From: Antedon bifida
Lineage: Eukaryota > Echinodermata > Crinoidea > Comatulida > Antedonidae
Length of the DNA: 64,000 bases
Direction of reading: 5' to 3'
Assembly (NCBI GenBank): GCA_963402885.1
Contig: OY727094.1
Span: 13,394,501 to 13,458,500 of the forward strand
Each line of letters starts with the position of its first letter. The first letter of the stretch is position 1. The notes below the pieces were generated by a model. That model did not search any database. It saw only the letters and a list, made by a program, of their open reading frames with translations, and had not been told where the DNA came from. A program made the position numbers and the translations under genes. Below are positions 1-64,000 of the stretch, in pieces.

Positions 1-647
1 TAATTTCAGCTTTACACTACATGCTAGAATTCTGTGCAACAGCTTAAAATTAAATCATCATTTAATTCATCTGAATTTTATCAACACTTTTCATTTTTCC
101 CTTTCATCCGCCGCCACCCACCGCTTCCCCCACTGCCAATGGGGAGGAGGAGCCGGTTTGATCCTCTCTGAATCCATCTGGCCTCCACATTGTACCGATG
201 TGTGAAGTTTATGAGCCAATAAACGTCATCCATGAAGATTCTTTAAATTCGAAGTTATCTCCCAAAATTTTGGGTATTCTAAAGTTAAAGTATTTTCCCG
301 TTTTTCCATTCACATTTCACTAAATAAAAGTGTGATGTAAGATTCGCGACAACACGACATATTACCCAATTCTCCTTTTTATAAGACGTGACATATTAAA
401 TACATTCTAATATAAAGTTTTTTGGTGGAGAGTAGTCCTACAATCATAATTATCATTGGACATTTTATACACAAAAGCATCTCATAAATGATTGGTTCAC
501 CTCCACAGCCTGAAAGTTCCCATTTGGGACGAGAAAGTAAAGCCCAGAACAAAAGTTTTATATGCATTTTCAAATATTTTTCGTTATTCGAGTACGACTG
601 TTTATTTTGGTCAGAAGAAAAGATTGATGCATTTAAACAATATTTAA
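1..647. other. Non-coding stretch with one GC-rich patch
   Basis: AT-rich sequence with no supported gene. Positions 104-215 are conspicuously GC-rich (CCGCC/CCACC and GGGGAGGAGG tracts) compared with their surroundings, but I could not define splice sites or a start that would make this an exon. The short ORFs here are not supported by composition or similarity. Confidence 0.5.
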
Positions 648-772
648 CAAGGCCATATACATGGCTGCAGTTGCGTGCTAAAATTTGAGTTAGTGTTTAC
701 CAACCGACCGACTGACCATCTGACCGACCGACATAGTTAGCTGTAGAGTCGCGTTGCACACGCCTACTAAAA
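648..772 (-). mobile_element. Family-4 short Helitron-like element (ends only)
   Basis: Minus-strand copy of a short dispersed element. Read on the minus strand it begins TTTTTAGTAGGCGTGTGC and ends with the hairpin GCCATGTATATGGC followed by CTTG, and the next host bases are TT. Near each end lies an inverted match (GCGTGTGC at the 5' end, GCACGCAACT near the 3' end). The centre is only a run of GACC/GACT units. Three further copies lie at 8219, 15990 and 24112. The layout (paired subterminal repeat, 3' hairpin, short terminal tetramer, TT target) parallels the larger elements in this window. Assignment to the Helitron superfamily is inference. Confidence 0.6.
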
Positions 773-800
773 AGGTTTGGGAGAATTCACACATTAGTTT

Positions 801-927
801 AATTCAACCTAAACCCCATTGACTGGCAGTCATTTTGACTATTTTTTGCTTTAAATTACTTTAAAATGACTTACTCAACAAAGAACTGTTTAAGAATTAT
901 TTATTCAGGAAGACAATATATCTTTCA
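801..927 (+). mobile_element. Truncated TTAA-type MITE
   Basis: Matches the interior and right end of the complete MITE at 22874-23229: the CCATTGACTGGCAG / TTTTTTGCTTTAAAT segment, then GTTTAAGAATTATT and a decayed right terminus (GACAATATATCTTT). The left inverted repeat is missing, so this is a 5'-truncated relic. Confidence 0.6.
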
Positions 928-3356
928 GAGAAAATCAGTTTTGTGTTCCGATAGTCATCATCGGTCGGTGGGTTACGATAGCTGTGTAAAATAATAACAC
1001 AGTGTTCTCTAGAAAATTAGAATACTATATCCGTCAGACGTCTTCTAACTTTATATAAAAAATCTTCGGGGGAGGATTACATTTCCTAAAACACGAAATT
1101 GTCTCACACATTATACGATATGGATGTCAATAGACAATTCAAAGAAAATTTAACAAAAATGAGAAAATATTTCAGACGACTTTATTCATTTCATCTTTAT
1201 ATATCATATACGCGAAATGGATTGTCATTTAAATGATTCTTACTCTAATTAACATTTATTATAATCGCGAATGACAGTTCAAAATATGCAATGCATTGTG
1301 ATATTCACTCAAGTAATGCAGTAAAAAAAAAGAGAATGTCCCGAATAAAACCAGATAACTAGGAGATCATTACGTGTTAGCAAATATTCAATATGCAGAT
1401 AATCCATCATGATGGTATACTGGAGGTTGTAATGTGTTTAAATATATAAAATCCTTATTTTCCATGATAAAAATTATAAATAAATTAGGAAAGTATTCTG
1501 CCACTTGCGTTAAAAAAAAAGAGGCAATAAACTAACAAACCGCATCAGGTTTCGTATTATAATCTTATATTTAATTCAGTGAGGTACAGTTCAAATTGTT
1601 CGATAAAAATATGACAGGTGAGGGCGCACTTTATTATATGGAATATTGTATTTGAACATTTTTAAACATATATCTGTAAGTATTTTAGTTTATACTTTGG
1701 TTTTCTTTATATGTTATGTATTTTATTATATAATTTATTGTAAACTATACTTAAATTATTGTATAAACTGTTAATGTCGTAGGTTTTATAGCTTTGTTAT
1801 TGTATTATTCAACTGGCGGTAACGGCATCTCATAATTTCAGTCACGCTTTGTACGCATTTGCTGTACACAATAATATGACATGAGGCGGTTATAAATTGG
1901 GTATAAAAGTATAATTTTCTCAAGACGCAACATCAAGAAATGCTATTACCAATATACATAGGACCTACGGATGAAATTTTGTTAGGGTAAGTTCTTATAC
2001 CATGGAGAGGGTGATTTTTGACCAGACTAATATCACAAATAAAAATTTGAAGTTGCATAAAAACACAAGAAACGTTTTATTTACATATATGTAGTCATAA
2101 ATATATATCCATCCAAAGGCAAATTACTGAAAAAATGACAATGCTGGGTATCAGTGGCTGGATCTCAATAGAGATACAAAAAAAAAGCGAAAAGCTAAAT
2201 CAAAACGATAAAGTAAACAGCCAGAAAAGTTAGCGTAGTCATAAATATATATTTATTTAGTCATAATAAATATAATATAGAAAATAGAATATCGCAAATG
2301 AATAATCAACAATTGTAATTAATCATTCAATATATCTGAAGAAAGAACAATGATTAATTTTAAAATGTCGAGCGGCGTTTTTTGTAAGAAATATTTCTTG
2401 TTTAATGTAACTTAAAATATGAAATCAAAAGAGCAATGGATTAGAATGTTACAAACTGTGTAGATCTACTCTCCTTGAATTGTACAATAGAAATGAGTTC
2501 TGTATTTTAGCAGTAAGTAGCTGAATGAACTTAATGATCCACACGGTGAATACAGGCATACTGCAATTATACTGATTTTACATGTGTGACAATCATGATT
2601 ACAATGTGATGACTAACCTATCTAGAAGAACCTTGTGAATTCATTTTGAGAAGAGTTAACAAGCTAGATAAGATAGATAAGGGTTAAGATACTTCAGTAT
2701 CTATAGTTCAGTAGAATAAATAATACACCTATAAGGTTGTATCATTGATTATAGGTCTATGCCCCTGAAAATTAAAAATCAAGAACATTTAACTGATACA
2801 TTTAATCAACTGCAGGTGGTGCCAACTTTACCACCATTCACCTGATATTAAGCACCAAAATGGCAAAATGTATGTAAGCTAAAAAGGAAGAAGAGCAACA
2901 TTTTAAAGTAGTAATTAGTGGTTCAGTCTATAATACTACACTATATTATTTAGTAGCAACTTCAATAGCAATGCCTCTATTAAAATGATGATGACCCAAA
3001 TAGTTTGATGTAGCCTGCCATACAGTATTGCCTTAAATTTAGTAATCGCTTTTTTAAATTGCCAGTTTGACTGTCCGATGCACTCAGTCTGTAGGCTCAA
3101 ACAGTCACAGGTAGTCTAATTAATAAGTAGTTTATTGCACTTGTTTATCAAAAAAGAGAAACAGAAATATTGCTTATTAAATTAAATAAATTCAAGAATC
3201 AATATGAATCAACGTTAAATGATTAAGGCACAATTTATAAATTTTTCAAAACGACAGAAACACATCCAAACGTGAGAAAAGCTGGTTGGAAGCTGGCCGT
3301 TTGAGACTGTATATTCCGTTTGGTAGTTGACTGTATGACTGCAGTACATACATTAT
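928..3356. other. Non-coding, no gene recognised
   Basis: AT-rich intergenic or intronic sequence. I see no ORF, splice-flanked exon or structured RNA that I can support. Segments at 2046-2100 and 2119-2188 recur elsewhere in the window (near 20391 and 17629) and are dispersed repeat fragments. Confidence 0.5.
2119..2188 (+). repeat. Dispersed repeat fragment, partner at 17629-17692
   Basis: About 70 bp sharing AGGCAAATTAC, ACAATGCTG/GGCAATGCTG, GGATCTCAA and GAGATACAAA in the same order with 17629-17692. The second copy directly abuts the 3' end of a family-1 element relic. Element type unknown. Confidence 0.5.
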
Positions 3357-3551
3357 GATCGCGATATAAATAAAATTAATTTTATTTATTTATTTAAAAA
3401 TTGGTATCAAATATACAAATATTTTGTTCACGTAATCCTGGGGATTCTCCACCACAACAACATCCCCGGATTACATGAACAATGCTTTGTATTTTGATAT
3501 CAATTTACAGTTTGTGATTAATTAAATTTATTTTATTCAAATCGCGAAATC
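3357..3551. repeat. Fold-back element with ~90-bp arms
   Basis: Left arm 3357-3445 is an imperfect inverted copy of right arm 3462-3551, separated by a 16-bp spacer. The inner stem is nearly perfect (CGTAATCCTGGGGAT against ATCCCCGGATTACATG) and both outer ends carry ATCGCGA. Such a structure would extrude a long hairpin and is typical of fold-back or MITE-like elements. No target duplication could be fixed. Confidence 0.7.
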
Positions 3552-3671
3552 AAATTCCATGTGTTCAATACTGGCCATTACTCAAGCTTCCAAGAGACGG
3601 TACTGTGTCGAGCGCATGTTTTCTCGCTCAACTTCAGCCATTTTTAAAAAATGGTGGGAAATTCCAAGAAT

Positions 3672-3731
3672 TTACGTGAACACAATGTTTGTATACTTTG
3701 ATATCGAATTTTAAATAAATTCAAATCGCGA
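3672..3731 (+). repeat. Third, solitary arm of the fold-back repeat
   Basis: Repeats the right-arm sequence of the neighbouring fold-back: TTACGTGAACACAATG, then a TTTGATATC segment, then TTCAAATCGCGAA, in the same order and orientation. Probably a second, half-deleted copy. Confidence 0.6.
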
Positions 3732-3975
3732 ACATGATGTGCATACTGTAAAAAAAGAAAGCCAAATGAAGGTAAGTTATTATGATACAAAATGCATTTT
3801 TGGATTAAAAAACAGTTATAGGACAAGTCAATTGTCCGCAGATAACAACAAGCAAAAGCAAAGCTGTGATATTATTGTGTTAGTTAGTGATTAGGGGTAC
3901 CTATTTGGCTGTATAATTGTGCCATTTCTTATAAAGTATCATGCATCATGTTAATAAGTTACAATACAAATCCGA

Positions 3976-4074
3976 GTGAATATTCCACTTGTTATGTACA
4001 TGGATGATGCTTTATTGTCTGAAAGAATTACTAAAAAGAAAGTCCAAATGTTTACCAATTCTATTTGCGAATAA
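3976..4074 (+). pseudogene. Non-LTR retrotransposon RT fragment (YMDD box)
   Basis: In one frame this reads VNIPLVMYMDDALL and then stops after about 33 codons. IPLVxYxDD is the catalytic palm motif of non-LTR reverse transcriptases. An almost identical stretch (IPLVMYMHDALL, second catalytic position mutated) occurs at 4756-4800, so this is a duplicated piece of the relic downstream. It has no intact flanking domain and is non-functional. Confidence 0.6.
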
Positions 4075-4545
4075 GGACCATGGGTTACTCTTCAGGCCAG
4101 CTACTTCAAACACATGATTCATACGTCAATGTTTATTAAGCAAAGGGAAACTGTCTGAATACTTCCACTATCGTAATAAGGTTAACTGTATAGGCTAAAT
4201 CTCTTTGCAATTTCTACCCCAGAAATGTTGATCAGCTTTTCCAAAGTGACAAGTGTTCCATGGTAACGTCGTACCAAACACCTATCAACCTTGATGGTGC
4301 TCACTCATCGTTTACAAATATCGGCAATAACTTCTGCAAAGGTGACAAGCAGGAATTGAATGTATGAGTGTATAAACCTGTGTCTGTGTTTGAAGATCTC
4401 AATCCTGTGTGTCATGAAAGCCATGTTACAGATACATTCATTATTTCACCTACTGTAAAGTAGAACCAAAATAAAACCGAAAGCAATTCGGATGCACCAA
4501 AGGTGTATTAACAATTGATGCTCTTAAGTTTCATTATTGAACAAA

Positions 4546-5035
4546 TGGTTTGAAGACACTGCTAATAATATAGAGAGCCGCGTCATGCTGCTTGATTATA
4601 AAAAAAATTTCAAACTAATTGATCACAACGTCTTAGTCGAAAAACTTCGCACATTTATAGATGTAGATGAAATATTTAGTCAAAATTGACCATCATCTAT
4701 TGTCCTTGGCATCACTTAATGGAGGGGTTTATCGTCTATTTTAAATAATGATTTACCAGTGTATATTCCACTTGTTATGTACATGCATGATGCTTTATTG
4801 ACCAAATGTTTACCAATTCTATTTGCGAATGCGAACAATAAAATGATCTTTAACAAAAAGAAAATAGTCAAGATATACTGGTCAGTTGTAAGCATAAAAA
4901 AATGATTAGGTGTAATGTGTAATGTAATTAAGGTGTAATTTACGAGTGACCTGTCATGGCAATCCCATGTGAATATTGCAGTCAGCAAAATATAAAAATA
5001 TTTTAAAAAATACACAAATCGGACTATCGCAAAGG
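4546..5035 (+). pseudogene. Degenerate non-LTR retrotransposon reverse transcriptase
   Basis: Three short blocks, in different frames and interrupted by stops, follow the order of a CR1/L2/jockey-type RT. First, 4546-4689 contains VMLLDYKKNFKLIDHN then VLVEKLRTF (the finger/palm 'LLDFxKAFDxIDH' block). Second, 4744-4836 contains NDLPVYIPLVMYMHDALL (the 'INDLP...YADD' palm block with the catalytic Asp pair damaged to HD). Third, 4940-5030 contains FTSDLSWQSHVNIAVSKI (the 'LGxxxDSxLSWxxHI' thumb-proximal block). Spacing is shorter than in intact elements, so internal deletions have occurred. The frames do not join; this is a dead copy. Clade assignment is by motif memory only. Confidence 0.7.
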
Positions 5036-5319
5036 TTCAAAATTTGATGTTAACAAAGATGGCAGCCATTTTTAAAAAATACTAGTAACCGCTTGTCGTA
5101 GACAGCTGTATTTGGTGTCAAATTATTCAAAATATATATGTTTGTAAAGTATCAGCTGCTGCTTTTACGGATTTTTTCAAGATCTTTTTTTAACTTTCGT
5201 AAGTCCTTGATTGTGTGTCGATAATTTTGGAATTTTCTTTGCTGCATTGATCTAGGCAATTCCTATTGTTGATAATATGTTTGTATTTATGTGAATTTTT
5301 ATCCCTACCCATATGTTCT

Positions 5320-5900
5320 TGAATCCTTGTCTTTAGATAGACGATCAAAAGGAATGAATAAATTAGATAATATTGGTGCTAGTGGCGAACCCATACTTAC
5401 ACAAATGAGTGGTTGAATTAATTTGCTTAAATGCTTTGTTATTATAGTTATATGTTCCTATTCAAGAGATGATTGGTCTTGTTTTTGGTGATCCATCACT
5501 GTTAAAGTCCATGTGAGTTTTGGTAAACCATAATAATCTTGCGGGTGCAAACATTTTGGGTAGATATCTTTTTAGGTCGCTTCATCTAACTCGCCTGTTT
5601 TGTACTAGTTTCGTAAGAATTGTTTTAAAGATCCCTCTCTTTTGATTCTAGAGTCTAATACATGGAGTTTTGTAAATTTTATTGGGTCGTCAATAATTCT
5701 GTACATTGCTCGATAATCATAATGTTAACTTTGGCGCCTTAAATATTCGTTCTAATTATAATAATATCTTTGTTTTTCTTTAAACCAATTGAGGTCTTAA
5801 TCGTGTCCATGTCCTTTCTTGATGGTTTGTAGGTATTATTAAACATGTGTGTGCAATCTTCTGCCTTGTTGTTATCAATAATTTCTTGTAGCATTTATAA
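5320..5900 (-). pseudogene. Degenerate Penelope-like reverse transcriptase
   Basis: On the minus strand, blocks in changing frames match a Penelope-like element RT in the expected order: KKNKDIIII (about 5760), YRAMYRIIDDPIKFTKLHVL then DSRIKREGSL (about 5640-5720), FTKTH (about 5525), RPIIS-stop-IGTYNYN (about 5440-5490), and MGSPLAPILSNLF (about 5350-5394). The last two are the hallmark 'RPIxSxxGS' and 'MGSPLxPxLANxFM' motifs of this group. Stops and frameshifts separate most blocks. No GIY-YIG endonuclease was recognised downstream. It lies opposite in orientation and adjacent to the non-LTR relic. Confidence 0.65.
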
Positions 5901-7567
5901 CCGATCAATTTAAAGCAAGCAAATTACTGTTTTGTTTTAAGATAGTAGGCCTATTGTACATTGTATTGTATATTGTATGCACAAAAAAATGCATTTTGAA
6001 AAACAATTGTTTTTTTCCTGCCAAATTGCAGGCCATATTGGATTCTGTCATGACGATGTCATTGTATTGACTTGATTCATCAACTACTATGAGATGTAGT
6101 TATTAAAGTAAACCTCTGCTAATTTTAATCATCATAACACAACTCCAAGTAACAAACCGTAAATTGGTTTTCCATATCTCCTATATATAGGAGTGAGTGA
6201 GTGGACATTTGTATATTGTAAACAATGTACTACTACAGTAATGGATTTAATATTTCATATGAAAGAAACAAAAAACATGCAGTGCAACCTACTACTACAA
6301 GAAATACTTTGCCTTATCAACGACCAAATAACCTACAATTCAAATACTAAATAGAAATGTTATAGTTGATATCGTGTAAAAAGTCAAGAAAAATATGCAT
6401 TATGCCTGCAGAAATGCAGTGCAACCTACTACATAAGACCGAAAAATTTTTACAATTCAAATACTAAAATGGTGCTATCCTGTACATAAATGCACAAGTC
6501 AGATTTAATAATTTAACAAATTTATAAAAAAAGAGACAGCAGGTACCAATCCTCTGGTCATGTTGATATCTTTACCCCAACCCCATCATTCATAGACACA
6601 GTATCATAAATGCTGATAATACTATCGATTGACAGTAAGTAAATTTATGTGAACCAAAAGATTATTTCTTAATAGGTGTTACTGCCGAAATTTGAGCATG
6701 TGCATTTTAAATGTCTTTGTCTTTGTGGTCTTTCTTCATTTCAACTAATGAAACATAGAAACCAGAAGGATTGATTGATAGGAATGAAGGTATAAAAATA
6801 TAATGTTATAATAGTGAGCAATTGCTAACACAAATAGCTAATGAGCAAGCAAAAAGAAAGAGTTTTGATCCAAAAGAAAAACTTGATTCGATCTTTGATG
6901 TTTAATTTGAGCATGCGCCAAATATTTACCGTAGACAATTTTTAAGCTTTCCTTTTTAATAGCAAAACTGGCATTCTTATTTTGTTTTAATTTACCAAAA
7001 TTATACCCACAGTGACAAATTTGTTGCCAACATGAAAAGCATTCAATAATATTATAATCGTTATAAAAAATTGTATTAAAATTAGCATTACTAATGTAAT
7101 GATAAAAAACAAGTTTGAAGAAGATTGATTATACAGGATATTCTGAGACAGATACATGCAGAAGCTGCATTAGTTGTAGTTGTCATACCAACAAGAAACT
7201 TCAAAACCAAAGTGATTTTAATAACCAAATTATAGTAATCCACCTAATGATTGCTAGATTAACTGCAGATTTTTAGTAGCCTCAAAAATAGCATTTTAAA
7301 CTTGTTTAATTTTTTTCCGTCTATGTTCACTTGCCTGCACTATCTTGATGTTGAATAATTAGACAATTGAATAAAATTCAAAATATGTATTAGGTATGGT
7401 TAGGTATTAACAAGTAGCCTCTATACCGTAATAAAATAATTACATTCTTTAGGAATGCATTTTGTGCAATTCTGTTTGAGGAACAAGCATTTTAATCTAA
7501 AATGAATAAGTACAACATTTAGGATTCTGATCATGAATGCGATTACAAAAATTAATTTATGACTTAC
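5901..7567. other. Non-coding, partly intronic
   Basis: No gene recognised. Contains a local duplication (6279-6473). The part next to 7568 is intron downstream of the ankyrin exon on the minus strand. Confidence 0.5.
6279..6473 (+). repeat. Local direct duplication
   Basis: GCAGTGCAACCTACTAC followed later by ACAATTCAAATACTAAA occurs twice (starting near 6279 and 6415), about 135 bp apart, with diverged sequence between. A small tandem duplication of unknown origin. Confidence 0.6.
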
Positions 7568-7666
7568 ATTATTTTGTTGGTCCACTGCTGCTGCCATGTC
7601 TACCAATGTTTGGCAGACATCGACGTGACCATTTGCTGCAGCCCAATGCAATGCTGTATTGCCAAT
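7568..7666 (-). CDS. Ankyrin-repeat exon (internal, 33 codons)
   Basis: On the minus strand an acceptor AG (complement of 7667-7668) precedes IGNTALHWAAANGHVDVC, and the exon ends DQQNN before the consensus donor GTAAGTC (complement of 7561-7567). This is one complete ankyrin repeat: G-N-T-A-L-H-W-A-A turn and helix 1, then GHVDVCQTLVDM for helix 2. The exon is exactly 99 bp, phase 0 at both ends, so it adds or removes one repeat without shifting frame. A second exon of the same length and phase lies upstream in transcription order at 23340-23438, about 15.7 kb away, presumably in the same gene. Ankyrin repeats mediate protein-protein binding; the host protein cannot be identified from two repeats. 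Intervening exons may have been missed. Confidence 0.85.
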
Positions 7667-8218
7667 CTATTTAACATTTAAAAAATAAATATATGTTAGA
7701 AAAATGCACATTTTTGTTAATAAAAAAAAACCAAAACAACAAGAATCTTTTTACAATAATATATCACAGTTGAATAAAAGTATATCTGAAACTAGTAAAT
7801 GTACTTGCCCAAGGGCAAGTTTCAATTATAGTTTAAAACACAGTACAATTGCAATCAAGTAAAGTTTGATACCTCATTAATACCCCATGCTCTCTCCCCA
7901 ATTGTGGCCATTTTTATTCACCATATGTATGGATGCATGCAATAACAAAAAACAGACAAATTCATACAAAAAGTGGGGAATTTCCACAAAATTGACCACA
8001 CAATTGGATCGAAGATGTTGGATAATGTTGAAACTACATATAACATTCCTAGTACAATTGGGTCATTTTGATACCCTGTATAGATGCATACAATGGGAAA
8101 AATGTATAATTATAAACAAACTCATTAGGCCTATAATAAAGATGTTATGGTTATATGGTATTAAAGTCCCTTTGAACATGATGCATTTGAGGAATGTGAA
8201 CAATTCAGATAAAATTAA
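7667..8218. other. Intron sequence
   Basis: AT-rich intron of the minus-strand ankyrin gene. A 114-codon plus-strand ORF at 7887-8231 has no recognisable motif and runs into the family-4 element, so I do not call it a gene. Confidence 0.5.
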
Positions 8219-8933
8219 CAAGGCCATATAGATGGCTGCAGTCGCGTGCTCATTAGTGTTTACCAACCGACCGACCAACCTACCAACTGACCGAAATTAC
8301 TGAACATGTTTAAAAATGTTGAAATGTTTAAAAACATTTATATATTTTTAATTTACACGTGCGTAGCCTGTCACTTTTGACGTGCTCGTATAACGTAATT
8401 TCGAGTTAAAAAGTCAAGAAAACAGAAATCGGGCAAAAAGAGTGCGCAATAACATTTAACGCGCAGTGCGCGCGCAAAAATCTGCGCACTCATGGCAAAT
8501 TTGTAAACGCTTAAAATTGCCTGAAACGTACTCTTATTTCATCGAAAATAAATTTTTAAAATGTTAAGCGTGCGTACGCATGCGTTACATGCGCTACGCA
8601 CGTAATTGTATTGCCATATTATGATTTATGCCCTGAAATTTATGAGTACCAAATTTTATTTAATTGTGATTCATGGTTGTGAAGATATGATTACAAACGT
8701 GATTTCGTTAAATCGTGTGTAGACCGCGTAATTTTTTTTTTATTGCGCACCGCGAAAACATAACCATATCGATTCCTGGCCATGAGGAATATACTGTGAA
8801 AAATTGACTTAGCTAGATTAAACTGATATCAAGATAAGGTCAGAAAGCGATAAAACGCATAGTGATACCGGACCGACAGACAGACCGACAGACCGACATA
8901 GTGAACTATAGCGTCGCGTCCACGTGACTAAAA
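8219..8933 (-). mobile_element. Family-4 Helitron-like element, long copy
   Basis: Minus-strand element of about 715 bp with the same ends as the 100-bp copies: at the left (its 3' end) the subterminal GCACGCGACT, the hairpin GCCATCTATATGGC, then CTTG with TT beyond; at the right (its 5' end) TTTTTAGTCACGTGGACGCGAC. Just inside both ends are (GACC)n/(GACA)n runs, where the short copies have been internally deleted. Its body (about 8340-8780) resembles the bodies of the family-3 elements at 26.1-29.2 kb: GACGTGCTCGTATA, CGCG-rich inverted repeats, and AGATATGATTACAAACGTG against AGATATGATTGATAATGTG. No coding capacity. Confidence 0.65.
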
Positions 8934-9166
8934 AGGAGTACTAGAAGAGCAAATGTTAAAATTAGTTGTATCAAGTTAGAAAATGAAATTGAAAAAGTTG
9001 CCAAACAATTATATAGAGGGTACAAACCATCAGATAGAAGGCCTGACATTTAGAAAAAAATCTGGGTATCAGCATCTTTTTCATTTGCAATGCAAATATT
9101 GTTTTAAGAAATCTTTAGTATTAATTCAAATATTTAAATGTTAACATAATGAAGAATCAAGTTCAA
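8934..9166. other. Intron or intergenic spacer between two elements
   Basis: Short AT-rich stretch with nothing recognised. Confidence 0.4.
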
Positions 9167-10750
9167 CTAGACATGAAACTCGTCACTTTGACGAGTTAGT
9201 TATCCGCACCACGACAAACGCCACGTGGACGTCGGAATATTGCACACAGATAAAGATTATGGCATTATGACAAGAACTGAAGAATATGATATGCTGTTAG
9301 TGCTGAATTCTGTCAATTTTGTGTCATATAGTATATACATGCAAACAGTATAATCTGTATACATATTACATACAGTGTAGAATAGGTGAAATCACAGGAC
9401 CTGCCAGTTATTCCAATTTTTAACATGGTGACGGTATCAAAATGAAACACTTAGATAGCAATTTCAGAAGGAAATTATCTCAGGAACAACATATTAACGT
9501 GTAGAAGAAATTTGAATACGTAAAATATAGATGCGCACCCTTTTAAATGTGATGAACTATTACGCAAAATATGAAAATATGAAAATACGACTTTTTTTAT
9601 TCAACTGGCCATATGATGACGTCACAACATCCGATTGGCAAAATGTTTACATGAATTCGTATCTACAATCCAATAGCTTCCAGAAGAAAACGTTTTAATC
9701 GTGATTATCACATTTTATTCTTACGAGCTATTACAGATTAAAATTTACTGTAAAGATGAAATTAATGACCCACGTAATTAAAATTTTTAGGCATGATGAC
9801 GTCATAAAAATTAAAATATTTTTATCTCATGCTAAAGAAAGTTGATTGACCTACACATTATATAAATGTAGGAGAAAAAGGAATACTGTTAAGCGTGATG
9901 CGCTCCATTGAATGTGATGAGCAATAACGAAAGAGACAAAAATCCTACATTTTACATTCGTGTGGCCATACGATGACGTCAAAATGTTTTTTTAGCCTTA
10001 TCGATGCATGATCCGATATCTGCAACTCATCAACTTCTAGATTTTGTAATAAAAATAATTGGTTCACGGTTTACTTTAGAAACTATGACTGTTTAAAAAA
10101 AGACGATTTTGACGATTTTTAAAGCTTTTTCATAAAAAACGCGCACGAATTGTCTAATTCAACGTGTTCGTGTGGCGTTATTTAAACTGGAAAAGGTCTA
10201 AATTGTTTTTAAAATTACTAGGAAAGGCTTGAAAAATATAATTCAAGAGAAAAAAATATGTTTTTAACACTACGTGCGCACCGCGTGCGTAAAAAATTGC
10301 GCGCCCGTGGGAATTTTTGACATACTCAAAATGACAAGAAACGCATAAAAAGTTGATTAGAAATTAATTTTGCGCATTTTGAAATTTTAAATGCGCGTGC
10401 GCGCGTAACTTCTTGTGAAACATGCCATTTTTAATCCGTAGAAAGTTTGCCCCTGATATGACTTAAATTTTGTCAAAGTGTCAATACTAAATGACTTTTG
10501 GTTTTTAATCTATGATCAATCATTGAAATTCATAAGTCACGTTGCGCAACTATGACGTCATTCAAAAATAGGAGGTGCACAACTTCACGTAAATGCCCAT
10601 ATGTTGTCAAAGTTATGAAATGTTATGTTTACACATTTTAGAGAAACGCGATCCACAAAAAGGAAGGATGGAAAGAAGCATAATACAGAAAAAAAATATT
10701 GATCTCATACAATAACAAGGAGTTATCCGCTCTACCAAGCGGATAACTAA
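9167..10750 (-). mobile_element. Complete family-1 Helentron-like element, solitary
   Basis: The cleanest isolated copy. On the minus strand it starts at 10750 with TTAGTTATCCGC, loop TTGGTAGA, GCGGATAACT, then TTGTTATTGTA and a T-rich tract. It ends at 9167 with GTGCGGATAACTAA, the hairpin ACTCGTCAAAGTGACGAGT, and TTTCATGTCTAG. The terminal 12-mer is inverted near the 3' end, giving asymmetric terminal inverted repeats. Host bases beyond CTAG read TT. Length 1,584 bp, no ORF of note, so non-autonomous. It confirms, outside the array, the boundaries used for the array members. Confidence 0.85.
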
Positions 10751-10799
10751 TAACTTTGTCACCTAGACTAAAAGCAGGTCACATATACTACCCTACTTT

Positions 10800-11065
10800 T
10801 AATTTCCAGCCCTATGTGAGTATTATCATACTGATGCAGCCATACTACTGTACCCACTGCACCACAAAATATAAACAGTGTGTATATTTGAATGATTTCC
10901 AGCCCTATAAGTGATTATGACCATACTGCTGTAGTATAGGACTACCACTGTACCTACTACACCACATAAAATATAAACAGTGATTATGACCTACTGCTGT
11001 AGCTATAGGCCTACCCTTGTACGTACTACACCACACAAAATATAAACAGTGTGTATGATCATTCT
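10800..11065 (+). repeat. Minisatellite, about three diverged units
   Basis: Repeated order of TTTCCAGCCCTAT, GATTATGACC/CATACTGCTG, CTACCACTGTAC, CTACTACACCACA and AAAATATAAACAGTG. Three units of unequal length (roughly 70-110 bp) with internal deletions. Confidence 0.7.
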
Positions 11066-11399
11066 GCTGTTACGCATACTGTAATAATCTTAAGCTAATG
11101 AAGCCTAGTGTATAGCTAAAAATGAATATCAATATATTATCTACAATTGTAACTCAAAGTATTGATATGGATTGGCATGGTAAGGTCCTGGTCAAATTAA
11201 TTTACACAATTATTATTTAAAGAATATTTTAAGGCACTGTAATCAATAACTATTTAAAAGAGTACCCATGGGACTACAGAGGTGATTACTGAGTAATAAT
11301 TGCATGTAATAAGTTTGTTTGTCCCAACATTTAGTCTGTCCATTTGTCTGTAGTCTATCCATCAAGCAAATTGACCAATCACAATGTGATGGATTATCC

Positions 11400-11500
11400 G
11401 AACTGTTTCTTGTTATTGGTCAACTCACTTGCATAGCGCCTACATTGTGTTGACAACCAAAGCTTTAGTAAACCAAGTTTTTCTGGTTGACTTACTACTG
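11400..11500 (+). repeat. Dispersed repeat, partner at 31560-31620
   Basis: TTATTGGTCAACTCACTTGC, then GACAACCAAAGCTTTAGTAA and ACCAAGTTTT recur in the same order at 31567-31618. Short old repeat of unknown type. Confidence 0.55.
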
Positions 11501-11525
11501 TATGTTTGATAGGCTTTATAACAGT

Positions 11526-11795
11526 TTTATTTATTTATTTATTTTTTTTTTTTTTTTTTTTTAACCATATTTAATGAGGGTGATCCATCCAGCTATTGCT
11601 GATCATTAGGGACCCTCAGAGGTTCACAAGACAAACATATACACAAGATGCTCTACATAAACAAAGTTTTATTACAAGTCTTTGGGAGTGGAGTAATTTG
11701 GTCCTTAGAAAAAATCCTGACATGTGACGGGACTTGAACCCAGGACCCTTGGAGTGGTTGCCAAGCATCATAACCACCAAGCCACAACTCCACCC
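11526..11795 (-). mobile_element. tRNA-derived SINE
   Basis: On the minus strand the 5' part carries split RNA polymerase III promoter boxes: A-box-like TGGCTTGGTGG (complement of 11774-11784) and a canonical B box GGTTCAAGTCC (complement of 11730-11740), spaced as in a tRNA. A non-tRNA body follows, and the element ends in an A-rich tail seen on the plus strand as the T tract 11542-11562 plus TTTA repeats. Its 5' end is set at the GGGTGGAG start. The LINE partner and a target duplication could not be defined. Confidence 0.8.
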
Positions 11796-12208
11796 GTTGT
11801 ATGTATCATCATCTACATCAAAGCAAAGAACTTATAACACAAGAATCTCCTGTTCTTCAATTTGTATTCAAAACACAATATCGGAAGTACATGGTTAAAA
11901 GGTCAAACTGGGTGACGCCATTTCACAGCATGGAGCAGCGCCCCCTCCAAACTAGGAAGTCAAAACTATTAATTCCTATAGAGGGCTCAGTCAATTACTC
12001 TATCCCCCCTATAGTATCTCCTCTATGATTTTGACTTTCTAATTTGATGAGGGCGTGCTACTCCATGGCTCACAATGGTGCCACCCATTAGCTCAATTCT
12101 ATCCCACAATGCCTTTCGAAATTGTTACGCGCTTCGGACGAAGTGTTATAAGTTCTTTGATCAAAGGTACAATAGTATAGAAATATACTAATTTATTTGT
12201 ATTTTAGT
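11796..12208. other. Non-coding spacer
   Basis: Slightly higher GC than its surroundings (11930-12120), with a 75-codon ORF at 11801-12028 that shows no motif. Nothing supported. Confidence 0.4.
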
Positions 12209-12212
12209 TATT

Positions 12213-14593
12213 GGGGCATTCCACAGTATTTTTTTGTTACGGATGGGACATTTTTGAGAATATAACTAGACATATCTTAGAAATAAAAAAGAATACAAGA
12301 TTCAAAGTAGAATAAATGTATACATATATGGCCAATGTTTATTATGAAAGTCAAAAAAGGAAAAAAGACTGTACCAAAAAAATTTTATTATGAAAATTGT
12401 ATGCGTCGCGGATGGGACGGCAAATGGACATGACTTTTGAGAAGGTTTACGCATTGTAATATTTCTCCTCATTTAAAAGAGATTTTAAAATTTGTTTTGT
12501 ATTATTATGTTGCCAGATAGTTGTTTTAGATAACTGAATGTTAATTATAAAAATTGAACTGCATTTCTAACGTCGCGGACAGGACAACTTTGTCCACGTT
12601 TAAAAATTGTATAAATTTTGCTATTAAAAAAATTTAAAAATAAGTTTTTTACATCAATGTAATCTTTTATTTACAAATAAAAATATAATTCAACCTTTGA
12701 AACACTGTTTAAAAGTTTATGTCAAGTGAAAATATTAAAATTCATAAATATGAAATATTATTTATAAAATTAATTATTCGAAGAGTTATAACGAGAAGCA
12801 ATATTGTAAAATGTTATCAAAATATTTATTTACACTAATATAAAAGTTATGCTTGGCATATTAAACAAGACTTTAACAAATTTAAGGCGAATCTTTAAAA
12901 ATTGGCGTTGGTGTTTGACGTCTGAATTTGTTAGTGGATCCAAGTTGCATCTGAAATTTTCTTCTATCCTTGCTTGGATTTAATAACTGTAGGCCTACTT
13001 CTATTAAAATTCAATCTTAATTATTTAGTATCTGATTTATAAAAGGTTCTTGGTTGCAAATTCACCAAAGAATGAAATCTACAAAGCGATGACCGCACCC
13101 AATTCTCCCATTCATACTGGTCATGTTGTTTTGGATTTAGGTATTGTTCTTTTGTGGATTGTTATTTTAAATACAGACCACAATGTTTTGTGATTAATAA
13201 ACAACAGTTAACACCTTTGTACAGTACTTCTCAGCCTACAGTACAAAAACACTTTTAAATTCTTACAATATTGTCATCACAATCATAAAAAAAATGTCCC
13301 ATCCGTAACATTTAATAAATTTTGATAGTAATGTTTTTTTAATAAAAAAATACAAGTTTTAACAAACTTGTTTAAATCTATTGCAATTTAATATCCTTAG
13401 GAGTTGAAAATTAAGATTTAAAATTAGGAATTGAATAACAATTTTAAAGCCATTACTTCAATAAACACAAATGAGGAAAAAACCCCAATCGAAATGTCTC
13501 AGAAGTAACAATTATGATTTTTGAAATACAAGTATGAAATTAATAAACAATAACTAATTTTAATAAAATACTTTATTATGAATAATTGGAGCTCACTTTG
13601 AAAAAAAAATAACTGCAGTATATTTATGGGCAAAAATGTTAACAAGATGCATGGTTTTATTATGAAATAAAAAGGATTTAAATGATATGTCCCGTCCTTA
13701 ACAAAAATGTCTGTCCCGTGCCTACGAAAAATTTCATCAATATATTTTTGAATATGATATTTTCACCAAAACTTTCAAATTATTTGTTTATAATGTATTG
13801 CATATAGTTTTAAAAGGAGAAAACAAAATATTAAATTGTGGTATCAATACTTTTAACTGAAATGTAAAAAACACCATAAAACTACTATTAAAATGTTGCG
13901 GATGGGACAATTATGAATTTTGAAATGTATATATGAAATTTAATAAACAAAATATGTGTTATAAATGCTTGAATATGTACAATAGAGACATAGAGTAACT
14001 ATATCTGGCAAAAAAAAATGTTCAAAATATGCATGGTTTGTGAAATAATTAGGATTTAAATGATACGTCCCGTCTGTAACAAAAATGTCCTGTCCGTAAC
14101 AATATATTTTTGAAATATAATATTTTCATCAAAATCTAAAATTTTCAAAAAATTTGTTCATGATATAATGAGATATAGTCCTCAAGAGGAGAAAATGAAA
14201 TATCAAGATTTTTGCATCATTACTTTTAAAATAAATGTAAAAAAAACCGCCTAAAACGTTGCGGACGGGACATTTATGAATTTGAAATGGATGTATGAAA
14301 TTAATAAACAAAATTTTAATTAAATACTTGATTATGTATTGAGACATAAAGTAACTATATCTGTTGAAAAACCAGTAATAAGATGCATAGTTTATGAAAT
14401 AAATAGGATTAAAAATGTCCTGTCCGTAACGCCATATTTAATATTCAATAACTTAAAAAATCAATATCAGAAAAATAAAAAAAATGTTATTTAATAAACT
14501 TCAACATGTCTACTTTGAGAAATGGCCAAGAGTTACATCAAAATCAGTAAATGAAATTTTTAAACCCACGGACCAAATACTTTGGAATGCCCC
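12213..14593. mobile_element. 2.38-kb TIR transposon with internal tandem repeats
   Basis: Starts GGGGCATTCCACAGTATTT (12213) and ends with the inverted counterpart AAATACTTTGGAATGCCCC (to 14593): 19-bp terminal inverted repeats with one mismatch. Both sides are flanked by TATT (12209-12212 and 14594-14597), a plausible 4-bp target duplication, although TATT is common in AT-rich DNA. The interior is AT-rich and non-coding, but carries at least nine copies of a GTTACGGATGGGACA-like motif in both orientations (12238, 12410, 12575, 13295, 13690, 13903, 14067, 14090, 14262, 14417). No transposase, so it is a non-autonomous derivative. Superfamily not recognised. Confidence 0.65.
13497..14440 (+). 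repeat. Tandem ~360-400-bp units inside the TIR transposon
   Basis: Units beginning near 13503, 13909 and 14270 share the order TTATGAATTTTGAAATG, TATGAAATTAATAAACAA, GATGCATGGTTT, ATAGGATTTAAATGATA, TGTCCCGTCCGTAAC and AATATATTTTTGAA. The third is incomplete. Between units the motif alternates orientation (TTGCGGATGGGAC, then GTCCCGTCTGTAAC). Confidence 0.65.
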
Positions 14594-14597
14594 TATT

Positions 14598-15989
14598 CTG
14601 TTTTTTTTTAGGCTTCATCATTCAAATGTATTTATTCTGAATTAATTTGAATGTTAATGTAAGAGGCTGAATGTAATGACAAAGAGAGTATTATTGTTTT
14701 ACAGTAGAATGAAACTATAAGTATAAAATTGTCAGTCATAAATGAATATATATGATGGAAAGAAAGACATTTTAAAAATCCCAAATTTTTGGTAAAGCGT
14801 GGATGAGTAGAATGTATGACTGATTCTAAGAGGTCTCTGTTGACTCTGTTATTAATTTACAATAGAAATGAAAATACTGACAATAATTAGTACTACTATT
14901 TAGTATTAGCTGTTGCACATAGTGTGCTGTTAATTTACAATAAAACCTACTAGTGACTTTATGACAGGACGGTAGACGAACGGGGACGGTAGATGAAAAG
15001 ATACGGTAGTCTACACAAAATATTAATCTGCGCATGCTTATGCACAGTATACTGAGCATACTCTGTTCTGTTCATTATCGGGACTTATATTTGGTCGATT
15101 TAACATTCAATCCAATGGACGGAGTAAAGTTCATTGCATCATTTTGAAACCTTGCAACAATAAAAAATGGCTGATCAGTACGCAAAGGGAATACACATTG
15201 TAGTTTTTCATTTTTAGTTAAACTTAATTAAAACATCATATTTTGTCATTGTATATTATAATATGTGGTGGCTGTGAATTCAATTCAATAACATTTATTC
15301 AATAATGGTAAGACAAGAAAAACAAGCATCCTCGTAGCCTCTTTTTAAGGTTTTTATTAGGTGTTTTAATTCATCCTTTTGAACTTTGCTAACTTAACTT
15401 TAAATTTTAGTTAGTGTCAATGACCAACTTAAGGAACGATCAATGTTTTTCAAATTTTTTTCATTTTTGAAACAAGTTTATTTTTAATCTTTGATATTTT
15501 GTGGATAACTAAAGTTTGAATTTAAAAGAATGATCAGTCTGTTAACAAATATTAAGCTTTACAAAATGATTAAAGTTGATCTATTTATCTTGTGATTTTC
15601 AAATAGTATACTGTTGACATTATTGCTTATACTTGAATGAATGCTGTAAAGTAAGCATTGATAATCTGTCATTGTTCTAAAATATTAAAAACTGTAGCAA
15701 CACCAACATTACAGTGGGTAGATTAATATTTAAACGAGTTTGTTTGTTATTGTCTTATAATGATGAAGAAGATGAATAAATAAAACAATGATAGAATATG
15801 AAATTACAGACTGTGCAAAGCACCGGTGCTCACTGCTGTTACCTATTTAATAAAGCATTCCATAATGATAACAATAATGCTTACATTTTATCATCATTCC
15901 TGATGATGATCAAATAAAGTTTGAAACATTCTTATTTGGATTCAGTTTTATACTATGTTGTATTTATTATTATTTAAATAGATGATTAA
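14598..15989. other. Non-coding, no gene recognised
   Basis: AT-rich intron or intergenic sequence. Around 15785-15850 a segment (TGCAAAGCACCGGTG) resembles 21640-21720 (TGCAAAGCACTGGTG), an old duplication. Confidence 0.45.
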
Positions 15990-16084
15990 CAAGGCCGTAT
16001 ACATGGCTTTAGTCACGTGTGCAAATTTGAGTTAGTGTTTACCGACCTACCGACCGACATAGTGAGCTTAGAGTCTCAGTGATT
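15990..16084 (-). mobile_element. Family-4 short Helitron-like element, decayed
   Basis: Left end CAAGGCCGTATACATGGC, then CACGTGTGCAAATTTGAG and GACC/TACC repeats, then GACATAGTGAGC. The right terminus is eroded (GAGTCTCAGTGA) and no longer pairs well. Preceded by AA like the other copies. Confidence 0.55.
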
Positions 16085-16292
16085 AAGTTCACTTAGGTTG
16101 ACCCTGGTCTCCCCAATTTCATTTTTTTTTTGTATATACTGAAATAGACCGAATAATGAAATGAAATCATCATCTAGTTTAATGCTGGTAATAGTTTTTC
16201 TTTTATTTAAATGCTATTTCAATTAAAGGTGTTTTGTAAAAAAGGTCTAAAAAATTAAATAAAATAAAATTTTGTACAGATTTTTTGGTTTT

Positions 16293-16706
16293 TATTGAAC
16301 AGTAAGCTGGTACTGAAAGTTCTAACAATATAAACAGAATTTTAAAAAATAAAATAAATGATGAGTGAGGGCACTGTGTAATATAAAATGTATAGGCCCT
16401 TGTAATGTATTATGGAAAAAATAATTACAAACTAAAAATGGGTCTAATATGGGTCTATATTACATCCTTTAATATCATTGCTCTTCACTATTTAATGATG
16501 ATGAGGCGGTGGACGAAGTTGGTAGTGTGTTGAAAATAAAAGAGAGTATGGTAAAATGCATTACTAAAAATGATGAATAAAACATCATACTAAAATATTC
16601 AGTACAACTAGCCTCTTTGATCATTATAATACACAGGGATCATGAAGGCATTTTTTAAGTGACTTGTCTAAAAAACAAATTTGTGAAAATTGCACTTTTA
16701 AAATAC
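16293..16706 (+). repeat. Duplicated 0.4-kb block, copy 1
   Basis: Almost identical to 31692-32101: CTGGTACTGAAAGT, ATGATGAGTGAGGGCACTG, AATGGGTCTAATATGGGTC and CATCATACTAAAATATTC in identical order and spacing. A more diverged relative lies near 22310-22560. No coding frame is shared, so this is probably an interspersed repeat or an old intronic duplication. Confidence 0.7.
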
Positions 16707-16984
16707 AAAAACACTATTTAATTTTTTTTCTACGGAAGTGATTACAGTAATTTTATTAAAATCCTACAAAATAACATATTCAAAATCTGATTTAATTAAT
16801 CTTCATTTTTCATGATTTTGGGGATAATAGACTTTTTAATTAAATACTGTTTAAAAAATATAATGTTATTTAATAAAATGGTCAAGGCACTATTGTTTTC
16901 AATGTTTTATAAAGTGTTTCAAATGGAAATTATATTTATCAACTTTGCACTGATTACTAGTTGCATTATGGGAGTATTTTTCTA

Positions 16985-17230
16985 TAAGTGTTAATAATAA
17001 TAATAATAGATAGATTTAAATAGCGCAAATAAATGATGTCTCTATGCGCTCGACAATAAAGAGAAAGAGTGGAAACCAAAAGGAAGAGAACAAAAAGACA
17101 AAGCTAAGCACCCAAACCGGAGTGTGGGAATACACCATCACCGCTAACTAGGGATCAGTGTGTAAGGGATTCCCTGTGTAAGTACCCCAGTTAGCATCAG
17201 TTAAGTCTTTTCAGGAATCCGGTGCTAGTC
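16985..17230 (+). mobile_element. SINE-like repeat with TAA microsatellite
   Basis: A TAATAATAATAATAATAG microsatellite followed by GATTTAAATAGCGCAAA and CTCTATGCGCTCGACAA, then a moderately GC-rich non-coding body to about 17225. A microsatellite next to an 'ATAGCGC...GCGCT' motif is common in SINE or MITE tails of marine invertebrates (recollection, not tested). No clear A/B boxes. Confidence 0.35.
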
Positions 17231-17628
17231 AGAAAACAACAATAGGCAAGAAAGGTGAACAAGAGCAAAAATCTAAAAAAATGACTGGGGTAATAATGCA
17301 AAGAGAATAGAAGCATTGTGCAATAATTTCTTTAGTATTTTTGTATTTAATACTTTTAAAATTATATAATTAGAATAGAAAATTATTACAGTAGGCCTAC
17401 TGTATAATTAGATATGAAACTAAAAAATTACCGGCCTAATAATAGATGTTCATAACCACATAAAATTCATAATAAATGGCACCTCGCATTAATAACAAAA
17501 AGTGTATGATGTAATCCGGCGGCCGGATCTACAAACGCAAGGGAAATATAAAAATTTAAAAAAACATTAATTAAAAAAGCCGTTTTATATCAAAAATTAA
17601 ATTGGATGATTTTGAACTATGCCGTAAA

Positions 17629-17692
17629 AGGCAAATTACACTTAGAAAAAATGGCAATGCTGATGACTGGATCTCAAAGGAGATACAAATAA
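17629..17692 (+). repeat. Dispersed repeat fragment, partner at 2119
   Basis: Second copy of the repeat at 2119-2188. It ends at the AA preceding the family-1 element relic. Confidence 0.5.
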
Positions 17693-17694
17693 AA

Positions 17695-18075
17695 CTAGAC
17701 ATGAACTCGACGAGTTAGTTATCCGCACGATAAACGCCATGTGCACGTCATACGTTGGAGTTTGGCACACAGAGAAAGATTATGGCATTATGACCTTATC
17801 TGAAGAATATAATATGTTGTTACAAGTATATTCTGTATACATATTATTACATACAGTGCAGAATAGGTAAAATTACAGGACCCGTCCTTTATTCCTATTT
17901 TTAACATGGCGATGGTATTAAAATGAAACACAAAGATAGGAATTTTCGTAAGGAAATTATCTCAGCAACAACATATTAACGTGTAGAAGAAATTTGAATA
18001 CGTTAAATATAGATGCGCGCTCTTTTAAATGTGATGAACTATAACGCAAGAGATGAAAATATGACTTTTTTTATC
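17695..18075 (-). mobile_element. 3' fragment of a family-1 element
   Basis: Matches the first ~430 bp of the complete copy at 9167 (the element's 3' third, minus strand): CTAGACATGAA, then GAGTTAGTTATCCGCAC and GATAAACGCCATGTGCACG, ending at ATGACTTTTTTTATC near 18075. The 5' two thirds are missing. The terminal hairpin has lost its loop and part of one arm, leaving ACTCGACGAGT. Confidence 0.75.
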
Positions 18076-18145
18076 ATCTAAGAAAAGAGCCAAAATATGA
18101 AAAAAGGTGACATCCTTTAAACAGGGCCCTGCTTTAAAGTTGTTA

Positions 18146-18521
18146 AACTTTACAATCATTTAAACCACCGTTTTATATACATACATTATGTAAATATATT
18201 TACATCGTTTTGAGAACTTCGTTCATAGATAAATTCGGAAATTTTACCCATCTAAACCATTGTGATACGGCAGTAAATATCACCGTTGTTTTTATAGTTA
18301 GGCCTAACATTCAATAACACCGTAGTTTACCGTCGTGAACAAGAACAGCTAACGGGTCCGAATAAAAAATACCGGACACGCTATTTTCACTTTACAATTA
18401 TTTATACCACCGTTTTATATGCATTATGTAAATATACATCGTTTTGAGAACTTCGTTCATAGATAAATTCGGAAATTTCACCCATCTAAACCATGTGATA
18501 TGGCAGTAAATATCACCGAAT
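18146..18521 (+). repeat. Direct duplication, ~245-bp period
   Basis: Two units (18146-18287 and 18388-18521) share AACTTCGTTCATAGATAA, ATTCGGAAATTT, ACCCATCTAAACCAT and GGCAGTAAATATCACCG. Small indels separate them. Nearby sequence to about 19040 also carries scattered TTTACCGT/ACGGTAAA motifs. Confidence 0.7.
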
Positions 18522-20129
18522 AAAAAATCTTATACACTAGAATAGTATTTAATGGACATAATTAATATTTTTTGTGTAGGCCTATCTCCATCATTTGTAT
18601 TTTTACCTATCGTATTATATCAGCGAATGATTAAATAAACTGCATTCCTGATTTGGCCAAGTTCAAATAGGCTTACCTTTTGCGTTATTCTATTTTTTTA
18701 TATATTTTTATTATACCATCAACTGGGCTATAGAGGGCTTTGTTGTCTTCAAGAAAACTATCTGATAAAAACTAGGAGGAAGAGGACACGTGTCACGTCA
18801 CTAAATACACTTGTCTTCAACCCTCAATTAAAACCGGACTTTGCCATTGGTCTATATATTTGAAGGGTGGAGCTATTCAGTAAGTTGGTGATTGTTAAAC
18901 AAGCCAACTAATAGATTGCCTTCAGCAACCAATTAAAAGTCCGTCATGAGACCCATTAAAACATGTAAGTAGGTGATTAACCTTGGTGATTAGTACGACG
19001 TTGTTTACCGTTGTTCAACACTGGTAAACGACGGTAAATTTTTTTTCAAAGGGTTACTGTAACATTGTTTGGGGCGGTGAAGGTTTAAAAATATTGTTTT
19101 TAAACCAAAAAATGATGCTTAACCACAAAATTAAGTATTTAACAAAAATATATTTAAATTTGTTAATTGACAAGCCAAGTGAGTGTTTATGTTTTCATGC
19201 TACTTTTTAAACAAATTAATGTAATCTAAATATATTTTCTGTTTTGTATTCATTTGACCATTACGAAAAAATTTGTATTGAACTTTAACTTGATAATATT
19301 GTTATTTGATTTTCAACTCATCACAAGTCCTAAAAATGAGTGCTTATGTTTTTCATATGTACATTTGGATAAAAAGAAAAAGCCAGTATACAATCTAAAT
19401 TAATAGTTGTGCATTAAATCAGGGCAATTATTAAATACATTCCTAAGTCAATATACATTTTATTTTGATTTCAAATCTCATGGAATAATTAATTTATGTG
19501 TGAAATTATAGGACAATTCTCAATAAAAAAACATAACAATACTGCTTGAACATTAGATGAAAGAGAAACTTCAATCACTGAATGTCAGTAATTCTTAAAT
19601 AATTGACAGAAGGTGAAAAGGTGTAAAACTAATCAAACATCTACAAGAAATAATTCAGAAACAGAAGGACTTGATTGTTCCATAGTTTTGTACAACAATA
19701 CTGTAAATGAAATTCTGTATTTACCTAAAATAATACAAGGTTTAGGTAAAAAGGAAAATCAACATTAAGTGCATATTTTATTAATTTTGTACAAAAATAC
19801 TACATAGTGTAAATTTTAGTTTATTTAAAATATTAAATAATTTAGTGTTTGAACTATCAAGAACTATTGGTGGTTGGACATTATTGTTGGACACAGATAC
19901 CTGGGTCTTTGTACATGCTGATATAGAGAGTAGAAGGCATGGGACCACATTAAGCACTATTTAGTCAATGAAATCAACTAGTAGCCACATGCTAGAAAGA
20001 CGTCCTATTCACGCTGCCGTGCTGTTTAACGATATTTTATGCTGTGGGTACAATGAGTATATTTGAACTACATAGCATTCGCTGGGTTGGTGTTACCGCA
20101 GCCGCTAACGCAGCGTTGAGGGTAGGTTG
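18522..20129. other. Intron sequence, nothing recognised
   Basis: AT-rich and non-coding. It lies between the two ankyrin exons and is probably intron. Confidence 0.45.
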
Positions 20130-20276
20130 TTAAAAAGTATGACCAATGAAAGGTAAGCCACATGTTAAAGGTTTCCTAGTCGTTAGGCTTATAGTAATAT
20201 TGTTATATATGCATTCAGCCATATGTGTACTGTGAATAAAGTGTTTGTAACAAGCAATTTTACGTCTCTTGTCTGT
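20130..20276 (+). mobile_element. Possible solo LTR fragment
   Basis: Begins TGTTAAAAAGTATGACC, contains TGTGAATAAAGTGTTTG (polyadenylation signal with a downstream GT-rich stretch) and ends TGTTATTTAACA, a TG...CA layout like a short LTR. No internal domain or second LTR is visible, and the boundaries are uncertain. Confidence 0.25.
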
Positions 20277-20702
20277 TATTTAACATTCTTGATACGGTGC
20301 TCTACTACAAGGGAAGCGAAGTAGGACCTTTCTCTCTTAAAGGGTGGAACTGGTAAGATAAATTCAGTTTTACTAAACTATAGCATAAAAATTGGAAATT
20401 GCATAAAAACACAAGAAACGTAAACGTTATATTAAATATATTTAGTCATCTGTTTATTAACACCGTTTATTTTTCCTTTATTGTAGCACAATAAAAAAAA
20501 AAAAAATTATGAAACATAGGGGAAATTATGGATCAATAATTATTAGAATGTACGATCAATAAAAATTTATTGTCTATTATAAGACTATTATATAGGTCCC
20601 ATGACAGAATTCAGCTTGTTAAAGCCATAAAAAAGTTAATAAATGAATCACTTAATGAGGTATTGTAGTAGTAAAATAAACATTTTCTATGCATATTATA
20701 AG

Positions 20703-20826
20703 TATGAATGAATGTGTATGAAATTGGTCTGAATCAAATCAATAAAGGAAAACACCAGAAACGTAACGTTATATTACCTATATTATAGTCATCTGATAAT
20801 ATTTTTTACAACACCGTTTATTTTTC
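20703..20826 (+). repeat. Dispersed repeat, copy 1 (partner 22065-22186)
   Basis: Near-identical to 22065-22186: TATGAATGAATGTGTATG, AATTGGTCTGAATCAAATC, AACACCAGAAACGTAACG and CATCTGATAATATTTTTT. A shortened third copy is at 21108-21146 and a diverged one at 20391-20465. Confidence 0.75.
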
Positions 20827-22064
20827 CAATTTTTTTTTAAAGTGCCTCAAAGTTTATGTACAAAAGAATAGAGATTTTCCTGTGTAATTTGAACTTTACT
20901 GTAGCACAATAAAAATCCAAATTATTCTGTGATATTATAAAAAAACAATTATGGATAGATTATTAGGATGTATGATCAATAGAAATTGTTTGCATTTGAC
21001 TATTATTATATGACAGACAGAATTTAGCTTGTTAAACCCATACCAAAGCTAATAAATGAATTGTATAATAAATAGTAGTAAAATAAACAAAATATTGCTG
21101 GATGTGAAAATGTGTATGAAATTGGTCTGAATCAAATCAATAAAGTAAGAATAATTCCATCTACAGTATTTATTCATAGGAAAATTGTCATGGAATATAG
21201 TTTTATTAAATTTAATCTTAATAGATAAATCTTAATTTACTCTGTGAACATGAATGTAAATTGAAAAGATAGGACCATATCCAACTGAAACAAGGACGAA
21301 CCAAGGTTAATATTAAAAAAGGTTGTACTGAAATAGAATCTACAACAATGAAGAGTTTATAAACAATTAATACATTTATATAATGCAAAGTCATTTACAT
21401 CCATTGATTAAAATACAAAGTTATGCTACAATAACTTGGCATATATATTTTTGTTAAATAGCTTGTACTGAAATTTGAAATTTGTCTATATAAGTTCTTT
21501 TAAAAGTAACCATTTAACATTAATGTTAGAAAATGTTAAACTTAAAATTATAAAAATTGAACCTTACATATAGCTACTGTATGTTTATCCTCAAAAAAAT
21601 TTTGTTTGATAAAGTTGGATGATGGAGATAAATATGAATGAATAAAACATGATAAAAGTGCAACTGCAGACTTTGCAAAGCACTGGTGATCACCATTATC
21701 AGTGCTCTAAAATATTTCATAATGTTAAATTTTGGATACATTCTGAACTTGTTACAGTTGTGTAGAACATTTAAGTCTAGTTCAGCTTTCTTGTGTTTCT
21801 TGTTGTATTTCACCTCTAATGTAGGTTTTTTAGTGTTAAACAATTTCCCTTTATTTTTTGTTTACTATAATTTACTATGTGTGTATGTATATTTAAATAA
21901 ATGTTAAGAAATAAACATTTTTTTAATAGACTAAAAATATTGTAATGGATCAATCATCACCTAGTTATGCTAATGATGATTTGTTTATTTTTACATTTTG
22001 TATGACATTGTAATGGTGGTTTGATACTGTAATTATTATGTAAGGTGATTTGTTAAAAACTAGG

Positions 22065-22186
22065 TATGAATGAATGTGTATGAAATTGGTCTGAATCAAA
22101 TCAATAAAGGAAAACACCAGAAACGTAACGTTATATTACCTATATTATAGTCATCTGATAATATTTTTTACAACACCGTTTATTTT
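22065..22186 (+). repeat. Dispersed repeat, copy 2
   Basis: Second copy of the 20703 repeat. Identity is essentially complete over 120 bp, so the duplication is recent. Confidence 0.75.
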
Positions 22187-22309
22187 GTTTAACGGATTTT
22201 TAAACGGTAAATAACACTAACACTATTTCAGTTTTATTTATGTTTGTTAATCCTGAGTATAAAGAAAGAATAAATGTGGCAGATATACTATCTGTATCTT
22301 ATATTGTAT

Positions 22310-22560
22310 ATGGAAAAAATAATTACAACCTAATAACAAAGAACTATAATTGTGGTGTGTATTAAAAGATCACTTTAGCTCTTAACCAAATTCTGCATCA
22401 TCATTCTTGGGATTGGTGGTGGTGACTATAACCAGGAGGTGGTTGGAGTTGGTGATGTTGTTGAAAGGAATAAAGGAGAGTATCGCAAATGAGTATGATG
22501 ATAATTATAAAATAAATGAATACAGTCTATATGTCTATCAACTAGCATCTTTGATCATTT
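22310..22560 (+). repeat. Diverged third copy of the 16293/31692 block
   Basis: Shares TGGAAAAAATAATTACAA, the GGAGGTGGTTGGAGTTGGT region, AAAGGAGAGTAT and ACTAGCATCTTTGATCATT in order with the other two copies. It has insertions absent from them. Confidence 0.5.
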
Positions 22561-22873
22561 GTACCTCTATGTGATATATAGGTAGAATCATAGTGTTTCA
22601 AAGTTATTAAACAATTTTGTGAAAATGAACTAAAGAAATTTTGTGTAATAGAAGTGTACATAATTCCGACTTAATTACTGTATATCTACACTTTGGAATA
22701 AGGATTATATTTCAATAGTATGTTGCTGTAGTTTTCATTGTTTTATAAAGAGTTCAATGAAAATGTTTAAACATGACAAAATGTATAGTGTCATAGCAAT
22801 TTTTATGACTAAATATCAGAGAAAAAAATATATTGAAAAACTTCAAATAATGCCAATTCTAGTATCAATACAG

Positions 22874-23229
22874 TTAAAGATGTATTGTCCCCCAAAAACA
22901 TGAAAAATGAAAATTAATTAAATCAGACTTTGAATAGGTTATTTTGTAGTTTTAATAAAGTCAATCACGTCCAATGGAAAAAAAACGAAAAAAAAATAAT
23001 GTTTTCAGTTATAAAATGACAAAATAAATGGTTAAATTCAACCAAAAATCCATTGGCTGGCAGCCAATTTGACCATTTTTTGCTTTAAATCACATTTTTT
23101 TCAGGTAAATACATTTTTTTTCGATCCAATTTTTGGTCAAAGTGGATAACTATTGTGTTACATTAATCCGGAATATTAAAAAAAAAAATTGTTAAGAATT
23201 ATTTTTTCAGGGGGACAATACATCTTTAA
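22874..23229. mobile_element. TTAA-flanked MITE (356 bp)
   Basis: TTAA + AGATGTATTGTCCCCC at the left is mirrored by GGGGGACAATACATCT + TTAA at the right: 16-bp perfect terminal inverted repeats flanked by TTAA on both sides. A TTAA target is typical of piggyBac and Kolobok elements. No transposase, so non-autonomous. Relatives are at 25552-26105 (complete), 801-927 and 32108-32140 (fragments). Confidence 0.8.
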
Positions 23230-23339
23230 ATAAAAACATTAAATAGCATTATAACATGCAGATATTATTACTCAAAAGATTATTATATTTAAAATACAAA
23301 ATATCAAAAAATATGACTATGAAAGAATGTATAACTTAC

Positions 23340-23438
23340 TCTGTCTTGGATATTGATGTCTGACCCTGCATCAACCAGCAGGTTACAGCAGGCTGAGTGA
23401 CCTGCTAAAGCTGCCAAATGCAAAGCTGAGTGTCCAAC
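23340..23438 (-). CDS. Ankyrin-repeat exon (internal, 33 codons)
   Basis: On the minus strand TTTTAG precedes the exon and GTAAGT follows it (complement of 23334-23339). It encodes VGHSALHLAALAGHSACC, then NLLVDAGSDINIQDR. This is a full ankyrin repeat: G-x-S-A-L-H-L-A-A, GH at the inter-helix turn, LL-x-x-GSDINIQD at the hairpin into the next repeat. Length 99 bp and phase 0-0, identical to the exon at 7568-7666 downstream. The gene product therefore contains at least two such repeats and is built of repeat-sized modular exons. The intron to the next recognised exon would be about 15.7 kb unless exons of other types were missed. Confidence 0.88.
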
Positions 23439-24111
23439 CTAAAATATAAAATCATACAAGTTACATCTTTTACATATTTATCGGTTAATTAATATTTTAT
23501 ATAATTATACATCCATTAAGTGTCAATTTTCAAATTCAATTTGTAACTTGTATTTGCTGTGTGATCATATACGCAATGCACACAAATACTATCAAATTAG
23601 CTTTAGTATACATTTTTATTATTATTCCAGTTTTTACGTAAAAATGTTGTTGCCTGGTATTTAAATTATTTAACTTTTTTTTAATTTAATATTGTTTAAA
23701 TATTAAATTACTGGATTGGTTTGGTGTACAAACTTTTACTTTCAGGGGCATGTTTAAAACTTCAATATATTTAAATTATCCTTTGTGCGATCATAGAGCA
23801 AAGAAATAGTTCATTGCTCTATGGTGTGATGGTGGCATTCTAGTACAAGTTATTGTGAGTGTAGCATATCCTATTTTATCGATTGCTTTGGTACTTTCAT
23901 TTCAATTGGAAGCCTTGCACATGGTTATTATTTTGTATGTAATGCAAATCTATTATTTTATATTATCAGAGATAATGGCCTGCACTATTCTAAAGAAAGA
24001 TTTGTTAGTGTACCAACAAAACATTGTCCGTTTTAAGAGGTTTGACATACACACATTAGTCTAAATATTGATTGTAACAATATTAATGTTGAGTTTAATC
24101 TGATAAAAAAA
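23439..24111. other. Intron sequence, nothing recognised
   Basis: AT-rich. It contains a polypyrimidine-like stretch next to the acceptor at 23439 and no other supported feature. Confidence 0.45.
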
Positions 24112-24213
24112 CAAGGCCATATACATGGCTGCAGTCGTGTGCGCAAATTTGAGTTAGTGTTTACCGACCGACCAACATAGTGAGCTGTAGAGTCACGTTG
24201 CACACGACTAAAA
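24112..24213 (-). mobile_element. Family-4 short element, best preserved
   Basis: 102 bp. Left: CAAGGCCATATACATGGC then GCAGTCGTGTGCGC. Right: TTGCACACGACTAAAA. AGTCGTGTGC and GCACACGACT are exact inverted copies. The hairpin GCCATATACATGGC lies outside one of them, as in the large elements. Centre: GACCGACC. Preceded by AA on the plus strand. Confidence 0.7.
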
Positions 24214-25551
24214 TAGATAAACAAGTTAATTGTAGACATCTTTTTGAACCACATAACAGATATATGTATAAACATGTTTTCATTTTTTTAATTTGTTAGA
24301 TCAAATGAACAGTTTTTAGAAATACCATGACCATTTTCATACCTCCCTGGATAGCTCAAGCCTGTCTTTAAAATGGGTGAAGGTTTGGCTGATGCCAGAA
24401 TACTACCAAGAACCAAACAAATCATATCAATGTAAAAAATATTAAAATTTATACATTTTAATAGATTTTATAACATCTTTATTATTTGTGTTTTATATTT
24501 ATTGAATTGACTTATTAAAATTATTAAAATTTACACCAAAAAAATTGTTATATTCTTTTTATTTCAAGGATATAACAAAAACAATCACTGGAAATAAGAC
24601 ATTATACAGTAATTATAAAAGAAATAATAAACATTATTTATTCATATGTATACATACTGACATTTCAAACAAATTTAATGCAACTAACAATTATCTAATA
24701 AAAAAATATATAAATCCTATATAACTAATGGTTTTAAAACAAAAATAAATAATCTGATATTAATATATTATTTTGATGAACATTGAAGACAAAAAGTTCA
24801 ATACATTGTGTATAGGATGTGAATAATATTCACTGAGGCTAAAACTTTCATAGTAGACCATGGTCGCCAGGAGTATACCAATAAACAAATAAAGTGCTGT
24901 ATGTTCCATAATCATTGCTTATCCCATCAACATTTTTTATACTTCAGTAAATAAAATAAATAAAAAAGTTAATTTTCAAAAGTAAACAATAATTTTCGCA
25001 CCAGTCCTTTAGGCAGTTACATTCAAGAGAACGGAAGCATTAGCCATGCAAAAGCTTATAATAGATTACTAAGGCTGAAAAAATGGGTATTTAGAAAGAC
25101 AAACTGGGCATGAGCACACCCCAAAGCATGTCTGGTAAGAAAGTCTAAATGGGAATTTGTAAACTCAAACTGGGCATGTGCACAGAGAGTCTTTGAGATA
25201 TGTACAGTATGCAGACATTAGTTTGTAAGACCTATGTTCAATGACTTTGTTTTGGCTGTCAACATAGAGGCCATGTAATAATTACCGTCAGATATATCAT
25301 TGAATAATGGTCAAAACGATCCTTCCTCTATGGTAAATATTTTTGGCAAATTGGGTGTATATAGATTACAATTGTTTTGTTTACTTTTTTGTTTGGGTTA
25401 TAAGTGGGTCACTTCAACCTTAGAGGTTAATGCCTCTAACTCAGAATATGCATAGTACTATAGTCTATAGTAATTCAAACTATATTTATGTTACACAAAA
25501 TGTTTACTACTGATTTTTAAACAAAAATAATTGATAATAAATCTGTATTTC
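24214..25551. other. Non-coding, no gene recognised
   Basis: AT-rich. 25085-25195 contains a short imperfect duplication around AAACTGGGCATG. No supported exon. Confidence 0.45.
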
Positions 25552-26105
25552 TTAAAGATGTATTGTCCCTTTGTCTAATTCCAAAAAAATAAAAAATAAA
25601 ATATTTCGAAAAAAAGTGGGTCATTTTGAAGTATCTTAATAGTTATTAACTTTCACCAAAAATTAGTCGAAAAAAAAATCATTTAACTGAAATACAGACG
25701 TTTTTTTGTTTAAAAAATAACTTTGGCTCCCAGTCAAAGTTTTCGATCAAAACATATCTCATAATGCAACACCATTGTTTGGCTACTCTGTATGCATAAT
25801 CATAAAACTTCCTTGCGGTCTGTGTGAAAACACCTTCTCAACCATGACGAGTTGTAAACAATCGTAATTAGCATATGCATAATGCATACTCGTGGTTTGA
25901 AATCTTTGTTTACTTTCGCTCGCGATGATTTTCCAGACGAAATGTAATCAAATTAATTTACCTGTTAATTACGTAAACTTCTTGTTTTTGGCTCAAATTT
26001 TCGACTTAAAGTGAATAACTTTAATATTACTTTGATATGGCCAATTTAAATTTAGAATATTTTGACCTTCATTTTTTTGTGTTTAAAGGGACAATACATC
26101 TTTAA
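25552..26105. mobile_element. TTAA-flanked MITE (554 bp)
   Basis: TTAA + AGATGTATTGTCCCTTT at the left and AAAGGGACAATACATCT + TTAA at the right. Same family as 22874-23229 but with a longer unrelated interior. Non-coding. Confidence 0.8.
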
Positions 26106-26131
26106 ATTATTAAATAGAATATCAATTTAAA

Positions 26132-27660
26132 CTAGAATTTAATTCGTCACTTTGACGAATTATAGGTGATCATTTTTATCATTTTACTGAAATTAATTTT
26201 TTTTAAACATGCACGTACGTTAACATACGATCGGAAAATGTTGATGTATGCCATCCTATTATATGCTTATAGTGCTGAGTTGTGCCTATATGCCATATAC
26301 AATATGTACAGTATATACTGTATATCTATATACAGTGTAGCATAGGTGAAATTACGGGACACACATGTTCTAATTTTTTGGCATGATGACGTTATCAAAC
26401 TAAACTTTAAGATGACAATTTCGAAAGATAATTAATTGAGCAAAAAAATATAAGATTTGGAAAAAAATTTGGCACGTAGAAGCGCTGTGCGCGCTCTTTG
26501 AATTGTGTATAACTTTGACGAAAAATATGAAAAAAATACTTTTTCACTTCAACTGGCCATATGTTAACGTCACAACATCCGATAGGCTTAATTTTTATAT
26601 GAATTAATATCTACATTTCATCAGCTTTCATAATAAATTATAATCATCAAGGTAACCTTCAATTCTGAAGAGCTGTAAGATATTCAAATTTACTGCGAAG
26701 GTGAAATTACACGGCCTACGTTATTCAAGTTTTTACGCGTGATGACGTCATTAAAATGAAGATAGTGTCAACTCATGATAAAGATAATTAATTAAGCAAG
26801 CACATACTGAAAGTTGTGCGAAATTCGAGCACACATAACCAAGATGCGCTCTGTTGAATGTGATAATCTACACAAAAAGATAACAAATCCTAATTTTTAA
26901 ATTCAAGTGGCCATTTGATGACGTCAAAACATTTTGTACGTAAAATGTGTACATGAATTCATATCTACAACTCAATGGCTTCCAGAATAAGTTAAAAAAA
27001 TCGGGGGTCATCTTGCATTCTGAAGAGTTATTTTCATTTTAAAAAAGACCTATTTTTCACCATTTTCAGAACTTTTGTAAAATTAATGTGCGCATTTTGT
27101 CATTTTTAACGTGCTCGTATAGCGTTATTTTAAGTCGGAACTGACTCAAATTTGGTGAATGTACTAAGGATGGTGAGTAGAATGAGATTTGTAAAAAAAT
27201 TCATAATTTTTACGCTTTTTAAGTATCGCGCGCGCAAAAACGCATTTTTGCGCAGTAATTTTTTGAAACACGCAAATGCCCTAATTCATGCTCTAAATTG
27301 ATCAAAACTTAATTTTGAGCGTTTTAAATTTTTAACGCGCAATATCACGCGCATGAACCTACGTGCGCGTGCGTTTTTATTTGCTAATATTTTTACCCTT
27401 GATCTGAAGTTTACGTGTAGTGAATTTCATTAATATGTGATAATGAATTATGGAGATATGATTGATAATGTGATTTCGCAAAATGGCGTATAAATGTCGT
27501 CACGGATGAGTGATCACGCTGGAAAGCTTATTAGGATTAAGTTATATTATTTGAAAGATATTCTGAAATTTTTGTAATCATTGACATTAAACTTTTTGAG
27601 ATAATTGTTACACAAAATAGTGTACAGAAACAATAAAAAGAAAAAAAATAATAAAAAAAA
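26132..27660 (-). mobile_element. Family-3 element body, head displaced to 29246
   Basis: Minus-strand element. Its 3' end (26132) is CTAG preceded, in element sense, by TGATCACCTATAATTCG..., the hairpin TTCGTCAAAGTGACGAA and TTAAATT. The interior carries CRE-like GATGACGTCA sites, CGCGCGC-rich inverted repeats and CTCGTATAGCG, homologous to families 1 and 2. Its 5' side runs directly into the CTAG of the next element without a 5' hairpin; the matching head lies beyond that element, so the neighbour inserted into this one. Confidence 0.75.
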
Positions 27661-29245
27661 CTAGAATTTAATTCGTCACTTTGACGAATTATAGGTGATC
27701 ATTTTTATCATTTTAATGAAATTAACATTTTTTAAACATGCATGTACGTTAACATGCGATCGTAAAAAATTGATGTACGCCATCCTATGACATGATGCAT
27801 ATACACTTATAGTGCTGAGTTGTACCTATTATGTGTCATATACAATATGTACAGTATATACTGTATATCTATATACAGTGTAGCATAGGTGAAATTACGG
27901 GACCCACATCATGTTCTAATTTTTTGGTATGATGGAATTATCATAATAAACTCGAAGATGACAACTTCGAAAGATAATGAATTGAGCAAATAAATATACG
28001 GATTGGAATAGAATTTGACACGTAGAAGCGCAATGCGGGCTCTTTGAAATTTGTATACATTTGACGAAAGAGAGAAAAAAACTACTTTTTAACTTCAACT
28101 GACCATTTCATAATGTCACAACATCCGATAGGCCTAATTTTTATATGAATTCATATCTAAATTTCATCAGCTTTTATAATAAATTATAATCTTCAAGGTC
28201 ACCTTTAATTCTGAAGAGCTGTAAGATATTCAAATGTATGGTGTAGCTGAAAATACACGACCTTGGTTTTTCAAGTTTTTACGCGTGATGACGTCATCAA
28301 AATAAAAATGTTGACAACTCATGAGAAAGATAATTAATTGAGCAAGCACATACTAAAATTTGTGCGAAAATTGGGTTCAAATAATGGAGATGCGCTCTAT
28401 TGAATGTGATAACCCACACAAAAAGATAAAAATTACTAATTTTTAAATTCAAGTGGCCTTTTGATGACGTCATATCATTTTGTACGTCTAATGTGTATAT
28501 ACATTTATATCTACAACTCATTTGCTTCCATATTAAGTTAAAAAAATTGGGGGTCATCTTCCATTCTGAAGAGTTATATTCATTTTAAAAAGGCCTTATT
28601 TTTTACAATTTTTAGCACTTTTGTACAATTAATGTGCGCATTTTGTCATTTTTAACGTGCTCGTATAGCACTATTTTAAGTCGAAATGGACTCAAATTTG
28701 GTGAATGTACTAAGGAAGATGAGTAGAATGCAATTTGTACAAAAAATTGGTATTTTTTACGCTTTCTATGTACGCACGCGCAAAAACGTGTTTTTGCGCA
28801 GTAATTTTTTAAAACACGCAAATGGCCAAATTAATGCTCTAAATTGATCAAAACGTAATTTTGAGCTTTTTAAAATTTTAACGCGCGATTCCAAGCGCAT
28901 GACCTTGAAACGCGCGAGTTTTTATTTGCTAATATTTTTACCCTTGACCTGAAGTTTACGTGTAGTGAATTTCATTAATATGTGATAATGAATTATGGAG
29001 ATATGATTGATAATGTGATTTCACAAAATGGCGTATACGTGACGTCACGGATGAGTGATCACGCTGAAAAGCTTATTATGTCTAAGTTAAAGTATTTGAA
29101 AGACATTGTGTAATTTTTGTGATCATTGCTATTCAACTTTTTGAGATATTTGTTACACAAAAAGTGTACAGAAAGAAGAATAACAATAATAAAGATTTTG
29201 TACAATAACAATAGGTGATCATTTTATTCTAAATGATCACCTAAT
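27661..29245 (-). mobile_element. Complete family-3 Helentron-like element
   Basis: Minus strand, 1,585 bp. 5' end: AGGTGATCA, loop, TGATCACCT (hairpin 29214-29243), followed by TTGTTATTGTA. 3' end: TGATCACCT, the hairpin TTCGTCAAAGTGACGAA, and CTAG at 27661. The 9-bp sequence AGGTGATCA/TGATCACCT is the asymmetric terminal repeat and is unrelated to that of families 1 and 2. Non-coding. It is inserted in the T-rich 5' tract of the element at 26132. Confidence 0.8.
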
Positions 29246-29306
29246 AATAATAAAGATTTTATACAATAACAATAGGTGATCATTTTATTCTAAATGATCA
29301 CCTAAA
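29246..29306 (-). mobile_element. Solo family-3 5' head
   Basis: Second copy of the 5' hairpin (29275-29304) plus TTGTTATTGTATAAAATC, ending where the inserted element begins. It belongs with the headless body at 26132-27660. Confidence 0.75.
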
Positions 29307-31691
29307 AATATCATTTAATGAAGAAAGAACAATAATTAAAACTATTATCTCAGAAAGTCTTTTTTATGGTAAAAAATTGATGTTTTTTTTTTTTTTTTAT
29401 TTGTATTCATTGTTGTCTGAATTATTGGAATTGATAAAGTTATTAGCAGCTGCAGTGTAGTGAAACAGAAAGATGTGGGCCAGTATCTGTACCAATTTGT
29501 CTGGCCAATTTATCTATATTTTATTTTATTGTGGTTATCAACCACATGTGTATTCATACTTTATAGGGTATTTAGATACGCAAAGAAAAAATAATGTAAA
29601 GTTTATTAATGCTTACTGTACATTACACAAATGGCACATATTATTGTTGAGTAGATAATATTTAAACATTACATTCAATCAACTGCTGGTGTGAATGATG
29701 AATTAAAGTATGACATCTCAACTTGAACAAATGAAATATTGAGAGGTTTTATGATAGTATGTCCACACTAATAGCGTGCACTATAACATTTTGGAAAATA
29801 TCAAACCATAGAGGGCACTATTAAAAAAGGAAAGATATTAACGTATATAACAGTATGGGCATGGGTATTTCAAAGAACGAAAATGCAGTGCCAACTCAGT
29901 ATTTCTTGCATTAAAGAAAGCATGAATTGGTAGAGCAGACTATTATAAACATCTGACGGACTGATTTTGACAGACCCTGTATTATATATTAGTAAAAATT
30001 ATACAAATGTATACATCATGGGGATATTTTATTGTTGATATAAAAAATCGGAAGAAGTTGCATTTCAGCGGGAGAGTAAGAGATGACACGAAATATCTTC
30101 TGCAGTCATTGGAAAAGTTGGGAGGACTGAAGGATACCTATTAACAATAATGCAAGGATTATTTTGTTTTCCATGCAATAATCACTACATTTAGACCTAC
30201 TGTAACATAGCACTATTATTAGAGTGGAAAACAACAATATTAAAACAACAATGCTATAAAACCATATAACGATTAGCAAACATAGAACTGATTTGTTTTA
30301 CAATTTTCTACGTCATACATTACAAAACAAAGAGCAAATTTTATTCACACACAAAAATAAGTAAATTTGCTCTGTAAATTGGACATTAAGTGTAAATTTA
30401 GCATTTTTGGCCACACATATTTTTTATTAAAAAAATTGTAACAATGAGGTAGCACTCCTCTATCCAGGAGATTTGGGTGCAAGTTGGAATTGAATCGGAA
30501 CACAGAAGGCCATGTGCAGTGGTAATTGTGTGGTTTATTGTTTATTATTATTTATTATGCAAAAGATAAGTTGATATCTTGTAGAAAAGAGCTTTCAAAT
30601 TTTAGGTATATCATCACTACCATATTTGGATATACCAGTCAGAATATTAATGCTTGAGTTACAGTTGTTAAAAGGAAGAGGTTAAAAAAGAAGCTTTTTT
30701 GCCTTGCTTCAACATGTTAGATTTGCTCACTGTGTATGTAGTTTAATAATGGTATAAAAAGCAATGATGTACAAAATGTACAAAGAGTATTAATTTCTTA
30801 TATTTTAGTATATACTTTTTAAACTATAGTATAAGATAATATTGAACAATTTGTGATATTATTATAATTAGGCATACAACTAAAATTATTCACAGTCTAC
30901 TGTGTTAATTAAATCATTAAAATTATTACATATTAAACTAATATATTTTTAGGACAAATACTAATACTAAATACTATTAAAACTAGAAAGCCACTCCGAG
31001 AGTGCATACCTCCACCTACTATAAAATTCTTCTACATATTTAGTCTCCGGAAAAATTGTATGTGACTTAATTCTGTGTGTGATTTAGGCTAATTTCACTA
31101 CAAGCATGTGTATGCAAGTTTGGTGTAATGGTTATGTAACAAGCCTTTCAACTAACAATAGCTTCAGCTTCAGTTTGGTATTAATAGAAAATTAAACTGT
31201 TTAATATAATTAATTAATTAATGACATGATAGCTAATAGTAATTTCCCTGCATAAAAAATAAATAATTCAAATCCTGAAACGAAAAGACAACAATTTGGC
31301 TTATTCAGTCTTTTCCTAACTATTATATAATGGTTGCCAATGACAATCCCTTTGTTTTATTATCAAATCTATCAATAAGTGTAAACATTTTTATCTGAGA
31401 TAGATATTATCAAGAAAACTAGGTTGTAGACTAAGTTCCATTTAGCCTTTAAGAAATGTTGAAATTCATCAGGATATAAATTTTGATAGTAAATGTACAT
31501 GTTTTATAGCCTGTGATATTATTACAGTTAGGCCTAATCAAGTATAAAACTAAACAAATTACCGGTTATTGGTCAATTAACTTGCGTTGCGACCAAAGCT
31601 TTAGTAGACCAAGTTTTATTATTTATTTGTGTTTGTTAAATTTTTTCTTTTAATAAAAAGCAAAATAATCACCGTCAAGCACTTTGTCTTT
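29307..31691. other. Non-coding, no gene recognised
   Basis: AT-rich, with a T tract at 29380-29399. 31567-31618 repeats the segment at 11400. No supported exon. Confidence 0.45.
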
Positions 31692-32101
31692 TGTTGAACA
31701 GTACACTGGTACTGAAAGTGCGAGCAAACAGAGACATTTTTAAAATAAATAAATGATGAGTGAGGGCACTGTGTAATATAAAATGTATAGGCCCTTGTAA
31801 TGTATTATGGAAAAAATAATTACAAATTAAAAATGGGTCTAATATGGGTCTATATTACATCATTTAATATCATTGCTCTTCACTATTTAATGAGGAGGAG
31901 GTGGTGGACGGAGTTGGTAGTGTGTTGACAATAAAAGAGAGTATGGCAAAATGCATTACTAAAAATGATGAATAAAACATCATACTAAAATATTCAGTAC
32001 AACTAGCATCTTTGATCATTATAATACACAGGGATCATAGGGCATTTAAGTGACTTGTCTAAAAAACAATTTGTGAAAATTGCACTTTTAAAATACAAAA
32101 T
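31692..32101 (+). repeat. Duplicated 0.4-kb block, copy 2
   Basis: Second near-identical copy of 16293-16706; see that entry. It ends within a few bases of the MITE terminus at 32108. Confidence 0.7.
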
Positions 32102-32107
32102 CATATA

Positions 32108-32140
32108 TAAGATGTGTTGTCCCCCTGAAAAAAAATTTTT
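32108..32140 (-). mobile_element. MITE terminus fragment
   Basis: TAAGATGTGTTGTCCCCC followed by TGAAAAAA matches the right end of the 22874 MITE in inverted orientation. The rest of the element is lost or unrecognisable. Confidence 0.5.
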
Positions 32141-32741
32141 TGTTGTTGGATGTGCCATTTTAATGTAACACATTTTTTTTTTTCAGACCAAAAATGTGTT
32201 GCCGGCAAAATAATAAACAATTTACACAATTGATACAAAAAGACTTTTAAACACTTTTATAGCACCCTAGGCTCACGCTAGCTATAATTGTTTCAACAAA
32301 AGTTTAAAAAGGTTTATTAAATAAACGTAGGCCTAGCTTTTTGAGGCAAAAATGCCTAGGCCAGCCCTAGCTACTATTTTTAAAGCCAACAAAAATAATC
32401 AAGATCGAAATAAACTATTTCCGTGTTAATGCTACATTACGCAAGTTAACATATTATTCTAGATGAAAAATATTGAGTTTTATATTGTTTTATCCATACG
32501 TAATTACACTGGCATTAAAGATATAACTTTAAAATGTATAGGCCGTTTTATGAGCCATATTTCGCCGATTTCTTATCGCGGGGAAATTCCCCACCAGCGA
32601 CATCGATCGATCGAGGCTAGAGGTCCGGCTAGAAGCCTAGCGTGCATACCGGAACGGATGGATTATCGCTATATAAATAACAAGTTTGAACAAAAGAGCT
32701 TACGACAATCTTAGGTACATTTTTATTAAACGTATATAGGC

Positions 32742-32951
32742 CTACTTGCTTGGCAAACCCATGCCTTTTAAATAATTTAACAAGTCCATAATCGGATCGT
32801 AGTACTGTACAGTAAAACCAAAAAACACCCCATCAACAACCTCGTGCGATGTACGATCTGTTGTTCTTTTGCTGCAGATCAACATTGGTAGAGTCCATTC
32901 ATTATGAGGGTGTTTAAAAATGTGATAACTATTAAAAACCTGTCTCAACCA
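32742..32951 (-). CDS. Possible 3'-terminal coding exon, unidentified
   Basis: A minus-strand open frame of 69 codons from a candidate acceptor (TTGATTACACAG, with exon starting TGG at 32951) to a TAG at 32742. Residue composition is protein-like, with spread W, H, C, P and D; excerpts are WTLPMLICSKRTTDR, HEVVDGVFFGFTVQYYDP and LLNYLKGMGLPSK. No ATG starts the frame, and an in-frame stop lies in the transposon head just upstream, so if real it must be spliced. I do not recognise the family. It sits 20 bp from the start of the element array, which would then lie in the preceding intron. Confidence 0.3.
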   Translation of the reverse strand, partial: WLRQVFNSYHIFKHPHNEWTLPMLICSKRTTDRTSHEVVDGVFFGFTVQYYDPIMDLLNYLKGMGLPSK

Positions 32952-32971
32952 CTGTGTAATCAAAGTGTTTA

Positions 32972-33041
32972 TTAGTTATCCGCTTGGTAGAGCGGATAAC
33001 TCCTTGTTATTGTATGGGATCAATATTTTTTTTCTGTATTA
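32972..33041 (+). mobile_element. Solo family-1 head H1
   Basis: TTAGTTATCCGC, loop TTGGTAGA, GCGGATAACT, then TTGTTATTGTATGGGATC and a T tract, broken at CTGTATTA by the next head. First junction with host DNA (CAAAGTGTTTA on its left). Loop and tail most resemble the solitary copy at 9167-10750. Its body should lie beyond the window. Confidence 0.75.
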
Positions 33042-33102
33042 TTAGTTATCCGCATTCAGCGGATAACTCCTTGTAACTGTCCTGTTTCATCATCTTTTTT
33101 TT
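33042..33102 (+). mobile_element. Solo family-1 head H2
   Basis: TTAGTTATCCGC, loop ATTCA, GCGGATAACT, then TTGTAACTGTCC and TTTCATCATC, broken in a T tract by H3. Body not in the window. Confidence 0.75.
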
Positions 33103-33168
33103 TTAGTTATCCGCTTAGTAGCGGATAAACTCCTTGTGATTGTATTGGATCAATATTTTTCTGTATTA
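33103..33168 (+). mobile_element. Solo family-1 head H3 (body at 37958)
   Basis: Loop TTAGTA. Tail TTGTGATTGTATTGGATC ending CTGTATTA. In the complete element at 48926 this tail continues TTCTTCTTTCTTTCC, exactly where the headless body at 37958 starts. One extra A in the second hairpin arm. Confidence 0.75.
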
Positions 33169-33231
33169 TTAGTTATCCGCATTCAGCGGATAACTCCTTG
33201 TAACTGTCCTGTTTCATCATCTTTTTTTTTT
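33169..33231 (+). mobile_element. Solo family-1 head H4 (body at 36415)
   Basis: Loop ATTCA, tail TTGTAACTGTCC...TTTCATCATC, then T tract. The complete relative at 53672 continues T(n)CTGTATTCTTC, matching the start of the body at 36415. Confidence 0.75.
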
Positions 33232-34824
33232 TTAGTTATCCGCTTAGTAGCGGATAACTCCTTGTTATTGTAGTGGATCAATATTTTTTTTTTTCTGTAT
33301 TATTCTTATTTCTTTCCCGTTTTTTTGTGGCTCACGTATCTCTAAAATGTGTAAACATAACATTTCATAACTTTTACAACATGTGGGCATGTACGTGAAG
33401 TTGTGCACCTCCTATTTTGAGTGACGTCAGAGTTGCGCAACGTGACTTACGCGCGATTTTATGATTTTTAATGATTGATCATAGCTTAAAAACCAAGCGT
33501 AATTTTTTTTTTACCCTTTATGAAAATTTAAGTCATATCAAGGGCAAACTTTTAGTTAACTAAAAATGGCGTGTTTTACAAGAAGTTACGCGCGCACGCG
33601 CATTTAAAATTTTAAAATGCGCAAAATTAATTTCTAATCAACTTTTTACGCCATTCATGACATTTTGCGCATGTCAAAATTTCCCACGCGCGCGAACAAT
33701 TTTACGCGTGCAGTGCGCACGCAGCATGAAAATCATGTTTTTTTCTATTAAATTGTGATTTTCCAGCCTTTCCTAGTCATTTTTAAAAAGATTGACATCA
33801 TTTCAAATTAAAATGACGTCATACGTACACGTTGATTTAGACCATTTGCATGCGTTTTAGTTGCAAAAGTTACAAAATATTGTCAAAATTATGCCTATTT
33901 TGAATCTATTATAGCTCCTCAGGATCAACCGTTACCCCCGAGTTTTTTAACTTAATATGTAAGCAGATATGTTGTAGATATGAATTCATGCAGAATTTTT
34001 TCCTTACGGATGTTGTGACGTCATCGTATGGCCACACAAATGTAAAAAATAGGATTTTTGTCTCTTTCGTTATTGCTCATCACATTCAATGGAGCACATC
34101 ACGCTTATCCGTCTTCCATTTTCTCCGAGATTTTAATATTATCTAGGTCAATCAACTATCTTTCGCATGAGTTAAAAATATTTTAATTTTTATAACGTCA
34201 TCATGCCTAAAAATTTAAATTATGTGGGTCATTAATTTTATCTTTACAGTAAATTTTAATCTGTTATAGCTCGTAAGAATAAAATGTGATAATCACAATT
34301 AAAACGTTTTCTGGAAGCTATTGGATTGTAGATACGAATTCATGTGAACATTTTGTCAATCACATGTAGTGACGTCATCATATGGCCAGTTGAAAAAAAA
34401 AAGTCGTATTTTCATATTTTGCGTCATAGTTCATCACATTTAAAAGAGCGCACATCTATATTTTACGTATCCAAATTTCTTCTACACGCTAATATGTTGT
34501 TGCTGAGATAATATCCTTCCGAAATTGGTATTTTAGTGTTTCATTTTGATACCGTCGCCATGTTAAAAAATGGAATAAATGGCGGGTCCCGTAATTTCAC
34601 CTATTCTACACTGTATGTAATATGTATACAGATTATACTGTTTATACTGTATATACTATATGACACAAAATTGACAGAATTCAGCACTAACAACATATCA
34701 TATTCTTCAGATCAGGTCATAATGCCATAATCTTTTTCTGGGTGCAAAATTCTAACGTATGACGTGCACGTGGCGTTTGTTGTGCGGATAACTAACTTGT
34801 CAAAGTGACGAGTTTCATGTCTAG
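33232..34824 (+). mobile_element. Complete family-1 element E1
   Basis: Head with loop TTAGTA, tail TTGTTATTGTAGTGGATC, full body, 3' GTGCGGATAACTAACT, hairpin and CTAG at 34821-34824. Four perfect TGACGTCA palindromes (33422, 33814, 34016, 34370). Near-identical to E16 (59979). The 64-codon ORF at 34536 recurs in every copy with the repeat and is not a gene. Confidence 0.85.
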
Positions 34825-36414
34825 TTAGTTATCCGCTTAGTAGCGGATAACTCCTTGTGATTGTAGTGGATCATTATTTTTTTTCTGTATTATTCTTATT
34901 TCTTTCCCGTTTTTTTGTGGCTCATGTATCTCTAAAATGTGTAAACATAATATTTCATAACTTTGACAACATGTGGGCATTTACGTGAAGTTGTGCACCT
35001 CCTATTTTGAATGACGTCAGAGTTGCGCAACGTGACTTACGCGCGATTTTATGATTTTTAATGATTGATCATAGCTTAAAAACCAAGCGTAATTTTTTTT
35101 TGACCCTTTATGAAAATTTAAGTCATATCAAGGGCAAACTTTTAGTTAACTAAAAATGGCGTGTTTTACAAGAAGCTACGCGTGCAGGCGCATTTAAAAT
35201 TTTAAAATGCGCAAAATTAATTTCTAATCAACTTTTTACGCCATTCATGACATTTTGCGCATGTCAAAATTTCCCCCGCGCGCGAACAATTTTACGCGTG
35301 CAGTGCGCACGCAGCATGAAAATCAGGTTTTTTTCTATTAAATTGTGATTTTCCAGCCTTTCCTAGTCATTTTTAAAAAGATTGACATCATTTCAAATTA
35401 AAATGACGTCATACGTACACGTTGATTTAGACCATTTGCATGCGTTTTAGTTGCAAAAGTTACAAAATATTGTCAAAATTATGCCTATTTTGAATCTATT
35501 ATAGCTCCTCAGGATCAACCGTTACCCCCGAGTTTTTTAACTTAATATGTAAGCAGATATGTTGTAGATATGAATTCATGCAGAATTTTTTCCTTACGGA
35601 TGTTGTGACGTCATCGTATGGCCACACAAATGTAAAAAATAGGATTTTTGTCTCTTTCGTTATTGCTCATCACATTCAATGGAGCGCATCACGCTTATCC
35701 GTCTTCCTTTTTCTCCGAGATTTTAATATTATCTAGGTCAATCAACTATCTTGCGCATGAGTTAAAAATATTTTAATTTTTATAACGTCATCATGCCTAA
35801 AAATTTAAATTACGTGGGTCATTAATTTTATTTTTACAGTAAATTTTACTCTGTTATAGCTCGTAAGAATAAAATGTGATAATCACGATTAAAACGTTTT
35901 CTGGAAGCTAGTGGATTGTAGATACGAATTCATGTGAACATTTTGCCAATCAGATGTAGTGACGTCATCATATGGCCAGTTGAATAAAAAAAATCGTATT
36001 TTCATATTTTGCGTCACAGTTCATCACATTTAAAAGAGCGCGCATCTATATTTTACGTATCCAAATTTCTTCTACACGCTAATATGTTGTTGCCGAGATA
36101 ATATCCTTCCGAAATTGTTATTTTAGTGTTTCATTTTGATACCGTCGCCATGTTAAAAAATGGAATAAATGGCGGGTCCCGTAATTTCACCTATTCTACA
36201 CTGTATGTAATATGTATACAGATTATACTGTTTATACTGTATATACTATATGACACAACATTGACAGAATTCAGATCTAACAACATATCATATTCTTCAG
36301 ATCAGGTCATAATGCCATAATTTTTTTCTCTGTGCAAAATTCTAACGTATGACGTGCACGTGGCGTTTGTCGTGCGGATAACTAACTCGTCAAAGTGACG
36401 AGTTTCATGTCTAG
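34825..36414 (+). mobile_element. Complete family-1 element E2
   Basis: Begins directly after E1's CTAG with TTAGTTATCCGC and ends CTAG at 36411-36414. Body very close to E1. Confidence 0.85.
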
Positions 36415-37957
36415 TTTTTTTTCTGTATTCTTCTTTTTTTCTGTCATTTTTGTGTCACGCGTAACTAAAAAACGTGTAAACATAACATTTTATAACTTTG
36501 TCAACATGTGGGCATTCACGTGAAGTTGTGCACCCGCTATTGTGAATGACGTCAGAGTTGCGCAACGTGACTTACGCGCGTTTTTATGAATTTCGCGTAT
36601 TTAACATAGATCGAAAACCATATAACATTTTAATTTGAAACTTAGAAAAAGTTTAAGTTATATCTTGCGCTAACTGACTGTGGAAAAAAAATGGCATCTT
36701 TCACACGAAGTTACGCGCGCACGCGCGTTTAAAATTTTAAAATGCGAAAAATCAATTTCTAATCAACTTTCTACGCGTTTTATGTCATTTTGAGCATGTC
36801 AAAAATTCCCACGCGCGCGCATATTTTTACGCGCGCGGTGCGCACGTAGCGTTGAAAACAATTTTTTTCGCGTGATTTATGTTTTTCCAGCCTTTTCTAG
36901 TAATTTTACCAACTTTTAAACAATTTCGACTTAAAATTAACGTCATACGAGCACGTCGAATTGGATAATTTACGTACGTTTTTGATGAAAAAGTTCAAAA
37001 ATTCCTTAAAATTTGTCAAAATTATACCTTTTTTAAAACAGTCGTAGTTTCTAAACTAAACGGTAAAAGTTATTTTTATTACGTATTCTGGAAGATGATG
37101 AGTTGTAGATATCGAATCATGCATCAATATTGCTAACAGGACATTGTGACGTCATCGTATGGCCATGCGAATATAAAATATAGGATTTTTGTATCTTTCG
37201 TCATAGAGTATCACATTTAATAGAGCGCATCTCCACTTATCCGTTTTTCATTTTAACCCAGATTTTGATATTGTCTAGGTCAATCAACTACCTTTCGCAT
37301 GGGTTAAAAATATTTTAATTTTTTTGACGTCATCATGTCTAAAATTGTAAATAACGTGGGTCACTTATTTTCATCTTTACAGTAACTTTCAATCTGTTAT
37401 AGCTCATCAGAATAAAAAGCGGTAATCATGATTAAAACGTTTTCTGGAAGCTATTGGATTGTAGATACGAATTCATGTAAACATTTTGCCAATCGGATGT
37501 TGTGACGTCATCATATGGCCAGTTGAATAAAAAAAGTTGTATTTTCATATTTTGCGTAATAGTTCATCACATTTAAAAGGGCGCGCATCTATATTTTACG
37601 TATTCAAATTTCTTCTACACGGTAATATGTTGTTGCTGAGATAATATCCTTCCGAAATTATTATTTTAGTGTTTCATTTTGATACCGTCGCCATGTTAAA
37701 AAATGGAATAAATGGCGGGTCCCGTAATTTCACCTATTCTACACTGTATGTAATATGTATACAGATTATACTGTTTATACTGTATATACTATATGACACA
37801 AAATTGACAGAATTCAGCACTAACAACATATCATATTCTTCAGATCAGGTCATAATGCCATAATCTTTTTCTGTGTGCAAAATTCTAACGTATGACGTGC
37901 ACATGGCGTTTGTCGTGCGGATAACTAACTCGTCAAAGTGACGAGTTTCATGTCTAG
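36415..37957 (+). mobile_element. Headless family-1 body E3
   Basis: Starts in a T tract then CTGTATTCTTC with no 5' hairpin, ends CTAG at 37954-37957. Body closely matches E12 (53672), whose head is of the H4 type. Confidence 0.8.
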
Positions 37958-39485
37958 TTCTTCTTTCTTTCCTTCCTTTTTGTGAGGAGCGTTTCTCTAA
38001 AATGGGTAAACATAACATTTCATAACTTTGTCAACACATGGACATTTACGTGAAGTTGTGCACCTCCTATTTTGAATGACGTCAGAGTTGCGCAACGTGA
38101 CTTACGCGCGATTTTATGATTTTTTATGATTGATCATAGCTTAAAAACCAAGCGTAATTTTTTTTTACCCTTTATGAAAATTTAAGTCATTTCAAGGGCA
38201 AACTTTTAGTTAACTAAAAATGGCGTGTTTTACAAGAAGTTACGCGCGCACGCGCATTTAAAATTTTAAAATGCGCAAAATTAATTTCTAATCAACTTTT
38301 TACGCCATTCATGACATTTTGCGCATGTCAAAATTTCCCGCGCGCGCGAACAATTTTACGCGTGCAGTGCGTACGCAGCATGAAAATCATGTTTTTTTCT
38401 ATTAAATTGTGATTTTCCAGCCTTTCCTAGTCATTTTTAAAAAGATTGACATCATTTCAAATTAAAATGACGTCATACGTACACGTTGATTTAGACCATT
38501 TGCATGCGTTTTAGTTGCAAAAGTTACAAAATATTGTCAAAATTATGCCTATTTTGAATCTATTATAGCTCCTCAGGATCAACCGTTACCCCCAAGTTTT
38601 TTAACTTAATATGTAAGCAGATATGTTGTAGATATGAATTCATGCAGAATTTTTTGTGCATTTTTTGCATGTTGTGACGTCATCGTATGGCCACACAAAT
38701 GTAAAAAATAGGATTTTTGTCTCTTTCGTTATTGCTCATCACATTCAATGGAGCGCATCACGCTTATCCGTCTTCCATTTTCTCCGAGATTTTAATATTA
38801 TCTAGGTCAATCAATTTTCTTTCGCATGAGTTAAAAATATTTTAATTTTTATAACGTCATCATGCCTAAAAATTTAAATTACGTGGGTCATTAATTTTAT
38901 CTTTACAGTAAATTTTAATCTGTTATAGCTCATAAGAATAAAATGTGATAATCACGATTAAAACGTTTTCTGGAAGCTATTGGATTGTAGATACGAATTC
39001 ATGTGAACATTTTGTCAATCAGATGTTGTGACGTCATCATATGACAAGTTTATTTAAAAAGGTCAAATTTTCATATTTTGCGTAATAGTTCATCACATTT
39101 AAAAGGGTGCGCATCTATATTTTATGTATTCAAATTTCTTCTACACGTTAATATGTTGTTCCTGAGATAATTTCCTTCTGAAATTGCTATCCAAGTGTTT
39201 CATTTTGATACCGTCGCCATGTTAAAAATTGGAATAAATGGCGGGTCCCGTAATTTCACCTATTCTACACTGTATGTAATATGTATACAGATTATACTGT
39301 TTGCATGTATATGCTATATGACACAAAATTGACAGAATTCAGCACTAACAGCTTATCATATTCTTCAGTTCTTGTCATAATGCCATAATCTTTATCTGTG
39401 TGCAATATTCCAACGTATGATGTGAACGTGGCGTTTGTCGTGGTGCGGATAACTAACTCGTCAAAGAGACGAGTTTCATGTCTAG
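37958..39485 (+). mobile_element. Headless family-1 body E4
   Basis: Starts TTCTTCTTTCTTTCC, ends CTAG at 39482-39485. Same subtype as E9 and E15. The 3' hairpin has one substitution in its loop side (TCAAAGAGACGA). Confidence 0.8.
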
Positions 39486-39556
39486 TTAGTTATCCGCTTA
39501 GTAGCGGATAACTACTTGTGATTGTAGTGGATCAATATTTTTTTTTTTCTGTATTA
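39486..39556 (+). mobile_element. Solo family-1 head H5
   Basis: Loop TTAGTA, tail TTGTGATTGTAGTGGATC and T tract, ends CTGTATTA at the next head. The body may be E18 (63103), but the join is not decisive. Confidence 0.7.
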
Positions 39557-39607
39557 TTAGTTATCCGCATAGTAGCGGATAACTCCTTGTAATCGTCCTG
39601 TTACTTT
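39557..39607 (+). mobile_element. Solo family-1 head H6 (body probably at 56796)
   Basis: Loop ATAGTA, tail TTGTAATCGTCC then GTTACTTTT, interrupted by a family-2 element. The next unmatched family-1 body in nesting order is at 56796. Confidence 0.65.
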
Positions 39608-41202
39608 TTGGTTATCCGCAACTTAGTTGCAGGATAACCCATGTGATTGTAAATATCTTTTTCTTCATCTTCTTTGTTATTCTTCTTTCTTTCCCGGATT
39701 TTTGTGTGTCGCATATCCCCTATTGCTTGTGAACGTAACTTTGTATAACTTTGTCAAATGATTGGCCTGCAGCTGTAGATGTGCAAGAAACTTCGTTATA
39801 TGACGTTAGAGTCGCGCAGCGTAAGTTACGCGCGATTTTATGAATTTCAATGATTGATCATAGATTATAAACCAAAAGTCATTTTGTATTGACACTTGGT
39901 GAAAATTTAAGTCATATCATGGGAAAACTTTCTATGGATTAAAAATAGCATGTTTCACAAGAAGTTACGCGCGCACGCGCATTTAAAATTTCAAAATGCG
40001 CAAAATTAATTTCTAATCAACTTTCTACGCTGATCATGACATTTTGAGCATGTCAAAAATTCCCACGCGCGCGAAAAAAATTACGCGTAAGGTGCGCACG
40101 GAGCATGAAAATCATGTGTTTTTTTCTTGAATTAAGATTTTACAGTCTTTCCTAGTCATTTTAAAAAAGATTGACATCATTTCAAATTAAAATGACGTCA
40201 TACAAACACGTTGATTGAGACCATTTTGCGCGCGTTTTAGTTGCAAAAGTGACAACATATTGTCAAAATTATGCCTATTTTTAACCTTCTATAGCTCCTC
40301 CGGATCATCCATGACCCCCAATTTTTTTAATTTAATATGTAAGCAGATATGTTGTAGATATGAATTCATGCAGAATCTTTACCCCTCGAATGTTATGACG
40401 TCATCGTATGGCCACACGAATGTAAAATATAGGATTTTTTACTCTTTCGTTATTGCTCATCACATTAAATAGAGCGCATCTCGCTTATACGTATTCCATT
40501 TCCACAGATATTTTAATACTCTCTAGGTCAATCAACTATCTTTCGCATGAGTTAAAAATATTTTAATTTTTATGACGTCATCATGTATAAAAAAGTAAAT
40601 AACGTGGGTCCCCTATTTTCATCTTTACAGTAAATTTCAATCTGTTATAGCTCGTTAGAATAAAAAGTGATAATCATGATTAAAACGTTTTCTGGAAGCT
40701 ATTGGATTGTAGATACGAATGTATGTGAATATTTTGCCAATCAGATGTTGTGACGTCATCATATGGCCAGTTGAATTCAAAAAGTCATATTTTCATCTCT
40801 TGCGTAAAAGTTAATTGCGTTTAAACGAGAGCGCATCTCACTGTTACGTACCCAAAATTCTTCAAATTTGTTTTAATGTAATTATTTAGATAATTATCTT
40901 CTAAAATTGTTATCTTTATATGTCAATTTGATGATGTCATCGTGTTAATAATTGGATTTAGAAGATGGGTCTCGTAATTTCGTCTATGCTACACTGTATA
41001 TAACATAATACAGTGTATTCTGTAAATACTGTAATTAATATGCTGTATGCTACAAAATAGGTACAATTCAGCACTGTAAACATATTTAATTCATGTCATA
41101 GGATGGCATAATAATTGTCGGCGTTCATATATTTTAAACGTATGTGCATGATGCGTTTGCGCGGATAACCCGAACTCGTCAAAGTGACGAGTTCAAATCT
41201 AG
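39608..41202 (+). mobile_element. Complete family-2 element E5
   Basis: Head TTGGTTATCCGC, loop, GCAGGATAACCC (one inserted base), tail ATGTGATTGTAAATATC. 3' end GCGCGGATAACCCGA, hairpin ACTCGTCAAAGTGACGAGT, TCAAATCTAG (41199-41202). The inverted pair is GGTTATCCGC/GCGGATAACC, differing from family 1 (AGTTATCCGC/GCGGATAACT) at a matched position. Confidence 0.85.
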
Positions 41203-42794
41203 TTGGTTATCCGCAACTTAGTTGCGGATAACCCATGTGATTGTAAATATCTTTTTTTTCATCTTCATCTTCTTTGTTATTCTTCTTTCTTTCCCGGATT
41301 TTTGTGCGTCGCATATCCCCTATTGCTTGTGAATATATCTTTTGTATAACTTTGTCATTATATGGACATTTACCTGAAGTTGTGCACCTCCATATTTTTA
41401 ATGACGTTAGAGTCGCGCAGCGTAAGTTACGCGCGATTTTATGAATTTCAATGATTGATCATAGATTATAAACCAAAAGTCATTTTGTTTTGACACTTAG
41501 TGAAAATTTAAGTCATATCAAGGGCAAACTTTCTATGGATTAAAAATGACATGTTTCACAAGAAGTTACGCGCGCACGCGCATTTAAAATTAAAAAATGC
41601 GCAAAATTAATTTCTAATCAACTTTCTACGCTGATCATGACAATTTAAAAATGTCAAAAATTCCCACGCGCGCGAAAAAAATTACGCGTAAGGTGCGCAC
41701 GGAGCATGAAAATCATGTGTTTTTCTCTTGAATTGTGATTTTACAGCCTTTCCTAGTCATTTTAAAAAAGATTGACATAATTTCCAATTAAAATGATGTC
41801 ATACGAGCACGTTGATTTAGACCATTTGCGCGCGCTTTAGTTGCAAAAGTGACAAAATTTTGTCAAAATTATGCCTATTTTGAATCTATTATAGCTCCTC
41901 AGGATCAACCGTTACCTCCAATTTTTTTAATTTAATATAGAAGCAGATATGTTGTAGATAAGAATTCATGCAGAATCTTTACCCCTCGGATGTCATGACG
42001 TCATCGTATGGCCACACGAATGTAAAATATTGGATTTTTGACTGTTTCGTTATTGCTCATTACATTAAATAGAGCGCATCTCGCTTATACGTATTCCATT
42101 TCCTCATATATTTTAATACTGTCTAGGTCAATCAACTATCTTTCGCATGAGTTAAAAATATTTTAATTTTTATGACGTCATCATGTCTAAAAATGTAAAT
42201 AACGTGGGTCACCTATTTTCATCTTTACAGTAAATTTCAATCTGTTATAACTCGTCAGAATAAAAAGTGATAATCATGATTAAAACGTTTTCTGGAAGCT
42301 ATTGGATTGTAGATACAAATTCATGTGAATATTTTGCCAAACAGATGTTGTGACGTCATCATATGGCCAGTTGAATTCAAAAAGTCATATTTTCATCTCT
42401 TGCGTAAAAGTTCATTGCATTTAAACGAGAGCGCATCTCACTTTTACGTGCTCAAAATTCTTCAAATTTGTATTAATGTAATTATTTAGATAATTATCTT
42501 CAAAAATTGTTATCTTTATATGTCAATTTGATGACGTCATCTTGTTAATAATTGGATTTAAAAGATGGGTCTCGTAATTTCGTCTATGCTACACTGTATA
42601 TAACATACAGTGTATTCTGTAAATACTGTAATATGCTGTATGCTACAAAATAGGTACAATTCAGCACTTTAAACATACTTAATTCATGTCAACGGATGGC
42701 ATAATAATTGTCGAAGTTCATATAGTTTAAAGTATGTGCATGTTGCGTTTGCGCGGATAACCCGAACTCGTCAAAGTGACGAGTTCAAATCTAG
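41203..42794 (+). mobile_element. Complete family-2 element E6
   Basis: Head TTGGTTATCCGC...GCGGATAACCCATG, body, CTAG at 42791-42794. Duplicated as E6' (44083). Confidence 0.85.
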
Positions 42795-42868
42795 TTGGTT
42801 ATCCGCAACTTAGTTGCGGATAACCCATGTGATTGTAAATATCTTTTTTTTCATCTTCATCTTCTTTG
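42795..42868 (+). mobile_element. Solo family-2 head H7
   Basis: Family-2 hairpin and tail to ATCTTCTTTG, interrupted by a family-1 head. In the intact element at 41203 the same tail continues TTATTCTTCTTTC. Confidence 0.75.
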
Positions 42869-43366
42869 TTAGTTATCCGCACTATGGCGGATAACTCCTT
42901 GTAACTGTCCTGTTTCATAATCTTATTTTTTTTTTTTTCTGTATTATTCTTCTTTCTTTCTGTCATTTTTGTGCAGAGCGTATCTCTAAAACGTGTAAAG
43001 TTAACATTTTATAACTTTGTCAACATATGGGCAATCACGTGAAGTTGTGCTTTCCTATAATTGAATGACGTCAGAGTTGCGCAACATGACTTACGCGCGT
43101 TTTTATGAATTTCGCGTATTTAACATAGATCGAAAACCATATAACAATTTAAATTGAAACTTAGCAAAAGTCTAATTTATATCGTGCGCTAACTTTTTGT
43201 GCACTAAAAATGACATGTTTTACACGAAGTTACGCGCGCACACGCGTTTAAAATTTTACAATGCGAAAAATCAATTTCTAATCAACTTTCTACGCGTTTC
43301 ATGTCATTTTGAGCATGTCAAAAATTCCCACACGTGCGCAAATTTTTACGCGCGTGGTGCACACGT
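42869..43366 (+). mobile_element. Family-1 element E7, cut by duplication breakpoint
   Basis: Head with loop ACTATG, uninterrupted T tract 42926-42938, and the first third of the body. It stops at the breakpoint in the CGCGTG-rich region. Its full counterpart is E7' (head 45748, body 47394). Because the tract is intact here, it is the empty-site version of the E8 insertion. Confidence 0.8.
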
Positions 43367-44082
43367 ATACGTATTCCATTTCCACAGATATTTTAATACT
43401 CTCTAGGTCAATCAACTATCTTTCGCATGAGTTAAAAATATTTTAATTTTTATGACGTCATCATGTATAAAAAAGTAAATAACGTGGGTCCCCTATTTTC
43501 ATCTTTACAGTAAATTTCAATCTGTTATAGCTCGTTAGAATAAAAAGTGATAATCATGATTAAAACGTTTTCTGGAAGCTATTGGATTGTAGATACGAAT
43601 GTATGTGAATATTTTGCCAATCAGATGTTGTGACGTCATCATATGGCCAGTTGAATTCAAAAAGTCATATTTTCATCTCTTGCGTAAAAGTTAATTGCGT
43701 TTAAACGAGAGCGCATCTCACTGTTACGTACCCAAAATTCTTCAAATTTGTTTTAATGTAATTATTTAGATAATTATCTTCTAAAATTGTTATCTTTATA
43801 TGTCAATTTGATGATGTCATCGTGTTAATAATTGGATTTAGAAGATGGGTCTCGTAATTTCGTCTATGCTACACTGTATATAACATAATACAGTGTATTC
43901 TGTAAATACTGTAATTAATATGCTGTATGCTACAAAATAGGTACAATTCAGCACTGTAAACATATTTAATTCATGTCATAGGATGGCATAATAATTGTCG
44001 GCGTTCATATATTTTAAACGTATGTGCATGATGCGTTTGCGCGGATAACCCGAACTCGTCAAAGTGACGAGTTCAAATCTAG
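43367..44082 (+). mobile_element. Family-2 3' part (duplicate of E5)
   Basis: 3' 716 bp of E5, duplicated, ending CTAG at 44079-44082. Confidence 0.8.
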
Positions 44083-45673
44083 TTGGTTATCCGCAACTTA
44101 GTTGCGGATAACCCATGTGATTGTAAATATCTTTTTTTTCATCTTCATCTTCTTTGTTATTCTTCTTTCTTTCCCGGATTTTTGTGCGTCGCATATCCCC
44201 TATTGCTTGTGAATATATCTTTTGTATAACTTTGTCATTATATGGACATTTACCTGAAGTTGTGCACCTCCATATTTTTAATGACGTTAGAGTCGCGCAG
44301 CGTAAGTTACGCGCGATTTTATGAATTTCAATGATTGATCATAGATTATAAACCAAAAGTCATTTTGTTTTGACACTTAGTGAAAATTTAAGTCATATCA
44401 AGGGCAAACTTTCTATGGATTAAAAATGACATGTTTCACAAGAAGTTACGCGCGCACGCGCATTTAAAATTAAAAAATGCGCAAAATTAATTTCTAATCA
44501 ACTTTCTACGCTGATCATGACAATTTAAACATGTCAAAAATTCCCACGCGCGCGAAAAAAATTACGCGTAAGGTGCGCACGGAGCATGAAAATCATGTGT
44601 TTTTCTCTTGAATTATGATTTTACAGCCTTTCCTAGTCATTTTAAAAAAGATTGACATAATTTCCAATTAAAATGATGTCATACGAGCACGTTGATTTAG
44701 ACCATTTGCGCGCGCTTTAGTTGCAAAAGTGACAAAATTTTGTCAAAATTATGCCTATTTTGAATCTATTATAGCTCCTCAGGATCAACCGTTACCCCCA
44801 ATTTTTTTAATTTAATATAGAAGCAGATATGTTGTAGATAAGAATTCATGCAGAATCTTTACCCCTCGGATGTCATGACGTCATCGTATGGCCACACGAA
44901 TGTAAAATATTGGATTTTTGACTGTTTCGTTATTGCTCATTACATTAAATAGAGCGCATCTCGCTTATACGTATTCCATTTCCTCATATATTTTAATACT
45001 GTCTAGGTCAATCAACTATCTTTCGCATGAGTTAAAAATATTTTAATTTTTATGACGTCATCATGTCTAAAAATGTAAATAACGTGGGTCACCTATTTTC
45101 ATCTTTACAGTAAATTTCAATCTGTTATAACTCGTCAGAATAAAAAGTGATAATCATGATTAAAACGTTTTCTGGAAGCTATTGGATTGTAGATACAAAT
45201 TCATGTGAATATTTTGCCAAACAGATGTTGTGACGTCATCATATGGCCAGTTGAATTCAAAAAGTCATATTTTCATCTCTTGCGTAAAAGTTCATTGCAT
45301 TTAAACGAGAGCGCATCTCACTTTTACGTGCTCAAAATTCTTCAAATTTGTATTAATGTAATTATTTAGATAATTATCTTCAAAAATTGTTATCTTTATA
45401 TGTCAATTTGATGACGTCATCTTGTTAATAATTGGATTTAAAAGATGGGTCTCGTAATTTCGTCTATGCTACACTGTATATAACATACAGTGTATTCTGT
45501 AAATACTGTATATGCTGTATGCTACAAAATAGGTACAATTCAGCACTTTAAACATACTTAATTCATGTCAACGGATGGCATAATAATTGTCGAAGTTCAT
45601 ATAGTTTAAAGTATGTGCATGTTGCGTTTGCGCGGATAACCCGAACTCGTCAAAGTGACGAGTTCAAATCTAG
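44083..45673 (+). mobile_element. Complete family-2 element E6'
   Basis: Duplicate of E6, differing by a few substitutions and one deleted base (TACTGTATATG against TACTGTAATATG). CTAG at 45670-45673. Confidence 0.85.
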
Positions 45674-45747
45674 TTGGTTATCCGCAACTTAGTTGCGGAT
45701 AACCCATGTGATTGTAAATATCTTTTTTTTCATCTTCATCTTCTTTG
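45674..45747 (+). mobile_element. Solo family-2 head H7' (body at 55277)
   Basis: Duplicate of H7. The expected continuation TTATTCTTCTTTC is found after the CTAG at 55276. Confidence 0.75.
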
Positions 45748-45813
45748 TTAGTTATCCGCACTATGGCGGATAACTCCTTGTAACTGTCCTGTTTCATAAT
45801 CTTTTTTTTTTTT
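45748..45813 (+). mobile_element. Family-1 head H8 (body at 47394)
   Basis: Duplicate of the E7 head, loop ACTATG, tail to the T tract, here interrupted by a family-2 element. Confidence 0.8.
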
Positions 45814-47393
45814 TTGGTTATCCGCAACTTAGAAGTTGCGGATAACCCTTGTGATTGTAAAAATCATTTTCATCTTTATTCTTCTTTCTTTCCCGGATTT
45901 TTGTGAGCAGCATATCCCCTATTTCTTGTAAATATATCTTTTGTATAACTTTGTCATTATATGGACATTTACATGAAGTTGTGCACCTCCATATTTTGAA
46001 TGACGTCAGAGTTGCGCAAAGTGACTTACGCGCGATTTTATGAATTTCAATGATTGATCATAGGATAAAAAATAAAAGTCATTTTGTATTGACACTTGGT
46101 GAAAATTTAAGTCATATCAAGGGCAAACTTTCTATGGATTAAAAATGGCATGTTTTACAAGAAGTTACGCGCGCACACGCATTTAAAGTTTCAAAATGCG
46201 CAAAAATAATTTCTAATCAACTTTCTACGCTGATCATGACATTTTAAGCATGTCAAAAATTCCCGTGCGCGCGAAAAATTTTACGCGTAAGGTGCGCACG
46301 GAGCATGAAAATCATGTGTTTTTCTCTTGAATTGTGATTTTCTAGTCTTTCTTAGTCATTTAAAAAAAGATTGACATCATTTCAAATTAAAATGACGTCA
46401 TACGAACACGTTGATTTAGACCATTTGCGCGTGTTTTAGTTGCAAAAGTGACAAAATATTGTCAAAATTTTGCCTATTTTTAATCTATTATAGGTCTTCA
46501 GGATCATCCACGACCCCCAATTTTTTTAATTTAATATTTAAGCAGATATGTTGTAGATATAAATTCATGCAGAATCTTTACCACTCGGATGTTATGACGT
46601 CATCGTATGGCCACACAAATGTAAAATATAGAATTTTTTACTCTTTCGTTATTGCTCATCACATTAAATAGAGCGCATCTCGCTTATACGTATTCCATTT
46701 CCTCAGATATTTTAATACTGTCTAGGTCAATCAACTATCTTTCGCATGAGTTAAAAATATTTTAATTTTGATGACGTCATCATGTCTAAAAATGTAAATA
46801 ACGTGAATCACCTATTTTCATCTTTACAGTAAATTTCAATCTGTTATAGCTCGTCAGAATAAAAAGTGATAATCATGATTAAAACGTTTTCTGGAAGCTA
46901 TTGGATTGTAGATACAAATTCATGTGAATATTTTGCCAATTAGATGTTGTGACGTCATCATATGGCCAGTTGAATTCAAAAAGTCACATTTACATCTCCT
47001 GCGTAAAAGTTCATTGCGTTTAAACGAGAGCGGATCTCACTTTTACGTGCCCAACATTTTTCAAATTTGTATCAATGTAATTAATTAGATAATTATCTTC
47101 TAAAATTGTTATTTTATATGTCAATTTGATGACGTCATCGTGTTAAAAATTGGATTTAAAAGATGGGTCTCGTAATTTTGTCTATGCTACACTGTATATA
47201 ACATATACAGTTTATTCTGTAAAATACTGTAATATGGTGTATGCTACATAATAGGTACAATTCAGCACTGTAAACATATTTATTTCATGTCATAGGATGG
47301 CATAATAATTGTCGAGGTTCATATAGTTAAGTATGTGCATGTTGCGTTTGCGCGGATAACCCGAACTCGTCAAAGTGACGAGTTCAAATCTAG
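45814..47393 (+). mobile_element. Complete family-2 element E8, datable insertion
   Basis: Head GGTTATCCGC, longer loop AACTTAGAAGTT, GCGGATAACC, tail TTGTGATTGTAAAAATC. CTAG at 47390-47393. Present in duplication copy 2 and absent from copy 1, so it inserted after the duplication, inside a T tract. Confidence 0.88.
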
Positions 47394-48925
47394 TTTTTCT
47401 GTATTATTCTTCTTTTTTTCTGTCATTTTTGTGCAGAGCGTATCTCTAAAACGTGTAAAGTTAACATTTTATAACTTTGTCAACATATGGGCAATCACGT
47501 GAAGTTGTGCTTTCCTATAATTGAATGACGTCAGAGTTGCGCAACATGACTTACGCGCGTTTTTATGAATTTCGCGTATTTAACATAGATCGAAAACCAT
47601 ATAACAATTTAAATTGAAACTTAGCAAAAGTCTAATTTATATCGTGCGCTAACTTTTTGTGCACTAAAAATGACATGTTTTACACGAAGTTACGCGCGCA
47701 CACGCGTTTAAAATTTTACAATGCGAAAAATCAATTTCTAATCAACTTTCTACGCGTTTCATGTCATTTTGAGCATGTCAAAAATTCCCACACGTGCGCA
47801 AATTTTTACGCGCGTGGTGCACACGTAGCGTTAAAAACGTCATTTTTTCGAGTGATTTATGTTTTTCCAGCCTTTTCTAGTAATTTTACCAACTTTTAAA
47901 CAATTTCGACTTTAAATTACGTCATACGAGCACGTAGAATATGATAATTTGCGCGCTTTTTTGATAAAAAACTTCAAAAATTCGTCAAAATTAAGCCTTT
48001 TTTTAAACAATCGTAGTTTTTAAACTAAACGGTAAAAATTATTTTTATTAAACATTCTGGAAGTTGATGAGTTGTAGATATCAGATCATGCATTAATTTG
48101 GCTAACTGGACATTGTGACGTCATCGTATGGCCACGCAAATATGAAATTTAGGATTTTTGTATCTTTCGTCATAACTCCTCACATTTAATAGAGCGCATC
48201 TCCACTTATCCGTTTTCCATTTTCACCCCGATTTTGATATTGTCTAGGTCAATGAACTATCTTTAGCATGAGTTAAAAATATTTTAATTTTTATGACGTC
48301 ATCATGCCTAAAAATTTAAGTTACGTGTGGCATTAATTTCATCTTTACAGTAAATTTCAATCTGTTATAGCTCGTAAGAATAAAATGTGATAATCACGAT
48401 TAAAACGTTTTCTTGAAGCTATTGGATTGTAGATACAAAATCATGTGAAAATTTTGCCAATCGGATGTGGTGACGTCATCCTATGGCCAGTTAAATAAAA
48501 AAAGTCGTATTTTCATATTTTACGTCATAGTTCATCACATTTAAAAGAGCGCGCATCTATATTTTATGTATCCAAATTTCTTCTACACGCTAATATGTTG
48601 TTGCTGAGATAATATCCTTCCGAAATTATTATTTTAGTGTTTCATTTTGATACCGTCGCCATGTTAAAAAATGGAATAAATGGCGGGTCCCGTAATTTCA
48701 CCTATTCCACACTGTATGTAATATGTATACAGATTATACTGTTTATACTGTACTGTACTATATGACACAAAATTGACAGAATTCAGCACTAACAACGTAT
48801 CATATTCTTCAGATCAGGTCATATGCCATAATTTTTTTCTGTGTGCAAAATTCTAACGTATGACGTGCACGTGGCGTTTGTCGTGCGGATAACTAACTCG
48901 TCAAAGTGACGAGTTTCATGTCTAG
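47394..48925 (+). mobile_element. Family-1 body E7' (head H8)
   Basis: Starts TTTTTCTGTATTATTC, identical over the first ~430 bp to E7. CTAG at 48922-48925. Confidence 0.85.
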
Positions 48926-50504
48926 TTAGTTATCCGCTTAGTAGCGGATAACTCCTTGTGATTGTATTGGATCAATATTTTTCTGTATTATTCTTCTTTC
49001 TTTCCTTCCTTTTTGTGAGGAGCGTTTCTCTAAAATGGGTAAACATAACATTTCATAACTTTGTCAACACATGGGCATTTACGTGAAGTTGTGCACCTCC
49101 TATTTTGAATGACGTCAGAGTTGCGCAACGTGACTTACGCGCGATTTTATGATTTTTTATGATTGATCATAGCTTAAAAACCAAGCGTAATTTTTTTTTT
49201 ACCCTTTATGAAAATTTAAGTCATATCAAGGGCAAAAATGGCGTGTTTTACAAGAAGTTACGCGCGCACGCGCATTTAAAATTTTAAAATGCGCAAAATT
49301 AATTTCGAATCAACTTTTTACGCCATTCATGACATTTTGCGCATGTCAAAATTTCCCGCGCGCGCGAACAATTTTACGCGTGCAGTGCGCACGCAGCATG
49401 AAAATCATGTTTTTTTCTATTAAATTGTGATTTTCCAGCCTTTCCTAGTCATTTTTAAAAAGATTGACATCATTTCAAATTAAAATGACGTCATACGTAC
49501 ACGTTGATTTAGACCATTTGCATGCGTTTTAGTTGCAAAAGTTACAAAATATTGTCAAAATTATGCCTATTTTGAATCTATTATAGCTCCTCAGGATCAA
49601 CCGTTACCCCCGAGTTTTTTAACTTAATATGTAAGCAGATATGTTGTAGATATGAATTCATGCAGAATTTTTTCCTTACGGATGTTGTGACGTCATCGTA
49701 TGGCCACACAAATGTAAAAAATAGGATTTTTGTCTCTTTCGTTATTGCTCATCACATTCAATGGAGCGCATCACGCTTATCCGTCTTCCATTTTCTCCGA
49801 GATTTTAATATTATCTAGGTCAATCAATTTTCTTTCGCATGAGTTAAAAATATTTTAATTTTTATAACGTCATCATGCCTAAAAATTTAAATTACGTGGG
49901 TCATTAATTTTATCTTTACAGTAAATTTTAATCTGTTATAGCTCGTAAGAATAAAATGTGATAATCACGATTAAAACGTTTTCTGGAAGCTATTGGATTG
50001 TAGATACGAATTCATGTGAACATTTTGTCAATCAGATGTTGTGACGTCATCATATGACAAGTTTAATTAAAAAGGTCAAATTTTCATATTTTGCGTAATA
50101 GTTCATCACATTTAAAAGGGTGCGCATCTATATTTTATGTATTCAAATTTCTTCTACACGTTAATATGTTGTTCCTGAGATAATTTCCTTCTGAAATTGC
50201 TATCCAATCTATATTGTTTCATTTTGATACCGTCGCCATGTTAAAAATTGGAATAAATGGCGGGTCCCGTAATTTCACCTATTCTACACTGTATGTAATA
50301 TGTATACAGATTATACTGTTTGCATGTATATGCTATATGACACAAAATTGACAGAATTCAGCACTAACAGCATATCATATTCTTCAGTTCTTGTCATAAT
50401 GCCATAATCTTTATCTGTGTGCAATATTCCAACGTATGATGTGAACGTGGCGTTTGTCGTGGTGCGGATAACTAACTCGTCAAAGTGACGAGTTTCATGT
50501 CTAG
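48926..50504 (+). mobile_element. Complete family-1 element E9
   Basis: Head loop TTAGTA, tail TTGTGATTGTATTGGATC running uninterrupted into TTCTTCTTTCTTTCC. CTAG 50501-50504. It supplies the reference for pairing H3 with E4. It lacks the AACTTTTAGTTAAC segment present in related copies (near 49234). Confidence 0.85.
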
Positions 50505-52085
50505 TTAGTTATCCGCTTAGTAGCGGATAACTCCTTGTAACTGTATGAAATCATCTTTTTTTTCTGTATTATTCTTTCTTTCTGTCAATTTTGTGTCTCG
50601 CGTATCTCAAAAACTTGTAAACAAAACATTTTATAACTTTGTCAACATGTGGGCATTCACGTGAAATTGTGCACCTCCTATTGTGAATGACGTCAGAATT
50701 GCGCAACGTGATTTACGCGCGTTTTAACGAATTTCGCGTATTTAACATAGGTCGAAAACCATATAGCAATTTAAATTGAAACTTAACAAAAGTTTAATTT
50801 AAATCTTGCGCTAACTGACTGTGGAAAAAAAATGGCATGTTTCACACGAAGTTACGCGCGCACGGGCGTTTAAAATTTAAAAATGCGAAAAATCAATTTC
50901 TAATCAACTTTCTACGAGTTTCATGTCATTTTGAGCATGTCAAAAATTCCCACGCGCGCGCATATTTTTACTCGCACGGTGCGCACGTAGCGTTGAAAAT
51001 AAAAATTTTTCGCGTGATTCATGTTTTTCCAGCCTTTTCTAGTAATTTTACCAACTTTTGAACAATTTTGACCTAAAATTACGTCATACGGGCACATCCA
51101 ATTGGATAATTTACGTGCGTTTTTGATGAAAAAGTTCAAAAATTTGTCAAAATTCGTCAAAATTATGCCTTTTTTTAAACATTCATAGATTCTAAACTAC
51201 AAGGTGAACTTTTTTTTAATTATATATTCTGGAAGTTGATGAGTTGTAGATAGGGAATCATGCATTAATATGGCTAATCGGACATTATAACGTCATCGTA
51301 TGGCCACGCGAATATAAAATATAGGATTTTTATATCTTTCGTCATAGCGCATCACATTTAATAGAGCGCATCTCCACTTATCCATTTTTTATTTTCACCC
51401 CCTATTTTGATATTTTCTTGGTGAATGAACTATCTTTCGCATGAGTTAAAAATATTTTAATTTTTATGACGTCATCATGTCTAAAAATGTAAATAACGTG
51501 GGTCAACTATTTTCATCTTTACAGTAACTTTCAATCTGTTATAGCTCGTCAGAATAAAACGTAATAATCATGATTAAAACGTTTTCTGGAAGCTATTGAA
51601 TTGTAGATACGAATTCATGTAAACATTTTGCCAATCGGATGTTGTGACGTCATCATATGGCCAGTTGAATAAAAAAAGTCGTATTTTCATATTTTGCGTA
51701 ATAGTTCATCACATTTAAAAGGGTGCGCATCTATATTTTACGTATTCAAATTTCTTCTACACGTTTATATGTTGTTCCTGAGATAATTTCCTTCTGAAAT
51801 TGCTATCTAAGTGTTTCATTTTGATACCGTCGCCATGTTAAAAATTGGAATAAATGGCGGGTCCCGTAATTTCACCTATTCTACACTGTATGTAATATGT
51901 ATACAGATTATACTGTTTGCACACAAAATTGACAGAATTCAGCACTAACAGCATATCATATTCTTCAGTTCTTGTCATAATGCCATAATCTTTATCTGTG
52001 TGCAATATTCCAACGTATGACGTGCACGTGGCGTTTGTCGTGGTGCGGATAACTAACTCGTCAATGTGACGAGTTTCATGTCTAG
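50505..52085 (+). mobile_element. Complete family-1 element E10
   Basis: Head loop TTAGTA, tail TTGTAACTGTATGAAATC. A diverged subtype with several CpG losses. CTAG 52082-52085. Near its 3' end the TGTATATGCTATATG segment is deleted (51919). Confidence 0.85.
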
Positions 52086-53671
52086 TTAGTTATCCGCATT
52101 CAGCGGATAACTCCTTGGAACTGTCCTGTTTCATCTTTTTTTTTTCTGTATTCTTCTTTCTTTCCGTCATTTTTGTGCAGAGCGTATCTCTAAAACGTGT
52201 ACAGTTAACATTCCATAACTTTGTCAACATATGGACATTCACGTGAAGTTGTGCACCTTTTATTGTGAATGACGTCAGAGTTGCGCAACGTGACTTACGC
52301 GCGTTTTTACGTTTTTCGCGTATTTAACATAGATCGAAAACCATATAACAATTTCAAATGAAACTTAGCAAAAGTTTAATTTATATCATGCGCTAACTTT
52401 CTGTGGACACAAAATGACATGTTTCACACGAAATTACGCGCGCACGCGCGTTTAAAATTTCAAATTGCGAAAAATCAATTACTAATCAACTTTCTACGCG
52501 TTTCATGTCATTTTAAGCATGTCAAAAATTCCCAGGCGCGCGCAATTTTTTTACGCATGCGTGCGCACGTAGCGCAAAAAAACTTTTTTTTTCGCGTGAT
52601 TTATGTTTTTCCAGCCTTTTTCTAGTAATTTTACAAACTTTTAAACAATTTCGACTTAAAATCACGTCATACGGGCACGTAGAATTGGATAATTTTCGCG
52701 AGTTTTTGATGAAAAAGTTAAAAAATTCGTCAAAATTTGTCAAAATTATGCCTTTTTTTAAACAGTCGTAATTTCTAAACTGGACGGTCAACTTTTTGTG
52801 GATGACATATTCTTGAAGTTGATGAGTTGTAGATATCGGATCATGTATTAATATGGTTAACCGGACATTGTGACGTCATCGTATGGCCACGCGAATATAA
52901 AATTTAGGATTTTTGTATCTTTCTTCATAGCTCATCACATTTAATAGAGCGCATCTCTACTTATCCGTTTTCCATTTTCACCCCGATTTTGATACTGTCT
53001 AGGTCAATCAACTATCTTTCGCATGAGTTAAAAATATTTTAATTTTTATGACGTCATCATGTCTAAAAATGTAAATAACCTTGGTCACATATTTTCATCT
53101 TTACAGTAAATTTTAATCTGTTATAGCTCGTCAGAATAAAAAGTGATAATCATGATTACAACGTTTTCTGGAAGCTATTGGATTGTAGATACGAATTCAT
53201 GTAAACATTTTGCCAATCGGATGTTGTGACGTCATCATATGGCCAGCTGAATAAAAAAAGTCGTATTTTCATATTTTGCGTAATAGTTCATCACATTTAA
53301 AAGAGCGCGCATCAATATTTTACGTATTTAAATTTCTTCTACACATTAATATGTGGTTGCTGATATAATTCCTTCCGAATTTGCTATCTTAGTGTTTCAT
53401 TTTGATACCGTCGCCATGTTAAAAATTGAAATAAATAGCGGGTCCCGTAATTTCACCTATTCTACACTGTATGTGATATGTATACAGATTATACTGTGTA
53501 TACTATATGACACAAAATATACAGCATTCAGCACTAACAACACATCATATTCTTCAGTTCAGGTAATAATGCCATAATCTTTTTCTGTGTGCAATATTCC
53601 AACGTATGACGTGCATGTGGCGTTTGTCGTGCGGATAACTAACTCGTCAAAGTGACGAGTTTCATGTCTAG
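52086..53671 (+). mobile_element. Complete family-1 element E11
   Basis: Head loop ATTCA, tail TTGGAACTGTCC, T tract. CTAG 53668-53671. Confidence 0.85.
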
Positions 53672-55276
53672 TTAGTTATCCGCATTCAGCGGATAACTCC
53701 TTGTAACTGTCCTGTTTCATCATCTTTTTTTTTTTTTTTTTTCTGTATTCTTCTTTCTTTCTGTCATTTTTGTGTCATGCGTAACTCAAAAACGTGTAAA
53801 CATAACATTTTATAACTTTGTCAACATGTGGGCATTCACGTGAAGTTGTGCACCCGCTATTGTGAATGACGTCAGAGTTGCGCAACGTGACTTACGCGCG
53901 TTTTTATGAATTTCGCGTATTTAACATAGATCGAAAACCATATAACATTTTAATTTGAAACTTAGAAAAAGTTTAAGTTATATCTTGCGCTAACTGACTG
54001 TGGGAAAAAATGGCATCTTTCACACGAAGTTACGCGCGCACGCGCGTTTAAAATTTTAAAATGCGAAAAATCAATTTCTAATCAACTTTCTACGCGTTTT
54101 ATGTCATTTTGAGCATGTCAAAAATTCCCACGCGCGCGCATATTTTTACGCGTGCGGTGCGCACGTAGCGTTGAAAACAATTTTTTTCGCGTGATTTATG
54201 TTTTTCCAGCCTTTTCTAGTAATTTTACCAACTTTTAAACAATTTCGACTTAAAATTAACGTCATACGAGCACGTCGAATTGGATAATTTACGTACGTTT
54301 TTTATGAAAAAGTTCAAAAATTCCTTAAAATTTGTCAAAATTATACCTTTTTTAAAACAGTCGTAGTTTCTAAACTAAACGGTAAAAGTTATTTTTATTA
54401 CGTATTCTGGAAGATGATGAGTTGTAGATATCGTATCATGCATCAATATTGCTAACAGGACATTGTGACGTCATCGTATGGCCATGCGAATATAAAATAT
54501 AGGATTTTTGTATCTTTCGTCATAGAGTATCACATTTAATAGAGCGCATCTCCACTTATCCGTTTTTCATTTTAACCCAGATTTTGATATTGTCCGGGTC
54601 AATCAACTACCTTTTGCATGGGTTAAAAATATTTTCATTTTTTTGACGTCATCATGTCTAAAAATGTAAATAACGTGGGTCACTTATTTTCATCTTTACA
54701 GTAACTTTCAATCTGTTATAGCTCATCAGAATAAAAAGCGGTAATCATGATTAAAACGTTTTCTGGAAGCTATTGGATTGTAGATACGAATTCATGTAAA
54801 CATTTTGCCAATCGGATGTTGTGACGTCATCATATGGCCAGTTGATTAAAAAAAGTCGTATTTTCATATTTTGCGTAATAGTTCATCACATTTAAAAGGG
54901 CGCGCATCTATATTTTACGTATTCAAATTTCTTCTACACGGTAATATGTTGTTGCTGAGATAATATCCTTCCGAAATTATTATTTTAGTGTTTCATTTTG
55001 ATACCGTCGCCATGTTAAAAAATGGAATAAATGGCGGGTCCCGTAATTTCACCTATTCTACACTGTATGTAATATGTATACAGATTATACTGTTTATACT
55101 GTATATACTATATGACACAAAATTGACAGAATTCAGCACTAACAACATATCATATTCTTCAGATCAGGTCATAATGCCATAATCTTTTTCTGTGTGCAAA
55201 ATTCTAACGTATGACGTGCACATGGCGTTTGTCGTGCGGATAACTAACTCGTCAAAGTGACGAGTTTCATGTCTAG
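53672..55276 (+). mobile_element. Complete family-1 element E12
   Basis: Head loop ATTCA with an 18-T tract then CTGTATTCTTC. CTAG 55273-55276. Close twin of headless E3, but with different neighbours, so the two are separate insertions rather than one duplicated block. Confidence 0.85.
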
Positions 55277-56795
55277 TTATTCTTCTTTCTTTCCCGGATT
55301 TTTGTGCGTCGCATATCCCCTATTGCTTGTGAATATATCTTTTGTATAACTTTGTCATTATATGGACATTTACCTGAAGTTGTGCACCTCCATATTTTTA
55401 ATGACGTTAGAATCGCGCAGCGTAAGTTACGCGCGATTTTATGAATTTCAATGATTGATCATAGATTATAAACCAAAAGTCATTTTGTTTTGACACTTAG
55501 TGAAAATTTAATTCATATCAAGTGCAAACTTTCTATGGATTAAAAATGACATGTTTCACAAGAAGTTACGCGCGCACGCGCATTTAAAATTTAAAAATGC
55601 GCAAAATTAATTTCTGATCAACTTTCTACGCTGATCATGACAATTTAAACATGTCAAAAATTCCCACGTGCGCGAAAAAAATTACGCGTAAGGTGCGCAC
55701 GGAGCATGAAAATCATGTGTTTTTTTCTTGAATTATGATTTTACAGCCTTTCTTAGTCATTTTAAAAAAGATTTACATCATTTCAAATTAAAATGACGTC
55801 ATACGAACACGTTGATTTAGACCATTTGCGCGCCATTTAGTTGCAAAAGTGACAAAATTTTGTCAAAATTATGCCTATTTTGAATCTATTATAGCTCCTC
55901 AGGATCAACCGTTACCCCCAATTTTTTTAATTTAATATAGAAGCAGATATGTTGTAGATATGAATTCATGCAGAATCTTTACCCCTCGGATGTTATGACG
56001 TCATCGTATGGCCACACGAATGTAAAATATTGGATTTTTGACTGTTTCGTTATTGCTCATTACATTAAATAGAGCGCATCTCGCTTATACGTATTCCATT
56101 TCCTCATATATTTTAATACTGTCTAGGTCAATCAACTATCTTTCGCATGAGTTAAAAATATTTTAATTTTTATGACGTCATCATGTCTAAAAATGTAAAT
56201 AACGTGTGTCACCTATTTTCATCTTTACAGTAAATTTCAATCTGTTATAACTCGTCAGAATAAAAAATGATAATCATGATTAAAACGTTTTCTGGAAGCT
56301 ATTGGATTGTAGATACAGATTCATGTGAATATTTTGCCAAACAGATGTTGTGACGTCATCATATGGCCAGTTGAATTCAAAAAGTCATATTTTCATCTCT
56401 TGCGTAAAAGTTCATTGCATTTAAACGAGAGCGCATCTCACTTTTACGTGCTCAAAATTCTTCAAATTTGTATTAATGTAATTATTTAGATAATTATCTT
56501 CAAAAATTGTTATCTTTATATGTCAATTTGATGACGTCATCTTGTTAATAATTGGATTTAAAAGATGGGTCTCGAAATTTCGTCTATGCTGCACTGTATA
56601 TAACATACAATGTATTCTGTAAATACTGTAATATGCTGTATGCTACAAAATAGGTACAATTCAGCACTGTAAACATATTTAATTCATGTCATAAGATGGT
56701 ATGATAATTGTCGGCGTTCATATATTTTAAACGTATGTGCATGTTGCGTTTGCGCGGATAACCCGAACTCGTCAAAGTGACGAGTTCAAATCTAG
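55277..56795 (+). mobile_element. Headless family-2 body E13 (head H7')
   Basis: Starts TTATTCTTCTTTCTTTCC, the exact sequence missing after H7'. CTAG 56792-56795. Confidence 0.8.
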
Positions 56796-58330
56796 TTTTC
56801 TGTATTATTCTTGGATCCTTCCTTCCTTTTTGTGAGTCGCGTTTCTCTAAAATGTGTAAACATAACATTTCATAACTTTGACAACATATGGGCATTTACG
56901 TGAAGTTGTGCACCTCCTATTTTTGAATGACGTCATAGTTGCGCAACGTGACTTACGCGCAATTTTATGAATTTCAATGATTGATTATAGATTAAAAACC
57001 AAAAGTCATTTAGTATTGACACTTTGACAACATTTAAGTCATATCAGGGGCAAACTTTCTACGGATTAAAAATGGCATGTTTCACAAGAAGTTACGCGCG
57101 CACGCGCATTTAAAATTTCAAAATGCGCAAAATTAATTTCTAATCAACTTTTTATGCGTTTCTTGTCATTTTGAGCATGTCAAAAATTCCCACCGGCGCG
57201 CAATTTTTTACGCACGCGGTGCGCACGTAGCGTTAAAAACATATTTTTTTCTCTTGAATTATATTTTTCAAGTCTTTCCTAGTAATTTTGAAAACAATTT
57301 AGACCTTTTCCAGTTTAAATAACGGCATACGAACACGTTGAATTAGACAATTCGTGCGCGTTTTTTATGAAAAAGCTTAAAAAATCGTCAAAATTATGTC
57401 TTTTTTTAAACAGTCATAGTTTCTAAAGTAAACCGTGAACCGTTTATTTTTATTACAAAATCTAGAAGTTGATGAGTTGTAGATATCGGATCATGCATCG
57501 ATAAGGCTAAAAAAACATTGTGACGTCATCGTATGGCCACACGAATGTAAAATATAGGATTTTTGTCTCTTTCGTTATTGCTCATCACATTCAATGGAGC
57601 GCATCACGCTTATCTGTATTCCTTTTTCTCCTAAATTTATATATTGTGTAGGTCAATCAACTTTCTTTAGCATGAGATAAAAATATTTTAATTTTTATGA
57701 CGTCATCATGCCTAAAAATTTTAATTACGAGAGTCATTAATTTCATCTTTACAGTAAATTTTAATCTGTAATAGCTCGTAAGAATAAAATGTGATAATCA
57801 CGATTAAAACGTTTTCTGGAAGCTATTGGATTGTAGATACGAATTCATGTAAACATTTTGCCAATCGGATGTTGTGACGTCATCATATGGCCAGTTGAAT
57901 AAAAAAAGTCGTATTTTCATATTTTGCGTAATAGTTCATCACATTTAAAAGGGTGCGCATCTATATTTTACGTATTCAAATTTCTTCTACACGTTAATAT
58001 GTTGTTCCTGAGATAATTTCCTCCAGAAATTGCTATTTAAGTGTTTCATTTTGATACCGTTGCCATGTTAAAAATTGGAATAAATGGCGAGTCCCGTAAT
58101 TTCACCTATTCTACACTGTATGTAATATGTATACAGATTATACTCTTTGCATGTATATACTATATGACACAAATTGACAGAATTCAGCACTAACAGCATA
58201 TCATATTCTTCAGTTCTTGTCATAATGCCATAATCTTTATCTGTGTGCAATATTCCAACGTATGACGTGCACGTGGCGTTTGTCGTTGTGCGGATAACTA
58301 ACTCGTCAAAGTGACGAGTTTCATGTCTAG
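56796..58330 (+). mobile_element. Headless family-1 body E14
   Basis: Starts TTTTCTGTATTATTC then TTGGATCCTTCC. Its body is mosaic: the first ~700 bp resemble the solitary 9167 copy, the rest resembles E9/E10. CTAG 58327-58330. Probably belongs to H6. Confidence 0.75.
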
Positions 58331-58389
58331 TTGGTTATCCGCAACTTAGTTGCGGATAACCCATGTGATTGTAAATATCTTTTTTTTCA
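58331..58389 (+). mobile_element. Solo family-2 head H9 (body at 61572)
   Basis: TTGGTTATCCGC hairpin, tail to TTTTTTTTCAT, interrupted by E15. The matching continuation CTTCTTCTTTG starts after the CTAG at 61571. Confidence 0.75.
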
Positions 58390-59978
58390 TTAGTTATCCG
58401 CTTAGTAGCGGATAACTCCTTGTGATTGTATTGGATCAATATTTTTCTGTATTATTCTTCTTTCTTTCCTTCCTTTTTGTGAGGAGCGTTTCTCTAAAAT
58501 GGGTAAACATAACATTTCATAACTTTGTCAACACATGGGCATTTACGTGAAGTTGTGCACCTCCTATTTTGAATGACGTCAGAGTTGCGCAACGTCACTT
58601 ACGCGCGATTTTATGATTTTTTATGATTGATCATAGCTTAAAAACCAAGCGTAATTTTTTTTTTACCCTTTATGAAAATTTAAGTCATATCAAGGGCAAA
58701 CTTTTAGTTAACTAAAAATGGCGTGTTTTACAAGAAGTTACGCGCGCATGCGCATTTAAAATTTTAAAATGCGCAAAATTAATTTCTAATCAACTTTTTA
58801 CGCCATTCATGACATTTTGCGCATGTCAAAATTTCCCGCGCGCGCGAACAATTTTACACGTGCAGTGCGCACGCAGCATGAAAATCATGTTTTTTTCTAT
58901 TAAATTGTGATTTTCCAGCCTTTTCTAGTCATTTTTAAAAAGATTGACATCATTTCAAATTAAAATGACGTCATACGTACACGTTGATTTAGACCATTTG
59001 CATGCGTTTTAGTTGCAAAAGTTACAAAATATTGTCAAAATTATGCCTATTTTGAATCTATTATAGCTCCTCAGGATCAACCGTTACCCCCGAGTTTTTT
59101 AACTTAATATGTAAGCAGATATGTTGTAGATATGAATTCATGCAGAATTTTTTCCTTACGGATGTTGTGACGTCATCGTATGGCCACACAAATGTAAAAA
59201 ATAGGATTTTTGTCTCTTTCGTTATTGCTCATCACATTCAATGGAGCGCATCACGCTTATCCGTCTTCCATTTTCTCCGAGATTTTAATATTATCTAGGT
59301 CAATCAATTTTCTTTCGCATGAGTTAAAAATATTTTAATTTTTATAACGTCATCATGCCTAAAAATTTAAATTACGTGGGTCATTAATTTTATCTTTACA
59401 GTAAATTTTAATCTGTTATAGCTCGTAAGAATAAAATGTGATAATCACAATTAAAACGTTTTCTGGAAGCTATTGGATTGTAGATACGAATTCATGTGAA
59501 CATTTTGTCAATCAGATGTTGTGACGTCATCATATGACAAGTTTAATTAAAAAGGTCAAATTTTCATATTTTGCGTAATAGTTCATCACATTTAAAAGGG
59601 TGCGCATCTATATTTTATGTATTCAAATTTCTTCTACACGTTAATATGTTGTTCCTGAGATAATTTCCTTCTGAAATTGCTATCCAAGTGTTTCATTTTG
59701 ATACCGTCGCCATGTTAAAAATTGGAATAAATGGCGGGTCCCGTAATTTCACCTATTCTACACTGTATGTAATATGTATACAGATTATACTGTTTGCATG
59801 TATATGCTATATGACACAAAATTGACAGAATTCAGCACTAACAGCATATCATATTCTTCAGTTCTTGTCATAATGCCATAATCTTTATCTGTGTGCAATA
59901 TTCCAACGTATGATGTGAACGTGGCGTTTGTCGTGGTGCGGATAACTAACTCGTCAAAGTGACGAGTTTCATGTCTAG
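58390..59978 (+). mobile_element. Complete family-1 element E15
   Basis: Same subtype as E9 and E4. Head loop TTAGTA. CTAG 59975-59978. Confidence 0.85.
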
Positions 59979-61571
59979 TTAGTTATCCGCTTAGTAGCGG
60001 ATAACTCCTTGTTATTGTAGTGGATCAATATTTTTTTTTTTCTGTATTATTCTTATTTCTTTCCCGTTTTTTTGTGGCTCACGTATCTCTAAAATGTGTA
60101 AACATAACATTTCATAACTTTTACAACATGTGGGCATTTACGTGAAGTTGTGCACCTCCTATTTTGAGTGACGTCAGAGTTGCGCAACGTGACTTACGCG
60201 CGATTTTATGATTTTTAATGATTGATTATAGCTTAAAAACCAAGCGTAATTTTTTTTTTACCCTTTATGAAAATTTAAGTCATATCAAGGGCAAACTTTT
60301 AGTTAACTAAAAATGGCGTGTTTTACAAGAAGTTACGCGCGCACGCGCATTTAAAATTTTAAAATGCGCAAAATTAATTTCTAATCAACTTTTTACGCCA
60401 TTCATGACATTTTGCGCATGTCAAAATTTCCCACGCGCGCGAACAATTTTACGCGTGCAGTGCGCACGCAGCATGAAAATCATGTTTTTTTCTATTAAAT
60501 TGTGATTTTCCAGCCTTTCCTAGTCATTTTTAAAAAGATTGACATCATTTCAAATTAAAATGACGTCATACGTACACGTTGATTTAGACCATTTGCATGC
60601 GTTTTAGTTGCAAAAGTTACAAAATATTGTCAAAATTATGCCTATTTTGAATCTATTATAGCTCCTCAGGATCAACCGTTACCCCCGAGTTTTTTAACTT
60701 AATATGTAAGCAGATATGTTGTAGATATGAATTCATGCAGAATTTTTTCCTTACGGATGTTGTGACGTCATCGTATGGCCACACAAATGCAAAAAATAGG
60801 ATTTTTGTCTCTTTCGTTATTGCTCATCACATTCAATGGAGCGCATTACGCTTATCCGTCTTCCATTTTCTCCGAGATTTTAATATTATCTAGGTCAATC
60901 AACTATCTTTCGCATGAGTTAAAAATATTTTGATTTTTATAACGTCATCATGCCTAAAAATTTAAATTACGGGGGTCATTAATTTTATCTTTACAGTAAA
61001 TTTTAATCTGTTATAGCTCATAAGAATAAAATGTGATAATCACGATTAAAACGTTTTCTGGAAGCTATTGGATTGTAGATACGAATTCATGTGAACATTT
61101 TGCCAATCAGATGTAGTGACGTCATCATATGGCCAGTTGAATAAAAAAAGTCGTATTTTCATATTTTGCGTCATAGTTCATCACATTTAAAAGAGCGCGC
61201 ATCTATATTTTACGTATCCAAATTTCTTCTACACGCTAATATGTTGTTGCTGAGATAATATCCTTCCGAAATTGTTATTTTAGTGTTTCATTTTGATACA
61301 GTCGCCATGTTAAAAAATGGAATAAATGGCGGGTCCCGTAATTTCACCTATTCTACACTGTATGTAATATGTATACAGATTATACTGTTTATACTGTATA
61401 TACTATATGACACAAAATTGACAGAATTCAGCACTAACAACATATCATATTCTTCAGATCAGGTCATAATGCCATAATCTTTTTCTGTGTGCAAAATTCC
61501 AACGTATGACGTGCACGTGGCGTTTGTCGTGCGGATAACTAACTCGTCAAAGTGACGAGTTTCATGTCTAG
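59979..61571 (+). mobile_element. Complete family-1 element E16
   Basis: Near-identical to E1, head included. CTAG 61568-61571. Confidence 0.85.
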
Positions 61572-63102
61572 TCTTCTTCTTTGTTATTCTTCTTTCTTTC
61601 CCGGATTTTTGTGCGTCGCATATCCCCTATTGCTTGTGAATATATCTTTTGTATAACTTTGTCATTATATGGACATTTACCTGAAGTTGTGCACCTCCAT
61701 ATTTTTAATGACGTTAGAGTCGCGCAGCGTAAGTTACGCGCAATTTTATGAATTTCAATGATTGATCATAGATTATAAACCAAAAGTCATTTTGTATTGA
61801 CACTTGGTAAAAATTTAAGTCATATCAATGGCAAACTTTCTATGGATTAAAAATGACATGTTTCACAAGAAGTTACGCGCGCACGCGCATTTAAAATTTC
61901 AAAATGCGCAAAATTAATTTCTAATCAACTTTCTACGCTGATCATGACATTTTGAGCATGTCAAAAATTCCCACGCGCGCGAAAAAATTTACGCGTAAGG
62001 TGCGCACAGAGCATGAAAATCATGTGTTTTTTTCTTGAATTATGATTTTACAGCCTTTCTTAGTCATTTTAAAAAAGATTGACATAATTTCAAATTAAAA
62101 TGACGTCATACGAACACGTTGATTTAGACCATTTGCGCGCGTTTTAGTTGCAAAAGTGACAACATATTGTCAAAATTAAGCCTATTTTTAATCTATTATA
62201 GCTCCTCAGGATCATCCACGACCCCCAATTTTTTTAATTTAATATGTAAGCAGATATGTTGTAGATATGAATTCATGCAGAACCTTTACCACTCGGATGT
62301 TATGACGTCATCGTATGGCCACACGAATGTAAAATATAGGATTTTTTACTCTTTCCTTATTGCTCATCAAATTCAATAAAGCGCTTCTCGCTTATACGTA
62401 TTCCATTTCCCCCGAAATTTTAATATTGTCTACGTTAATCAACTATCTTTCGCATGAATTAAAAATACTTTAATTTTTATAACGTCATCATGTCTAAAAA
62501 CGTAAATAACGTGGGTCACTTATTTTCATCTTTACAGTAAATTTCAATCTGTTATAGCTCGTCAGAATAAAAAGTGATAATCATGATTAAAACGTTTTCT
62601 GGAAGCTATTGGATTGTAGATACGAATTGATGTGATTTTTTTGCCAATCAGATGTTGTGACGTCATCATATGGCCAGTTGAATTCAAAAAGTCATATTTT
62701 CATCTCTTGCGTAAAAGTTCATTGCGTTTAAACGAGAGCGCATCTCACTTTTACGTGCCCAAAATTCTTCAAATTTGTTTTAATGTAATTTTTTAGATAA
62801 TTATCTTCTAAAATTGTTATCTTTATATGTCAATTTGATGACGTCATCCTGTTAAAAATTGGATTTAAAAGATGGGTCTCGTAATTTTGTCTATGCTACA
62901 CTGTATATAACATATACAGTTTATTCTGTAAAATACTGTAATATGGTGTATGCTACATAATAGGTACAATTCAGCACTGTAAACATATTTATTTCATGTC
63001 ATAGGATGGCATAATAATTGTCGAGGTTCATATAGTTAAGTATGTGCATGTTGCGTTTGCGCGGATAACCCGAACTCGTCAAAGTGACGAGTTCAAATCT
63101 AG
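61572..63102 (+). mobile_element. Headless family-2 body E17 (head H9)
   Basis: Starts TCTTCTTCTTTGTTATTC, family-2 body, GCGCGGATAACCCGA, hairpin, CTAG 63099-63102. Confidence 0.8.
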
Positions 63103-64000
63103 TTTTTTTTTTTCTTATTTCTTTCTCCCTCATTTTTGTGTCTCACGTATCTCAAAAACTTGTAAACATAACATTTCATAACTTTGTCAACATATGGGCA
63201 TTTACGTGAAGTTGTGCACCTCCTATTTTTGAATGACGTCAGAGTTGCGCAACGTGACTTACGCGCGATTTTATGATTTTTAATGATTGATCATAGCTTA
63301 AAAACCAAGCGTAATTTTTTTTTTACCCTTTATGAAAATTTAAGTCATATCAAGGGCAAACTTTTAGTTAACTAAAAATGGCGTGTTTTACAAGAAGTTA
63401 CGCGCGCACGCGCATTTAAAATTTTAAAATGCGCAAAATTAATTTCTAATCAACTTTTTACGCCATTCATGACATTTTGCGCATGTCAAAATTTCCCGCG
63501 CGCGTGAACAATTTTACGCGTGCAGTGCGCATGCAGCATGAACATCATGTTTTTTTCTATTAAATTGTGATTTTCCAGCCTTTCCTAGTCATTTTTAAAA
63601 AGATTGACATCATTTCAAATTAAAATGACGTCATACGTACACGTTGATTTAGACCATTTGCATGCGTTTTAGTTGCAAAAGTTACAAAATATTGTCAAAA
63701 TTATGCCTATTTTGAATCTATTATAGCTCCTCAGGATCAACCGTTACCCCCGAGTTTTTTAACTTAATATGTAAGCAGATATGATGTAGATATGAATTCA
63801 TGCAGAATTTTTTCCTTACGGATGTTGTGACGTCATCGTATGGCCACACAAATGTAAAAAATAGGATTTTTGTCTCTTTCGTTATTGCTCATCACATTCA
63901 ATGGAGCGCATCACGCTTATCCGTCTTCCATTTTCTCCGAGATTTTAATATTATCTAGGTCAATCAACTATCTTTCGCATGAGTTAAAAATATTTTAATT
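63103..64000 (+). mobile_element. Headless family-1 body E18, cut by window edge
   Basis: Starts in an 11-T tract then CTTATTTCTTTC, with the family-1 body of the E1 subtype. The 3' end lies outside the window. Candidate owners of its head are H5, H2 or H1. Confidence 0.75.

Follow-up and report, generated by a model that had tools for sequence, protein, structure and literature searches.

The window, by which we mean the whole 64,000-nucleotide stretch analysed, carries about twenty related rolling-circle elements piled up over 31 kb, from position 32974 to its end. Segmentation of this array gave 23 five-prime heads and 19 three-prime tails, which make up 12 intact elements of about 1.59 kb each, one recombinant element, 10 solo heads of 51-74 nt, and headless bodies (six complete and one clipped by the window edge). 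All elements share one orientation, no complete body is interrupted, and all six complete headless bodies have intact 3' ends. The array reported in the preliminary description is real, and each kind of unit named there (heads, solo or not, intact elements, bodies lacking a head) was recovered at the stated position. On the opposite strand lie a small nest of a diverged family (29303-26132) and a solitary, intact element of the main family (10748-9167) outside self DNA. The features are listed below; LIFO stands for last-in-first-out, the order in which later-opened heads close first.

9167..10748, minus strand: solitary intact main-family element in non-self DNA
26132..27660, minus strand: headless body of the second array, 87% to the insert 27661..29242
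27661..29242, minus strand: second array, intact element within head 29243..29303
29243..29303, minus strand: 61-nt solo head of the second array (related family)
32974..33043, plus strand: H1, solo head, 70 nt, outermost; nearest to solitary element 10748-9167; no LIFO body in window
33044..33104, plus strand: H2, 61-nt solo head of CATCATC-T-tract type; LIFO body absent from the window
33105..33170, plus strand: H3, 66-nt solo head, paired with body 37958-39485; head 1.0 to 48928 and 58392, body 99.0% to 48928
33171..33233, plus strand: H4, solo head, 63 nt; partner body 36415-37957, tied with H2; head 1.0 and body 99.1% to 53674
33234..34824, plus strand: intact element within H4 (segmentation)
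34827..36414, plus strand: intact element adjoining 33234..34824 through CTAG-TT-AGTT (segmentation)
36415..37957, plus strand: headless body, closes H4 (segmentation, subtype, join score)
37958..39485, plus strand: headless body, closes H3; join has two T more than element 48928
39488..39558, plus strand: H5, 71-nt solo head; under LIFO it would pair with 63103 (ambiguous)
39559..39609, plus strand: H6, solo head, 51 nt; LIFO partner 56796, break position fitting, subtype discordant
39610..41202, plus strand: intact GG-type element within H6
41205..42794, plus strand: intact GG-type element; duplicate is 44085-45673, 99.8% identical
42797..42870, plus strand: H7, first duplicate copy, unclosed
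42871..44082, plus strand: recombinant; H8-type head (the paralogous empty site) followed by an uninterrupted body start, then, from a junction at about 43366, a GG-type 3' part
44085..45673, plus strand: second copy of element 41205-42794
45676..45749, plus strand: H7', solo head, 74 nt; partner 55277-56795, tied with duplicate H7; two extra T against 44085, join score 1.00
45750..45815, plus strand: H8', solo head, 66 nt; partner 47394-48925, whose start matches the uninterrupted copy at 99.8% over 434 bp
45816..47393, plus strand: intact GG-type element, splits the H8' T tract
47394..48925, plus strand: headless body, closes H8'
48928..50504, plus strand: intact element
50507..52085, plus strand: intact element
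52088..53671, plus strand: intact element
53674..55276, plus strand: intact element
55277..56795, plus strand: headless GG-type body, closes H7' (subtype, join score, class)
56796..58330, plus strand: headless body; LIFO partner H6; subtype nearest solitary element 10748-9167 (97.5%)
58333..58391, plus strand: H9, solo GG head, 59 nt; partner 61572-63102
58392..59978, plus strand: intact element within H9
59981..61571, plus strand: intact element
61572..63102, plus strand: headless GG-type body, closes H9
63103..64000, plus strand: headless body clipped by window edge; partner ambiguous (H5 or H2)

The anatomy of the elements can be read directly. Each starts with a hairpin, AGTTATCCGC... or GGTTATCCGC..., whose opening motif returns inverted just ahead of a second hairpin starting about 30 nt from the 3' end, and the 3' terminus is CTAG. 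All 19 tails have the string GCGGATAAC(TA/CCG) ahead of their ACTCGTCAAAGTGACGAGT-type hairpin. Head and tail are of the same terminal-repeat class in all 12 intact elements and in the solitary element, the recombinant 42871-44082 being the sole mismatch. When six terminal hairpins were folded as DNA the z scores ranged from -2.8 to -8.5, with the 5' hairpins of three head types at -8.5, -7.1 and -6.1. As in HINEs, the 5' terminal inverted repeat folds into a terminal hairpin, the repeat recurs inverted and subterminal at the 3' end upstream of the 3' hairpin, and insertion is into TT or T-rich sequence with no longer target duplication, T flanking the element on both sides. Canonical Helitron1 elements start with 5'-TC and have no 5' hairpin, whereas these start with (TT)AGTT or (TT)GGTT and have a strong one; the Helitron1 3' end (CTRR, with a hairpin 10-12 nt from the end) is matched here by a hairpin, 6-7 nt and CTAG.

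Stop-to-stop stretches in the array reach at most 117 codons. The elements appear to be non-coding, have Helitron2/Helentron (HINE) architecture and would be mobilised in trans. Many invertebrates have Helentron-type elements in abundance. An autonomous partner, which would encode a RepHel, in Helentrons with an AP endonuclease, and share these termini, was not seen in the window, where the Pfam search of the left arm covered 3 of 144 open stretches (at least 48 aa, chosen by eye) and found one ankyrin repeat, the other two giving nothing. Rfam gave no match at the gathering threshold. The conserved 3' hairpin with TCTAG, used as a pattern, had no match in viral_contigs and one in genome_contigs, in an acidobacterial MAG (L001), which on a rough estimate we take as a chance match and not as a relative.

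The positions of the insertions are likewise directly observed. All nine independent head breaks fall at TT, 51-74 nt inside the 5' end; for three elements this window has a probability of 8e-13 to 6e-11 under random TT, values that serve as illustrations only, the window having been picked after the breaks were seen. At H3 and H7', where the joins are clean, the only surplus is two T, belonging either to the element or to the target. By our count, 10 of 19 inferred insertions are at element boundaries (CTAG-TT-head) and not in the T-rich tract, and all 12 tail-head junctions read CTAG-TT-[AG]GTT.

A paralogous empty site is present as well. The T tract is unbroken in 42871-42990, with one A within it, and the same tract at 45750-45815 and from 47394 onward is split by an element. 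The empty site adjoins a 2.88-kb tandem duplication, in which 41205-42870 recurs at 44085-45749. The proposal of repeated insertion into the T-rich tract inside the 5' end is upheld by the matched broken ends described below, by this empty site and by the second nest, although it does not cover the boundary insertions. That second nest consists of a 61-nt head, an element and a headless body, and independently backs nested self-insertion, its join being less clean than those of the main array.

It could be argued that haplotypes or repeat copies were misjoined during assembly, given the long repetitive stretch and the 99.8% duplicates, which differ by one insertion and could be two haplotypes. 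However, every head break is at TT within that narrow interval, the duplication joint falls within two different elements at a point where they are not homologous, and the separate small nest has the same architecture; we consider an artefact very unlikely.

The duplication and the recombinant 42871-44082 do amount to one event of unequal crossing-over or slippage, and heads H1-H2 and H3-H4 read as a 127-nt tandem repeat with 90% matches, as might be expected if crossing-over or slippage had built a satellite-like array. H1 and H3 are only 95% alike, however, and the head cluster therefore did not arise by a recent simple duplication; nor would crossing-over or slippage alone yield headless bodies preceded by CTAG whose start matches a distant head. 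As the source of the order it is most unlikely. Adjacent bodies are 86.0% alike against 85.0 +/- 1.5% in shuffled order (18 of 20 bodies, omitting the recombinant and one duplicate), and the closest adjacent pair outside the duplication has 97.7% identity. The claim that this is not a plain satellite thus holds as regards neighbour similarity, with the qualification that one tandem duplication did happen. The same figures bear on aberrant rolling-circle amplification or insertion of a concatemer, which would leave multiple 5' ends and few 3' ends; the available part of a review that covers Xiong et al. 2016 describes plant arrays in tandem that combine several 5' ends with a single 3' end. A concatemer would be expected to give near-identical neighbours, whereas here successive heads belong to differing subtypes and six complete headless bodies retain their 3' ends, and we find it barely credible. 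Identities to the nearest relative overlap in range between host elements and inserts.

The preliminary description paired five heads with five bodies (33171 with 36415, 33105 with 37958, 45750 with 47394, 45676 with 55277, and 58333 with 61572), and in each pair the broken ends match directly in break position, terminal-repeat class and subtype. Heads H3, H4 and H8' each score 1.0 to a relative, and the identity of the partner body to that relative is 99.0% for H3, 99.1% for H4 and, across 434 bp, 99.8% for H8'. Head H7' likewise scores 1.0, its body being at 97.8%. Two of the five were nevertheless picked by order and not by sequence, because tied heads fit equally: 33044 and 33171 differ solely in T count, and 42797 and 45676 are the duplication pair. 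That head 42797 stays unclosed is attributed to the later tandem duplication.

Break class, assigned by hand from the segmentation and leaving out body 63103, whose class is ambiguous, fits LIFO pairing for 6 of 6 complete headless bodies. This exceeds chance, as 48 of 12,600 possible assignments achieve it, 8 of them non-crossing and 40 crossing. The class data alone are consequently no proof of nesting, and the remainder of the case is supplied by the empty site and the close subtype matches. Terminal-repeat class also agrees in all six LIFO pairs, and by itself is weak, being satisfied by 960 of the 12,600 assignments. By join score over all seven bodies, 28 of 50,400 assignments reach or exceed LIFO; the best complete assignment is crossing and uses alternative heads for bodies 56796 and 63103, both absent from the original list of pairs. 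Body 56796 scores 0.77 with the top-of-stack head 39559 versus 0.81 with 32974, and body 63103 scores 0.79 with the top-of-stack head 39488 versus 0.83 with 33044 and 33171. The five pairs are consistent with the statement that later heads always close first, but with these two bodies preferring other heads "always" is overstated.

In subtype the five pairs are concordant, and 56796 with H6 is discordant: this body is 97.5% identical to the solitary element, whose head is like H1, not H6. Pairing 56796 with H1 fits in subtype, but was set aside: it needs a 14-nt overlap (judged by eye), three heads (H2, H5 and H6) would stay open within it and, if nesting is kept, 63103 would belong to no head at all. 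Body 63103 is mosaic in its 5' part and has about nine T beyond the LIFO-join prediction; it may instead pair with H2, which would leave H5 unclosed. With 56796 and 63103, two of the seven closures are ambiguous. The LIFO order is a necessary outcome of any nesting and requires no additional rule; if every LIFO pair is accepted, it is legible up to seven levels.

For H1 and H2 the window contains no body that LIFO order would assign to them. These heads, and perhaps H5, could be accounted for if multi-headed elements had formed elsewhere by self-insertion and moved as units, from the left-most 5' end to the first 3' end, as proposed for Fusarium Helitron2 with repeated 5' termini (PMC5148889). 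Such units predict no matching bodies downstream, whereas five heads have them by break point, terminal-repeat class and subtype, and the empty site indicates one insertion in place; we regard this composite origin as unlikely.

Taken together, we believe with a probability of roughly 0.85 that the array was built by repeated self-insertion of a non-autonomous Helitron2/Helentron-type (HINE-like) rolling-circle transposon. A new copy would enter at TT in the T-rich spacer, 51-74 nt inside the resident 5' end, and so divide the resident between a solo head and a headless body; alternatively it would enter at the TT bordering an element, giving a tandem pair. Twenty elements would thus result from nine independent head-internal insertions, up to ten boundary insertions and the 2.88-kb tandem duplication; boundary insertion and transposition of ready-made tandem pairs are indistinguishable. 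Insertion would be carried out by a trans-acting RepHel (Helentron) protein, and the narrow target window may reflect protein bound at the resident 5' hairpin together with local T-richness. Under nested self-insertion, a body closing H2 to the right of 64000 would start in a T tract and be close to 53674, the body closing H1 would start right after CTGTATTATT and resemble solitary element 10748-9167, and a chromosome free of the array would join the right unique flank to ...GTGTTTATT.

The locus appears to record up to nineteen self-insertions with their order, strand and site and an empty-site control. It offers predictions on targeting, namely how far from the 5' hairpin a copy lands, its use of TT and the gain of two T, and shows how rolling-circle elements could form satellite-like arrays through insertion. 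Perhaps, and this we put forward tentatively, the resident 5' spacer is a dedicated landing site, transposase on the 5' hairpin sending copies 51-74 nt downstream or to the border so that arrays grow inward. If so, this geometry would be a general trait of the clade (main family, diverged family with its 61-nt head, Fusarium Helitron2 with termini of 31-85 nt), and nesting at the landing site would be a route from transposon to satellite.

HINE or DINE-1 elements, the non-autonomous Helentrons (Thomas et al. 2014, PMC4067079), have in common with ours the palindromic subterminal inverted repeats, the 3' stem-loop, the apparent lack of coding sequence, and insertion into TT and T-rich sequence with two or more T on either side. 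That paper mentions clusters, but the part of that paper drawn on here describes no nested head/body array this deep, and here no autonomous partner was identified; its authors state that the Helentron transposition mechanism still needs biochemical work. Helitron2 (Bao and Jurka 2013, PMC3627910), in the sections considered, shares the asymmetric terminal inverted repeat with a 5' hairpin, recurring before the 3' hairpin, and insertion after T, whereas the CTAG 3' end here fits the CTRR rule of canonical Helitrons. The oyster Cg_HINE (Pacific oyster, PMC7492417) has the HINE layout and T-rich/TT insertion with no target duplication; the oyster elements contain internal satellite-like repeats, and "nested" does not occur in the available main text. 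Plant centromeric Helitron arrays (Xiong et al. 2016, via the relevant part of review PMC12628747) are also tandem, with many 5' and few 3' ends, but are described as truncated rolling-circle products, whereas differing subtypes and matched bodies here point to separate insertions. Transposon dimers arising by insertion-site preference (McGurk and Barbash, as covered in the same part of that review) are adjacent copies too and may seed satellites; here a preferred site is found within the element in addition to the one at its border.

The preliminary description knew of no such strict nesting, and a precedent exists in the available part of the work on FoHeli of Fusarium oxysporum (PMC5148889), a Helitron2 with repeated 5' termini (the first 31, 65, 73 or 85 nt). 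Self-insertion was thought possible by its authors; one insertion lies 2 bp upstream of another copy's 5' end, and a tandem trio in Metarhizium was read as two insertions into the 5' end or as rolling-circle replication. The FoHeli target, TNAT, is unlike that of our array, and its multi-headed forms reportedly spread through transposition, whereas here the closing bodies are in place and their order is readable. We therefore rate the array as an extreme, well-recorded variant of known self-insertion behaviour.

From 32974 to the end of the window, whose DNA is AT-rich and eukaryote-like, apparently non-coding Helitron2/Helentron-type elements form an array in a single orientation, with 23 5' ends (heads) and 19 3' tails. 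Stop-to-stop runs in it reach at most 117 codons, and pairwise identity among its bodies (the elements without their heads) ranges from 74.5 to 99.8%. Elements and bodies are named by their start coordinates.

Features of the main array (32974 to window end, plus strand) and of the second nest
Main array: 12 intact elements, 1577-1603 nt
Main array: ten solo heads, 51-74 nt: H1 (32974), H2 (33044), H3 (33105), H4 (33171), H5 (39488), H6 (39559), H7 (42797) and its duplicate H7' (45676), H8' (45750), H9 (58333)
Main array: six complete headless bodies, 1519-1543 nt
Main array: one headless body truncated where the window ends
42871-44082, main array: one recombinant element, 1212 nt, A-type head and GG-type tail, at the joint of a 2.88-kb tandem duplication
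29303-26132, minus strand: second nest, related family; a 61-nt solo head followed by an intact element and then a headless body

Each element opens with a strong hairpin, AGTTATCCGC-loop-GCGGATAACT or a GG version, and this motif is found again, inverted, immediately upstream of the 3' hairpin ACTCGTCA-AAG-TGACGAGT, which is followed by 6-7 nt and then CTAG. All 12 tail-head junctions of the main array read CTAG-TT-[A/G]GTT. The repeat classes of head and tail match in every one of the 12 intact elements, and also in the solitary element 10748-9167 (minus strand); only the recombinant element is mixed. A weak internal repeat in one element body (33899-33928 and 34254-34283, 30 nt, 80%, 355 nt apart) is perhaps an old internal duplication.

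The preliminary description had matched five solo heads with five headless bodies as halves of split elements. We examined these pairs for break position (the head's final bases and the body's initial bases lying on both sides of a single point in an intact relative), for subtype, with T runs in heads collapsed beforehand, and for terminal-repeat class. The joins H3/37958 and H7'/55277 reproduce an intact relative plus two T. Element 48928 matches head H3 at 1.0, as does element 58392, and is 99.0% identical to body 37958; H2 and H4 scored 1.0 to 53674, to which body 36415, paired with H4, is 99.1% identical. Likewise, H8' scored 1.0 to 42871, which the start of body 47394 matches at 99.8% over 434 bp, and H7 and H7' scored 1.0 to 44085, to which body 55277 is 97.8% identical. 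H9 is GG-type, and its body 61572 is 94.8% identical to 44085. Break position, subtype and terminal-repeat class agree in all five pairs, and terminal-repeat class is concordant in six of six last-in-first-out (LIFO) pairs with complete bodies.

The further claim, that later-opened heads always close first, holds in part. Giving each of the six complete bodies an earlier-opening head allows 12,600 assignments, of which 48 match the break class, assigned by hand, in all six bodies (8 non-crossing, 40 crossing); body 63103 was omitted from this count, its class being undecided. By join score over all seven bodies, 28 of 50,400 assignments lie at or above LIFO. The best-scoring assignments concur with LIFO for the five bodies already paired (two ties) and depart from it for 56796 and 63103, and the highest-scoring complete assignment is itself crossing. 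With H1, body 56796 scores 0.81, versus 0.77 with its LIFO partner H6, and it is 97.5% identical to the solitary element, itself bearing an H1-like head. We nevertheless lean towards H6, because the break position fits it and because pairing with H1 would, under nesting, leave no head for 63103 to pair with. For body 63103, which has a mosaic first ~100 nt opening with 11 T, H2 or H4 scores 0.83 versus 0.79 for H5, and we are undecided between H5 (LIFO) and H2 or H4. The three-level nest H7' (or H7) > H8' > 45816 is independent of order-based choices, while in a second, H3 > H4 > 33234, H4 was picked over H2 by order. Accepting all LIFO pairs gives seven levels of nesting.

Counting duplicates once, the 20 elements comprise one outer insertion (H1), nine head-splitting insertions and ten at element borders. 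All nine head splits, and that of the second nest (61 nt), fall 51-74 nt into the element, counted from the base that follows TT. No interruptions were found in the 12 intact elements and six complete headless bodies, and the three elements counted contain 192-218 TT steps past nt 90, with T runs there of up to 10. T-run length alone is insufficient to explain the site, since the splits of H1, H3, H5, H7 and H9, five of the nine, lie at TT steps outside runs of at least 5 T. From this confinement, the uninterrupted bodies and the insufficiency of T runs, we suspect that a protein at the resident's 5' hairpin assists targeting. Other sites are also used, as seen for the solitary element, H1, the second nest's outer head and a truncated copy near 17709-18073. 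The latter (minus strand) is a 3' fragment of the main family, about 80% identical, lacking the 5' part and with a shortened hairpin.

About 2,880 nt further on, at 44085-45749, the segment 41205-42870 is repeated, and the elements in the two copies are 99.8% identical. In the left copy the head at 42871 runs on into its body without an insert to about 43366, with one A within the T tract, and then switches to the 3' sequence of a GG-type element with an apparent 2-bp overlap (by eye). In the right copy, intact element 45816-47393 splits the T tract and the body resumes at 47394. We take the left copy to be a paralogous empty site, in the state before insertion. The copies could possibly be unmerged haplotypes, but the non-homologous joint would then be hard to account for. 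Tandem duplication, rather than failed nesting, would also explain why H7 has no body.

If the array had arisen as concatemers, or were a homogenised satellite, neighbouring bodies should resemble each other. Across 18 of the 20 bodies, neighbours average 86.0% identity, against 85.0 ± 1.5% when their order is shuffled 5,000 times (p 0.24), which argues against both. The view in the preliminary description that this is not the pattern of unequal crossing-over in a plain satellite is supported as regards homogenisation, although one 2.88-kb tandem duplication is present.

The second nest is a single nested insertion with the same layout, independent of the main array. Its family is 68-72% identical to element 33234 over alignable parts and has a distinct 5' hairpin, AGGTGATCATTT, with a matching 3' repeat; its join lies in a diverged T-rich stretch, so that its break position can be placed less precisely than those of the main array. 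The left arm (1-32973) also holds two repeat pairs, 16284-16721/31683-32110 (438 bp, 92% identical) and the direct repeat 20699-20824/22061-22186 (126 bp, 99%), and, on the minus strand, one ankyrin-repeat-like stretch in a reading-frame piece (Pfam PF00023, E 1.5e-08).

The array elements, with their CTRR-like 3' end, match the layouts described in excerpts on Helitron2 (PMC3627910) and HINE elements (PMC4067079). Among titles and abstracts of the open literature, we found no recognisable description of a comparably deep nest whose order can be read. Related structures are in print: excerpts of PMC5148889 report repeated 5' termini of 31-85 nt in Fusarium Helitron2 elements and consider self-insertion their possible source. 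Composite transposition of multi-headed elements, put forward in the same excerpts, may account for those heads that lack a body within the window. It does not explain the matched bodies. Because these Fusarium termini and Helitrons in clusters or tandem (mentioned in excerpts of PMC4067079) are already published, we call the array a variant of known behaviour in which the process is unusually well recorded.
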